A stretch of 64,000 bases of DNA, from NCBI GenBank assembly GCA_022494885.1, contig JAGVSM010000922.1:496001-560000 (forward strand), read 5' to 3'. The translations under genes were made by a program, and so were the position numbers. Source of the DNA: Micrasema longulum (lineage: Eukaryota; Arthropoda; Insecta; Trichoptera; Brachycentridae). Within the stretch, counting starts at the first letter, position 1, and every line of letters begins with the position of its first letter. A model generated the notes under the pieces. That model searched no databases and had not been told where the DNA came from. It was given only the letters and a program-made list of their open reading frames with translations. This document shows positions 1-64,000 of this stretch, one piece after another.

Positions 1-424
1 GCACTCAGTCCTTGTTCAGGGCAGCTGCCAATAAAGTAAGAATCGCAATGATGATTTCCAACCTCCATCGGGAAGAGGAACCATAAGAAGAAGATTGCTT
101 TTAGAATAAAAAGGCGAATTGGAATCACATTGAAAACTTACTTAAACACGTTCAGCAAAGTTAATTGCACAATTATATTAAAATTTAAAAAATCTCAACG
201 CATTACAACAGAGATGAAGAACATTTTAGAGAAGGGAATATAAAAGTCTGCGCATCTACAGGACTATAAAAGAACTTACCCCCTATCTAATAGCTCGATA
301 CTTTACGGATCTGGGCTTGGAGGGGGAGATTTAGAAAAATATAAACACTCGCCTTTCCCACAGTAGCCAGGCTCTTTACAGACTTGGGTTTAGAGGGCGA
401 GAACTGTTCAAGGAGACCGTCACA
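1..424. other. No gene seen; TE-derived debris
   Basis: No convincing exon was found on either strand. The words around 205-260 (an 'acaacagagatg...agaagggaatat' block followed by 'aagtctgcgcatctacagg') recur in diverged form near 9715, 14120, 19575 and 26235, so this is part of an old dispersed repeat. From about 395 the reading frame of the following reverse transcriptase is already open, so the boundary with the LINE is not sharp. Confidence 0.5.
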
Positions 425-1960
425 ATAGATCTTCACATAATATATATAATATATTCAGGTATATTTCCTGAAAAACTTAAATTGGCCAAAATTATACCAC
501 TTTATAAAGATGGATGCAAAAAAAATGTACAAAACTACAGACCCGTATCCATTCTTTCTGTTTTCTCAAAAATTTTTGAACGAGTACTTAAAGACAGGCT
601 TTCCAAATTCTTAAATGACTGTAATTTACTGACTCCATTACAATATGGCTTCAGGAAGAATTCAAGTACAAAAAACACATCCTTTGACTTTATTTCTACG
701 ATACAGAAACATTTAGACCAAGGTGATTATACTGCTGGTGTTTTCATAGACCTAAAAAAGGCTTTTGACACTGTGGACCACATCATTTTGATCGAAAAAC
801 TTCAGTATATTGGTGTAACTGGAATACGTTTAGAAATTTTTAAAGACTATCTTTCAAACAGATCATCTTTGGTAGAAGTTGGAGGTAAGTTTAGCAATTC
901 TGGTAAAATCACCTGCGGGGTACCTCAAGGGTCTATACTCGGTCCGTTGCTATTTCTTATATACATCAACGATGTGACAAAATGGGGCATCAAAGGAGGA
1001 ATACAGCTTTATGCAGATGATACGACTATTTTATATCACACTAAAAACAAACAAGATTTACAGAAGATGGTTGAAAGCGACGTTTTACATCTGGCGGAAT
1101 GGCTGCGTTTAAATAAATTGAGCTTGAATGCAAAAAAGACTCACTACCTTCTATTTGGAAACAAGAGTAATGAATCTATTGATGTCTTTATTGGTGTTGA
1201 TCGTCTGGAGAAAAAAAATAGCACTAAGTACTTGGGACTGTTAGTGGACTCGCAGCTTACTTGGAATGAACATGTTGAGCGCGTGAAAGGAAAGATTGTC
1301 CCTGTAGCTGGAATACTGTACAGATTTCAGAGAATGCTTCCAGTTTCGCTGCTTCGAGCAATCTATTTTTCTATGGTCCATTCGCATTTATCATACCTAT
1401 GCTGTGTTTGGGGTTTTGCAACTAAGAGCAAAATTTCTGAGGTGCAGATTATTCAGAATAGAGCGATCAGAAATGTGTTTCACCTACCGTATGATACTCA
1501 TGTAAGGGACATTTATTTTGAAACAAAAATCATGCCTTTTAGCATGCTTTCCTATTTCGAGATAACTGACACTATCATTAATACTACTCTCGACTCAATG
1601 CACAGTAACATAAAGCCAGCTTTCATTGGAGACATCCATCGGTACAGTACTCGATCAAAAAACAATATATATATTGGATCTGTGAAGTCTACGAAGTTTG
1701 GTACTAGATCTTTACAATACATAGGTTTCAAGGAATTTAATAAATTGCCACAAAAATTTAAAGTACCTATTTCAAAATATAGAAACAGGACGTGCGAATT
1801 GAAGAATTATTTTTCCAGAAGTACTTTGAATAAATAATGTTAGTTTATAGAGAATGCGCATCTTGAACATATACCTTTTAATATTTCACCGTTTTTGCTT
1901 GTATATGTAATTTTTAATACTATTTAAATGTTATTTGTGTTTTTTTCTTTTTATATACTT
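425..1960 (+). mobile_element. 5'-truncated non-LTR retrotransposon (LINE) with open reverse transcriptase
   Basis: A single open frame runs to the stop at 1837. It is already open upstream of 482, where it reads like the usual 'YSGIFPEKLK' lead-in to the reverse transcriptase, so the 482 TTG is not a biological start. Visible motifs in order are NYRPVSILSVFSKIFE, FIDLKKAFDTVDH (first catalytic Asp), GVPQGSILGPLLFLIYIND and the YADD box. After these comes the jockey/CR1-like C-terminal 'KYLGLLVD..LTW' region and a tail with 'FGTRSLQYIGFKEFNKLP'. No endonuclease domain is present, so the copy is 5'-truncated. The unbroken RT frame suggests a fairly young insertion. The 3' end is not clearly defined; A/T-rich sequence follows to about 2745. 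A minus-strand relative of its C-terminus lies at 52125-52620. Confidence 0.85.
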
Positions 1961-2814
1961 TTTTTGGCTTGTATACATAATTTCAATTTTTTCAACGTTT
2001 TTGATAAAAAAAATTAACCTGTATTGGGTGTGCGCATATTTTGTTAATTAAAAAAAATTATTTTATTTTGTACTAGTTCAGTATATATATATACATCCAT
2101 GTAATTTTTAAACTTTTTCAATTTTCTTTCCCAGATTGCATAATGTAAACATTATTTTGAATTTATTTCCATGCCTAGTATTCTGTTTATTCTGTTATTT
2201 TCAAGTATTTTTCATACCCTTTTTAATTTGTAGTATATCATAATTTTAATTTTTCTGCTTTTGTTAAATAATATTATAGTTTAAAATTTAAAAACGTCTC
2301 TAAAAAAATTATTACCCTAATTAAAAATATTAATTACAATTTAATCTAAATGTACCTACCTAATATTTTGTTTTTTTTTTGCACTTTAATATTTTGATTA
2401 TTTTCTCTTGTTAGAAAGAAGAAAGAAGGGAGGACTGATAGCTCCGTATTACTCCGTATGGATCCGCCGGCGAAAAGATTTTAAAGTTCGATTAAACAAA
2501 AAACTTTTCAATTATTTTTTTATTATTTCATTATTATAGTAATATTTTATTTATTTTTACGCGTGGAATGATACGGAGTGGCTATTTCAATGTACACTTT
2601 TTTCTTTTTTTTTGACATTGTATTTAGTAATGTATAAAAAACTATAATTGGCCTATACTTTTGGTTTATTTGTAAATATGTTTTTTTTGTAGCAATTGCT
2701 GTTGTTTTCTTTTAATAATAAATAAATAAAATAAAATAAGCTGACGTCAGTTATTTATTCTTATTTTTTCTTTTATTGATTGTATTATTTATTTTTTTAT
2801 TTATTAACGGACAT
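1961..2814. other. AT-rich noncoding stretch, probable LINE 3' tail
   Basis: Very AT-rich sequence without a supported ORF, ending in an AATAAATAAATAAAATAAAATAA tract near 2717-2740 that looks like the tail of a retroposon. No host exon or RNA gene was seen. Confidence 0.4.
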
Positions 2815-2940
2815 TGTCCATGTATACAATTTATAAGGTTTAAATATTACAATAAAAGAATAGTTTAAAACATTAAAAAAAAAAAAGAAGCATTGACAAA
2901 CACAAGGGACATCGAGACAAGATCTGGACTATTTATGTAT
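2815..2940 (-). mobile_element. LINE 3'-end fragment
   Basis: The 'acggacattgtccatg...acaatttataagg...caagatctggac' block matches blocks at 36141-36270 and, more loosely, 15340-15490 and 30340-30370. It is the 3' untranslated end of a minus-oriented LINE family, because at 30318 the same block closes a minus-strand reverse transcriptase with an AAAT tail. Confidence 0.55.
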
Positions 2941-3234
2941 GTATTATGTATTTATAATTTTGAATTCATTTTCATACCTTGTATTATGTTTGTTTTGTAA
3001 TTTTTTGAAAATTTTCACACCCTTTTAATTTGTAATGCATCATAATTTCTATTCTGCTTTTGTAAACAATGTTAAAGTTTAAAATATAAAAACGTCTGTA
3101 AATAAATATTATCTGCATGTCCCTAAACGAGTTTTTTACAAAAACTACTTGAGAATATTATATAAAATTATGTATGTGTTTTCAATTTATTTTTTTTTTT
3201 TTAAATAAATATTTGTTGAAATTAGAAACAATAC

Positions 3235-5445
3235 CTTTGACCATTGTCTTGGTAAATGCAGTGGCCAGCTGTCAGAACGTGGTTGATGGTTATCAAAGTC
3301 CCGCCACAAAAGTGAATCCCATTGGGGGTTTTCAATGATACCTGTAAAATTAATGGTTAATTATTCATCTTAATAGACGTATAATACGTGCATTATGCAA
3401 AGCTGAGACAAACACCACTCGTATGGACAAAATCAATAAAGGGATGCCGCATTTGTTTAGACATATACACATATGATCCAAGTTTTGTTGGAAGCAGAAA
3501 ACGAGGAAATCTGAGAAAGACATCCCATTACCAAATCCAATAAAATAATTTAAATACTAAATCCAATAAACAATAATCTGCGTGTGTGGATGAGTAGAGG
3601 TTTGAATATAGAGGAAGCGATGTCCGTAGGCAAAGACAAAGGAGTGTGACATTCTATTATTTCTGCCTGCCCCTACGAAAACCACGTGATGGTTTGTGTG
3701 TTTTGTTTTATTTACTCCTTAATAATTCGCATCTCCAGAAGAACGCTGTCGTCAGTCTAAATTTGGCTATGTTGAGTTATTGATGCTGGTTGCTGGCTAC
3801 TGGTCACACCGATGTAAATTGTAATATTTCAGACAAATTATTTTAAGTGGACAAAGGCAACCTATCCTGGTTCTTACTAGAGCATACAGGATAAGCTCGA
3901 CGATAGCATTTCCGGTACTAACGGGCTTGTCTCCTTTGGAACTGGATGTCCAGCGACGACCCGCAAATTTCCACTTAAAAAGAAAGCGTTCATCCGTTAT
4001 TGCTGGCGTCCGTCTACTCCGAACTCGAGGAATGTTTCAATCGAAGATAAAAAATGTATTTAAATGGTCTTCTTGATGCTTGAATTTTCCCTTTCAGGAA
4101 AGGTAGCCTTTCTTATTTTTCCCTCAATCCTTCAGCGCTGACAATCTTCTTGATCACAGGACTACCCAGTTTTTAGCAGGTCATAGTATTGTGGAGGGCA
4201 TCACTAACAGCCGTGAGGTTGGCAGAGCCGAACACCGCTTTGGCCCGCAGTATATTTAATGAAAAAATATGTGTTTTTAATGTTGTTAATTCCCCTTCGT
4301 GCTGCTGTGGATATCCTTATCTTCTGAACGCATCCTATGGTCTTGTCCCTGTTCCCTTTCCTACAAATATTGAATGGAACTTTTCGCTACTATCCGTGGC
4401 TTTGTTATAGGTCTTGTCGGATATACAGATATGGTGGCTTTCAAAAATAATTTCAAAACTTTTAAAAAGTTTTGTTATCATTTCTGCGAATGAGGAAGTT
4501 AGTGTTTTTTTTAATATAACAAATATTAAAAAAAAATGGACTGTTTAACTGAGTAAAAAAAATATTTTGGAAGTCACGTCTCAAATTCTATTGCACTTCT
4601 TCTCGATGAGTTCAGCTGATTGGTAAGTTTACTTACCGTAAATCTAAATCAATTCTCTTATCATCGGTTGATTAGAAAGAACTAGTGACGTCGTGAAAAG
4701 TAGTTCGTTTTTACTAAAACCATTTTTATTATTTTCCATTTATTTTTAAGAAACTTTTCCGTTCAATTTAATGCTCTAGTTTTTACCGCGAGTATTTTTT
4801 ATATCCAATTTCCCGTGGAGTTGAACTTCCTCATCGATCATGTCCAATCAATTTAATCCCAGCCAGTGGAGAATTCATTCCCCTTTTTTCCACAATCCTA
4901 TGAAGTGTATATAATGTAATATAACGTGTTTCTGGATTACCTTCTTTCTGCACAAATAACCCGAGGCTACCAGATTACAGAGAGCTCCTAGTGCAGCTTT
5001 TCTCATTTGGCAAAGAGCATTTTTTCCGTGTATGTGGGCATCACATTATAATGCCTAATAAATGCCTTTTGGGCGTTAATGAACAAAATAAATAAATAAT
5101 GTCAACGTACATTGTCACGATTTGGATCGAGAGCATGGAGAATTCAATAAAAGTCTCTAAGGAGGCCCTTCATTATCCCCGTCACAGGGTCAGTCTTTCA
5201 CAAATTTAAAAAAAAACACATATATTTGGACCCCTGCATTTAGTAGCCTTACATATCATGTACAAGGCTTAGGTACTCTATAGGCTAAGGCTTTTTGTTT
5301 GTCTTAAAAATTCATTAAAAACTTCGGATAAAAAATATGAAATAACTACCCACCTGAAAAGGATATTGACCGGGTTGAGCTAAAATTCCTCCAACAATCT
5401 TTGTGTCTGCTGACTGTGCCTTGTCGACATTTTCACAGTTTGAAT
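3235..5445 (-). CDS. Trypsin-like serine protease, two exons (partial gene)
   Basis: Two minus-strand exons join in frame. Exon 5354-5445 (phase-1 acceptor after TTTTTGTAG, donor CAG|GTGGGT) encodes the end of the propeptide and the activation site [16 protein letters not shown]. Exon 3235-3341 (acceptor TTTTACAG, donor AAAG|GTATTG) continues [18 protein letters not shown], then LTAGHC. The IVGG start of the mature enzyme, the C42-C58 pair context (FCGG..AGHC) and catalytic His57 are present, so this is the N-terminal third of an S1-family protease that could be active. The exons with Asp102 and Ser195 are expected at lower coordinates and were not found, so they probably lie before base 1. 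The signal-peptide exon, expected above 5445 and ending in phase 1, was not identified. Intron phases (1, 0, 2) equal those of SPH-B/C/D. Confidence 0.85.
3375..3690 (+). mobile_element. Decayed LINE C-terminal fragment
   Basis: Text such as 'gacaaaatcaataaagggatg...tttagacatatac', 'gaggaaatctgagaaagacatccc' and 'atagaggaagcgatgtccgtagg' parallels the plus-strand fragment at 9785-10260 (Cys/His-rich C-terminal end of a non-LTR element, 'R.RPRKTWHDQL...NVEEAR'). It is broken by stops and indels. Confidence 0.55.
4418..5100. repeat. Dispersed repeat, copy 1 of 2, interrupted by a MITE
   Basis: The block starting 'ggatatacagatatggtggc' at 4420 and the block 'gaggctaccagattacagag' around 4961 both recur, in the same order and orientation, at 6300-6550. 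On the minus strand the second part reads '[10 protein letters not shown]', a LINE-like protein remnant. Between the two parts this copy holds a TIR element (4490-4834) that the other copy lacks. Confidence 0.6.
4490..4834. mobile_element. MITE, 'GAGGAAGTTCAG' family, copy a
   Basis: Terminal inverted repeats of the type TGAGGAAGTT...AACTTCCTCA bound an AT-rich noncoding core with the family-typical 'aatttaatgctctaatttttaccg' and 'tatccaatttcccgt' words. Five related copies lie at 9104-9600, 19112-19568, 34631-35058, 44527-44960 and from 63664 to the window end. It has no coding capacity and is non-autonomous. Confidence 0.7.
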
Positions 5446-6297
5446 CTACAAAAATTGGTAATCAGTAAATAAATGTAATAATGGTAATCGGAGCAATATT
5501 TATTATCAAGCGGGTTCCAGCCTTGTCTAGAAACATTTGGACATGAATATTATTTAACTCCTTATTTTTGCACCATTTTAGTTACAGGGAAGTATGTAGG
5601 CATAGAAAGAATTCAATTGTTTAAAACTGATCAAGTCTATAAATCACAAACCCAAGTGTTCGTGTTATCAAGAAGATTTAACATTTCAATAATTATAATA
5701 TTCAAAGTAATATAATTTGAGAAAAACAAAACCAAAAAGTAAACCAATTAACTAATTACTTGTTTTAATTCAATATTATATTGGTAATGCAAGCCTTACA
5801 ATTCTGTTTTTCTAAATCCATTATTTGTTTATTGATTATGATTTATATTTGCATACAAATATAATATTTATATATTGAAGAGAAGAGAAACAAAAAGAAA
5901 GAAAAAAAACAGGGAACTATTTACATGTCGATTTTATTTTTTACATTTTCAATAAACAATTTGTCACCCAACTAGGTAATAACAAATTGTGAATTTACTT
6001 TTTTTTTTTAATTAGTAGATAAATAAATAATTTATAACTAATATCGTATATTTTATTATACAAACATAGCAACCTGCGATGCATTAATGCAATCTTTCTA
6101 ATGGTGAAGTTTTAATGTTTAAAATATTTATATATTATTACCATTGAAGATAAGCCATCTACCACATACCTTGTTTAACTCTTCAGTTTCAAAACCGTTT
6201 TTCTATTTTACCTTGGTAGTAATGAAGTTTACCTTTACATGCATTGTATACAATACATTGTATACACCACCGAATAGATAATTCTCTGTTAGAAGGA
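5446..6297. other. Intergenic or intronic stretch, nothing recognised
   Basis: AT-rich sequence upstream of exon 5354-5445 of the protease gene. It may be that gene's first intron. No signal-peptide exon, repeat family or RNA gene could be supported. Confidence 0.4.
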
Positions 6298-6620
6298 GTC
6301 GGATATACAGATCTGGTGGCTATCAAAAAGAATTTCAAGGCTTTTGAAAAGTTTTGTAATAATCCCAGTCAGTGCAAAATTCACTTCCCTCTTTTCTCGA
6401 TCCAATGAAGTACGTATTATGCACTTCTGGATTACTTGCTTTCAGCTGATGCTAAGGCTACCAGATTACAGAGAGCTCCTTCGGGCAGCTTTTCTTGTTT
6501 GACAATGAGCAAATTTTCTGTGTATGTGGGCTCCGCCAAGTAGACTAATGTCCTCAGACGCGGTGTGCGGTATTTGGTGGGCAAGCTGTTAGAAGGTAGA
6601 CACGCAACCCGAGGCATTTC
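6298..6620. repeat. Dispersed repeat, copy 2 of 2
   Basis: Matches 4418-5100 without the MITE: 'ggatatacagatctggtggc', then 'atcccagtcagtgcaaaattc' and 'aaggctaccagattacagag'. The minus strand carries a 68-residue open frame (6432-6638) that includes '[16 protein letters not shown]', a remnant of a LINE protein rather than a host gene. Confidence 0.55.
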
Positions 6621-6744
6621 ATCATAGGAAAGTGCCAAAATTTAAAACATATCTATTATTATTTTTAAGTAATTAAAGTATTATGCCAAATTTTGGCAAA
6701 ATCCGGGCATCTCAAAGGAAACAAAAATGTACATAGTATGACTA

Positions 6745-7460
6745 TTGGTGATCTATTAGTCTATTGGTGATCTTCTGGATATTGTTGACAGACTGCAGGA
6801 AAACTTCACTCGTTTGAGTTTTAATATTAATATCAAAAAGACCCAGATTATGTGCAACAAATCCCTTCCTGACCTAATCAGGCTCTTTATAATGATGGGC
6901 AGAAGATCGAGAAAGTGAGCAGTTTTAACTATTGGGGAGTTCACATAACCGAGGATGGTGGCATGCACAAAGAGCTCACCATCCGCCCAGGAATTGCTGG
7001 AGCAACTTTTAAAACGATGCGTGCTGTCTGGAACTCCAGTCTATACTCGGTCAAAACAGAATGCCGTATAATGATATTATAACTCTCGTATTATACTGGT
7101 ACTCTTGCACAGGTGCGAATCCTGGCACCTTAATAAAACTCAAAACTTCTGAGTTTTGAAGGTAAGATTAGGAAAATATTCGGCATAAGGTTGTTCAATT
7201 TCATAACTAACATTGAAGTCCGAGAACGGACGCAGCAGCCTCCTATAACGAGCGTTTTGAGGATTCGGCGGTGGACCTGGCTCGGACATGTGCTGCGGTT
7301 GCCTCAGGAGAGCCTTAACCCAAGTTGCCTCGTCTTCACACCTGTGGGCTCCCGCCGGAGACCGGCGATGATGATACTTCGGCGGAACTAAGAGACGTGG
7401 AAGGAGGCGAGAGTGCTAGCTAGCGATAGCGTTTCCCAGAGGCGTCTGGTGATGTTCACA
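6745..7460 (+). mobile_element. Decayed LINE fragment (C-terminal domain)
   Basis: Stops and frameshifts break the frame, but the text is recognisable. A 'GWWHAQRAHHP' shadow comes from the usual 'TEDGGMHKELTIR' region. A 66-residue open piece at 7191-7391 reads FITNIEVRERTQQPP...RIRRWTWLGHVLRLPQES. The RRWTWLGHVLR motif is the conserved C-terminus of an RTE-like non-LTR family. The same family occurs at 53895-54480 (minus) and 56560-57620 (plus). Confidence 0.7.
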
Positions 7461-8174
7461 TGCCCCAATTAGGTGTGAGGTGAAAAACCTCAGAGGTGAA
7501 AAAAACTACTAGCTTAGTGATTTGTCCGGTGAGGCCTGTAGGGCTATGCCATTGACACTTGAGTGGCCAATTAAGCTGAATTTCCTGACATGTAAAAGTC
7601 AATGACAATCGATTATCACCTACTAGGTACTTAATAATCATTTAGGTATATATCAAAACTAAAACATGAAACATCAGATTCAATTATTTTTAATTTTTAT
7701 TGGGTACCTAAATACTTTAATACATAAGGACAAAAATCTGATGCTTTGTAAAATATGTTAGCAAAGTTAGGCCTTTTGCAAGGCATCCACAGTGCTTGTG
7801 TGATGGATAGGCTGGATCCTACGTTATCGTAAGTTTGCGGTTATTATTATCTAGTAATAAAAATAATAAATTTTGACCATCCTTAATTTCTATTCAGACT
7901 AATTTCATTACAATCTTATCTATATTAAATTTATTATAATTTAGTAAAACGCGTAATTAACTGATAATTCAAATTCTTCATAAATTGCATTGTTCATGGT
8001 GATCAATGAGTCAGATTTTAATGTTTTACTGTGTAATTGCATTAATAATTGTTTGATAAAAGGATATCTAATGAAATAATGAATATTTATTTTTAGGTAA
8101 ATATTAATTTGAGAGAAAGACTAACATCCATGTGCGAAAAAGCAATTATGTTTTTTTTAAGGGATTTTTTGTTT

Positions 8175-8331
8175 TACACCACAACGGGCCAGGAGGCAAT
8201 GACAGTGGTAAATTACAGCACAAAACACCTTGAGAAAAATCACATTTAATTTTCGTGTTCTCACTGGGAATCGAACCCAGAACGTTCTGTTTGTGAGCTA
8301 AGCGTCTTGACCAATACATCACGGAGGCCGT
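8175..8331 (-). repeat. tRNA-derived SINE
   Basis: On the minus strand it begins 'ggcctccgtgatgtattgg' and contains a pol III B-box-like GGTTCGATTCC, followed by 'gagaacac' and a 3' part 'cctggcccgttgtggtg'. A close relative is at 54730-54901 (minus) and a diverged one at 41430-41580 (plus). The shared non-tRNA body shows that it is a SINE, not a tRNA gene. Confidence 0.7.
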
Positions 8332-8374
8332 GGTGTTTTGGTAGTTCTTTGGACATATTTCCAGGAGGAACTCT

Positions 8375-8560
8375 GATAGTTTGGAGAAAACTATTCTCCT
8401 GGGAAGTGTCGAAGTTACAAGGTCGCGTGGACGTCAACCGATAAGATGGAGCGGCTCGTTCACTGAATTATCCGAATTATCAGTGACAAATGCCTACAGA
8501 AGAGCACAAGACCGTTCCAGATGAAGGGAGACTGTCACAGAAAAGCCATGCTTGGAGTCA
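8375..8560 (+). mobile_element. LINE 3'-terminal coding fragment
   Basis: Translation gives GSVEVTRSRGRQPIRWSGS...TNAYRRAQDRSR, the very C-terminal 'SRGR.P.RW.D.........A..R..WR' signature of an RTE-like non-LTR retrotransposon. It is a short 5'-truncated copy. Confidence 0.6.
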
Positions 8561-8604
8561 GGCGTGATCACCATTGAGAAATTGAGATTGTTAAAATGTG
8601 TCCG

Positions 8605-8692
8605 CAACATAGTCTAATGATTAGGGCGGTTTGCCAAAATGAAAGAGATCTCGGATTCGGTTCCCGTCAAGGTGATTTTCTTCAGACATGGA
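8605..8692 (+). repeat. tRNA-like SINE head
   Basis: The sequence 'tctaatgattagggcggtttgcc...ctcggattcggttcccgtc' has an A-box-like and a B-box-like element (GGATTCGGTTCCCG) at tRNA spacing. It is flanked by unrelated AT-rich sequence, so a degenerate SINE head fits better than a functional tRNA. Confidence 0.4.
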
Positions 8693-9103
8693 TCTAGAAC
8701 GGTGATTTTTTTACACACTTCAGATATTTACCATTGGCGTATATCTATCGTTTTGCATTTTTGATCAATTGCTTCTTATTGGAGCTAGAACCATCCAAAA
8801 ACCTATAAAAGCGCTTAGTTTTATCGGCCATCTTTGGGCGTACGCTATACAAATATGATAAATAATTTTGAAAAACGGAAAAGGTACCAGAAAAGAAAAT
8901 ACCATTCTGATAGTCCTTCTGAAAAAAATATATATCGGTTCAGTTTTGGGGGGCGGAAAACGAGACAGCGAAACGTCGGTTTTGTTGATTTTAGTTAGGC
9001 ATAATCAGTCTCATGTTTTTTGAGATTGAGATTGAGTCACAATTGTTTTTTTCTCAAAGTATCGGAAAGGCATTTTCAAAAAAATGACATAAAAACAGTG
9101 TTC

Positions 9104-9600
9104 AATGAGGAAGTTCAGTGTCTTTTTTTATTTGTTAATAGAATATTAAACTTAGCCAATTTTTTTTTTTAATTTCAAAGATCGTATTATCAGCGCTATG
9201 ATTTTTTAAAGTTTTTTATTTCTGAAATAACTCCGCGTGTAACGTCAGAGGTTGTTCTCTGACAGTTATTCCGATTGGTTCGTTTACGGTGACCAAAATG
9301 GTATCCTTCAAAGCTTTCATATGAAACCCATAATTGGTCTTGTTATTTGTTGTTATTCTTTATGTATTGTTTATTACTATGACTGTGTCAAAAATAAATA
9401 AATAAAAATTAAAAATAAACAATATCATTGGATGGTTCATATGAACCAGTGACGTCATTCAAAGTAGTGCGTTTTCATAAAAATATTTTTTTCGTACATT
9501 TTCAGGAAATTTTGCCGTAAAATTTATTGCTCTAATTTTTACCGCGCGCAAGAAAACATTTTTTGTATCCAATTTCCCGTAGGGCTGAAGATCCTTATTA
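9104..9600. mobile_element. MITE, 'GAGGAAGTTCAG' family, copy b
   Basis: Left end AATGAGGAAGTTCAGTG, right end 'cccgtagggctgaagatcc'. The internal 'ataactccgcgtgtaacgtc' and 'atgaaccagtgacgtcattc' words are shared with copies d and e. It is longer than the others because of an inserted tail-like tract (aaataaataaataaaaatt) near 9390-9410. Confidence 0.7.
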
Positions 9601-9784
9601 CCTATTCATCAAACAAACATCGGATATTACAGAGTTTTATCATTCAACGAATGTACCTATCATTTTTTAATAGGATTATGATAATTTTAGATAAGGAATT
9701 TTTTGTTACATTCATTACAACAGAGATGGAAAACATTTATGAGAAGTAAATAAAGTACATATTTTTTTAATAAAGTAATTTAAT

Positions 9785-10260
9785 TTTTTTAAATAAGCAG
9801 TTCACAATGAAGTCCTGGTCCGGACCCTGATGTATGGGAGCGAAGTATGGACTTGAAAAAATAGGGATGAAGTAGGCTGAATGCAGTCGAAATGCGATCT
9901 CTCAGACGAATGTGTGGTAAAACTATGCACGATGGATGCACAAATGTTGAGATTCGCACATTCATTATATAAGGCGTTAGTGACAAAATCAATAAAGGAG
10001 CTCTGCGTTGGTTCGGACATGTAGAGCGAATGGACAACGAAAGGACGGCTAAAAATATTTAAAATGCTAATGTTGATGGATGCAGAAATAGAGAAAGACC
10101 GAGAAAGACATGGCACGACCAACTCCAACAAAAACTTGAAGATGGACATTTTAAAAGTCGGAATGATTGGGGCGCGTGCATGAGAAGATGTATGAATGTA
10201 GAGGAAGCGAGATATGTACGCAAATATAGCGTTCTATCCTCTGCGGGAAACGGTGTGATG
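9785..10260 (+). mobile_element. Decayed LINE C-terminal fragment
   Basis: With frameshifts the text reads LMYGSEVWT..., then 'RMCGKTMHDG', 'GALRWFGHVERMDNER', 'RPRKTWHDQLQ' and 'NVEEARYVR'. This is the C-terminal region of the same non-LTR family as the minus-strand element at 16690-18300. Several indels make it non-functional. Confidence 0.7.
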
Positions 10261-10708
10261 GTTTATTTGTTTGTATTTGGTAATTTAGATGATCTGCCAT
10301 TGGCTAGTTCACAGAGTTAAATTGCACGTTTACTTCAAAAACATACCTGGATTAAGATATATATCATTTACGCATTGTATAATATTCACCGTATGCCCGT
10401 GTTTGAACATCCTTATATCTTGTGACGTCGATAGAGTTATAAAGCAGTCTTACAAAATAATGATAATAATCCTGATCAATTAAAATTTGATGCCACAACT
10501 GAAATGGATTTTTATAACCGTAAAATGAAGCAATGCCAGTTATATGTTAAATGTGCGTGAACGGATAGGTCTATTGTGTAATAGTAATAATCTTTGTAAC
10601 AAAAGTACTTTGGAGCATTACAATGGTAAAACAAAATGGTAAAGGCCATTTGAAAGAAAAATTTCTACTCTCCAAGAAATCGTTCGCTTTTAACTTACAT
10701 AGGTACAT

Positions 10709-11868
10709 CAGTAGCTCAATCACAAATAACTATCGACGTGCTTAAAACATGCTAAGCATTTGAGCGATCACAATGAACAATAATGAACATGCTTAAGTTA
10801 TCGCAGTCATAAGTCAACGCGAGTGTAATATCTAAGTCAACGCTCGGGTCGGTTTGTTTTTTATTTTCCTCGTAAATAAATACAGTTCACTGGCGAAAAA
10901 TAGGCGTTTACTATAAAAAATAATACAATATATTGCATGTGCAAAATATTTATTTGATTTATTTGGCACTTTATATACATATACAATAAATATACATATA
11001 AAGGGGAGCATATTGCCTTAAGGCAATTTTTTCCTACCTACCCAAACCGTTCAGTTTGAGAAAATTATAAATACATGGACATATTTAATCTTACAATTGT
11101 ATACAAAAATTAAAAGCAAAGATTTACAAAAATAAATAGATATTTTTTTTTAATTAACACTATATTATGTAGAGAGGAGAGGATATGGGAAGGAAAGAAG
11201 AAGGATAAAGGAACAATTTAAATATTTAGATAGTGACGTTTTAATCTTGACTAACATGTGAATAAAGAAAGGGCGTCTCTAACATTAGTGGGTAGATTAT
11301 TCCACAATCGAGCGGCTACTACTGTGAAAGAGGAGGTAAAAAAAATAGAGCGAAGACAGGGTATTAAAGGGGTTCTCTCGTTACTAGAACGAAGAGATAG
11401 TCCGTGTTGTAAAAGAGGTTGGATGAGCTCTCTCAGATAAACAGGCGAAGTGGGATTATTTAAAATATTGTGAAGAAGTGATAGAATGTGAATGTTTCTT
11501 CTATGCCTGATACTGTAGTTAATAGTAGAGTATCTAAAATAAAAAAGTGAAAATAAAATTACAATTACAATGGCGACTGCAACCGCCGGCTAAATGCAAT
11601 AAATGGCATAATAAATAATAAATAAATAAATAAATAAAAATAGCAGTTTTGAAATATTTTCTATATTTACACCGGTGAAATTGAAATATGTGATAGCGCA
11701 GTAGGATTATACGTCGCGAAACGTAAATATTTTGACATTTAATATTAGGTGTTCACGGATGATCCATTGTGATCACGAATACGATAAACAACCATGGTGA
11801 GAAATTGTTATCACGTCGCTTATTACCACGTCAATGGTTATTTGTGATTGAGCTACTGTACCTTAAAG
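10709..11868. mobile_element. TIR DNA element, copy 1 (with nested LINE)
   Basis: Imperfect terminal inverted repeats begin CAGTAGCTCAATCACAAATA and continue with a TATCGACGTG-like stretch; the right end is the reverse complement, ending GATTGAGCTACTG. A second copy lies at 14908-15735 with the same subterminal blocks ('ttatcgcagtcataagtca', 'tttcctcgtaaataaatacag', 'ttctatatttacaccgg'). There is no transposase frame, so it is non-autonomous. The CAG start is hAT-like, but an 8-bp target duplication could not be confirmed. A LINE fragment sits inside it. Confidence 0.6.
10955..11545 (-). mobile_element. LINE 3' fragment nested in TIR element
   Basis: On the minus strand one frame reads ...RRNIHILSLLHNIL, then PTSPVYLRELI and ARLWNNLPTNVRDA, the usual C-terminal end of a jockey/CR1-like polyprotein ('R.WN.LP..VR'). 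An AT-rich 3' part follows, down to about 10955. It interrupts TIR element copy 1; copy 2 has a different LINE fragment at another internal point. Confidence 0.65.
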
Positions 11869-12121
11869 CTGAAATGCTGGAAGTCACATTTGGTAAATTG
11901 TTCAGGAGAGCGCGAGCGGTTTGAAGTTGTAAAACGGTTTCAAACGTATCTCTCCAAGTAAAAACACTATATATTGCTGTTTTTTTGGATTTATAAACTT
12001 TTGATAAAAATATTTAAGAAAAAAACATTTAAAATATAGATTATCAAATAACTATGGAACTTCAATGTTTTTTTGTTCTAACCTCCCGACCCACGCTTTA
12101 CTTCCTCCTCGGACCTAAGTA

Positions 12122-12976
12122 CAGTGGTGCCTCGCATAACGAACGCCTCGCACAGCGAACGCTGCACACAACGAACTTCCTTTTCGTTCATTTCACGATT
12201 CATACAACGAACTTCGCTTCACACAACGAACTTCGCTTCACACAACGAAGTCGCCCACTTCACACGATCACTGCCGATTTATTGCATCCTTCCGCGCAGG
12301 CAGTCGTTAGTCACTGAGCAGTACGCTTAACTTACGCACGTGTCGCAGCAATCGTTGAAGAGGATGTAGAGGAGCTTATTGAGGAACACAAAGAAGAGCT
12401 GACAACTGAAGAGCTCCAAACACTTCTGGCCCAACAACAGGACAATGCTCAAAGGGAAGCGTCATCTGATAACGAGGAGCAACAATCAAACAATCAACCA
12501 ATTCCAACTGCTGACATCAAGAACATCCTGGTCAAATGGAAAGCAGTTCAGGAGTTTACCAATGCCCACTATCCGGATTCCGCTGAAGCAAACAGGATCA
12601 ACGACCTGTACTCCGATACTCTTGTCCGTTATTTCCGGCAGATGTTGAAGAAAAGAGAGAAACAAACGACTTTGGACAGGTTTTTCACTGCACCATCGGC
12701 CAAAAAGCGGAAAATGGATGAAGATGTGCAAGATTCGATTATTTCTTAAAATTAAAAAATGTGTGTTTTTTTCATTATGTTTTTAGATGTATCTAAATAA
12801 AAATAATAACAAAAAATTTATCTTTTTTTTATGTCATCTTACCATATTTTATGCTACAGAACGAATTATTTTTTTTAACATGTATTGTTATGGGAAAACG
12901 CGTTTCACATAACGAACTTTTCGCATAACGAACTTGCTCCTGGAACGAATTAAGTTCGTTGTGTGAGGCACCACTG
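12122..12976 (+). mobile_element. Tigger/pogo-like DNA transposon, internally deleted
   Basis: The 855-bp element is flanked by TA on both sides (12120-12121 and 12977-12978). Its TIRs are CAGTGGTGCCTCGCATAACG and the inverse ending GTGAGGCACCACTG, with subterminal 'cacaacgaacttcg' repeats inside the left end. An open frame from about 12349 to the stop near 12750 reads VEEDVEELIEEHKEELTTEE, then QTTLDRFFTAPSAKKRK. This is the C-terminal tail of a Tigger-type transposase. The DNA-binding and DDE domains are absent, so this is a deletion derivative that would need a transposase from elsewhere. The tail frame is intact and the TIRs are well preserved. Confidence 0.85.
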
Positions 12977-13559
12977 TACTCGTATAAAAAGTAATGTAGA
13001 ATATTGAATGAAAAACGATGTATTCATAAAACTTTTTTTATGCAAAAACATTAAACTACGTGCCATTAATTAAAACAATAATCGTCAATGAAAATAAAAG
13101 GTAAATATAAATTTAATGACATGATATTAATAGCTATAAGACAGTAATTGAAAGTTTACAGTAAGTGAAAAAAAGCAAAGTGAAATAATGAAATTAACGG
13201 CAAAAGAAATGACACAATGGTTAAGTATAGTTTATTATGACGATAATACTTGTGCAAAATCCCTCGCTGCGTCATAGACAGTTTGTTAAATATAAAAATA
13301 AAGTAAAAATTGTGGAATTTATTCGGTAACCACTGCTTTAATACCAGCAAACCGTTGAATTTTGTTAAAAGCACGAGTATTATTACTGCACTACTGGTGT
13401 TTTAGAACAAGCTATTTTAGTAATGGTATACCGGAGGACCCCAATGTTTTTAGCATTAATAGAATCTGAATATGTAAACAAAATGACATTCATAGCTCAA
13501 TTTTGTAAAAAATGTGACCTCCAGCCTTTCCGCTTTGAGGCACAAATATTATTTTATTG

Positions 13560-13940
13560 AATTACAAGCCTAAAAAATAATATATCAAGCAGACGAAAGT
13601 GAGAATTTTCGACACCTTGATCCGTTCGCGTTCAATCGAGGGAATAAAGCTGCCAAAGTTGATCACGATATTTGCGCAGGGTACGGTGAAGATGCTATGA
13701 ATGAAAAGAAAGCTCGTCGATGTTTTTTGCGTTTCGAAGACGGTGGACGATTTAAAACGGCGGTATACAATCATGTAACTACAATGCATTTGTTCAGACG
13801 ATTCTACGGTGTTTTAAAGGAGATATTCACGAATAATACGGTTTAAGCGGTCCTCGTTGAAGTCGACTGGTCGTCTGCAACGCAGCATTTCTTTCAGGTT
13901 GTAATGGGGAAATATCTGTGGTGAAACTGTAAGGGTGAAG
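13560..13940 (+). pseudogene. Degenerate mariner transposase fragment
   Basis: One frame reads 'ENFRHLDPFAFNRGNKAAKV', then DHDICAGYGEDAMNEKKARRCFLRFEDG. This resembles the N-terminal helix-turn-helix of mariner transposases ('AA..ICAVYGED.....A.RWF.RF'). No DDD catalytic part was found, and stops follow. Moderate confidence from motif similarity alone. Confidence 0.5.
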
Positions 13941-14739
13941 TGGTGTTTTGGAAGAAAACTTGAAATCCGCCTATCCTCTAAATCACTTTAATAAATCCTT
14001 AGCGTGTAACGACAGAATACATTATTTTACTGAAGTTTTATTAACAATATTTTATCCAAAGGTTTGTAAACAAAGACTGGATTACTGGATTTCACTCCTT
14101 AGGGAGTTATTAAGACTAACATATTACAACAGAGAAAGAGAGCGTTTTACGATAGAGAATATAGAAGTCTAGGCATTTACAGGGCGGATGATCTGGTCCA
14201 AGAAGAAGTATAAAAATCGGAAAATATTTTTAGACTTTGCCGTGTATGAACAGATGAAAGAATTAAAGAAATATGTATGTTTAAACACATGAAGAATGTA
14301 ACACGATGTGTAAAGTGGCGACTCAAACCAGCCAATAACGAGTCACGAGTCCTGTAAATGCGTAGACTTCCACATTTCCTACAGTGCTGTTAAAAATTGA
14401 GTTTCTCAAAAGTTATAAGGTCCATATTCTGGGAAAATATATTTTAAAGTATGATATTAAAGTTTAAACCTGCGATCAAAAGTACCAAAAGCCCAAGCAG
14501 CTGCTTCATTGTACGTAGCCGGTTGGTGGAACACACTCACAAATTAACATAAAACTTAATTGATTTTTCTATTTATTCAACAACATAATAGTCAATCATT
14601 TGAGCATAATCTTATCTGTTACGATAAAAAAGATACCAATTCCTAGTCTCGACTCATATCTCACGAATGTATTATTTCTTTATAATTTATGCTTAAACTT
14701 CTTCGCAAGTAAAATTACTGTTAATCAGAACCTAGTCGG

Positions 14740-14815
14740 TGTTCGGTAATATTGTTGTGACACGGACCAAAGATCCAAGGTTCGAATCCCACTCTAGAAC
14801 AATTTGATTTCCAAT
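14740..14815 (+). repeat. tRNA-like SINE head
   Basis: A 'gtgttcggtaatattg' A-box-like part and 'aggttcgaatcccac' B-box stand about 35 bases apart. No matching acceptor stem could be drawn, so it is not called as a tRNA gene. Confidence 0.35.
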
Positions 14816-14907
14816 TTTCCAGCTTAAGTTATTTACAACACATGGAAAATAACCTCAAAATTTTGGTAAACAATGGGAACATATGTAAAAAATTAACTAA
14901 AAAATCA

Positions 14908-15735
14908 AGAGCTCAATCACAAATAACTATCAACGTGCTTAAGCATTTTTTGAGCGATCACAATGAACATGCTTAAGTTATCGCAGTCATAAGTCATCGC
15001 GTGTGCAGTCAACGCTCGTGTCGGTTTGTTTATTGTTTTCCTCGTAAATAAATACAGTCCACTGGCGAAAAATTGGGCGTTTACTATAAAAAAGAATACA
15101 ATATATTGCATTTGCAAAATAGTAAGGAGTATATAATACAAAAAAGTTAAAATTAAATTACAATTATTATGGCGACTGCTTTTCTTGACATTTGGCTTGC
15201 CAACCGCCGCGCCGGCTAAATGCAATGAATAGCATGATAAATAATAAATAAATAAATAAAAATGGCAGTTTTGGAATATTTTCTATATTTACACCGGTTA
15301 AATTCTAGTATAAGATTGCGCTGCAGGATTTTATTTATTTGTTTACTTATTTGACGGACTTTTGCAATCCATTCTAACGATGGTAAATACAATTTCTTAA
15401 AATAGATACAGGCACTAATAAAATAAAATACAACTAAATAAAATTAAAGCTAGGACAAAAAAAAAATTACTACCTCAAGACAAGATCTGGTCTATCTTAG
15501 TGAATTTTTAAAACTAAACTTTAAAGACTTACACCAAAAAATTCCAGATCTTGTCTCGAGTTTACAATACGACACAATCGGGACATTGGTGCATGCAAGC
15601 CATATATGTCGCGAAACGTAAATATTTATTAGGTGTTCACGGATGTTAATGATAAACAACCATGGTGAGAAGATTTTATCACGTCGCTTATTAGCACGTC
15701 GATAGTTGTGATTTGTTGATTGAGCTACAGAAGTA
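14908..15735. mobile_element. TIR DNA element, copy 2
   Basis: Same ends and subterminal blocks as the element at 10709-11868: left 'gagctcaatcacaaataact', right '...gatttgttgattgagctac'. The minus-strand 102-residue ORF inside (14917-15225) is also partly present in copy 1 and is noncoding repeat sequence. A LINE 3' fragment (15335-15595) is inserted near its right end. Confidence 0.6.
15335..15595 (-). mobile_element. LINE 3'-end fragment nested in TIR element copy 2
   Basis: The order 'gacggacttttgcaatccat ... caagacaagatctgg ... ccagatcttgtctcgag' parallels 36150-36345. It is the 3' untranslated region of a minus-oriented LINE family. Its insertion point differs from that of the LINE in the sister TIR element. 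Confidence 0.5.
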
Positions 15736-15879
15736 ATTAGAATTAATTATATTATCGATTGGTATTGTCAAATATTTTAACTTTGTGATCTATTGAGGAC
15801 TCTTGTGAGTACCTACTTTTTATAAGGTATCTTTTATTTGGCATAAAATCACTCAAATTATTTATTTTTCTTTAGTAGA

Positions 15880-16460
15880 ATCAATAATAAGATATGGTAT
15901 AAAGTCATGGGGACATTCGACTAAAACTAATTTTAAAACGATCCAGGGTTTATAGTACTCTATAGTTTTGTACCAGCAGAGATTTACAGACAAAGAAGTG
16001 ATAATGTTCTCCTGTACAAAACACTTACAACTCTGCCTGTTCGAGGATTACTGTGGCTTTGCATAATTTTAAAACAATTTAATAGTAATACTTTCAAAAT
16101 TCCTCTCAAACATAACCATAATACACGCTTCACGTTTAATGAACTCTCAATTATTTAGTACCTAGCGTTTTTAATTTGTTCCCGAAAGAATTTAAATTTA
16201 ACACACAATGTAACAAGAGTAAAGTGAGAAAGTGGCTACTCGATCAAAATTTTATTCATGAATAGTAGCTTATGTGTAAATATTAAACATTTTCATGTAC
16301 TAAAAAAAAAAATGTAAATTACTGATCTTTCCGGCTGTTAATTATTGTTATTATATTATCCGGATTGGTTGGTTGGAAGAAATTGCCATTTGGCAATAAG
16401 CCCGCCAATGTACAAATAATCATTATGTACAAAAAGTTAAATAAAATTATATGTGTAAAT
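15880..16460 (+). mobile_element. Decayed LINE C-terminal fragment and 3' tail
   Basis: Broken frames give 'RYGIKSWGHSTKTNFKTIQ' near 15893, the 'YGI..WG......L...Q' signature at the end of many non-LTR reverse transcriptases. A later 'aattgccatttggcaataagcccgcc' and AT-rich tail resemble a LINE 3' end. Many stops. Confidence 0.5.
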
Positions 16461-16689
16461 TCATTGTTTTTTTATAAATGTATATAACGTTAGTATAAAT
16501 ATAAATCTCCACCAACAAGCTACAGAAAGTGGCAAGGTTCTAGTTTTAGGAAATATGAGAAAATTGAAATTTTAAAAACGGTAAAAATGTTTAATTATAT
16601 TGATAAAAAAATTCCGTCAGATGGGGTGGGGTGAATAGAAACAAGTTTTTCATATACCTATACTTTTTTTACCATTCTTTTGTCGTCCA

Positions 16690-18300
16690 TTCTATCAAAT
16701 AATACTTGACTCAGATTTACACTCTCGCCTGATTTCATCATTCGTAACCCTGTCATATATTGATTTCCCACACATTCGTCTAAGAGATTGCATTTCAACC
16801 GCATTCACTTAGCTTTCATCCTTGCTCTGCCAGTTTCATGTTTCACTTCCATACACAAGTGTTGGGGCTAAAACTCCGTTGTGCACTGCCAGTTTAGCTT
16901 CGATTGACATATTTTAGTAGCAATTACTGTGCTTAGTGCTCCATTCATTTGGTTGCCCGCATTCACTCTCCTTTCAACATCTTTTCTATACTCATCTTCT
17001 TCAAATTCTTCTACTTGTTCAAGACATTCGTTGTTTACATTTATCAGTCGTTGTTTACATTTGCAGTCAGTAACCTCACTTTTCCTTTCAAATACCACCA
17101 CTTTTGACTTACTTTCGTTCATTGCCAATTCGCTCTCCAGGCATACATCATACATTCTAGAGAATATTTTTTTGCAAATCCTCCTTGCTGCTTGCTAACA
17201 GAACTGCATCATCAGCTTACATCAAGCAGCAAACTGAAAAAATATCAATTTTTGCTCCAATACCCATACATTCTATCTCTTTCATACAGTTGTCTATGTA
17301 AAGATTAAACAACCATGGTGACATTACACATCCCTGTTTCACGTCTTTTGTGATCGCAAACCAAGATGTGAATCCCCCATTAACTCTTAAGCTAGGGTTT
17401 CCTAGGACAGCGGTGCCCGTATTTAAACGGCCGTAGTGAACGGTGATGCAGTGGACAGCCGTCGTAACGGTGACTAGAGTGTGGTTTCCTAGGAAAACGG
17501 TGTTTTCAACACCATTTAACTTCGTTTCCCTAGGAAACCACTCTCTAGTCGACGTTACGACGACTGTCCACTGCATCACCGTTCACTACGGCCGTTAAAA
17601 TACGGGCACCGCTGTCCTAGGAAACCCTAGCTTTACACACGCTAAACTCTCCTCATAGAGAGATGATACTGCACGTATAAGTTTATTGTTTACTCCATAC
17701 TTTTCCAACACGCCACACAATTTCATCATATCTACTTTATCATACGCTTTTTGCAAATCGACAAATGCGCAGAATAGTTTCTGACTTTTTGTCAAAAACT
17801 TCTCTGTTAGCATTCGCAGCGCAAAAACTTGATCCGTGCATCCACGTCCACTCATAAAGGCTCCTCGCATGTCCCACACTTTATCTTTCGTCACCTTTCT
17901 TACTCTCTCGATAATAATTTTCCTATCTAGTTTACCGACAGAACTCAGGACTATAGTTTCCACATTCCGCACGAGATCCCTTTCCCTTATATAAAGGCAT
18001 GACAACTGCCCTCCTCCAATGCAAAGGCGTACGTCCTTCGTCCTTTCTTTAGGCAGAGATTGAAAAGTCTGTGCAGCCATGTGCCCACGATCTGGCCACC
18101 ACTCTTCAGATATTCCACAGCCACCTTATCATACCCAAGGGATTTACCATTCTTCATACTTTTCAGCGCACTCTTTATTTCTACCATGCTTATATCACAT
18201 ATCACATGTAGTATCATCACTCATATATTCCTCCGCACAACCTAACTGTTGCCCAGGGACACTTTCAGTACTTGCGTACACTTCCATAAAGTATGCGAAA
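16690..18300 (-). mobile_element. LINE reverse transcriptase remnant, interrupted by a MITE
   Basis: Minus-strand pieces in order from 18220 are EIKSALKSMKNGKSLGYDKV, then 'VRKVTKDKVWDMRGAFMSGR', CAFVDLQKAYDKVD (first catalytic Asp region), NGGFTSWFAITKDVKQGC and SPWLFNLYID. The expected YADD box is lost (the piece ends near 17217). Another piece at 16868-17155 carries the downstream 'NESKSKVVVFERK' text, and further down the 'VE..SLRRMCGKSI' C-terminal words appear. Frameshifts, stops and a 243-bp palindromic insertion at 17390-17632 make it dead. Confidence 0.8.
17390..17632. mobile_element. Palindromic (foldback) MITE with TTA target duplication
   Basis: The 243-bp element is almost entirely a long inverted repeat: AGCTAGGGTTTCCTAGGACA ... 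and its reverse complement, with a short central loop around 17500-17520. Flanking TTA at 17387-17389 and 17633-17635 is a 3-bp target duplication, as made by PIF/Harbinger transposases. Removing it restores continuity of the LINE text on both sides. It carries no ORF of its own; ORFs crossing it are shadows. Confidence 0.85.
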
Positions 18301-19111
18301 GCAATATGCAATTATAATAAAAGTAATAATTATTTTATTTTGAATAACTCGGAGGTGTTATCTTTTAACATACAGATTTTTTTTATACGCCTCCACTCGT
18401 TTGCAACATACATAAATGTAGTATAGAAATGATTGTTGACGGTATTTTGTGTATTACGATATGGATGAGGGATGGAGGATGGTGGTGGGGATAAGCAAAA
18501 CTAGAAAAATAGGGCTTAAGTTACTAATTTGTGAACATACCTCGCTCTAAGTACCTAAACATCAGACATAATAGTATGTATCATTTTTTAAAGTTTAACT
18601 TACTCGTATTAAAAAATTGGCGCATAAATAAGGTCGACGTCAAAAGTATCGTCGATTAAATTTAATGCATCGTTTTGCAAACTCCTCGATACACATAACA
18701 TAATTCGACATTATAGTGATGTTTTCCGGCAGTACGTCACTATTGCGGCGACTACAATAATAAAGTACGGCATTTTTATCCTACACCTACCTAACTGTCA
18801 ATATTTACCGAACTTCATGAGCGTGTAAACTTCAAAAGTAGGTAGGTATCTTCTTAAATTGCCTGTAGAATGATAACATGTGTGATTTATAGATTTTACC
18901 TATTAAATAATCATGCAAAAATACTATTTCTGTCTTTCTCTTTTTCGCAAATTAGGTGTAAAGACGTAAGAAATTGAGGAATATCCAATGGATATTTTTT
19001 TTACTTGCTTCGTCTTGAAACGGTATATTTTACGCACTGGTGCAAATCGTAGGATTCGAATGACAGACTACAGCCTTGAAGGCTAAAAATAATATCCTAA
19101 GAATAGCCATC
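18300..19111. other. Noncoding stretch, nothing recognised
   Basis: AT-rich with several TAGGTAGGTA-like words. No exon, TIR pair or RNA gene could be supported on either strand. Confidence 0.4.
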
Positions 19112-19568
19112 AATGAGGAAGTTCAGTGTTTTCTTTAAATAGTTTTTAATTGGCTATCAAACTAAGCCAAAAGATTTTTTATTTTATTTTATTTTTATGA
19201 ATCGTAGTATCATCGCTGCGATTTTTTAAAGTTTTGAAATTACACCGCCCGTGACGTAACGAGTTTAAGTCGGTGAGATTTTGTGACATTTAAAAAGAAA
19301 ACCTCCTAAGTACCTACCTTTAAAACACGCTGAATATACCCAGAAATCGGAAATTTACCATTGGCTATTGAACCTGTGACATTTCAAAGTACATAGTTTT
19401 TTTTAAAATTAAACTTATTTTTATAAAAATTTTAATGCAAATTTTTGAGAAACTTCGCCGTGTATATTACTTGTACATGCTCTTCAATTTTAATCAAATG
19501 CTCTAATTTTTACCGTGTGTAAGAAATCATTTTTTATATCCAATTTCCCAAAACATTGAACTTCCTAA
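19112..19568. mobile_element. MITE, 'GAGGAAGTTCAG' family, copy c
   Basis: Left end CAATGAGGAAGTTCAGTG, right end 'aatttcccaaaacattgaacttcct'. The core has the family words 'atcatcgctgcgattttttaaag' and 'tgctctaatttttaccgtg'. More diverged than copies d and e. Confidence 0.65.
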
Positions 19569-19574
19569 ATTGTC

Positions 19575-19830
19575 TTCTGTTGCAACAGAGAGGGAAAACA
19601 TTTTCAAGAAGGGAATATGGAAGTCTAGGCATGTACAGGGCTTATGACCAGTCATTGGCTGGTTTAAGTGGCCACTTTACACACTGTGTAACATTCACCA
19701 TTCTGCTCATCTTTAAACATCCACTTTCACTCCACTCTTCCATCTGTCGACTTTTGTGGAGTAAAGGAGCTGAAACCTTTATCATGTGGGTGAGATTCAT
19801 CCAGCTGAACCAAGTGTAAAAACAACCCTT
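19575..19830. repeat. Dispersed repeat fragment
   Basis: 'caacagagagggaaaacatt' followed by 'gggaatatggaagtctaggc' and 'taagtggccactttacacac' recurs in pieces near 205-270, 9715-9755, 14125-14340 and 61500-61560 (inverted). The 87-residue ORF starting at 19556 is not a gene. Confidence 0.5.
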
Positions 19831-20378
19831 CTATACTAAATGCTCTTAATATGTGTACCATATATTTTATTATCTTATACACTTAATGTAATTTAATTTT
19901 TATCATTTATTCGTAATATTAATTTGTAAATACCATTTTTTTTATATTTACAATTTGCTTTTTATTTCTAACATTTTTTACATTGACTTTACATAATATT
20001 AATTCCATTCAATTGATTGACTAATTAATATAATACTTGCATTGCCCTGTAAAAAACAAAGTTTTACATCACAAAACAAACTAAACTAACCACCACTCCC
20101 ACACACCACTAACTACTAACACTTCTACCAGTAAAAAACAAAGAAACATTCAAGTTTATTAAGTCAATATGTTTCCAATTCGCTTTTATGATTTATTTCG
20201 ACAATCAAATCTTATTAAAAATCTAACATAACTATTATGGTTCTACATTATCTCTGACTCTAACATAATGTCGCCATCTTGGTTATTTTTTGTTTTACCT
20301 CCAAACTGCGAAGCGCTGCTTTATCGAAAGAGCATAACGCTGTAAAATTCAAACTGTAAGGGAATCTTAGAGTATATA

Positions 20379-22050
20379 CACCGCAAGACAAAAAAAATTA
20401 CGAGCTTACCTGCTACCGCGCCCCTTGACTTTACTGAACACTTTTTCTAAGAAATCCTTTATCGATACCTCTTTCTTTTGTTTAATAAATTAAGGACACT
20501 ATGTGTCACCTTTCTACAATATTTACATTTTAAAATGTCTCAACAGTCTTGTTTTACCCGCGTTTGAGTGAACATAACACAACAATCATGGAAAGTGCAA
20601 AGCAAATGTCGATTGCGATAAAATCCAAAATAATCACATTGTCGCAAGAAAACATATCTAATTGTGAAATATCTCGTCGAGTTGGGTATTCAGAAGGTGC
20701 AGTGAGGTTTTTATTAAAAAAAATCCAAGAAACTGGATCCATAGAACGGAAAAAAGGAAGCGGACGGGGGCGCGTGACATCTGCCCGAGATGATCGCTTA
20801 ATAAAAAAAATTGTTATGCGCGATCGATTTTTAACGGCACCTGAAATACACGCAGAGGTGCAGTCTACCAGCACATCAACATTTTCAGTAAAAACAGTGT
20901 CCAGGCGGCTGTTGGAGCATGGTTTCCAAGCACGGAGTCCCGCAAAGAAACCATTACTCACGGACAAAATGAAGAAGGCTAGACTGGATTGGGCGAAAGA
21001 GCACCAGAATTGGACCTTGGAGGATTGGCAAAATGTTGTTTTCTCTGATGAATCAAAATTCAACCTTTTTGGTCCAGACGGCAGAAAGATAGTTCGACGA
21101 AAACGTGGGGAAAGATATCATCCGTCGTGCGTCACTCGAACCGTTAAACATTCACCCTACGTGATGATTTGGGGGTGCATGACAGCATACGGTTTAGGAC
21201 CTCTAAATTTTGTACAGGGTACGATGAATGCCATTCAGTACAAAAAAGTGTTAAAAAAACATATTATTCCAACAATCGAGGACATTACGCAGTATACCGC
21301 GGACCCAATTTTTCAGGACGATTCTGCGCCGTGCCATAGAGCCAGCACTGTGAGTACAAATATATATATTTTTAAATGCATTTTGTGACCACATGATAAA
21401 TAATTTATTGTTTTTTTATAGATCAATGAATTCAAGGAGAAAATTGGCTTAAAATCGTTGACGTGGCCCGGGAATAGCCCTGATTTGAACCCGATAGAAA
21501 ATTTATGGGCGATTATGAAAAAAAAAGTCGGAAAAAAAAAATCAAAAAACATTGAGGAATTAAAAAAAAACTTAATTCAAGTTTGGGAAGAAGAAATAAC
21601 ATCAGAAATTTTAGATTCGCTTTACGCTTCTCTAAATAATAGAATTTTACATGTTATAAAAAATAAAGGTGAATTCACTAAGTACTAAATATTTTTAAAT
21701 GTTATAAATATGTTTAAATGTAAAATACTTTAATTTAAAATAAAGCGATAAGAACCTACTTCTTAAATATGAATTAAAAAATAACATGTCTTTTATTATT
21801 CCATCACAAACACTCGACCATAAATGAACCGTTATGGGTCTCTAAGGTTCGGGTAATCTGATACCTGATATATAATGGCAATTTCTAAGTACAATTCATG
21901 AGTAAGATTTTTTATTTTAACCTTGAAATAACGAGTAGTCATCACATATGTCAAACAATATAAAAAAAACTAATTAAATATCAAGAATAATTCATTATAT
22001 GTCAATTTTAGTTTTTTTTGAGAACTCGTAAATTTATTTGTCTTGCGGTG
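20379..22050 (+). mobile_element. Tc1-like DNA transposon, apparently full length
   Basis: The ends form terminal inverted repeats: CACCGCAAGACAAA at 20379 and TTTGTCTTGCGGTG ending at 22050, each flanked by TA, the Tc1/mariner target duplication. Similarity between the ends extends further inside (ATTACGAG / CTCGTAAAT). The element is 1672 bp and encloses one uninterrupted transposase in two exons. Outside the TA, a 'CTTAGAGTATATA' word also occurs inverted on the other side, so the true TIR may be slightly longer with a small indel. Confidence 0.9.
20588..21688 (+). CDS. Tc1-like transposase, two exons
   Basis: Exons 20588-21349 and 21422-21688, about 342 residues, the usual length for Tc1. 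The N-terminal part holds the paired-like helix-turn-helix (residues about 15-60, 'ISRRVGYSEGAVRFLLKK') and a GRGR AT-hook-like stretch (about 65-70). The catalytic core shows FSDESKF (first Asp), FQDDSAPCHRAST (second Asp) and WPGNSPDLNPIENLW (Glu), spaced as DD34E or DD35E depending on which of the adjacent aspartates is used. Without splicing the frame stops just after RAST. The 72-base segment 21350-21421 has GTGAGT...TTATAG borders and its removal joins RAST to INEFKEK in phase. The ATG at 20588 gives the family's usual N-terminus; an open frame extends upstream but is not conserved-looking. No stops or frameshifts, so it is potentially functional. Confidence 0.9.
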
Positions 22051-22779
22051 TACATCTATATACTCTAAGAAGGGAATACATTCCCTAAGAAATATAAGAC
22101 AATAAACCTATTGTATTTTGTTTAATGCATCTTTTTATACCTAACTATTAATGTTACATTATTTCTATATTTTTCTCTTTTTATTAGGCAGTTTTACTTT
22201 TGATTGTGCATTGCAACGTGCATTTTTGGTTTCTAGAAGTCTTTTTTTTAATAGAAAAAATTATGTAAGTATTGTATTGTTTTTTCTTTGTTTTTAAAAT
22301 TATTAAGTTTGTACTAACCTGTATTAGTTTTGTAAATGCCCCTTTGGCAAATTGCAAAATTAAATTAAATAAATAAAGCATGCTGTGGTTTCCATTTAAC
22401 GCGTTTTTCGTACAAGCCAACAACGTAAATGACATGAAAAGTTTATCTATTGCAACATATAAAGAGCTTTTAGCTAAATTACAAAATAAAACTATTTTCG
22501 AAAACTAAGATGAAAGTTTGAAAAGTGAATAAGATTTTCGGCCCATTAGAAAAAGGGGAATAGGCAAATAAAGCATGACAGTGATGATAAATGGAAAGCA
22601 TGTAATATTTATTAAATTGGGTTTTTTTTGTAAGAAAATTTATTACATATGAACTATGTATCATAATTTAATAAACGTACACTCAAATATATAAAATTAC
22701 AAATATTCGTAGCCATTTTTATTATGTTCTAATACAATTTTTTTTATTAAGCATATCCTACAAAACTTGGACCTTAAAA

Positions 22780-22935
22780 ATGAAACTTGCAACGTGCGGC
22801 CGAAATGGGTACCCACGATTGTTGGATTCGTTCTGACGTTTTGGTTACCATTGCAGGAGCAATCATTACACAGTTTACCCTGAAGATGCCTCCTGCAGTA
22901 ACGAATCCAATTTACCCAAAAAACACAAATTTTAA
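22780..22935. repeat. Short inverted-repeat fragment related to the MITE at 56668
   Basis: 'attgttggattcgttctgac...ttgcaggagc' and the inverse 'ctgcagtaacgaatccaatt' form an imperfect hairpin. The reverse strand resembles the ends of the element at 56668-57127 ('gttggatttg', 'ccactgcaggagccatcttca'). It lies just past the stop of the FKBP-TPR gene. Confidence 0.5.
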
Positions 22936-22961
22936 GATAGATTGACAATTCCTTTTTTAAA

Positions 22962-25900
22962 TTAAGTGGATATTTTGGTGTCTGGTTTCCACAATTCTAG
23001 TCCTCCGTTACTTTTCAGAATGCCTTCAAGTAACTCAATTTCACTTTTCAACAGCCGCGCGCCGACTGATATTTTTGTGACATTATTTTCAAGTAAAGAT
23101 TTACAATTTTCAATCATCTTTTCTCTATCATGGGGGGAAAGGAATTGTTCGTCGAGTTTTCTGGAGTTCTTCGTGGAGTTTTGGGTGCTTTCGAGAGTCC
23201 CGGCCATGGTTTTAGCGATACGATGCTCTATCTTTCCCCAGCTGCTGATAGCTTCTTCTAATTTCTCCAGCTCGGCTCCGATCTCTTCGTTCAGGGGTTG
23301 CATCTCCAACGAAGCCAGTAAATACAGTTTAGCGTCTTCATATTCCGAGAGCTTGGAGTGTGATCTTCCGCGGAGAAAGAGTGCTTTACAGTTCTTCATG
23401 TAATCTTCCAAAACAGAAGCTTCATCTAAATAAAAGAGGGCATCCCTGGAATTTCCCAACTTATCCATGCAAAGTGCTAAATTAACGTATGTTTTCACTT
23501 TAAGAGCATTAATAGAATCCTTATTATCTCTTGTAAGTTGACAAAGTTTTGTAATTCTTATGGACTGTTTATACAGTTGCGCAGATTGGCTAATTTTTTT
23601 TCTAAAAAAGTAGTCTTTTGCTAAATTATTTATGCTTTCGATAAAAGGGTGAACAATATTAAAGTCTTCCTTTTTTTCTGGTTCTAAATTTTCATATCTG
23701 TAACGATAAAACTATTCATTAATACACAGTTTTTTATTTTACAGTAGTTGATAGTGAAACACAAACTAACATAAATAATTTAAATCATTTATACGACAGA
23801 CACGAAATTATGATATCAGTCCAGATTCAATCCAATTCAATTCATTTTATTTCAAATAACACGTACATAAGAAACTAAAATTCAAGACGCACATATTATA
23901 TAAAGACGAAAAATACATAATAAGACTCTTGTCAAAATAGTAGGAGAATTCTGCAACGGAAAACCCCTTCAGATACATGAAACAGATCAACATGCAGAGC
24001 GATGTTGTTCAGCATAGCGGTAGCCCTTCCAACAGGCATAACCATAGGCAGGTTGGTCCTGTATCTCGGAATATGAAACAATCTGTGCTGACTCTGTCTT
24101 AGGTAATTATCAGGAAGTCATTATATGAACAGTCTACCTGATGTCCTGCAGATGGACAGTACTATGCAGTTGGAAAACCTATGTATCTTTTAAATACATG
24201 TTTCATGTCAACCTTGCTGGGAATCGAGCCCAGGATCCCAGGAATGAAGGCAAACTTGTAAGGCAAAACACCACGGGCTCGACTCCATTTCCTTTTCCAG
24301 GATTTTTAGAGAAGAGTAGCGTTCAAGTCGAAAATACTTGTCAAGCATTCTAGTTATATTCCACAAACAGAATTGTATTTTTTTTAGTTTATTATTTTTA
24401 AACATAATTTATCAAATCTTCTAAGAGCAATCTTTGTTTTTATGCCCTAATATCTAGAATGTGTAGATTAGTCAATTCGTCACACAACTTGAAGTTCTTT
24501 GGGATAGATCTTCTCCCTTTTCGTAGATCTCTTCACCAACTAATACAGTGTGGGGTGAATAAGGATTGGCACGACTTAGCTCGAAGTCTAATGTGTAGAT
24601 TGTGTTTTTTTAATATACTGTATATCATTAATTTATTGTCCATGTTTGTCTTTGATAAATGTGTTTATTTTCTGTTTTTTCATGTATATATTTTAATTGG
24701 CTTAGGTCATAAATAAATCAAATTAATTTATTAATAAATACTGAAGTATATAAATATCCGTTACCTTTCTAGTGCTGCTGCATCAAGGTACCGGAGAAGG
24801 TGAACCAGCAGGAGTATAGTGGTGTTGGGAGGAATGATGTCCAGAAGACCCATGTCTCCGAAGTGCGCCTGAGGGGGAATAAGGAAGCGAGCCTTCTGTC
24901 CGACGCTCATCCAGCGAATAGCCACTGCCATACCGGGGAATATTTCATCGGGAGAAGCCTTTATAATCTTTTTTTTTTTTAAAAAAACGATTAAAAACCT
25001 AAATTTGTATGTGTATATTTGTATGAAAGTTTGATGTAACTTTTTCAAAAACCTATAACTGAATATGTTTCAATAAAGATAAAAAATAAATACTAAATTT
25101 TTCTTACAGAATATTCTATGTATAATATTCTAATTTTAAAAGAGTAAAAGAAGCTGAAATATTTACAGATATTTATTTAAAGTCAATATAACTCTATAAT
25201 GGGAAGTTTATCTTAAATTTTATCTACAAAATAAAATTAAGTTTTCAGTGTGAAAAATAGAATATGCATACAATTTTTTTTCTAAACATGTTCAATTAAT
25301 ATTAATTTTCATAAAAATATACATATATATTTTTGTGCATAAATATCGATTTAACTTTATACCGTCTTGATATGTATCAATGATCGTTCGCAATCGCGAC
25401 CCAGAGGCAGATCTGTACACAAATAATGCAAAAGGTAATTTTATTCTATGATTTCTTCCGGTATTAGCTTTCATCCACTTATTCGGGACATTTTAATATT
25501 GCAGTAATTTGACCCCCGTAAGCTAAAACTGGAAGAAAGGATAGTAAAATAAAGGTTCAAGTCGAAAAGTTTATAGAATTCAAAAGTTGTGTTAACATTT
25601 AGCCATATATGCACGTGCGTCCAGTGTACCGGACGCGACAGAGAGAGAGGTAGTATTATTATTATTGTTTTTGTTTTCTGACAAAATTAAAAAATTAAAC
25701 ATGAGAATATTTTTCAATTCCTTTCAATTTAATATTTCATTTTGGATCAGTTATGAATTCGTAACAAGGATATATCACATTTTTTAAACATTTTTAAAGT
25801 AATAAGGGTCTATGAAATACTGTCCAATAAAAAAAAAAGCTACTTATTAATAGCATAAAAAGTATTTTTTAATTTGTAATTTTTGATTCCCGCAAAAACG

Positions 25901-28900
25901 GTAATTGCATTGACCACGCCCGTTATACGTCACCACTCATGTTTATGTTCAACTTTGTTCCTAACCATTCAATTTTTTATGGAACATCGTCAGAACCTTG
26001 GTGTCACAACTATCAATGCCAAACATGTTGCGTTTTTCTAGTGACATATTTTTTTACAATTTCTTTTTTAAAGTTATTATGAAAACATTTCTCCACAATA
26101 TCCATATTGATTTTGAAAATACAATTAACTATTCTAAATCCATTTCATATATTTTTATCGGTATTCGTAGTATGTAATATTACCCTATTGTATAAAATTG
26201 ATATTTTTTTTTTTTTTTACATTATGAAAATAAGAAAGTCTAGGCATTAACAAAGCTAATAACCAGATCTTAGATTTGAATACTTACTTCTCAAAAATGT
26301 TCTCCGGAGAGATAGAAGTAATGTGTTTACTTACAGCTGGTCTACCGTGCAGTCTTATTATGGAGTTATCGAATGGAAGATCCTGTCCCTCGAGAAAAAT
26401 AGCATAGTGAATCCAAACTAAACTATTATGTAAAGGTTTAAGAGCCTCGTCGCTTTCTATGGTGTCTGTATCACAATCAGGAACTTGAAAATGCTTGCCT
26501 TGAATGGCTCCCACTACCCCCTGCACGGTTCCTAGATCGGGTACTAGTACAGGTTCCATACGAGAGGCTAGATCTGCAAACTTTATACTGTGTCCAGGGT
26601 GGATCTTCAACAAGTCGTGTTTGGATCTATTGCTTCTCGGGCCGTGATGTGCATTGTAATAAATAACATCATCATCTGAAATAAATACAATATCATCATC
26701 ACAGGGCATTTCTGCCTGTTGTACATTGTGTTCTCTTAACCTCCCAGTGGGGGATTGACGTCGTATTCTACAGCGTGTATGATAAACCCTGTCACATTCG
26801 AAATCACAATGTTTAGTGTAAGAAAGATGACATATTAAAAAAAATTTAGAAAAAAAACATTTAAAAAACCAAATGGTTGCTTACTTCTGCGGAACGCAGA
26901 GCTAGCTACTCCCTCCGCACTCCTGTTTTCTCCGCTGCAGAAGTAAGTAACCATTCATTTTTATTTATTTTTTCACAATTGGTTTTTCTGGGTTATTTCT
27001 TTACTTTTTATTTATTTTTAATCTTGAAATAGGGCACACATAAACATATTCTTATGTGTGCTTTAATAGTTACAATGTACACATATTTAATTTATAAGTT
27101 ATTATATTAATTTGTAGTAAATTAAATATTAAATACTATTTTTTTTTCATCTGTATTTAGTATTTTTTTTATTGTTCCGTAAAAGCTATTAATGATAGCA
27201 AACAATATGTCAATAATAATAATATGGGGTCTTTAAAATAATTTCTATCTAAATTAAAAACTTTTTCTTACCTAATTCACAATCACCAGCCTCTATTCCA
27301 CCCACAATAATTTCCTCTGTGACCTCCCGATGGCTAACATTTAGTTTGGTTTTAAGTTCCTCTGACTCCCCTCGTACCTTGAGTACCACTCCAGCTTTGG
27401 CGAGGTCCCTAGAATTATATATAATTTAATGGAACTCTCTTAAAGAAGAATCAAATTGTTTTATAGTTTAGGAGAGATTATATGTTTGCTTTAATGAAAT
27501 TTAAAACTAAAGTAAAAAAATTATACATTTTAAGCCAAAGACTAGACCTTATGCTATTAAAGAATGGGTCACAAATGATTTATCAGAAGAAATACGAAAT
27601 AGAGACATGTTTTATAAAAGATGGAAAAGTACTCCTACTAATAAATCATATGAAAAAGAATATAAATTGTCGAGAAATAATAAAAATAAATTAATGAAGA
27701 TTAACGTTTAACATACTATGTTAAAAAACTTCCTAAAGTCCCTGTGTGGTAACCTAAGGTTATCCTTACTAAATTCATATTTCCTAGCCTTTAAAGTAAA
27801 ATAATTGTGAAATAACCTGCACATACTTTTAGATTTATGTGCAGGTTATTTCACAAAATTATTCATTTTGTATTGGAAAACACCTAAAATAAAGCATTAA
27901 AATGCAAATTATAACGCAATTGTAATAAAACAATATTTCAAGTGACAACTTGCACAGAGCGATAGTAGATAGTACATCTGCGAACTGCGTACAAACGTAC
28001 AACATACTCGTAGTGACCATTCCTTATCTCTCGGATTCCGCTGAGTAGGGATAACTCCTTGTACACTATACAGCTGTTAAAAAATGAAGTCCGATTTTTT
28101 ATTTTACATACGATTAAAAGTTCAATGACATCATCTTATTTAATTATTACTTTTTTATGGAAAGGGTCTTGCTCAAGTGTAATGACATTATTGTTTATGT
28201 TTACAAAACACAACACTAAGATCAAAACTACTTTAGTAACGATTGATTTATTCTCCCACAAAGAAAATATTCCTGCTTGAAATTCATTTAGGATAAAAAT
28301 ACTAAGTTCATTAACCTTCGTTTAAACATGAATTATGTTGAAACAAACAATCTTCTGGACATTCATGTATGTGTTAATATAAACACATTTTTAACTAATG
28401 TTTTTTTAAACAGGCATTTATTATTTTGAGGTTTAAAAATAAGTTTATGAGATGTTCTTCAAACGAATTAGAATATTTCTTTATCTTATTATTAAATGAA
28501 ATACACAATATATATTTTTTAGTACCCATACGATTTCGATTCCACTATTTTATTCCTCAGACAATAAAACCAAAAAAGGTACATGAATACACCACATAAT
28601 ATTGTTTTAAATACTTAAAGATTACATTTTTTTTTGTTGTGATATTCAAAGTAGTTGCCGAGATATTAATGAATTAAGTGCAATTTGCAACGCCGGTTAC
28701 ATCATAGGAACGGGCGGGTTAAATAAAATGAATTCAGTTCGGCAGTTCAAGTCAGAACTACGGGACGCGAACCTTATTCGGGAGGATGCACAGGAACTGG
28801 CAGCTGACAGATGCATAGAGGCTCTTTGTGGACACCATATGATCCAACAAGAGAGCGGACGTAGAATGATGAATAACATTATTTAGCACAGCGTTTTTAA

Positions 28901-31900
28901 ATCACTGTTTTAAAATTTGAAATGAAATGCTTGTTTAAAATTAAACTTTTTTTAAATTTCACTAATTAATTGTTAAATAACATTATTGATGAATAACATT
29001 ATTTAGCACAGCGTTTTTAAATCACTGTTTTAAAATTTGAAATGAAATGCTTGTTTAAAATTAAACTTTTTTTATATTTCACTAATTAATTGTTCTCTCA
29101 TTAACCTTGGTTTGCATCTTTAAGAAATAATCAAAATTCTAGAAAACATACAAAAAATCTTTATTTACTTATATCTCTCTGCTTATTTATTTAGTTTTTT
29201 CAATAAATAAATCGTTGATTTGTTCTTTGTTAGTTTTTTCTCAATTTGCATGATAAAAAACATAACACAAGCAATAACAAATAATTTGACACGCCTTGAA
29301 AATTGAAGTGGACAGTAAACAATATAGCATTGGGATGCGCGCGCAGATATCAGCTCAAATATTGTATGAAAAATGGGTAAACGTGTTCTATATTTTTGGA
29401 ATTTGACCACATATTTTATCCAATTTGAGTATTTATGGCACAATATTTATTGGTATGATCTCTTCAACTGCCTTTGAAATAAAACGCATTCAAACATTAA
29501 TGCCGTGTACTTTTACTTGTATTATAATCAATAGATTTTTACCTGAATTCATAACATCAATTCAGTTCGGCAGTTCAAGTAAGAACTACGGGACGCGAAC
29601 CTAATTTGGGAGCTGACAGAAATGCTCGGAGGCTCTTTGTGGATACCATATGATCCAACTAGGAAACAGATATGGAATGATGATGAATAGTATTATTTGA
29701 CACAGCGTTTTTACATTACTATTTTTAAAAATCAAAAGGAAGGCTCCGGTGTAAATCCCCTTTTTACATTTTTCACTAATTGTTCTCTCTAGATTTGATT
29801 TATATGAATTCTAGAAAATAATAAAATTCAAGAAAATGTAGGTACTCGTCGATATCTATATAGTTATTTTGTTTTTTCAATAAATAAATTGTTGATTTTA
29901 TAATGATCTTTCTTAGTTTTCACTCAAATTAAATAAATAAAATTACACAAGCAACAACAAATAATTTAATACGCCTTGAAAATTGAAGTTGACAGACAGA
30001 AGGAGCGTAGAACCATATTTGAATACATCGGACTGTGTCCAAAAATCCCCTTACTATGGCCTACTTTCGCCGCGCGCATTCGTGATGTCGCCGCGTAATG
30101 TTGCTTGATGGGAAAAAAAAAATTATAACACAAACGTAAGGTAAAAAAAAAAGCAATCTGTTAATTTCTCTAAAATTTTATTGTGCACGCGGAAACATTG
30201 ATTGACACAACAGAGTAGATAAGTAAAGGGTTATTTAATAAGAGTAATTTAATTTATGAACTTTGAACTTGAAATATAAAACAAATTTTATTTCACATAA
30301 AATTGATATTTTCGTGTCATGTTTATTTATTTATTTATTTATTTATTTACGGACAAAGTCCATTATAAACATTACAATTAAAAGAAATTTTTACAAAGGA
30401 ATAAAAAATATAAGGAACAGAAATAAGCAGCAAAGACAGATGATAGATTTTTTAGATTAAGTAAAAAGCATAGGCTAACTATACAGATTCTTTGGCTGAT
30501 TTGTAAAGAAAGACATCCTTACACCATAATAATCAAGATCTTGATGATCGTTCACCCGCCTGATCATTCTGGGCAAAGGCGACTGTGCACCATAATTGGT
30601 CCTGTAGTGACCGAGGAAAAGCATTTCATTATTTCTTAGTCTACGGGTGGGAACGTTAAAAGAATCTTTTGCAAAATTTCAGGGGCATCAATGAGACAGT
30701 TCATAATTTTATACATGCAGATTATATCTGCAATGCATCTGCGTTTTTCAAGACTTGATATGCTTAAAAACCTCTCCATATCAGAATATGAATAGTCTCC
30801 TCTTTCCAATCCCATCTTCCATGCAATTTTTCTTATAAAACGATGTTGAACTGATTCAAGGCGCTTGATATGAACAGCATAATGAGGGGACCAGATTACA
30901 GATGCATATTCAAGAATAGGGCGAACTAAAGAGCAATAAAGTGTTTTAAGTGTAAGCATACTTTGGAAATCAGACGTAGTTCTATTAATAAAGCCTAAAA
31001 TTTTTAAGGATCTGTTTACTATATTATCAAAGTGTTCAGAAAAGTTAGTTTATTATCTAGGATCACTCCAAGATCTCTTATAGAGGTGACAATCGAAAGA
31101 ACTTGGCCATTAAGTTTATAATCAAAAATAAAAGGATGTTTACATTTATGGTATGAAATAATTTTGCATTTATCGATGTTAAGTTCCATGTTATTAGTTT
31201 TGCACCAAGTATGAAATGCATTTATGTCTTCTTGGGGTCTGACACAGTCATCAATATTTTTAATTAGCTTAAGTATCTTGTTATCGTCAGCAAAAAGCCA
31301 GAATTTTGTAAAAGAAAAAACATTAGCAGCATCATTAACAAACAGATTAAATAGAAGAGGGGCCAAGTGGGCACCCCGTGGTACACCAGAAGTTACTAGG
31401 AAGCTATTTGATATGAAGTTATTGATTTTTACACTTTGTTTTCTATGTGAGAGGTAGGATTTTAAAAACGATAAAAAGGGATCTCTAATGCCTACAGCAC
31501 GAAGTTTAGCACATAAAATGTTGTGATCAACTTTGTCAAAGGCCTTGGAGAAGTCTGTATACAGTACATCAGCTTGAAGATTATTCTCGAACGCTGTAAA
31601 AATAGTATCAGTAAAAGAAAGCAAATTGATCGTCGTTGATTTGGCTGTCCTAAATCCATGCTGCTCCTCAATCAGCACATTTTTAAATATAGGTGTTATT
31701 TTTTTTGTAATAATTGATTCGAATAGTTTAGATACAGGAGATATCATTGAAATGGGTCTATAGTTAGTTACGTTAGATTTATCACCAGATTTGAATATCG
31801 GTCTTATTATAGAAATTTTCCAAATATCAGGAAATACACTCGTTGTTAAAGACATATTAAACAGTAAAGACAGAGGCTTAGCAAGACTAGATTTACAATT

Positions 31901-33558
31901 TGATAGTAGTATTTCAGGAATACCATCTGGACCAATACATTTACCATTACCAAGTTTACTTAGAGCGATTCTGACATCCTCAGCTGACACTTCACAATTA
32001 TTCAGGTCTACAGTATTAGTATAGCTAAATAAGGAATTAACATTGGAAGAATTATTAACATATACTGAAGAAAAATGCGTTGCAAAAGATTAGCTATGTC
32101 GGTACCATTAGATGCGTGTTTATCTTTAAGAAACATACTTATTGGCAGATCGTTATTGAAACGCTTATTGTTAAATAATATTTGATGTTTTAAAGATAAT
32201 GTCGTTCAAATGTCCCCCACGGCGTAGTTTAATCCGAGGTCTAATTTTCATTAGTTCTTGCATTAGATGAGCTAAGTAGGGTGAATAAATTTACTACCCT
32301 GGCAACACTAACGAAATTTTATTTTATTTTTTCGACAATCTGACAGATGTAAAAATAATTCTATCTTTATGTAATACATTTGCTACTTAAACATTTGTTT
32401 GCTAATTACACATGAAATGAGCGTGGTTATGCAGAAAGCAGCCAGTCCACGATCTAAAAAAATGAGATATTGATGTTATCGGGTGCAGTAAGGTCAATTC
32501 TATGTTCTGCTATATTTAGCAATGACAGCCAGACCGCTTTCAAACAAAAAATTGTATTTAATCACCTTCTGAAAATGGTGTTGATTACAAAAATGGAATT
32601 TCTATTTGCAGAAAACACCCACAGCACTGGAAAAATCTTACGGTTCTTTAAAAATCATTGAAACTGGTCAAGTACATAATAAGATTCTTGTTTGTCATAT
32701 AAAAATACCAGTGTTTTCATTGTTTATCATTTGTTTATCAACTGTCGTGTAGATTTGTATATTCACTCTTTTCACGACACTTAACTGATGCCCAACGCGA
32801 ATTTCTCTCCTCTCTCCTCTCTGATAACAAATTTATTCGCAATTTTTGACCTCTAAAAACAGATAAAATAAAAAGTGCTATTAACTCAGTTTCACTTTTC
32901 TATGGCTGGCTGCTTTTTATCTTCTTCTGCTGGGCAATACCATCCTGTTTCTTTTTAGATCCTAGCAGTATTTCTGCACTTTAAAAGGACACAACGTGGC
33001 ATAGTTGAATTCAAATCAGGAGTTGCGCACTGAGCGACGTCTACAAAGAAACTAATGGGTCAAAACGTAAACCTACTCATTTATGAGTAGTTTAGTCGCC
33101 TTCTGTTTGATGTACATATGCGGTTTCTGGACTATTCTTAATTCTATGTTGACAGATGACAGTTAACAATATAATAGTGGGATGCGCGCGTAGATATTGG
33201 CTCAAATCTTGTTTGAAAAATAGGACATGTTTTATGTTTTTGGAATTTGATCACATATTTTATCCAATTTGTGTATTTACGACACAATATTTACCAAACC
33301 AAATTCTGCAAAAGATCTTGTACTATTTACTGACCAATATAAAACGGGCTTAAGATAAATCTTTAAACAACACTAAAAATCCTTATAAATAAAAACTTGT
33401 GTAAACTGCGATACAAATACACCAAAAGCGAAATTTTAGTCTCTGCCATGCACTTTTATTGTTGATTTTGAGTATAATCCTATTTTGTAACTGGGACATT
33501 TTAGTGAATTGGGTTATGTGCGTACTCACCTTAAAGAATTAATAGTGCCTTCTGCCAT
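22962..33558 (-). CDS. shu: Shutdown/FKBP6-type FKBP-TPR cochaperone
   Basis: Five coding exons join in phase: 33530-33558 (ATG, donor AAG|GTGAGT), 27272-27408, 26335-26675, 24765-24958 and 22962-23697, giving about 478 residues. Residues about 137-232 form an FKBP fold: WIHYAIFLEG, LPFDNSIIRLHG, FPGMAVAIRWMSVGQKARFL, HFGDMGLLDIIPPNTT. The active-site tyrosine of FKBP12 in the 'AYG' motif is replaced (AHFG), so isomerase activity is probably lost. Residues about 235-400 look like TPR helices (YVNLALCMDKLG, ALFLRGRSHSKLSEYEDA), the Hsp90-binding part. In flies Shutdown, and in mammals FKBP6, help load piRNAs into Piwi proteins; that role here is inference. Intron 1 (6.1 kb) carries a LINE and the duplicated 28.7-kb ORF region. 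No alternative start was seen. The ortholog call rests on domain order and motifs, so other FKBP-TPR proteins are not formally excluded. Confidence 0.85.
23840..24140. other. Intron sequence with LINE-like tail
   Basis: Inside intron 4 of the FKBP-TPR gene, 'caattcattttatttcaaataacacgtac' looks like the antisense 3' tail of a retroposon. No coding remnant could be aligned with confidence. Confidence 0.35.
24195..24300 (-). repeat. tRNA-like SINE
   Basis: The minus strand reads a CGTGGTGTTTTGCC A-box-like part and a B-box GGGCTCGATTCCCAG, followed by 'caaggttgacatgaaacatg'. It lies in intron 4 of the FKBP-TPR gene. Confidence 0.5.
25790..26200. repeat. Dispersed ~400-bp repeat, copy 1 of 2
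   Basis: It starts near 'aataagggtctatgaaat' and ends 'tatttttatcggtattcgtag...ccctattg'. Copy 2 at 39806-40192 runs in the same orientation with matching blocks throughout ('gattcccgcaaa', 'gccaaacatgtt', 'aaatccatttcat'). No ORF. Only a short AATAAGGG/CCCTATT end symmetry is visible, so the mobile class is unknown. Confidence 0.6.
26872..26955. repeat. 84-bp inverted repeat in intron
   Basis: Arms 'aatggttgcttacttctgc' and 'gcagaagtaagtaaccatt' are almost perfectly complementary and enclose a GC-richer loop. It lies in intron 2 of the FKBP-TPR gene, close to the 3' splice site of exon 3. Could be a tiny MITE or an RNA hairpin. Confidence 0.6.
27806..27855. repeat. Perfect 19-bp stem hairpin
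   Basis: TGTGAAATAACCTGCACAT (27806-27824) and its exact reverse complement (27837-27855) flank a 12-base loop. Pairing continues outward with a 2-base bulge. It lies in intron 1 of the FKBP-TPR gene. Confidence 0.75.
28728..28886 (+). CDS. Unidentified small ORF, possible terminal exon
   Basis: A 52-residue frame from ATG 28728, open further upstream in the same frame for at least 20 codons (text includes 'DINELSAICNAGY' then 'GTGGLNKM'). It is hydrophilic and helix-prone: RQFKSELRDANLIREDAQEL, then RCIEALCGHHMIQQESG. The composition (balanced charged residues, richer third-position G/C than the flanks) looks like protein-coding sequence, not random AT-rich DNA. I do not recognise the family. 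A broken copy with an in-frame stop lies at 29558-29700. It lies on the opposite strand inside intron 1 of the FKBP-TPR gene, so it may be a terminal exon captured by duplication, a retroposed fragment or a small nested gene. Confidence 0.35.
   Translation: MNSVRQFKSELRDANLIREDAQELAADRCIEALCGHHMIQQESGRRMMNNII
28868..29094 (+). repeat. Tandem duplication, period 120 bp
   Basis: Bases 28868-28974 recur at 28988-29094 with about one visible mismatch. The unit begins inside the last codons of the ORF at 28728 ('gatgaataacattatttag') and covers its 3' flank. The near identity indicates a recent event. Confidence 0.9.
29296..29455. repeat. Repeat shared with 33145-33300
   Basis: 'aacaatatagcattgggatgcgcgcgcagatat' and 'ggaatttgaccacatatttt' recur at 33165-33290, just upstream in plus coordinates of the first exon of the FKBP-TPR gene. 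The same orientation and spacing point to a segmental duplication. Confidence 0.65.
29558..29995 (+). pseudogene. Broken second copy of the 28.7-kb ORF region
   Basis: 'attcagttcggcagttcaag' is followed by TAA, and the middle of the frame is deleted ('gaacctaatttgggagctgac'). Downstream, 'cacgccttgaaaattgaag'-type flank matches that of the first copy at about 29290. The order of blocks shows a duplicated segment, decayed relative to 28728-28886. Confidence 0.65.
30318..30348. repeat. (ATTT)n microsatellite at LINE 3' end
   Basis: About seven ATTT units directly abut the 3' end of the minus-strand LINE, consistent with its target-primed 3' tail. Confidence 0.8.
30318..32205 (-). mobile_element. 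LINE with reverse transcriptase, frameshifted
   Basis: The minus-strand frame 32024-31019 contains KLGNGKCIGPDGIPEI, NYRPISMISPVSKLFE, YTDFSKAFDKVDH, SGVPRGAHLAPLLFNLFVND and the LFADD box. A small deletion near 31040 shifts the frame within 'DNKLTF', and the rest continues at 30636-30960 (LVRPILEYASVIWSPHY, then RLESVQHRFIRKI). Upstream text 'FLKDKHASNGTDIANL' extends to about 32205, where it is 5'-truncated. The 3' end is marked by an AAAT repeat at 30318-30345. The family is jockey/CR1-like. It sits in intron 1 of the FKBP-TPR gene, in the same orientation as the gene. Confidence 0.85.
32206..33529. other. Intron 1 remainder and duplicated segment
   Basis: The remaining intron 1 of the FKBP-TPR gene up to its first exon. 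It contains the 29.3-kb-type duplicated segment at 33145-33300. The 63-residue ORF at 32470-32661 has no recognised motif and is not called. Confidence 0.4.
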
Positions 33559-34630
33559 GTTTATATTTTTATCAATCATTATTTAATTGGTTATGGTATG
33601 ATCACAAAATGGCAATAAACATAAATAAGTTCCGGAGGAACTCCAAACTTAGCTTTTATCTACTGTCGAGAAAATTGACGGCAAAAACACGCTCATGTCA
33701 ACCGTTGACAGATCGACATCCACAAACCAGGAAACCACAAACTACAAACTAATTTTCGCTTTTAGCGTTTTAGCTTTTGGCGCCATCGGCTTGATTTGAC
33801 AGTTCGTTGTTGAACAGTGTAGCCAGCCTCTATCGAGTGAAATATAATTGGAAAGGGGCTGGGTAAGGGATGGATTAAAAATTTGGCAACATCTTTTCGC
33901 CTCCGATCATAATATCATTATGTTACTGCAAAACCGAAAAAAAACTAAATTGATCAACGGCACAGACTACAGATATCATCAACGGTTAAGAACTACATTT
34001 TTATCTCAGAGCCGATAATTATTTTTGATCTACGTCATGAGATAAAAAGTTTTTTTTTCTATAACCCACTTCGCAACTTTGTACATTTGGGCATACTTAT
34101 TCACTCACAAATCATTTCGAAATTCCACGCGAAAATCAGAAGAGATCATTTTTTCTAAAAATTCTATTTTTTTCATGAAAGTAGTTGAATCTTAGAGTAA
34201 TAATACTTAATTCGTTTATAGAGTCACCCATGTAGACAAAAACCATCATATGATTATCAATCACAAAGTTAGGTACAGTTTCCAGCAATATAACGGGCTG
34301 TAGGTACTGGCCCTGGTTTTATACAATAGAGCGAAAGGCTTCTCTATAAGTAAGTGAATTATTATTCTCAGCTTTGAATGTTGTATTAGATATCAAAAAA
34401 GTAAAAACATTACAATTTCAGTTTGTGTAAAAACAAAAATTGTCATGTATAGTAATTGAACTTGAAAAAGCAGATTTGGAGATTTTTACCCTCTACAGCT
34501 TTTACTCTGTACTTACATAATATTATGACAAACATTTTATTTTAAGGAAGTATATACAATAATAAATACAATCCATAGTAGATGACATAACAAGAAATTG
34601 AATTTTTCATACAAAATTACGTTACATTAC
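33559..34630. other. Upstream region of the FKBP-TPR gene
   Basis: Presumed promoter and 5' leader of the minus-strand FKBP-TPR gene lie just above 33558. No clear TATA-like site or divergent exon could be chosen. The rest is AT-rich and unassigned. Confidence 0.35.
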
Positions 34631-35058
34631 AATGAGGAACTTCAGCCCTACGGGGAATTGGATACAAAAAATGTTTTCTTACGCGGGGTAAAAATTAGAG
34701 CATTAAATTGTACGGCAAAGTTTCTTGTAAATGTACAGAAAAAATAATAATAAATATTTTGATAAAAACGCACTACTTTAAATGACGTCACTGGTTCATG
34801 TGAATCAACCTATAATCTAAGAGCTATGGAAGATTTCCGGTCTGCTTGTCGCTTCTGGACCAATGGGAAGAACTGAATGAGAATAAGCGGAAATGAACCT
34901 CTGACGTTACACGCGGAGTTATTTCAGAAATACAAAACTTTGAAAAATCGTAGCGCCGATAATACGATATATAAAAATTAAAAAAAAATAAATTTGACTT
35001 ATTTTAACAGTCTATTAACAAATAAAAAATTTAAAAAAAACCACTGAACTTCCTCATT
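34631..35058. mobile_element. MITE, 'GAGGAAGTTCAG' family, copy d
   Basis: Best-preserved ends: AATGAGGAACTTCAGCCCTA at the left and CACTGAACTTCCTCATT at the right. The orientation is opposite to copy e (44527-44960), with which it shares long blocks ('ggaagatttccggtctgctt', 'cgcttctggaccaatgggaa'). Confidence 0.8.
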
Positions 35059-35514
35059 ATGATGAATTCAAAAATATTTTTAACGTAATTCATTTAACAT
35101 TTGTATTATTTTGTAACAATACATACCTACTTTGTATATTTCTAAATTATATGATTTCAAAATATTATGTAATAGAAAAACATTATTGTGATTTACATTA
35201 ACCACACAAAAAAAATCTGAAGACTGCATCTATAGGTATAGAACGTAAAGCTTGTAATTTTAACTCCACATAGCAAAATATTAAGTAATACTTAATTTAG
35301 TGAATCAATTTAGTGCTCTATGCACAAAATGTGGAGAAAAGAGTGAAAATGATGATGAGTCTAGTAACTAAGCACTGTACAACATATAAGTAGGTTGGTT
35401 CCATTAATGACATATCTACTAAGACTTGTTATTGTGATTTATAAAATATAAAAATTTGGTGGAATTTGACAATAGAACAAATTTTATACAATGGTTTCTT
35501 GAATTTAAAAAAAA

Positions 35515-35572
35515 ATGAATGTATTAAATTTACGTTCCCGTGTGATTTTGCTAACGTTTATTTATTTCATTG
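35515..35572 (+). CDS. Candidate signal-peptide exon of SPH-B (tentative)
   Basis: ATG 35515 opens MNVLNLRSRVILLTFIYF and then a phase-1 GT at 35573. This is the phase used by the first exons of SPH-C and SPH-D. It is a short basic stretch followed by a hydrophobic core, like a secretion signal. No sequence similarity to the other two signal exons, and the junction to the next candidate exon does not keep phase, so this is a weak call. Confidence 0.25.
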
Positions 35573-35789
35573 GTACCTATGTTCTTTTTTGTCTTGTACA
35601 CAATTATTGCGAATAGACTAATATTATTAATTTAAATGTCACAATGAGAAATGTCAGTGATGTAAATCAAAATTTTCTGCCATGTAAATCTCAATTAGAA
35701 AAGATCAATGGGATCCAGAAAAAATGGATTGCTATGTTAGCAGAAGACACAATCTCCCAAGTGAATTGAATCCTCACATTCCGATATAG

Positions 35790-35835
35790 AAAAAGTGAAA
35801 TTCCTGCCTCGATGCAGGCTTTCCCAGTGAGGCAG
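35790..35835 (+). CDS. Candidate exon 2 of SPH-B (tentative)
   Basis: The frame KSEIPASMQAFPVRQ ends at a phase-0 donor CAG|GTAATT and would join directly to VAIFELL of exon 3. This matches 'YPFQ|VSL' in the trypsin-like gene and 'ARYL|VALF' in SPH-C. The only usable acceptor (GATATAG|A) gives a phase that does not fit the phase-1 first exons of the paralogues, so an extra small exon or a different boundary is possible. Confidence 0.4.
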
Positions 35836-36140
35836 GTAATTGAAAGATCAATGAATAAGAACTAAAGCAATATACATAAATGTGATGATAATGACATGTA
35901 TGAGTAAGAAGTGACATGTGACATTGAATTGTGTTATTTTCCAGGTCGAACTGTTGCTTATGCAAATTGGACAACCATAAATCAACTAAGCATCAGAAAA
36001 ATAAATTACTTGGTAATTATTTTATAGTTTACATTTGGGTTTACACATTATATTTTAATTCAGCTCCGGAATAAGACCAACAAATTGCCATTTTTTTTTC
36101 CTGTAATGGCTAACTCTGCAACTTACTGATATTTAAACTG

Positions 36141-36470
36141 ATTTATTTATTTGTTTACGGACATAGTCCATTTATACAATTCAATATTACAATATAAGAA
36201 TAGTTAAAAACATTGAAAAAGAAGCATTGACAAACATAAAGGACATCAAGACAAGATCTGGACTATTTATTTCGTGCTCGTTTAAATCGTTGTGAACTTA
36301 AACCAAAAAAGTTCAAATCTTGTCTTGAGTCAATACGACAAAGACAGGTCATTGGAGAATTAAGGCCATAGTTTTTTCTATAATGATCGATGAACGGTAC
36401 TTCATTGTTTGTCAACTTACGAGTCAGAATATATAATTTTATTTGTCTCAGTAATGATTGCACACCAAGT
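36141..36470 (-). mobile_element. LINE 3'-end fragment
   Basis: 'tttacggacatagtccattt' through 'caagacaagatctggactat' and 'acttcattgtttgtcaactt' parallels the 3' part of the minus LINE at 30330-30660. It lies between SPH-B candidate exon 2 and exon 3. Confidence 0.6.
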
Positions 36471-36629
36471 ATCCCATTTTAGTATGCTAAACATATATAT
36501 AGAGTCAATATTAGATCTACATTTTTGTAGACTATAAATATCAAAAATATAATAAAAAAAATAAGGAATAATTTAAAAAATATATATTTATAGATGACAA
36601 CCATGAAGTTTCGCATAAATAAATTGTCC

Positions 36630-36780
36630 ATGTTTTTATGAATGTATGTATGTGTATGCGCATGGGTGTATGTACGTGTGTGTGTATGTACGTGTGTGTG
36701 TATGTACATGTATATATATGTGTATATTTGTATATTTATATATTTGTGTGTATATATGTGTATGTCTGTATGTATATGAA
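36630..36780. repeat. GT/TATG-rich simple repeat
   Basis: Imperfect tgtgtgtatgtacgtg and tatatgtgtata units over about 150 bases. The open frames of 73 and 101 residues across it, one per strand, are repeat artefacts. Confidence 0.85.
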
Positions 36781-36849
36781 TCAAAATGTGTATCCCAATA
36801 AGTTTATATTTTGTTTGTCTGTGCTCTATATTAATTTGTTAACTATTAT

Positions 36850-36975
36850 AATACATTAAAATGTAATTGCCTAGCTTGGAACGGGGTATGTACCCTTGTT
36901 AGCTGGGCAAAGTGAATATGGAATTGTATTTTGATAAAGAGTGTGAATAAATAAATAAAAAAAAAAAAAAAATTA
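36850..36975 (+). mobile_element. LINE 3' end with poly(A)
   Basis: 'gtaattgcctagcttggaac...gtacccttgttagctgggc' ends in 'gaataaataaataaa' and a run of A, the shape of a retroposon 3' end. No coding part remains. Confidence 0.5.
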
Positions 36976-37677
36976 TTTCACCTAACTAACATAAGGGGAA
37001 CTATTTAATTTTGTAAATTGCATTACAGTTCTTCTATAATTATTTAATGTATCGTTAAAGATATCAAAATCGGCATTACTTTCTATATAATTATATAAAC
37101 TTTACATACGTGATAATACACCAAAGTGCGCCATATTACTATTGAAGGTTATAAGATAAAATAAATAAACAATCTCAATTGCTGACTGGGGACATTCAGA
37201 GGTACATTCTCCAAACAAAATGTACAGTCAGTATTATACAATTAATTATATTATAAAGATATATCAAGTGTAAAATCTGTCTCCTAAGTTCCAACTTATC
37301 TAAACCAACATGTTCTAGGTGCTGTTCATAAGACTGAAGGGTTCTGCCCAAGTTGCATTTAAATGTTACCTAATGTGTCCTATATAGGGTTAAACTGACT
37401 TCATTCAAACCAACTTCCACTATCGTCATTACTCATCAACATCATTCCCTTATCTGCATCAAATGGTACATAAATCAATGCATTAGTACCTACACCAATC
37501 AAATAAGTCTAGATTATTGTGTTTTTGCACTGCAATGTTACCTGAAGGGTAAGAAATTAAACATCTTAGCTGCATGTAACAAATTACTTTCAATAATTGC
37601 TGCATCGGTTTTAAAATGCAGTACCTTTCGTATGGATAAGAGAACGATGATGGTGCAAAATATTAAAATATTTTCAG

Positions 37678-40600
37678 GTAGCAATTTTTGAGTTGTTGGA
37701 CAAAAACAAAATCTCAACAAACCTGGTTTGGGCTTATCGATGCCCTGGAACTCTTATAACAACACAACATGTTTTGACCGCTGCTTCTTGTTGCCAGAAA
37801 AGGTAAAATTCTTTTTTACATTTTATATACATAGTTTAGTTCAAATATTTGGTAAAACAAACATTTAACATGCAGTTTACTTGGAAAATATATTCATAAT
37901 TTCAAACTCACTGTGTCATATTATGTGTTAAAAATATTAGATCTAAGAATTATACATCAGGAAATAATCTGTGCATATTTTTAAGAATCATCATCATCAT
38001 TCCTTTTCCACACCTAATGGTGCATGGGGAACTCCATTGTTACTTGGTACACTAATTGCAGCGTATCTCGATCATTTTTACACTTCATGTGCCAGTCCAG
38101 GAACTATGAAATACACTAGGTGTAAAAACAACCCCTTAAACAAATATTTAATGTCCCGTGTGGGAAATTGAACCTAAGACCTCTTGCATGACAGGCAAAC
38201 GCATTAACCACTACACCGTGAGGCGGGCAAAGAATAAAGGATATTTTGTAAATCATAAAACTTTGAATCATGCATAGTTTTTTAATTAAAAAACTGAAGA
38301 CGTATGTAATACATAAGATTATCAGAAATAAAATGTATAACAATAAAAGAAACATGTACCTAACACACTTGTGCTAACCTAAAAATAATTATAAGAATAT
38401 TTATTATTCAGGGTCTGTCAAAATAAAACAGATTTAGAGGGATCTGGTGTTTTGCTCTTGAGGTAACACCGTAGACTTAAAATATACATTGGGTAACATA
38501 TTATTAAACTGCAGTACTGAAATAGAATAAAGTGACCTTATCATGACCAATCATAAAACGAGCCAATAGTAATGTGGTGTTGCCAACTGACGAATCAGTT
38601 GTAGTTCCAACTTCAAACAATTGCAGTCCCAACTCCAAACAGTTGTAGTCCAAATCCAAATAATTGTAGTCTCAACTCAAAGTAAAATTGTCCCAGCTAT
38701 ACAGTGGAATTTCTTTTTCATAATTTCTGTTTCATCTCTCTTTTGGAATTTACGTTTCATATAGTGGCATGTATTTAATTGTGTTCTTTACTTTTAGTAA
38801 AAGTGGTGCTACTGTTGATGCATTTGATAATACACAAATTATTATCAGAGCTGGGGTGACGAATCTAAACATATTGAAAGCTGAACGTATATCTAAAAGT
38901 ATTAAAATTCACCCTAACTACATTGAAAAAATAGATGCAAATCTTTGTATAATAGAGGTAACTTCGATTGAAGAGATGTTAGTCATTTTTATGTGTTTAA
39001 AAAATGTATCCAAAAAAATGACACCTTTCAGTATATTAATAGTGCAATAGTGCCTTGCGCACACATTTGACAAATAATTACACAATTATAAAAAAATAAC
39101 ACCTTTTAAAAATATTTTTCAACTATTTGCATTTTTTATTTGTTCCTATTGTCTCTTTTAAGCATGTATCAAAAGAGACAAATTCATATTCAATAAGAGT
39201 TGTACAATATTTTTAAACTTTTTTGATTGAACGTTCTAATTCATTATGGTTTTTATTTCAGCTGAATGTACCTTTTATGAAAACGAGATATGTTAATACA
39301 GTAAAACTGTCTACAAAGCCATTCAAAAATATTTCATGCAATGTTGCATCATATCATTATGACCAACCGAACAGGGTAAATAAAATAAATCAAAATTAAA
39401 AACAACTAATTAACACTTGTGTAGATAACACGTTTTAAACTATTGCTCTATCACCCTTCACACTTAAAAAAATTAATTTTTGTCTCATTTAAAATACCTA
39501 TGGCGTTGCCAATGATAAAAACAAGTATATTTTCAATTTTTACTGTTTCTACTTTGACAGACTCAAAAAATGTGCAGGTAGTTTAAATTTTAAAATGTGA
39601 CCTTATGAAGATTATTACTTCTTAGCCCCTTGACCTGCAGCATAAGACTGATCATCTTACTTTCTTGTACCAAAAAAATGATCAAGGTACTTTGTGATTG
39701 GTGAACCAATGCTGTGCCCTATGTACCATTAGGTGCGGAAAGGGACTGATGATGATTTATAATATGGCACAGAAACGGGAAATGCAACTTTTTTTTTTCA
39801 GTTATAAATTAATAAGGGCCCATGAAAAAATGTCAATTTCAAAATTATAAGCATAAAAAATATTTTGATTTATAATTTTAAAATCCCGCAAATATGGTTC
39901 ATTGCTTTAGCCACCCCCCTAATATGTCATGATTCGGTTTAATTTTGAACTTAGTTAACTGTTTAAATTTAAATAAAACATCGCCACAAATCTTGACGTC
40001 ACAATTGTCAAAGCCAAACATGTCATGTTTTCGTGGAGACGTATTTTTCAACAACTTTATTCAAAAAATTATGAATGAAAACATTTTTCCCCAATGTCCA
40101 TACTTATAGATTTTGAAATAGCAATGAAATTTTCTGAATCCATTTCACATATTTTTATCGGTATTTGTAGTATGTGATATTTCCCTATTGCCATGTTAAC
40201 CTTTTTTTTAAACGAAAATGTTGGTATGCCTTACACTAGTCAGAACAGCTTGTACTGTTTATGGTATCTCTTATTTTTTTTAATTATTTTTTTTATTTCA
40301 TTGGAAAGCCAACAGACATTTATACATTTACAAGAATCAATTATACCATAAATACATATCATAAAGTCCAATAAAAGGCTTCCACATAATATTGTTACTG
40401 TAAATGTTGTCACATAAAAATTATACATATCATAAAATAACTAATCATACAAAACTTATAATATTACTAGAAATGTAAATGTAATACATATTATTCAAAA
40501 TATATCTACTTTTGAATATTGGTCACACAGTTGCACATTATAATAAATAATACAACTATAGTTGACCATCCAGTGTTCATTTATTATGTGCCTACATACA

Positions 40601-42329
40601 GAACTGCACATAACCTGCATAATATAGGCTGCGGATTCAAGGCGCAACATCATAACTTGAATTATTTTCCAGATGTTCATGTGAAATTCGTAATCTGTCT
40701 AAAATAATCTTACAACCGACTTTAAAAAATAGCATTATTTGTCCGGTAGTGTAAAGTTCTGGAAATAATGTCCTTATATTATTTTTTTGTATTTTATTTA
40801 TAGACTATGAATTTCCCTTATGAGACTCCTACGTATTCTCAAATTGTTACTGAACTTTATATGCCCCCAAAAAATTATTGTACTGTGGCACTTCCTAAGT
40901 TAAATCTGGAAAGACACATTTGTGGATTTGGAGATCCCATGTTCTTTCATGTAAGCAAATTCAACTTTTTATTTTTATATACTGTGATTTTGGTTTGGAT
41001 TTTTTTTTTTAATGCATACATTAAGTAGACCCCTTTTAAATGTGTATTTTATACAACTGAAAGGACATTTACTTGATACCAATTAAATTTCTTAAATATT
41101 CATGCCCATTCAGATGCACAAAGAGTTCAGTTTTATACATTCCACAAACAGAAACTTTTGTGAGATTTTTTGTTTGTTGTTATTTGGGTAATATTTTAGC
41201 CTGTTTAATATTATTTTTATTAATTTTTTTATGTATAGTTAATCAGAAACCGTATTATTTTTATAAGTGTTTTATATATGCAAAAAAATATATAAGATGA
41301 CGGTCAAATATGGCGCAAAACCATAATGCTTTTACAAAACAAAACAACTACATATATGTATTAAAATATAAGTCTAATCTTTTGGTTGAATTATATACTT
41401 CTGATTTATCTTTTTCATATTAATAATGACAACCTCCGTGGTGTAATAGTTCAGACGCTTGACTCACACACGAAAAGTTCCAAATTCGATTCCCATTGAG
41501 AACACATTTTTTTCCTCATGCCTGGATGTTCTATGCTGTGATTCCCCACTATAAATGGGTCTCTTGGCCTGTTTTGATAAAATTTTATAAAAAATAGTTT
41601 ACTGATGCCAATTTTTTTGTTAATTTTCATTTTGGCTTGAATTAAAAACCAAATATAAAAATATATTGGTAAATAAAACCCCTATAGATTTCCTAGTTTG
41701 TTGAGGCTAATCTAACCTAACCTGAACGACATTAATCACTATTTTATTGCTGACAGACTGTGGCAATTTTATTAGTCTGATGAAAAAGTTTAAAAAATAG
41801 TAATTCTGAAACTTCAACTAATTGTTCTGTTGGCAACACCAAATTATAATTGTACTGCTTCATCTGACAGTCATAACATTTTTTTCAGAGCCTACTGTTT
41901 ATAAGTATAAGAACACTAATGCCTCAAATTCATTTCTATAATTTTTGACGAACTCAACCGTATGCAACTCCGCAATCTGCTGAGTTATGGGCACGAGTTA
42001 TGACTGGCCCAACTATCCAACCAAATTTGATCACCTGTCCCTTTGCTACTAACATGGACAGGAACTATCAACTGTTATTTCATTTTGTAATTATTTTCCA
42101 GAATGACGTTGGTGCCCCATTGATCACTGATGATGGAGATTGGATAGTTTCTGGAATAGCTTCATATAATATTACTTCTGATGCGGGCGGGATTTACTAC
42201 ATATTTACTGATATATTTAGTTATCTAGATTGGTTTAAGACATTTATTCCAACAAGCAGCAATGCTAAACATCCTGTTGATAATAAATTAATTGTTCTTT
42301 TTTCACTCGTACTTCTGACGATTACATGA
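37678..42329 (+). CDS. SPH-B: catalytically dead serine-protease homologue with C-terminal hydrophobic tail
   Basis: Five exons join in phase: 37678-37802, 38798-38957, 39262-39375, 40804-40950 and 42102-42329 (stop), 257 residues plus an unresolved N-terminus (candidates at 35515 and 35790). The chymotrypsin fold is recognisable: RCPGTLITTQHVLTAASCC (usual CGG...TAAHC), IIIRAGVTNLN, IKIHPNYIE, 'FPYETPTYSQIV', ICGFGDPMFF, then NDVGAPL and WIVSGIASY. All three catalytic residues are replaced: His57 by Ser, Asp102 by Asn (DANLCII), Ser195 by Val (NDVGAPL for GDSGGPL). Cys191 and Cys220 are also gone. After SYLDWFKTFIP the chain ends SSNAKHPVDNK plus 12 hydrophobic residues, as in a GPI-anchor signal. 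It is therefore probably a membrane-tethered, non-enzymatic protein; its binding partner is unknown. A possible AATAAA lies at 42485. Confidence 0.88.
37985..38229 (-). repeat. tRNA-derived SINE with (GAT)n tail
   Basis: The minus strand starts 'gcccgcctcacggtgtagtgg', has a B-box-like AGGTTCAATTTCCCA, and ends '...ccattaggtgtggaaaaggaatgatgatgatg'. It lies in intron 3 of SPH-B. The tail words recur at 39700, 49440, 49600, 55250, 55735 and 58430. Confidence 0.7.
39690..39760 (+). repeat. SINE 3' end with (GAT) tail
   Basis: 'accaatgctgtgccctatgtaccattaggtgcgg' followed by 'gactgatgatgat', the 3' end of the (GAT)-tailed SINE family, in an intron of SPH-B. Confidence 0.55.
39806..40192. repeat. 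Dispersed ~400-bp repeat, copy 2 of 2
   Basis: Same block order as 25790-26200, from 'aataagggcccatgaaaa' to 'tatttttatcggtatttgtagtatg...ccctattg'. It lies in the intron between SPH-B exons 39262-39375 and 40804-40950. Confidence 0.6.
41430..41580 (+). repeat. tRNA-derived SINE
   Basis: 'acctccgtggtgtaatagttcagacgcttgac' and a B-box-like AAATTCGATTCCCATTG followed by 'agaacacatttttt' match the SINE at 54730-54901 and 8175-8331 in opposite orientation. It lies in the last intron of SPH-B. Confidence 0.7.
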
Positions 42330-42619
42330 TTTGTATAAAGATTAAGGATAGATACCACGTCATATATTTATTTTACCTTCAAAACATTTCAAGTGTTAAA
42401 TGAACCTGTAAAATGTTATTTTCTCTTTTTAATATACTGCTCCTACATAAGAGCCATTTATTAGAATCATAATTATTTTTAAAAAATAAAAAAAACATTT
42501 ATATGAACATATTTTTGAATATTATTTTGTTATACCTCTCTTTGATTATTCGTGTTCAAATGTATTACATAAATAATTGAACATATTTTATTTATTTAAA
42601 ATTGACCACATAAACCATT

Positions 42620-43790
42620 ACCTTTAATCAATGGATTTTAAATAGCTATCTCTCTTATGAATTTACAGTTAGATCGGGGGTGCCAAAAGGTTTTCATCTT
42701 GGTCCATTTCTCTTTGTACTATTTATTAACTATCTACCTACACAATTTTCTGATGTAGAGTTTTTGCTATATGCTGATGATTTGAAGCTATTTAGAGAAA
42801 TGAATTTCTCAAATTACATACTTCACCTTCAAGAAAACATCGATATACTTCTTCAGGGGTGCAAATCCAACCATTTGTTTTTAAATGTAAACAAATCTTT
42901 TCACATGTCTCATTCCAACATCATACTCAATTAATGACACTTTCATAATTATGAATGCATAATTATGAAAGTGTCTGTCTCACAAATTAAAGATCTTGGG
43001 GTAACTTTGGATGAAAAGCTTACCTTTACGCACTATAGAATGACAATTGCTAATAAGGCAGATGCAGATGCTGGGCTTCATTATCAGGGATACGACAAAT
43101 TTCAGTAGCATCGTTTCTTCAAGTGTTCTGGTCCGATCACAACTGGAATAAGCTTCATCAGTCTGGAGCCCTTTGTACAATTGTGACTCTTTTAACTTTG
43201 AAAGACTTCAGAGGAAGTTTTTACGCTACATACAATTCAAAAAGGATAAACCTATAAATGAAATTTGCTATCAAACTTTGATGTCTGAGTTGAGGTTACC
43301 ATTGCTCTCCGCCAGAAGGACAATTGCTTACCTCACTCTAATCTTCAAAGTGATACGCACCATAATAGATTGCCCAAAATTACTGTCCCTGAGAAACTTT
43401 CGTGTACCCACAAGGACCACCAGACTCCAACACATGTTCCAGTGTGAGTACAATAGGATGAACTTCACCCACCATTTTCCCCTGGCACGGGTCCACAGAA
43501 CAGCCAATAATTATGCTGAGCTGTTGGACTTGCTCCACACCACTCCTGCCGCTATCAAATCAGATATCCTATCCACCTAATGGCTATCCCCTCAATTCCC
43601 CCTATTTAATGTGTTTCTCCACTCATCTTCACTTTATTTCCTTTTTCTTTTTTCTTAGAATGAATTACATGTTAAATGTAATAGCTGTGAGTTTATTTTT
43701 GTTATTTCCACAATATTTTATATGTACTTTTAACTGTATATTGTAAGAGCTCTCTGGGCGTTTATTAAATAAATAAATTAATGTGGCACA
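42620..43790 (+). mobile_element. Decayed LINE with reverse transcriptase fragment
   Basis: Pieces in order are SGVPKGFHLGPFLFVLFINY, LLYADDLKLFREM (YADD box), then 'IKDLGVTLDEKLTFTHY' and, after stops, ERLQRKFLRYIQFKKDKPIN and RLPLLSARRTIAYLTLIFKV. It ends in TTATTAAATAAATAAATTA near 43765-43782. Frameshifts and in-frame stops show that it is dead. It fills the interval between the convergent genes SPH-B and SPH-C. Confidence 0.8.
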
Positions 43791-44526
43791 GCTTGCTCAC
43801 TACATACAGCACACTGCATTTTAGAACCCCTCCACGTGGAAGCGATAAATATGTCTGTGCCACTCAGTGTGGTTCCAAACACTACATAAAAAAAATAACA
43901 AAAAAATCACCAAACGTCTGCTGACTGCGACATGGGACAAACACAAATATTTTTTTACTTCATACATACTTCACCCCGAATATTTTAAATTAAATATTTT
44001 AGGATGTGGATAATCCATGCTCACTCGTTAGAAAGTTCGAGAGAAATTAATAGCCAAGATTCAGAAATTTTCACATGTTTATTGTGGAATTTTTTTACAT
44101 TCAACAAGGTTTTGTAAGTTTTCACACAAATAAGTTGCAGTTTATTTAAATCTTTAATACCCTCTAACAATAAAATTTCATATTAGTCATGCTAGTGTGC
44201 ATACCAACACAAATATAATTTTACTATTGTTACTATTATTATTCATTATTGGCAGGCAGCCTTTGCTGATGCGCCTATACCTTCTGTATTGCTTTTTGTC
44301 TGTGTTCTTTTTCCTTAAAAAAATCATCCAAACGGTTTTTGAACTGATTGACCAAAATGGAATGGACAACTAGGCTTGACAATTTATTCCAGTCTGATAC
44401 TACCCTGCTGGAAAGGAAGTTTTTCTAGAAATTAAGGTGGAATTGGGAACGATAGAGCTCCAGTTATGACTCCGTCAATTATGTTGAGATTTGATTTATA
44501 CATCTCATGCAGGGGGCAGTCATAGT

Positions 44527-44960
44527 AATGAGGAAGTTCAGTGGTTTTTTTATATTTTTTTATTTGTTGTGTATTACAGACCATTAAACTAAGTGAAAAA
44601 AATATTTTTTAAATTTTTATTTAGCGTATTATCAGCGCTACGAATTTTTAAAGTTTTGTATTTCTAAAATAACTCCGCGTGTAACGTCAGAGGTTCATTT
44701 CCGCTTATTCTCATTCAGTTCTTCCCATTGGTCCAGAAGCGACAAGCAGATCGGAAATCTTCCATAGCTCTCAGATCATAGGTTGATTCACATGAACCAT
44801 TGACGTCATTCAAAGTAGTGCGTTTTTATCAAAATATTTTTTATTATTTTTTCAGTACATTTTCAAGAAACTTTACAATAAAATTTAATGCTCTAATTTT
44901 TACCCCGCGCAAGAAAACATTTTTTGTATCCAATTTCCCGTAGGGCTGAAGTTCCTCATT
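44527..44960. mobile_element. MITE, 'GAGGAAGTTCAG' family, copy e
   Basis: Ends AATGAGGAAGTTCAGTGG and GGGCTGAAGTTCCTCATT, with flanking TA-rich sequence. Its 3' end lies about 200 bases from the stop codon of SPH-C, so it could supply or disturb the 3' end of that transcript. Confidence 0.8.
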
Positions 44961-45165
44961 ATATATAACTTGCAAGTTTCTATCAAGTCCCCTATCTTCC
45001 ATCGTTCTTCCAATGATGTAAGTCCTAGTGCTTTTAATCTATAGTGGTAAGGCATCCTTTTGAGTATTTTGGGGATTTTTATTGTGTGTTTACTTGGTTC
45101 ACTGACAGCGTTCACTTCACAACATAGGGTTAGTAAATATTCAAATGCACAGTACCCTTTCATAA

Positions 45166-48100
45166 TCAAATTCTCATAATAGTAAAAATTAAGAGAGAGA
45201 CAAACATAAGAAGTTTATTGGCAACTATGTAAGTCGCATCGCTTTCAGGAATACGGGCATTTATCCATTCCCAATAACTAAATACATCTGTAAATATAAA
45301 GAATGTTTTAGTTGTTGTAGATTTGGCAGGTCCCGCTTGCGGCGAACTTGATCCTTTCTCTTTAAACGGAAGATGCAACATCTCGGAAGCTATTCCACCG
45401 AGCTTATAATCTGAGCCTTCGGCCGCAATGAAAGTTAGTGGCGCGCCAATGTCATGCTACAAATTAAACAAATTCGTGCTTTCAAAAAACATATTGGGTA
45501 AAATTAATATTCAAAACACTAACTTTGTGGTTTTCTGATTTTCTGTTTCAAATAATTTAACTATCGTCCTTAAAATATAGCTTGATTAGAATGACAGTTG
45601 TCAGCAAAAGTGACGACATAACTTTCTTGTTATGTAGAGTAGAGTACTTTACGGCTAGGAAATGAACTATTGGAGATGATGGACCAATTTATATACCTGG
45701 GTAGTATTATTACAAAGTTTGTAGACCCAGATGTGGAGGTCAAATGCAGGATCGAAATGGCCCGTGACACATTCAACAAAATTAGAACAATATTCTGCAA
45801 TGATAAATTTTACTTAAAACTTAAGTAGAGAATGGTGAAGTGCGATATTTGGTCTATTCTGTTGTATGGCTCAGAAACCTGGACTTTGAAAGCACAGAAT
45901 ATGAACCGGTCGCAGGCATTCGAGATGTGGCTTCACAGAAGAATGCTTTGTATACCATGGTCAGATTTGGTCAGCAATGTAAGGGTCCTGGGAAGAACTA
46001 ATTACAACAGACAATTTTTTAAATGTTTAAAGGTCCGTAATACTTCCTAACTGAGTCACATCCTGCGTGGAGACAACTATAAATTCCTCCAAGATTAAGG
46101 GGGAACGTGGACCTAGAAGAAGGCAAATGTCTTGGCTGCGCAACATAAGAGACTGGACAGGAATAAGGTGTGTGGAGGAGTTGTTCTGGGCAATGCAAGA
46201 CAGAGGCCTTTTAAGAAGTAATTCTCAACGTCGGGGACATCTGATAGGGCACTAGAAGAAGAAGAACTTAAACAAGAGTCCTTTATGAAATTTTTTTAAT
46301 GATTCAAATATCATTTAATCCAATACCTAATACCTACCCTAGTGATGGGTAACCTATGACACACCAAGACGTTTTGGGTGAAACGCATTGTTTACGGACA
46401 ATCATCGCCCAAGAACAAAGGATGCCATAGCGATAGTTCAAGGATCGGCAATCGATGCAAGCTACTTTTTATCCCAGAAACACATCTCATTCCATTCTTA
46501 TTGTTAAAGGACAAAACTATGTGTTTTTTCCTAATGCCACCTGTCTATTATTTATAAGACTCACTCTGAAAAAAAACATGTTTCCAAATCCGCACAGTCG
46601 TTTATCCAAGGATGTGAAATTGGCTATTTCCAGGCATTCATTTTTGTGCTTCATATTTATTGATGTTACCATTTCTGTAAAGGAAGGAGTCTCGTAGGGG
46701 TAATAAGCTGACTGTAAAAACAAATAATATTTATGTGCACTTATGTAACAAATTATGAACATGATAATAATAATAAAAATAAAAATAATCATAGTTTATT
46801 AACAACAATAACAATTACTTTATCTACTACATACACACTTAGGCAATAGATTTCTCTGGATCATGTCTAGTCCGCCTAACTAGGTACAACCTGTTTTAAG
46901 GCAGACATTTTTATGCAAAAATAAACAAAAACATTACTACCTACTAGTTAATTTACTACACAGTTATACAATATTAATTTATTAGGAATGTATTTTGAGT
47001 AAATTTTCCGATTTTTCTCGATCTAAACCCAGTAACCAATTTTTTACAAATTTGTCAAATTGAATCCGGGTCATGGTTTTGCTATCTTTGGGTAACATAT
47101 TGAATATTTTGGGGCCCAGAAACCTGAATTTTTTTTGCCCGAATTCAGAGTTTGTGATAGACCCCATGACCCATCCTCTAATAATAATATAATACATCTG
47201 TTGCCGCCAAATAGTTAAATCAGCCACTCAATTGGGTGGTAAAGCTGTTTATTTTGATAATTTGTGGGCATTTGTGCCGGCATTCGATTAAATGGCTAGG
47301 CCATTCATTGAATAAATTAAAATAGCATGTTGGCTGGTTGAAAGCTAGCCCTTTTGAAATGGCTCACCCAAAAATCGCCGAGTTTTAGGTTAGGATAGGT
47401 TGGATTTAGTTAAATAAAAATATTTTTTTTTTATTAAACTTTACTCAACATCTTAACCTTACCTAAATTCACACAACAAAATAAATTTAAAAATAAAACA
47501 ATTATTTTTGTTTTATTGAAATCAATGAGGCTAAGCGGTGTTCAGCTCTTTCATTAAATGTTGCTTTCAACATTTTGGCTAAGCTTTCGTTAGCCATTAA
47601 ATTGAATGCCAATATTTAATGAAAAGTCTAGGTGTCCAATTGAGTGGCTGATTTAATTATTTGGCGGCGACGTAACCAAGCAATACAAGCAGTACAATAA
47701 AAAATCTAACAAAAAAATAAATAATTAAGGAGCTTGTTAATTCTGGGATTAAAACAGTGCACTATATTATTAAACATCATTGTTACAAGACAAAAACTAT
47801 ATTTATTGCGTATCTGGTATTTAAAAAGGCATAAAAACTAGATTGTAAGAAAACATTAAGAAAAAATAAACATTTACTTACTCTGTTTATAAAGTTAAAA
47901 TGATATGAAGTTACATTACAAGAATGATTCAAAACTGAAAACCCTGGCAAGTTTATTGTATTTATGAACATTGTTTTCATAAAGGGGACAGCTAGCTAAA
48001 ATAAATAACACATAATTTAGTCAAACAATATAATGAAAGCGCCCCCCCCCTTTCCGAAACTGTTCATAAAGTCTATTCTTCAGTTTCGCACATTCACCAT

Positions 48101-51100
48101 CAATTCAGGGACGAAGGAGCATATGAAGCAAGTGAGGCTGAGCCTCACTAAGAAATCACTGCTATTCACCAGTACCTAATATGTATTTTAATTTGCATTA
48201 TATCAACACATTATGAAGATAAAAAACTAGCAACCAATATAAAAATGCTCAATGATGCCCACAAACATGGTCCGTACTGTGTTACTTACTGTAGGTACCT
48301 ACTTAACAGTATACATATTATATTTATCCTTAAAATCTGAGCTTCGCTGGAAATTTGGTATCAAAGATGCCACTGCATCAATTAAAAAAATAAAGGGGAT
48401 TGCCAGCTGAAATATAGAACATATGATTCAGTCAAACAATACTCAAATATCATAACAGGGACTGACATCTAACAAAAATCATGTGAGTCAGTCAAACAAT
48501 ACTCAGATATCATAAAGGGGATTGCCAGCTGAAATATAGAACATATGATTCAGTCAAACAATACTCAAATATCATAACAGTGACTGACAGCTAAAATAAC
48601 CTTTGTTTTTGTTCCAGTTACTGTCCTTATTCTAACTACACAATTTTTTGTTAATATCATTTTCCTTTTCTCCCTGACAAGATTTTTTAATAGAAACGAG
48701 TTGTGTTACGGTAGACCAATCATCATCATCATCACAAACTGCCCATGTTGATTCACTGCAGGACTTAGGCCTTGTCCTGTCTCCTCCACTCTTGCCGATT
48801 CCGCGCCGTCCTCATCCACTGTCTACTTGCAAATCTCAGAGTATCATTTGACCATCTCATTGGTGGCTGACCTCGGTCTCCACTCGAGAACATGCTTTCC
48901 CCATCTATCATCAGATATCCGAGCAATATGGCGGGCCCATTTCGATATCAACCAACCGATCCTTTCCATCACATCACATACTTCGGTTTGACTACTGATC
49001 CAATCATTTCCCTTTCTATTATCTTAATGGTATTTCAAGCATAACGAGTTCCATACATCTCTGTGCAGCTTGCAATTTATGAAAAGACTACTCGGGCAGA
49101 GTCATAGTCTCCGTGCCGTATGTAAGGATAGGTAGGACACATTGGTAGATTGTTAGACAGTGGACACATTGGTAGATCAATATAGAAAGGTTACATTAGA
49201 ATATAAACTGGTACCTGCCTCTATCAAACAAAGATCAGCATCCTTTTTTTCATTGTAGTTTCCGTGAACTTCAATACTGTTTGGAGAACGTTCAGCTCCC
49301 AACACATTAAGATTTGTCATTCCCGCACGGACTATTATATCAGATATATCAAATCTAAAAACCTTATCGCCATCACTAAAAATTCCAAAAATACATTTTT
49401 TAAGTTAAAACTAAATCACCATCATTTCCCTATCCACACCAGGTGGCGCATAGGGTTCTGCATTAGTACTTTTGCAGTGTATATATATCAATTTTATAAT
49501 ATGAAAGGTAAATCAGTCTTACACATCAGGTGCCCAGTCTAGGTACAGTAAAATATTTCAGTATATAACCAACTTTAAGACCAATACCGAAATAAGCTGC
49601 ATTTGGTTTACCAATGCAGAGCCCTTGGCACCATTAGGTGCGGACAGGGATATTCACTTATTTGCAGTCAGCATTACTGTATAAATTATTTAACCAATTA
49701 CATGACTGTGGATGAGGGGGAATAACATTTCAAATACATCTTGTGACAGTAAATAAATTCCCAAACATGTGCATACGAGTATACATATATGCATACATGT
49801 AATATTCACATGTTATTTTTAGGAACAGTTTCACGAATCAGTTTAATTTGTGAATTAATAGTATTCTTCTTCTCTAAGAGCCTTGTCAGGTATCCCCAAC
49901 GTTGGCAATCACTCTGGCAAAAGTCTCTCTGTCTCATGCTGCCCAGAAAATTTGCTCTAGGGTCCTAAAGCCAGTCCAGTCTCATATATTTCGCAGCCAG
50001 GACATCTGTCTTCTTCCAGCCCTTCGGTGACTCTCAATTTTACCCTTCAAAATTAAATGAAGCAAGTGTTACAAGTGTTACACATTATTTGCCCCAAATA
50101 CAAATTATTATAAACTTTTAAGGTGATTAAGAGTTTTCTGTTTGTTCTAGCTGGACTTAAGATTTTTAATTTCATTATAAGGTCTGTCCAAGATATGCAT
50201 TCTGCGATGCTACCACATCTCAAAAGCTTCCAACCTGTTCATAGTGTTCACCTTCAGAGTCCAAGTCTCACAGCCATACAACAATACAAACCACACGTAA
50301 CACTTTACCAATCTTTGCCTTATTTTAAAGTTGAGATTTTAATTGCAGAAGAGGGATTTCATTTTGTTAAAAACAGCTCTTGCTGCCTGAATTCTGCATT
50401 TCATTTCTATATCTGGGTCGAGGGTCTCTGTTAGAATGCTGCCGAGGTACTTAAACTTGTCCACCTTTTCAATGTCACGACCCTTCAATTGGAGCGAAAA
50501 TGCGTAGTCAAGTCGTCAAATGTATTCATTTTTGGACTTTCCTCCACTCCTTGCATGTACTTACTACTCAGTGGGAGTGGGAGTAGAGAGGCATGTGGAA
50601 AGCTCTGAATATCTCAAGTGATGAAAACCATGTTGTTCCTAATATGAGTACCTAAACTGTTATATCTTATGTTTGATAGTTGTTGTGAATTTTTATAATG
50701 AAAATTTAAATGTTCATGGAAGCAGAGAGAAAGGGAGAAAAGTAGAGTAGCAATACAATGCCTTCTCTTTTTTATGTAGGTACTTTTTATTTAATATTTA
50801 TATTTTTACTTTTTTAGAATTCAATTATTTTTCCCCTCTCCTCCTGCATTCGTAATATATTAGTGTGAAATCTGTAATTGGTCTTACTTTTTTTAATTGT
50901 TCTTTTGTACCTTGTTTTATATAAAGACTGTATGATTTCATTAATAAATTAATAAATAGCAAAAGTAAAATATCTGTGTTACAGTTTTAAAAATAATCTT
51001 TCAAAAATTAACATATAATAAACTATTGTTATTATTATCAATATTGTTTATGTTTAAAGCATTAACTTTTTTGTCAAACATTTTAACTAATGTTATTAAA

Positions 51101-54100
51101 TATATATATTGAGAGAATGTCACATAGCTTTAATGTTTGCATAAAGAAACACATGAGATCTTTAAATAACAATAATTTTTTAGAGTTATCCTATTATCTT
51201 GTAAATTCCAATCACGATTTTAATAAGTATACATTCAAATACTAAAAATGGACTTAAATGAAATAACATGAAGCTGTTTCACATTGAAAAATCTATTAAA
51301 AATAATACTCCCCCCCTAATAAACAGTCAAATATCTTTTCAATATAGCCTAGTTTTCAATTTAAAAATTAACTCTTCTTCCCAAACCCCCCACCCCCACC
51401 AATTCACCAGCTTCATAAATATTATTAAGGTAATTTCTGAAAATATATAATTAGATTAAAGTCAGGTGTATTTGGATTAAAAACACATCAGTTTGACATA
51501 AAATACTAGACTAAAATTGAGCTTTAAAAATTGTAAACAAAATTGCATTGGTGAACATATGTACAAGACGATGTCATAACATTAACCAAAAAAACTGACA
51601 TACATAAATATAATTCTAGACAACAACACTGCCACATTAAAAAAGCAAGGACAAACACAGGACAATAAAAATACTAACCAATGGATTTAAACCTTACAAT
51701 GACTCCCTTATCTTGCTACTTACAAAATTACATTAGAGACAAATTACAAAACAACCTAAAAAGCACATTATGACATCAACCAGACGAGACATAACAGGAG
51801 GTTTATTTTAACTATAAATAATCAAAAAATATTGTACGTTAATGATGAAATTATGCTTACTTTCCAAGACAACAAGAGGCAGAAGTCAAAACATATCGGG
51901 CTGTCAGCAGAGACCCGGGGCATTGGTAACCCCAAATGACGTTTAAGGGAGCCGTATCCGGATCCACACGTTGAAAAAGGGCTACCTAAATTTTGAAAAG
52001 TTTTTTAGACATTTTGTTACATTCCTCGCAAAATAATAGTAAGAATAATTAAAAAATTTGTGAAAAGTTAGATTGACCCTTCATTCAAAACATGAATTAA
52101 AAAAATAAATTTAAAAATATACTTCACATTTTTTTATTTATTTATGAAACATATAATGCAAAAATTACATATTATACTCCCAGGAGTTATTAGAAACTCA
52201 TTTGGGACCGTACATAAGAAAAAACTTTTTTTTTTGAAAATACATAATATCATACAAATTAATACATCCGAAATAAAAAGAAAACATTATTGTATAAGAA
52301 ACATAAAACACCATCTTATATAAACTACATTAATAATTATTAATATCAAAAAGATGTAGGAAATATTTTTTAATTGCGACACTTCTGGATTTTTTATTCA
52401 GTTTTTCGTGTCTTAGCTCATCAGGCAGTTTATTATATTCGGAATGGCCAATATTTTCCAAGGACCTACTGCCAAACTTTGTTGAGCGAAACTTAGACAC
52501 ATGAAGATTCCTTGAATAATGCGTATTGTAATTATGAATATTATGACCAAATGTGTGTTGATAGAATTCACAAAAACGTGTTCTGGCGGAACATTAAAAA
52601 TAAGTTTTTTGAATTATAAACGCAATATGCTGTGACTCAAAAACATTTTATGTGCGTGCGTATCATGTTCCGCACAGCAATGGCGCTGTAATGGCAAAAC
52701 AGCATATGTGTAAGTTGTCCTGGTAGAATGCAGTATTCTGTCACTACCTACTGAAGTTTCTTTTTTTGCGCTTACAGTATTGTGTCATCATCAATTTCTT
52801 GGGATGTAACAATAGAAAAGTTCATATGATGTAACTAGACGAATGGAATTGATTGTCCAAAATGATGCATCTACAGTTACCGCATGCATAACCATAATAC
52901 AGGCGCACTGTTTTTGGCATAAAACTAATAATAACTACACATGTTATGATACAATAGCAATATTAAGAATAACAATCCAAAATAAGAAATATCAATAAAT
53001 ACAATTAATAATATATTATATTGATACACAATGTGTTTAATGTGTATTTCGGGCATGTTTCAAAATAATGTTAAATGTTTCCTTCGGCACGTGTCACCCA
53101 GAACATTATTTTTATTATTTTTAATGTAAAAAATAAATACATAAACTATACAACAATAAATAAATTAATTGTTCACAATATGTAGTTACAAACATAATCC
53201 AATTCACAAAATATTAGAATCATTAAAATTAATCGAAAATAAGACAAATACATAATTGTGACAATAATTCATTATTTTATAATTTGTGTTTTAGTGTGCT
53301 TATTGGAAGCTTGGAGCTATTGCCATTGGAGCTAATAAAAAAAATTATTAACTTTCAGTGGATAAATTGATTCATTATACTAGTCTTTATTATGAGGAAG
53401 AGAGGAGTGTTTATAGAAGGGATAGAAAAGTTGGTAATTAATAAGAACAAAGGAATAATGAGACAAATATCTCAACGCAGATGAAATTAAAATACTTTAT
53501 AGAAGGGATGGAAAAGTTGATGAATAATAGACGCAAAAGTAACATATTGTGATTACAACTTACCAAGTATCTTGCAGAATTTTTCTTAGTTTGGTTTAGC
53601 ACATTCCATTTATAAAAATTTGAAGCACTGGATTCACCTTAAATTATAAGTAAAACCAATAGACAATGTTTAAGGTGAATCCATAAACAGACACATGCAT
53701 CGTTTTGCAAATATTGCATTTCCATGAACAATTCTAAATAAACAGATAGGAAATCAAAATACACATGCAAACATTCATGTTAGAATAAGATGTACCTACA
53801 TATTTTCTTTTTATATTTTTAACTCATTGCCATAGCTATACACTGGCAGACAGCTTAATAACAAAGCAGTATTTTGTTCAGATACTTGTACAAAACTTGT
53901 TTTTTCCACATTCGCTCCTAAGTGAAGCATGTGAACATATGCATAAGGCTCCAAGAGACCATATCGCTAGCTTGCACTCTCCCCTCCTCCCAAGTCAATC
54001 CCGCATCCCTTAGTTCCACCGAAAGATCATCATCGACGGTCTTCCAGGACGGTGGGAGCCCGTAAGTGTGAAGGGCTCCTGAGCCATCCGCTGCACGTGT

Positions 54101-55062
54101 CCAAGGAAGGTCCACCGCCGCACCCTTAAAACTCTCATTATAAGAAGCTGTTGCATCAGTTCTCGGACTCCAATATCAGTTATGAAATCTTGTCCTAATA
54201 TTCTTCTCATACACCTACTCTCAAACTCAGAAGTTTAGAGTTGTAGGTTTTAGTAATGTGCCAGGATTTATACCCATATAGGAGTACGGCATTATACAAA
54301 GTCAAATAATCGGCATTTCGTTTTGTCTGAATATAAACTAGAGTTTCAGATAGCGCACACTGTGTCAAAAGTTGCTCCAGCAATATCTAGGCGAATTGCG
54401 AATTCTTTGAGCATGCCACCATACTCAGTTAAGTGAAATTCCAAGTATTTAAAACTCACTTACAAAAAAGGTTTTTTTTATGTTTTAAAAAAAATATTCC
54501 GACGCTTTCTCTAGATACCTATATGGATAATTGTTTTAATAAAAACCATCGCCATCTGTGATCATGATAAAAGTCCATTAGAGAATAGAGAAAAAGAAGG
54601 CAATTACCCACTAATAGAAATGCCAAAGAGTTTGCGCTAGTAATGTGTGTACATAGAATTAGAATAGTCTATAATTCTATGTGTGTGTATTTAACGTGTT
54701 ATTGCTAATTTAAAAAAAAAAAATATTACATTTTTTTTGCACCACAACAGGCCAGGAGGCCTAATTACAGTGGTGAATTACATCACAGAGCACCCAGGCT
54801 TGAGAAAAATCACATTTTAATTTTTGTGTTCTCACCGGGAATCGAACCCGGAACCTTCCGTGCGTGAATCAAGCGTCTTGACCACTACACCACGGAGGCC
54901 GCCACTAATCACTCATCACCCATACAGTAAAATTATTTATACGATAAATTTATCGACCCATTGGCATAATTACAGACCTTGTCGTCTCTGTCGTGGGAAA
55001 CAAAATACACATTGTATCAAAATTATTAGAAAAACCAAATAAGATAATAATCTCATTTTCAT
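45166..55062 (-). CDS. SPH-C: catalytically dead serine-protease homologue with C-terminal hydrophobic tail
   Basis: Seven exons join in phase: 54978-55062 (ATG), 53574-53647, 51861-51985, 49219-49375, 47882-47995, 46565-46711 and 45166-45456, giving 330 residues. Residues 1-22 are a signal peptide (hydrophobic core LLSYLVFLIILIQCVF), followed at once by RQRR (24-27), a furin-type site. There is no IVGG activation site; the equivalent junction reads SARYL|VALF. Triad positions: His57 is Ser (residue about 90, LTSASCC), Asp102 is kept (about 142, DADLCLI), Ser195 is Ile (about 237, HDIGAPL). The tail after SYWEWINARIP is SDATYIVANK plus a hydrophobic stretch, GPI-signal-like. Intron 4 uses a GC donor (GAG|GCAGGT) and contains a repeat of exon-5 starts. 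Introns 3, 4 and 6 carry antisense or sense LINE fragments. Closest relative in the window is SPH-D. Confidence 0.92.
45660..46262 (+). mobile_element. RTE-like LINE C-terminal fragment
   Basis: Frames with few breaks read FIYLGSIITKF.DPDVEVKC, then SILLYGSETWTLKAQNMNRS, FEMWLHRRMLCIPWSDLV and, in other frames, GERGPRRRQMSWLRNIRDW. These are the C-terminal signatures of an RTE-like non-LTR element. It lies in intron 6 of SPH-C on the opposite strand. Confidence 0.75.
46980..47202 (-). mobile_element. LINE C-terminal fragment
   Basis: The minus-strand frame from 47227 ends GQKKFRFLGPKIFNMLPKDS, then DKFVKNWLLG, a jockey/CR1-like C-terminus. Its 5' side abuts the TIR element at 47203, which probably inserted into it. 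It lies in intron 5 of SPH-C. Confidence 0.65.
47203..47668. mobile_element. MITE with GCCGCCAAATA termini
   Basis: Left GCCGCCAAATAGTTAAATCA and right TGATTTAATTATTTGGCGGC are imperfect inverted ends, and the match continues with CAGCCACTCAATTG. The core includes 'tggctaggccattcattgaa' and 'aggttaggataggttgg'. A diverged internal part of the same family lies at 55468-55665, in the centre of the SPH-C/SPH-D inverted duplication. No ORF. Confidence 0.75.
48391..48600 (-). repeat. 60-bp tandem repeat made of SPH-C exon-5 splice acceptors
   Basis: About 3.5 units with spacing 60, 60 and 61. On the minus strand each unit holds a polypyrimidine/AG block (e.g. TTCTATATTTCAG) followed by CTGGCAATCCCCTTTATG or a variant. 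The true exon 5 (from 47995 downwards) starts CTAGCTGTCCCCTTTATG, and the intron before it also shares 'gtttgactaaat...'. The units are therefore partial copies of the intron 4/exon 5 junction, each a potential decoy 3' splice site, without the rest of the exon or a donor. Confidence 0.85.
48720..49190 (-). mobile_element. LINE C-terminal fragment (RTE-like)
   Basis: Minus-strand text with breaks includes 'LPILTYGTETMTLPE', 'GWLISKWARHIARISDDRWG' and 'VLEWRPRSATNEMVK', a widespread insect non-LTR C-terminus. A 'catcatcatcatcac' stretch marks its 3' end. It lies in intron 4 of SPH-C. Confidence 0.7.
49415..49660. repeat. Inverted pair of (GAT)-tailed SINE 3' ends
   Basis: 'aaatcaccatcatttccctatccacaccaggtgg' (minus tail) and, 150 bases on, 'aatgcagagcccttggcaccattaggtgcgg' (plus tail). 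Both belong to the SINE family seen at 37985 and 58430. They lie in intron 3 of SPH-C. Confidence 0.5.
49860..50560 (-). mobile_element. RTE-like LINE fragment
   Basis: The minus strand carries, with frameshifts, '...KFKYLGSILTE', 'CEMQNSGSKSCF' and 'RLELEGEHYEQVGSF' shadows, then 'CRNGTLARVIANVGDT'. The part 49900-50040 resembles the minus copy of the 'RRRQMSWLRN' region found in plus orientation at 46100. It lies in intron 3 of SPH-C. Confidence 0.55.
50600..51860. other. Intron 3 of SPH-C, no further feature
   Basis: AT-rich, with a LINE-like plus-strand 3' tail near 50870-50960 ('tataaagactgtatgatttc' then 'attaataaattaataaat'). No exon or structured repeat could be supported. Confidence 0.4.
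52125..52620 (-). mobile_element. LINE C-terminal fragment, related to the 425-1960 LINE
   Basis: The minus strand reads 'FRSTKFGSRSLENIGHSEYN' and KLPDELRHEKLN, matching 'STKFGTRSLQYIGFKEFNKLP' at the end of the first LINE. The 3' end is near 52125-52145 (ATTTATTTATG). It lies in intron 2 of SPH-C. Confidence 0.75.
53895..54480 (-). mobile_element. RTE-like LINE fragment (left-arm copy)
   Basis: The minus-strand frame reads ILGQDFITDIGVRELMQQ, then RVRRWTFLGHVQRMAQE and RPGRPSMMIF. It is the inverted-duplicate partner of the fragment at 56560-57620, so the LINE was already in intron 1 before the duplication. A related but independent copy is at 6745-7460. Confidence 0.75.
54730..54901 (-). 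repeat. tRNA-derived SINE, present only in the left arm
   Basis: The minus strand starts 'ggcctccgtggtgtagtggt', with B-box GGGTTCGATTCCCGG, and ends in an A/T-rich tail. It interrupts 'attgctaat|cac', which is continuous in the right arm near 56121-56130 ('gtgattagcaat'). CTAAT on both sides looks like the target duplication. Confidence 0.8.
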
Positions 55063-55344
55063 ATAAAATATATTTTCAAATATTTATCAAAACATGTCAA
55101 GTAATATTATGTAACCAAAACAGTTTTAAATTAAGAGTTTTACCTCGTGTTGTCAACAACTAATTTAATTCAAACATTTAAGGGCACCAAAGTACCTACT
55201 TATTTTTTTTCATTTATTGAAATAATAAATACATTTTTCATTCATAATCACCATCATTCCATCTGCACCCAATGCTGCATAGAGCATTGCATTGTTACAT
55301 AAAATGCAGCATAGGAACCTCATTCATTTTTTACATGTTGGTGA

Positions 55345-55440
55345 GGAACACGACCACCTCGTAGCCTAACAGTCAGCGCATTAGCCAGCCATGTTAGAGG
55401 TCTCAGATTCGATTCCCGACATGGTTGACAAAAAATATTT
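55345..55440 (+). repeat. tRNA-like SINE head at the centre of the palindrome
   Basis: 'ccacctcgtagcctaacagtcagcgcattagcc' and B-box-like CAGATTCGATTCCCGAC about 35 bases apart. Lack of a matching acceptor stem speaks against a tRNA gene. Confidence 0.45.
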
Positions 55441-55467
55441 GTTTGAAATGCTGTGTTTTGCTTCCAA

Positions 55468-55665
55468 ATAGATCAATCGGTTACTTAATTGGACGGCTAT
55501 TCATTTAATTATGGCATTCAATTGAATGGCCCTAGCCATTGAATGAATTAAGATAGCTTAACGTTCAACGTGTTTGCTGGTTAAAAGCAAGACCTTTGGA
55601 AACGGCCCAACTAAAAGTCGCCCGGTTAGAATTAGTATAGGTTGAATTAAGTTATTAAGTTAAAC
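55468..55665. mobile_element. MITE remnant at the palindrome centre
   Basis: 'cattcaattgaatggccctagccattgaatgaattaagatag' and 'gctggttaaaagcaagacc' match the core of the GCCGCC-ended element at 47203-47668. The ends are worn. Confidence 0.55.
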
Positions 55666-55963
55666 TATGGGGTGGTTATGTTACTTGCGTTCATGTAACA
55701 AATAAGTGAGACACCTATGCTGCATCTTATGTAACAGTGCAATTCCCTATGCACCATAAAGTGCAGATGGAATGATGGTGATGATGATTAAAAAACATAT
55801 TTTTTAATTTTAACAAATAAAAAAAAAAAACAGGTACTTTGGTGCTTTTAAAGTTAGTTACAATTAGTTACTGGCAACACGAGGAAACACTCTTAATTCA
55901 AAATTGTTTTGGTTACATTACATTACTTGACATGTTTTGAAATTTTAAAAATATATATTTTCT

Positions 55964-58900
55964 ATGAAAATGGGATTATTATCTTATTTGATTATTCTAA
56001 TAATTTTGATACAATGTGTATTTTGTTTCCATCGACAGAGACGACAAGGTCTGTAATGATGCCAATGGGTTAATGAGTTTTCCATTTCAACAATTCTAAC
56101 TTATGAATGATGAGTGATTAGCAATGACACATTATTAAATACGCACGTTACTAGATCGAAGTCTAGTACATTTCTATTAGTGAATTATTGCCTTTGGACT
56201 TTTATCATGATCGCATTGCACGTGACGCTCGCAAAAAATACTTTCATTATTAGCAACTGAAAAGCAAAACAGATATATCATTTCAATCGTAAACACAATC
56301 CGATTTTTATTCAAGTACATGTAATGAGTGGCCCATAGAGATTAGGAATACTGGGTTTATCACATTGTTTCGTGTGAAACTATGGTTTTCATTAAAACAA
56401 TTATCTACATGGGTAGCTAGAGCGTCATCAGAAAGCGTCTGAAAAGATTGACAAATATACAAAAAAAACATTTTTGTATAAATAAACGTAATACTATTGA
56501 AATGTTTAGGAACAGTTTGTTGTTAAATTTTATTTCCATAAGTTACTTTAATAATTAGGATTTCACATAACTGAGGATGGTGACATGCCCAAAGAGTACG
56601 CAACCCAGCTAGGAATTGTTGGACCAACTTTTAACACAATGTGTACTCAATATGTATCTTTTTTGGATGATCCCGTGTAAGTTGGATTTGTTTCGAGGTT
56701 TCGGCTACCACTGCAGGAGCCATCTTCAAGTCATTGAGTTAACGGAGTGTTATGTAGAAAAAATATGTGTTTATGTACTAGTAATTTGTACCGTGTCGCA
56801 TTCAGTAGCAGGCACTTTCCGTGTAATTTTTGTAGTGTGTAGTCCTGGAAAACCATATTGAGTTTTATTTCAGCCCGTTGTCTTTATTGATGTTATTTGG
56901 GTTTCTGTGTATTTCAATTGCCTCTTTTATTATTCGTGCACTGTTATTTCTAGGTTTATGCAAAATCCTTGCTTTGAAGGCGAAAAGATGTCCCGAGTCT
57001 ATTGTGTTCCGCTATTGCTGATTTTTGTTCCGCTATTGTATTATTGATTAGTGTTTTCATTATTGATTAGTGTTCCGCTATTGCAGGTAGCCGAAACGTC
57101 GGAACGAAGCCAACTTACACGGGATACTCGGACAAAACGAAATTTTGATTATTTGACTATTTTATAATGCTGGTACTCAAATCCTGACACCTTACTAAAA
57201 CATAAAACCCCAAACTTCTGAGTTTGGGAGTAAGTACGTGAGGAAAACAAAAATATTAGGCATAAAGTGATTCGATTTCATAACTAACATTAAAGTCAGA
57301 GAACTGATGCAGCAGTCTCCTATAATAAAATGTGCTTACCATTGTTTGAATGGACTGTATAAGTCTGTCAATAAACAAATAATAATAGAGTTTTAAGTGT
57401 GTGGCGGTGGACCTTGCTTGGACACGTTCTGCGGATGGCTCAGGAGCCCTTCACACCTACGGACTCCCGCCGTCCTGGAAGACCGTCAGTGTCGATCTTT
57501 CGGGGGAACTAAGGGACGCGGGATTGACGTGGGAGAAGGGGAAATGCAAGCTAGCGATAGGGTCTCTTTGAGACGCTTACTGATGTACACATGCTCCACT
57601 TAGGAGCGGATGTGGAATAAAATATTTTTTTTGCAAAACTATCCAGATAAAATACATTGCATTATTTAAATAATGAAGCTGTCTGCAGTGTTATGCTATG
57701 GCAATGAGTTAGAAATATGAAATAAGAAAATATGTAGGTACATCTCTTTCAAACATGAATGATTGCAGTGTATTGTGATTTGCTATCTCTTTATTCAAAA
57801 TTGTTCATGGCAGCACAATATTTGCAAAACATGCTATTGAGGATACACATGTCTATTTTTTATACATCAGTGTAAGGCAGTGTTAGAATGATCAAAAAAT
57901 AAATTAGATTTTTTACATTGCCTAATGATTTACTTATATTTTAAGATCAACCCAGTGATGAAAATTTTTATAAATGGAATGTACTAAACCAAACTTCAAA
58001 AGCTTCTGCAAGATACTTGGTAAGTTGTGATCATAACACATTACTTTTAAAAATGTCTTAAATTCTTTGTTGGTTCAGTTTTACTCAATACTACTTCAGT
58101 GACGTTTATTTATTTTTGAAAATATGAACTTATGGTTCCATACATTGTATGTGTAATTAGAAAGACAATGGCATTTCAATTCTCGGGCCTTCATTCTCCA
58201 ATGGATCTTTGTTATGATAAGACAGAACGCTATGCATAAAAATGACATTGTGTGTACTATACTTGAGGTCCTTGATTCGATTCTGTGCAGGGTGGATGTG
58301 AAATATTGGTTTTGAAAGTGGTTATGCACTGCGACATTTTATTTTTCATGGGCGTTAGACTGATTATCCTACCTTCCATGTATCAAAAAGGATCCAGGAT
58401 ACATTGAAATTGGAGTTCCAATGCAGTTCCTTATGCATCACTGGGTGTGGATGGACAAACGATAATGATGATGATTTTTTTATGTCTGTTTTCCTTCAAG
58501 GTAGGAGTGTATGAAATAATGGACAAACAGCAACAGGCTAGGAAACAGGGAGTCTGGGGTTACCGTTGTCCGGGAGCTCTGATCACTTGTCGTTATGCTC
58601 TGACCGCTGTACCTTGCTGCATAGGAAAGTAAGCTGTTTTTTTTATTGTCTAATTATTTAAAACTACCCATAAGGGTATATGTATACATATTTTAAGGTC
58701 TGGTCTTGTTATGTCTCATCTGGTTAGAGTTGTCTTCGTGTGTTTTTTCAGGTTAATTTTAAATTTGTCTTCAGTGTAGTTTTTCAAGTAGTAAGGTAAG
58801 TCATTGTAGTGTTTAAGTCCATTGTATACTATTTTCGTCATTGCTTTTTGAATGGGGAAGTGTTGTTGTCTGGTATTATATTTGTGTAAGTCAGCACTTT

Positions 58901-61900
58901 TAGTTCATGTCATTGTCTCAGTGCCATTTTGTGTACAATTTTTATTGTCTCAATTATTTTATGTTAAACTGTACAGTTCAGTCGTAGGGGTCAGGTAGGG
59001 TTAGTTTAATTATTTTATTTTCCTCTGTATCCTTGTTAAATTAGCTGATTGTGCAATGGAGCCATTTAAAGTCTCCTACAAGTTTATTTCTTTAACATAC
59101 AATTTGGGTGTTATCTTAAAGAGTGGAACTGCATACTTAACTCGTATTCTCAATTTTAGTGACATGTCCTCCTAACCTAAATTGCCACAGATCGATCCCT
59201 CCTATGTATAATGTCGTAACCCACAAGTTGTCAATTTGGAGTTTAATTTTTTTGTCCATTATATTTTTAGTTCCAACAAAGAAAATAATATATTTTGCAA
59301 TTAGGTATGGCTTTTTTTTTGGGAAGAACATTTTCGTATCTCATATTTTTTAGAAAGTATACCCCCTTGCAAATGAATCCATGCGATATTTTTCACAGGA
59401 TGAAAGAGTTCATCGGAAGCGGTGTAAGTATCAGTTATGATAATGTTCTCTGGACTAGATAGAAATTTGCCGTGTCCATTGTTTTTTTATGTTTTTAAAT
59501 AGCATTTTTTATATGGATCCTGCTTTTGCGAAAAATAAAAGAATTAAGCTAACTAGCGTAAAAAAATTGATTAGGCCTTAGAAATTCAATCTAAAATACG
59601 TAAAACACAAACTCCAACAACAGATTCAGCATAATAATAAACAAAACCCATATTTGCATGAAACACAGCAAAATCCTTGATAAAACAAACCAGTTGATCA
59701 TATAAAATTGCATTTTGTGGGTTACAAAATTACACGTAGGTGTTGAGATGTTGATGTTCACTAACAAAGGGGTGTACTTATGTGGGAATACAATTTTCAA
59801 AAATGTATCGAATTTAATATTATTTTAGTATTATCGAAAATCCTGTAAAAAGAAATAAATGGGTAGAAATTATAAGGAATTTAAGGAAAGAATCTGATTG
59901 AGATCCACAAAAAACAAATGCTGATTGTAAACATTCAAAAACAAACTTTTTTTATATACAAAAAACAACACCTTTCCATTTTTTTGTAAATGCATTCTCT
60001 TCGAATGCAACCCTGGTAGATCGATGAATAAAACATTTATGCTCCTAGCTTCTTTTTTACATATTCGATTGAAGATTTTAATATCTACGAACACGCACAG
60101 CGCAAAGATCTATATTTCTCTGAAAACGGAACGTAAATCGGTTAAGCCATTTAGAAGGAGTTCAGTGACATCACATGTACAGAGGAATTATATATATAAA
60201 GATATATTCACGGTTTTTCAGGGCCAGACTGCGAAACTTCAGAGGAACATTGCTTATGGTAAGCTTTTAAAAAAATCCTAATAAAAATTTTCCGAAGTCA
60301 TTTAAAAAAAAAACTTTTTTCAGATCTCAAAACAGATTCAGACTAGCATCCCTTCCGTAAACCCCTACCCCTCCCCGACAAAAAAAAGTTTCAATAAAAA
60401 CATATTTGACCAACAAAGCGATACACACCAGACGCGGACAAGGGAAGCGGCTGGGTAGGAGAGGAGCAGGGGTTTGTGGAGGGACTGCTTGTCCGAGAAA
60501 TAAAGGATTTACTTCATTTTGAGATTACAATTTTTTTAGGATTTTTTTTAAAGCTTACCATGAGGAATCCTCTGAAGTTTCGCAGTCTGGGCCTGAAAAA
60601 CCGTGTAAATGTATGTGGGTGGGTAAATGAAAAAATTTTAATAGCATGCTGAGGGTGTATAAATAAATAAACGATTATCTCTGTTATAGACAAATCGATA
60701 GTGAAGACGAGTATCAATATGCACCGACTGATTTAATAATAAGAGGGGGGGTTTCGAATCTCAACGCTTTGGGACCTGAAAGGCGCCTGAGAGATATTAG
60801 TATTCATCCCAAATATAATCATTACATTCATGATGTTTGCCTTCTGGAGGTAATTTAATCTTTAGGTTTTTTTTTAAAACAAAAAATAAACATTTGCATT
60901 CTTATGATTTACCCGAATATTTCAATTTGAGGCCATTTTCAACGAGTTGTAAATAACTCACTACTAGAAAATGGGAACCAAGTCTGAGGTTCGAACCTCA
61001 GACCTCTGATCCGTGGGTCCGCAACACTTACCACAGGACCACAACCCGATTCTAGTTGAAATGTACCGAAGTTAAAATAAATGCTTACTTTAAATAATAA
61101 CTGCCACTTTAAAGGCCATTCATTAAAATTTAACACTACCTACTTCACATTCAACCCCAGAAAGAACTTCCTGACAAACGGAGTTGTGGAGCGATCGAAT
61201 AGGCTTCCTGGGAGAGTGATAGGTGCACATTTTGTTTATGCGTTAAAAAACCGCCTGGACGATCACATATTTTTTTTATTTCTCTTATTGTATGTTATGT
61301 GTATTGTTTTTTTTGTATATTATATTGTATGCATATATAAAACACGGTGCATTAGATAGATGTACAGGTAAATGTCGTTTCTATATTTATTGAGAATATG
61401 CCATTTCCTTAAATTCTTTATTTTTTGTAAATTTCACCCACATTGCTCTTTAATTTCACATAAATCAACCGATGGAAGAATTGAATAATTGCGGATGTTT
61501 AAACAAAGGCAGAATAGTGAATGTTGCACAGTGTGTAAAGTGGCCACTTAAACCTGACAATGACAGTGTAGTTATTAGTACTATTGTTGTTGCAAATATA
61601 GAAATCCACTGGTAACCATATATTCAAGTTAATGGCTGGTGGATTTGAATACTAGATGGATCAAAAAGTTTGGAAAAATCCGAAGAGATGGCGTCAGTTG
61701 CAGTAATGTGAACTAATCGTAAAAAGCTTTATCCTTCATTAGACGTCTGTCGAAATATCAGCCATTTTTGTTTACGCATTTACAGGGTTACGGCAGTGAG
61801 AGGCAACCAACCTCCTTATTTTTTTAATGGAAAAATCTGAGTTTCGTTTTCTAATTAAACATTATTATTTACGAAAGAAAACCGAGACTTTGGTCTACGG

Positions 61901-63212
61901 TTTGGCTTTGGCCAAACTAGATGAGTTTTATCCTGACTCTGCACTATGGATGAAGATGATTCAAAAGTGGTTTTCTGACTTTCGTTGTGGCCTTAGGTTT
62001 CGATGAATAAACGCCTCTATATGACACTGAGCTGAACTAAAATAAAAACGAAGGCTGAGTACATGTTATAAATTTTAATCGTAGGTGAAACTTTTCAGTT
62101 TTGTTTTGTATACACCACTGTAATTGTTAATTTTATGGTGGAAAAATGAACAAGTGTCGCCAGCTTGAGAGCCGAGTTAATTTGTGTTTGGAAGATTTTT
62201 TGACAATAATTTTGTTATTAAATGTAACTAAAAAATATTTATGTATTAATGTTTTCTTTTACAAAAACTGTGCTTATAATTTCAGCTAGATTCCCCGTTT
62301 ATGAGGACAAATGTTGTAAACATAGTACACATACCTAAAGCTAAACCTGTTTTGACTGCAGGTACTTTTTATATTGCTACATTTCACTTGAATGAGCTAG
62401 AAAGAGTAAGTAAAAGTTTCATAATAAGACATTTCATAGCAGTTGCATATTGAGAATGTGCCTAAGCATTACGCAAAATGCAAGGTTGGTCAACAGATGG
62501 CGCTGTCAAAATGTTATAAAGCGAGTACGCGAGAGAGATCGCTCTTTTCCACGCTGACAGTCTTACTCAGTCTTAAATTTTATGCGATGCTTAGGTACAA
62601 ATCTGCGAATAGAGTTTAAGACTTGAATACAAGATATTTTATGAACTTTTCGAAGTTGTTTCGAGGCTAATACAGAAATAATATTTTGTCATTTGTTTGC
62701 AGGATTTTTATGCTCTTTTTGAGACTCCCACTTTTACAGAAATATTTGTTAAAGTAATGATAAATACTTCTGAACAATGTGTGGCAATAGCCCCGGACGC
62801 AATAATAGACAATCACTCAATTTGCGCATTAGGATTTGATTATTTTTACAAAGTAAGTTTTTTTTCTTCCAATGAATTACTTAAATTTGTCGACAACATA
62901 AATATTAAATATTTATTTGTGAAATCATCTATTCTTTATTTCATTGTCTTGCAGAAAACTGATATTGGTGCACCATTGATCACGGAGAACCCGAATAAAA
63001 TCACCGAGTTGATCATTGTTGGAATAGCTTCTCGCACATTTAATTATTCAGAAAATGGTAAAAACCTTACTGGATACCTTTTTGCAAACGTTTACAAGGA
63101 AACGCAATGGATACTTTCACAAATACCAAAAAATAATGCAAAATTTCCAATTGCCAATACCCTCTTTAATTTATTATCATTCATGGTTCTGACTCTGATA
63201 TGGGTAGGTTAA
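55964..63212 (+). CDS. SPH-D: catalytically dead serine-protease homologue with C-terminal hydrophobic tail
   Basis: Seven exons join in phase: 55964-56048 (ATG), 57946-58019, 58501-58628, 60690-60849, 62286-62405, 62703-62852 and 62955-63212, giving 324 residues. Signal peptide 1-22 (LLSYLIILIILIQCVFCF), then RQRR at 24-27. Fold motifs: YRCPGALITCRYALTAVPCC, LIIRGGVSNLNALG, ISIHPKYNHY, 'FETPTFTEIF', ICALGFDYFY, then TDIGAPL. His57 is replaced by Pro (residue about 91), Asp102 is kept (about 144, HDVCLL), Ser195 is replaced by Ile (about 243). The C-terminus after WILSQIP is NNAKFPIAN plus a hydrophobic end, as in SPH-B and SPH-C. The first intron holds the arm's LINE and a MITE, intron 2 a SINE ending about 25 bases before exon 3, and intron 3 a foldback MITE. 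ATTAAA at 63285 may be the poly(A) signal. Function unknown; probably secreted and membrane-anchored. Confidence 0.92.
56560..57620 (+). mobile_element. RTE-like LINE fragment (right-arm copy), split by a MITE
   Basis: Parts 56560-56665 ('ataactgaggatggtgacatgcc...') and 57128-57620 ('gtgtggcggtggaccttgcttgg') are the inverted partners of 54480-53895. The MITE at 56668-57127 separates them. Stops and frameshifts are present. Confidence 0.75.
56668..57127. mobile_element. MITE with imperfect ~45-bp TIRs, only in the right arm
   Basis: Left GATCCCGTGTAAGTTGGATT... 'gaggtttcggctaccactgcag' pairs with right 'ctattgcaggtagccgaaac' ... CCAACTTACACGGGAT. The left arm has the uninterrupted LINE text at the matching place ('attcagacaaaacgaaat'). 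Relatives: the hairpin fragment at 22780-22935. Confidence 0.75.
58235..58478 (+). repeat. (GAT)-tailed SINE just upstream of SPH-D exon 3
   Basis: B-box-like CCTTGATTCGATTCTGTG near 58270, body 'ggagttccaatgcagttcc', and 3' end 'ggtgtggatggacaaacgataatgatgatgat'. The tail ends about 22 bases before the 3' splice site at 58500. Confidence 0.65.
58640..60208. other. Intron 3 of SPH-D, first part, nothing recognised
   Basis: AT-rich sequence with no convincing exon, repeat pair or RNA gene. Short open frames on both strands at 59137-59353 overlap each other and carry no motif. Confidence 0.4.
60209..60605. mobile_element. Foldback MITE with ~75-bp TIRs
   Basis: CACGGTTTTTCAGGGCCAGA continuing through 'gcgaaacttcagaggaac' and 'atggtaagctttt' pairs with the inverse at 60535-60605 ('aaagcttaccatgagg', 'gaagtttcgcagtctggg', 'ctgaaaaaccgtg'). 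It lies in intron 3 of SPH-D, about 85 bases before exon 4. Confidence 0.8.
60945..61050 (-). repeat. tRNA-like SINE head
   Basis: The minus strand reads 'ggttgtggtcctgtggtaag' and an 8-bp palindrome around TTCGAA ('tctgaggttcgaacctcaga'). The T-arm is too long for a normal tRNA, so a SINE is preferred. It lies in intron 4 of SPH-D. Confidence 0.45.
61090..61370 (+). mobile_element. LINE C-terminal fragment
   Basis: The frame NPRKNFLTNGVVERSNRLPG, then LKNRLDDHIFF, matches the 'FF.NR.V..WN.LP.....A.S...FK..LD' end of CR1/jockey-like polyproteins. It lies in intron 4 of SPH-D. Confidence 0.65.
61640..62010 (+). pseudogene. Mariner transposase N-terminal fragment
   Basis: The frame from 61828 reads MEKSEFRFLIKHYYLRKKTE, then 'KLDEFYPDSALWMKMIQKWF' and SDFRCG, the N-terminal helix-turn-helix region of mariner transposases. 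'gatggatcaaaaagtttgg' at 61655 may be the left TIR. The catalytic half is missing. It lies in intron 4 of SPH-D. Confidence 0.75.
62448..62598. repeat. Short TIR-bounded element
   Basis: 'gtgcctaagcattacgcaaaat' and 'ttttatgcgatgcttaggtac' are imperfect inverted ends 150 bases apart, around a GC-richer core. Possible tiny MITE in intron 5 of SPH-D. Confidence 0.45.
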
Positions 63213-63663
63213 GATGTATACATATATATGTACATACTTTATATTGGGTTAAATACTCGTATGTACATACATTGACGATATGACATTAAAGTTATTTGCT
63301 TTGTTCAAACTAAAGCCAAAATTATATTATGGATAAGAGAGCTTGTACTCAGATGCTTAATTTTAGAACATGTCTTAATTTTGATCAAAGCTTTCAATCA
63401 GAAGAATCTGCAGAGCAAACAAATACTGTATAAAATTAACTTTTTATCATCGACATTAACCCTTATACTGCTAAACAACGATATATCGTTGTTGTTAATC
63501 CCTATCATAAAGTTCTAACTGGACTGATGCTGACGTCATAATCCCCAAAAGGGTAAATGAATTCGGGAACTGCTTGTTGCACTTAACCGTCAGTGGTATA
63601 AAACATTTTCAAAACATAAAAATTACTTATTCGACGGGTTATTATTTAGTTTCGTACATATTT

Positions 63664-64000
63664 CAGCCCTACGGAAAATTTGGTACAAAAAATGTTTTCT
63701 TACGCGCAGTAAAAATTTGAGTATTAAATTGTACGGCAAAGTTTCTTGAAAATGAATAAAAAATCATAAAAAATATTTTAATGAAATCGAACAACTTTGA
63801 ACGACGTCACTTGTTCATATGAATCAATCAATGATAAGAGGGTTGTGTAAGATTTCCGGTTTGCTAATCGTCAATGGACCAATCAACAGAACTAACCGAG
63901 AAGAAGCGGAAGAGAACTTGCGACGTCACACGCGGATTAATGTCAGAAATACAAAACTTTAAAAGATCGTAGCGCTGATAATACGATACATAAAAATTGA
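63664..64000. mobile_element. MITE, 'GAGGAAGTTCAG' family, copy f (cut by window end)
   Basis: 'tttcagccctacggaaaatttgg', 'gtattaaattgtacggcaaagtttcttg' and 'cgtagcgctgataatacgat' follow copy d in order. The left TIR tip is worn and the right end is beyond the window. Confidence 0.7.

Follow-up and report, generated by a model that had tools for sequence, protein, structure and literature searches.

Three adjacent gene models of the S1 family, SPH-B (forward strand), SPH-C (reverse strand) and SPH-D (forward strand), lie with open frames in the window, i.e., the whole stretch of 64,000 nucleotides from Micrasema longulum that was analyzed. They are referred to as B, C and D below. Intron positions are common to the three, as are the intron phases, which are 1-0-2-0-0-0 at all junctions observed. 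The initial annotation had pointed out shared phases together with a seven-exon organization. The latter holds for C and D; for B, however, six exons were found. Except for the donor of C exon 4, which is GC (GAG/gcaggt) and not GT, all junctions of the models are GT-AG. Poly(A)-like signals are located at most 160 bases from each stop codon. A search of Rfam gave no match.

Exon structure and the palindrome joining SPH-C and SPH-D

B had been thought to start at position 37678, but this position belongs to its exon 3, and exon 2 was found upstream at 35945..36012. This exon, RTVAYANWTTINQLSIRKINYL, replaces the exon with the IVGG activation site. It was placed by its splice sites (acceptor ttttccag), its phases (1 and 0) and its alignment to exon 2 of C and D, with which it has W...NQ...YL in common. 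It is followed by exon 3 with CPG...TAASCC (H57S; 37678..37802), exon 4 with D102N and Cys104 (38798..38957), exon 5 (39262..39375), exon 6 (40804..40950) and exon 7, which encodes NDVGAPL (S195V) and a C-terminal hydrophobic tail (42102..42329). For exon 1 of B there is a weak candidate only, at 35515.

Both other genes start with an exon that is signal-peptide-like, as judged by eye, and that encodes RQRR after the signal peptide. In C, this exon 1 (MKMRLLSYLVFLIILIQCVFCFPRQRRQ) is located at 54978..55062, and is followed on the reverse strand by exon 2, lacking IVGG (53564..53637), exon 3 with CPG...TSASCC (H57S; 51861..51985), exon 4 with the GC donor, a retained D102 and Cys104 (49219..49375), exon 5 (47882..47995), exon 6 (46565..46711) and exon 7 with HDIGAPL (S195I) and the hydrophobic tail (45166..45456). 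D has the same order on the forward strand: exon 1 (55964..56048), exon 2, again lacking IVGG (57946..58019), exon 3 with CPG...TAVPCC (H57P; 58501..58628), exon 4 with D102 and Cys104 (60690..60849), exon 5 (62286..62405), exon 6 (62703..62852) and exon 7 with TDIGAPL (S195I) and the tail (62955..63212).

C and D are arranged head to head, with 901 bases between their start codons, and are joined by a palindrome. Its left arm (53535..55370) spans exons 1 and 2 of C plus the upstream region, and its right arm (55659..58048) contains the corresponding part of D. Two stretches of the left arm match the inverted right arm, 54905-55370 at 82% and 53535-54141 at 76%. The nucleotide identity between C and D is 89% at their 5′ ends versus 56% downstream, and the 5′ ends look homogenized. 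Such a homogenized head-to-head palindrome might cause C and D to be co-expressed.

Loss of the catalytic site in an S1 domain

By descent, B, C and D belong to the S1A (chymotrypsin/trypsin) family. The Pfam Trypsin family was found above its cut-off in all three (E 4.4e-12 for B, 4.3e-08 for C and 5.1e-07 for D), using models without exon 1 and, for B, also without exon 2. At E up to 10, C and D gave Trypsin alone and B gave Trypsin plus one sub-threshold DUF; full-length D gave only Trypsin at E up to 0.01. A profile search additionally found plasma kallikrein, with a match spanning the domain (best E 1.7e-10). The same contig holds two paralogs with an intact triad, A and A2, which have the intron phases of B, C and D. 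Exon 2 of A, with K-IVGG, is located at 5354..5445 and exon 3, with CGG...TAGHC, at 3235..3341, both on the reverse strand, while exons 4-7 lie to the left of the window, reaching -9645. Exon 1 of A was looked for but not found.

At triad positions 57/102/195, the residues are S/N/V in B, S/D/I in C and P/D/I in D. The replacements of His57 and Ser195 and the loss of Asp102 in B only are therefore exactly as initially described. The two motifs proposed around these positions are indeed family patterns, but their form needed correction. As D194 stays, the Ser195 motif is [NHT]-D-[VI]-G-A-P-L and not [ND]-[VI]-G-A-P-L, and the His57 motif, given as CPG...TA[AV][SP]CC, ends in T-[AS]-[AV]-[SP]-C-C, as C has TSASCC. 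None of the three proteins has the His57-Asp102-Ser195 triad of an active protease. All three are serine protease homologs (SPHs), which are defined by the substitution of one or more triad residues within an S1 domain (PMC10036332).

The changes in B, C and D exceed the triad losses noted at first. None of the three has the R/K-IVGG activation site, which A has, as do A2, in the form IVNG, and L021, another S1 protein with an intact triad. B, C and D alike have lost Asp189, Gly193, Gly216 and Gly226 as well as the GWG motif and the pair Cys191-Cys220. Residues 189-190-191 have become M/F-F/Y-F/K and residue 193 is N, H or T. For comparison, a set of 20 proteins was used, consisting of A, A2, L021 and 17 S1 proteins hand-picked among 120 listed matches of L021. 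H57, S195, G193, G197, G216, C191, G43, W141, G142 and Y228 occur in all 20 of these, C220 and G140 in 19, and D189 and G226 in 18. Conversely, two new cysteines, Cys59 and Cys104, are present in all three copies versus none of the 20. Moreover, B, C and D carry loop insertions, the 37-loop and the 145-loop being enlarged. D194 is retained in B, C and D and D102 in C and D, which would fit proteases still active with a different nucleophile. Since every copy lacks H57, S195, G193 and the IVGG N-terminus, such an activity is hardly conceivable.

In the tree, B, C and D form a single clade (bootstrap 100) on a stem of 1.54 substitutions per site, placed beside A2 and L021 with weak support (60 and 75). 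Because the three are one clade, the conversion, including the loss of catalysis, probably preceded their duplication. A GPI-tailed trypsin resembling A may have been inactivated once and duplicated afterwards, with D splitting off first and B and C separating later.

Constraint on the reading frames and searches for relatives

The data support selection on the frames of B, C and D over decay, as the initial annotation had proposed. Pairwise omega is 0.17-0.30 and omega = 1 is rejected (2dlnL 37-60), although the omega values are rough because dS, at 1.6-2.8, is near saturation. In addition, neutral evolution of exons 3-7 to the observed nucleotide divergence was simulated 1000 times per pair. 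A stop was gained in 999 of 1000 simulations for B-C and in all 1000 for B-D and for C-D, and the observed amino-acid identity was reached in 0 of 1000 for each pair (0/3000 overall). These results bear on the idea that the genes are slowly decaying pseudogenes, i.e., duplicated trypsins without function in which stops have not yet accumulated. The GC donor in C, the lack of a confidently placed exon 1 in B and the transposon fragments within introns and flanks would agree with this. Besides omega and the simulations, however, the GT-AG borders at all junctions but one, the new cysteines common to the three and the poly(A)-like signals near every stop argue against it, which makes decay a poor explanation.

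Close relatives were not found in a database of 5.8 billion proteins. A profile, A1, built from C and D without exon 1 and B without exons 1 and 2, gave a single match among 2441 candidates, a 403-aa S1 protein with 25% identity, and full-length C gave 803 candidates with no match at E up to 10. Insects are well represented in this database, because the control, L021, matched 7529 proteins, of which many of the 120 listed are from insects. As the search depends on shared 5-residue words, it could miss relatives whose distance is similar to that among B, C and D themselves. Scans of viral and prokaryote contigs found the patterns at 65 and 26 stretches, respectively, none of which was confirmed. 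In the own genome, queries with C, B and D each had at least 15 matches, at least 14 in C881 and at least one on C3718. As to lineage, a USP exon indicates moths or caddisflies; two further receptor exons, HNF4-like and Rev-erb-like, did not aid the placement. The lepidopteran chorion family gave no match, and its control was silent as well. No description of the B/C/D signature was found among the papers listed by searches of open-access full-text literature. The initial annotation had recognized no described family with this signature. The SPH class itself, including S195V and S195I, is already known (PMC11172050).

Predicted surface proteins compared with known systems

The hydrophobic C-terminal tail of B, C and D is GPI-signal-like and also occurs in A and L021, but not in A2. 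The hydropathy of its best 14-mer is 2.36 in B, 2.32 in C and 2.12 in D, compared to 2.59 in A, 2.14 in L021 and -0.41 in A2. Among 2000 shuffles, these values were matched by 5 (B), 10 (C) and 19 (D), and a hydropathy of 1.8 was reached by 6 of 121 fetched proteins, i.e., by a few other S1 proteins. From tail pattern and hydropathy, putative GPI anchoring of the three is likely; the tail would then be exchanged for a GPI anchor. B, C and D further contain 4, 5 and 5 N-glycosylation sequons, respectively. In C and D, a furin-like enzyme could cut RQRR, substituting for zymogen activation.

With frames that are intact but a cutting site that has been replaced, B, C and D are predicted to be cell-surface binding proteins and not enzymes. 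A non-enzymatic role had been suggested before, and such a role is inferred here as well. We estimate at roughly 55% the probability that they are secreted, GPI-anchored surface proteins that bind a partner and no longer cut. With residues 189-190-191 changed and Ser195 lost, the former active site would probably not accommodate a canonical inhibitor or serpin, so that partners would have to be bound elsewhere on the protein, e.g., by the enlarged 37-loop and 145-loop. More tentatively, and at worse than even odds, they may represent a lineage-specific surface recognition family that arose by the wholesale conversion of a GPI-anchored trypsin. Before duplication, this trypsin would have shed its activation peptide and pocket along with the oxyanion hole and Cys191-Cys220 and gained a Cys59-Cys104 pair, and a palindromic promoter would control two of the copies.

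In many SPHs, most of a functional protease remains and one or two catalytic residues differ, so that lost catalysis is hard to tell from gained function. B, C and D, being under constraint and lying next to genes whose triad is intact and whose exons are organized alike, offer a natural before-and-after pair, which lets the surfaces be identified that were retained or acquired once catalysis went. Should the tail prove to be a GPI signal, the insect GPI-anchored trypsins, a little-studied group, would also gain a branch without catalysis.

PPAF-II and Manduca SPH1/2 are clip-domain proteins. They exemplify insect homologs that are cofactors of prophenoloxidase activation (PMC10036332), and B, C and D, which likewise have a non-catalytic S1 domain in an insect, could be soluble secreted cofactors of an immune cascade in the same manner. 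Unlike these proteins, they have no clip domain (no clip family in Pfam at E up to 10) and no R/K-IVGG activation cleavage, and their hydrophobic tail speaks for membrane attachment. A soluble cofactor role is therefore unlikely.

An inhibitor-decoy role has been proposed for midgut serine protease homologs. Accordingly, B, C and D might be gut decoys absorbing plant or dietary protease inhibitors, as Tenebrio molitor SerPH219, with an S-D-V triad, is highly expressed in the larval gut (PMC11172050). The inhibitor-contact residues 189, 190 and 193 have become M/F, F/Y and N/H/T, however, which differs from the S1 subsite G-I-S listed for SerPH219 and renders the decoy role improbable.

The preferred reading, surface proteins that bind and do not cut, has partial parallels in other systems. 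T. molitor has 125 serine protease homologs, with S195V in 9 and S195I in 7 (PMC11172050). B, C and D resemble its non-clip members in having an S1 domain with a replaced triad and S195V/I. From these homologs as described, B, C and D would differ in having also lost the activation motif and the pocket, together with the oxyanion glycine and Cys191-Cys220, and in having Cys59/Cys104 and loop insertions in common. A single S1 domain with a C-terminal hydrophobic extension is also found in vertebrate prostasin and testisin and in Tenebrio clade A2, which consists of putative GPI-anchored trypsins with one homolog, SerPH43, among active members (PMC11172050). Unlike this lone homolog, as described, B, C and D are three clustered homologs in a clade of their own. 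Duplicated S1 paralogs with mutated triads next to active-type relatives are known from the scabies mite as well, where the SMIPP-S, homologs of the group 3 allergen, include some that inhibit host complement (PMC4930577). By description, most mutant copies of the dog mite have intact substrate-binding sites (PMC4930577), whereas the pocket is rebuilt in B, C and D. Altogether, insect SPHs as a class, S195V/I and one GPI-tailed Tenebrio homolog are known (PMC11172050); B, C and D are new as an unusually thorough variant.

Altered catalytic sites in three trypsin-family gene models

SPH-B, SPH-C and SPH-D are gene models of the trypsin family (S1A) with an altered catalytic site. Their residues were aligned with those of A and A2, two intact-triad paralogs on the same contig, of L021, an intact-triad trypsin on another contig, and of 17 S1 proteins that were hand-picked among the 120 matches listed for L021. 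H57, S195, G193, G216 and C191 are conserved in all 20 others and replaced in each of the three models, as are W141-G142 (to Y/F-H), G43 (to P), G197 (to A) and Y228 (to F). Likewise replaced are C220 and G140, which 19 of the 20 conserve, and D189 and G226, which 18 of them conserve; D102 is substituted in SPH-B only. D194, G196, P198, S214, Cys42-Cys58 and Cys168-Cys182 are retained, and the 37- and 145-loops carry insertions common to the three. Cys59 and Cys104 have been gained (3/3, vs 0/20 in the others) and, as a guess from their nearness to positions 57 and 102, might pair up. Assembly error is an unlikely source of the replacements, since these are common to three separate loci.

Gene structure and genomic setting

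SPH-C (-) and SPH-D (+) have seven exons each. Exon 1 encodes a signal-peptide-like segment ending in FPRQRRQ or FHRQRRQ, exon 2 stands where the usual IVGG exon would, exon 3 carries CPG and the site of the former His57, exon 4 contains position 102, and exon 7 holds the site of the former Ser195 and a C-terminal hydrophobic tail. For SPH-B (35945-42329, +) six exons were found; the initial annotation missed exon 2, which is recognisable from its splice sites, phase and the pattern W...NQ...YL, and a weak candidate for exon 1 lies at 35515. Splice junctions are GT-AG throughout, with the exon 4 donor of SPH-C (GC) as sole exception. Upstream of the real exon 5 of SPH-C, two tandem fragments (48390-48594) resemble its start, including the acceptor, and are 97.6% identical to each other over 83 bases. 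In intron 2 of the SPH-B model, a simple repeat (36480-36840) gives rise to low-complexity frames, with Tyr/Ile/His/Thr runs on one strand and Cys/Val/Tyr on the opposite strand.

Paralog A (5445 to -9645, minus strand; negative coordinates lie left of the window) is partly inside the window, and A2 (-18530 to -37488, minus strand) lies to its left. Both have an intact triad, K-IVGG or K-IVNG, TAGHC or TAAHC, NDIA, GDSGGP and D189, and their intron phases are those of SPH-B, SPH-C and SPH-D. A hydrophobic tail is present in A and absent in A2. Exon 1 of A was looked for and not found; that of A2 has a candidate at -15042. L021 (contig C3718, 4538-5380), an uninterrupted frame of 280 residues with a hydrophobic tail, may have arisen as a retrocopy of one of the genes in the cluster. 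When the 584-Mb assembly (5184 contigs) was queried with the three proteins (SPH-C as 301 aa, without exon 1), each gave at least 15 matches, all on the contig of which the window covers bases 496001-560000, except for one on C3718. In a genome-wide S1 profile search, in which 150 of 349 candidate stretches were scored, contigs C5054 and C2983 each showed many S1 exon matches, and to judge from these they apparently carry large trypsin clusters separate from this locus.

At 22962-25069 (-), between A and SPH-B, lie part of an FKBP-type isomerase (E 1.2e-07) and a TPR-encoding exon (E 1e-09), which likely belong to one FKBP6/shutdown-like gene. Two long reverse-transcriptase frames (Pfam RVT_1) and a Tc3-like transposase occupy 335-1837 (+), 31019-32089 (-) and 20534-21388 (+). 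Elsewhere in the assembly, an exon for the ligand domain of ultraspiracle (USP) scores highest, within the PDB set, against chains 1r1k and 1g2n (75.7 and 75.6 bits; the next scores 56.4), which are USP of the moth Heliothis. Identity in that alignment is 35 of 54 residues, lower than would be expected among higher moths, and a moth-caddisfly lineage is accordingly a lead.

Descent and constraint

In a maximum-likelihood tree (222 columns, 23 sequences), SPH-B, SPH-C and SPH-D form one clade (support 100), whose stem measures 1.54 substitutions per site; within it, SPH-B groups with SPH-C (96). Catalytic inactivation is therefore most simply placed before their duplications. Nearest to the clade are A2 (60) and L021 (75), both weakly placed. 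SPH-C and SPH-D are arranged head to head: 901 bases separate the two start codons, and the flanking regions make up a palindrome whose arms match at 82% over 469 columns and at 76% over 672 columns. Nucleotide identity between the two is 89% in exons 1-2 and 56% in exons 3-7; the simplest reading is that copying or conversion affected the 5′ ends well after the gene bodies had diverged.

The initial annotation had proposed constraint instead of decay, and this is supported by a codon model, in which omega is 0.174 (B-C), 0.225 (B-D) and 0.296 (C-D, homogenised exons included) and a value of 1 is rejected for each pair (2ΔlnL 60.1, 46.6 and 36.9), although these omega values are rough because dS amounts to 2.82, 2.79 and 1.59, respectively. 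A simulation in which the observed number of nucleotide differences in exons 3-7 was placed neutrally (1000 runs per pair) agrees with this. Mean simulated amino-acid identity was 0.32 vs 0.463 observed for B-C, 0.26 vs 0.364 for B-D and 0.27 vs 0.347 for C-D; no run of any pair attained the observed value, and a stop arose in 999, 1000 and 1000 runs, respectively.

Possible role and known homologs

In the tails of the three proteins (NAKHPVDNKLIVLFSLVLLTIT, DATYIVANKLLMFVSLLIFTIMRI and NAKFPIANTLFNLLSFMVLTLIWVG), small residues and a short spacer precede a hydrophobic end, and there is no cytoplasmic segment; this is the pattern of a GPI signal. In Tenebrio, trypsins with a putative GPI anchor have been reported, along with one homolog of this type (PMC11172050). 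Because of these precedents and the GPI-signal-like tails, we favour a reading in which the three proteins would display a non-catalytic S1 domain at the cell surface. They could instead be decoys for canonical inhibitors or serpins, but this is less likely, since neither the pocket nor Ser195 has been kept.

No description of this combination (loss of the activation site, a rebuilt pocket, gained cysteines, a tail, clustering and a palindromic pair) was found in the open-access literature searched, nor was it met in searches, seeded by shared 5-residue words, of 5.8 billion proteins with a profile of the three and with full SPH-C. The general kind is known, as insects commonly have serine protease homologs with substitutions in the triad: such homologs are reported to make up 43 of 177 serine protease-related genes in Ostrinia (PMC10036332), and among the 125 reported from Tenebrio, S195 is replaced by V in nine and by I in seven (PMC11172050).
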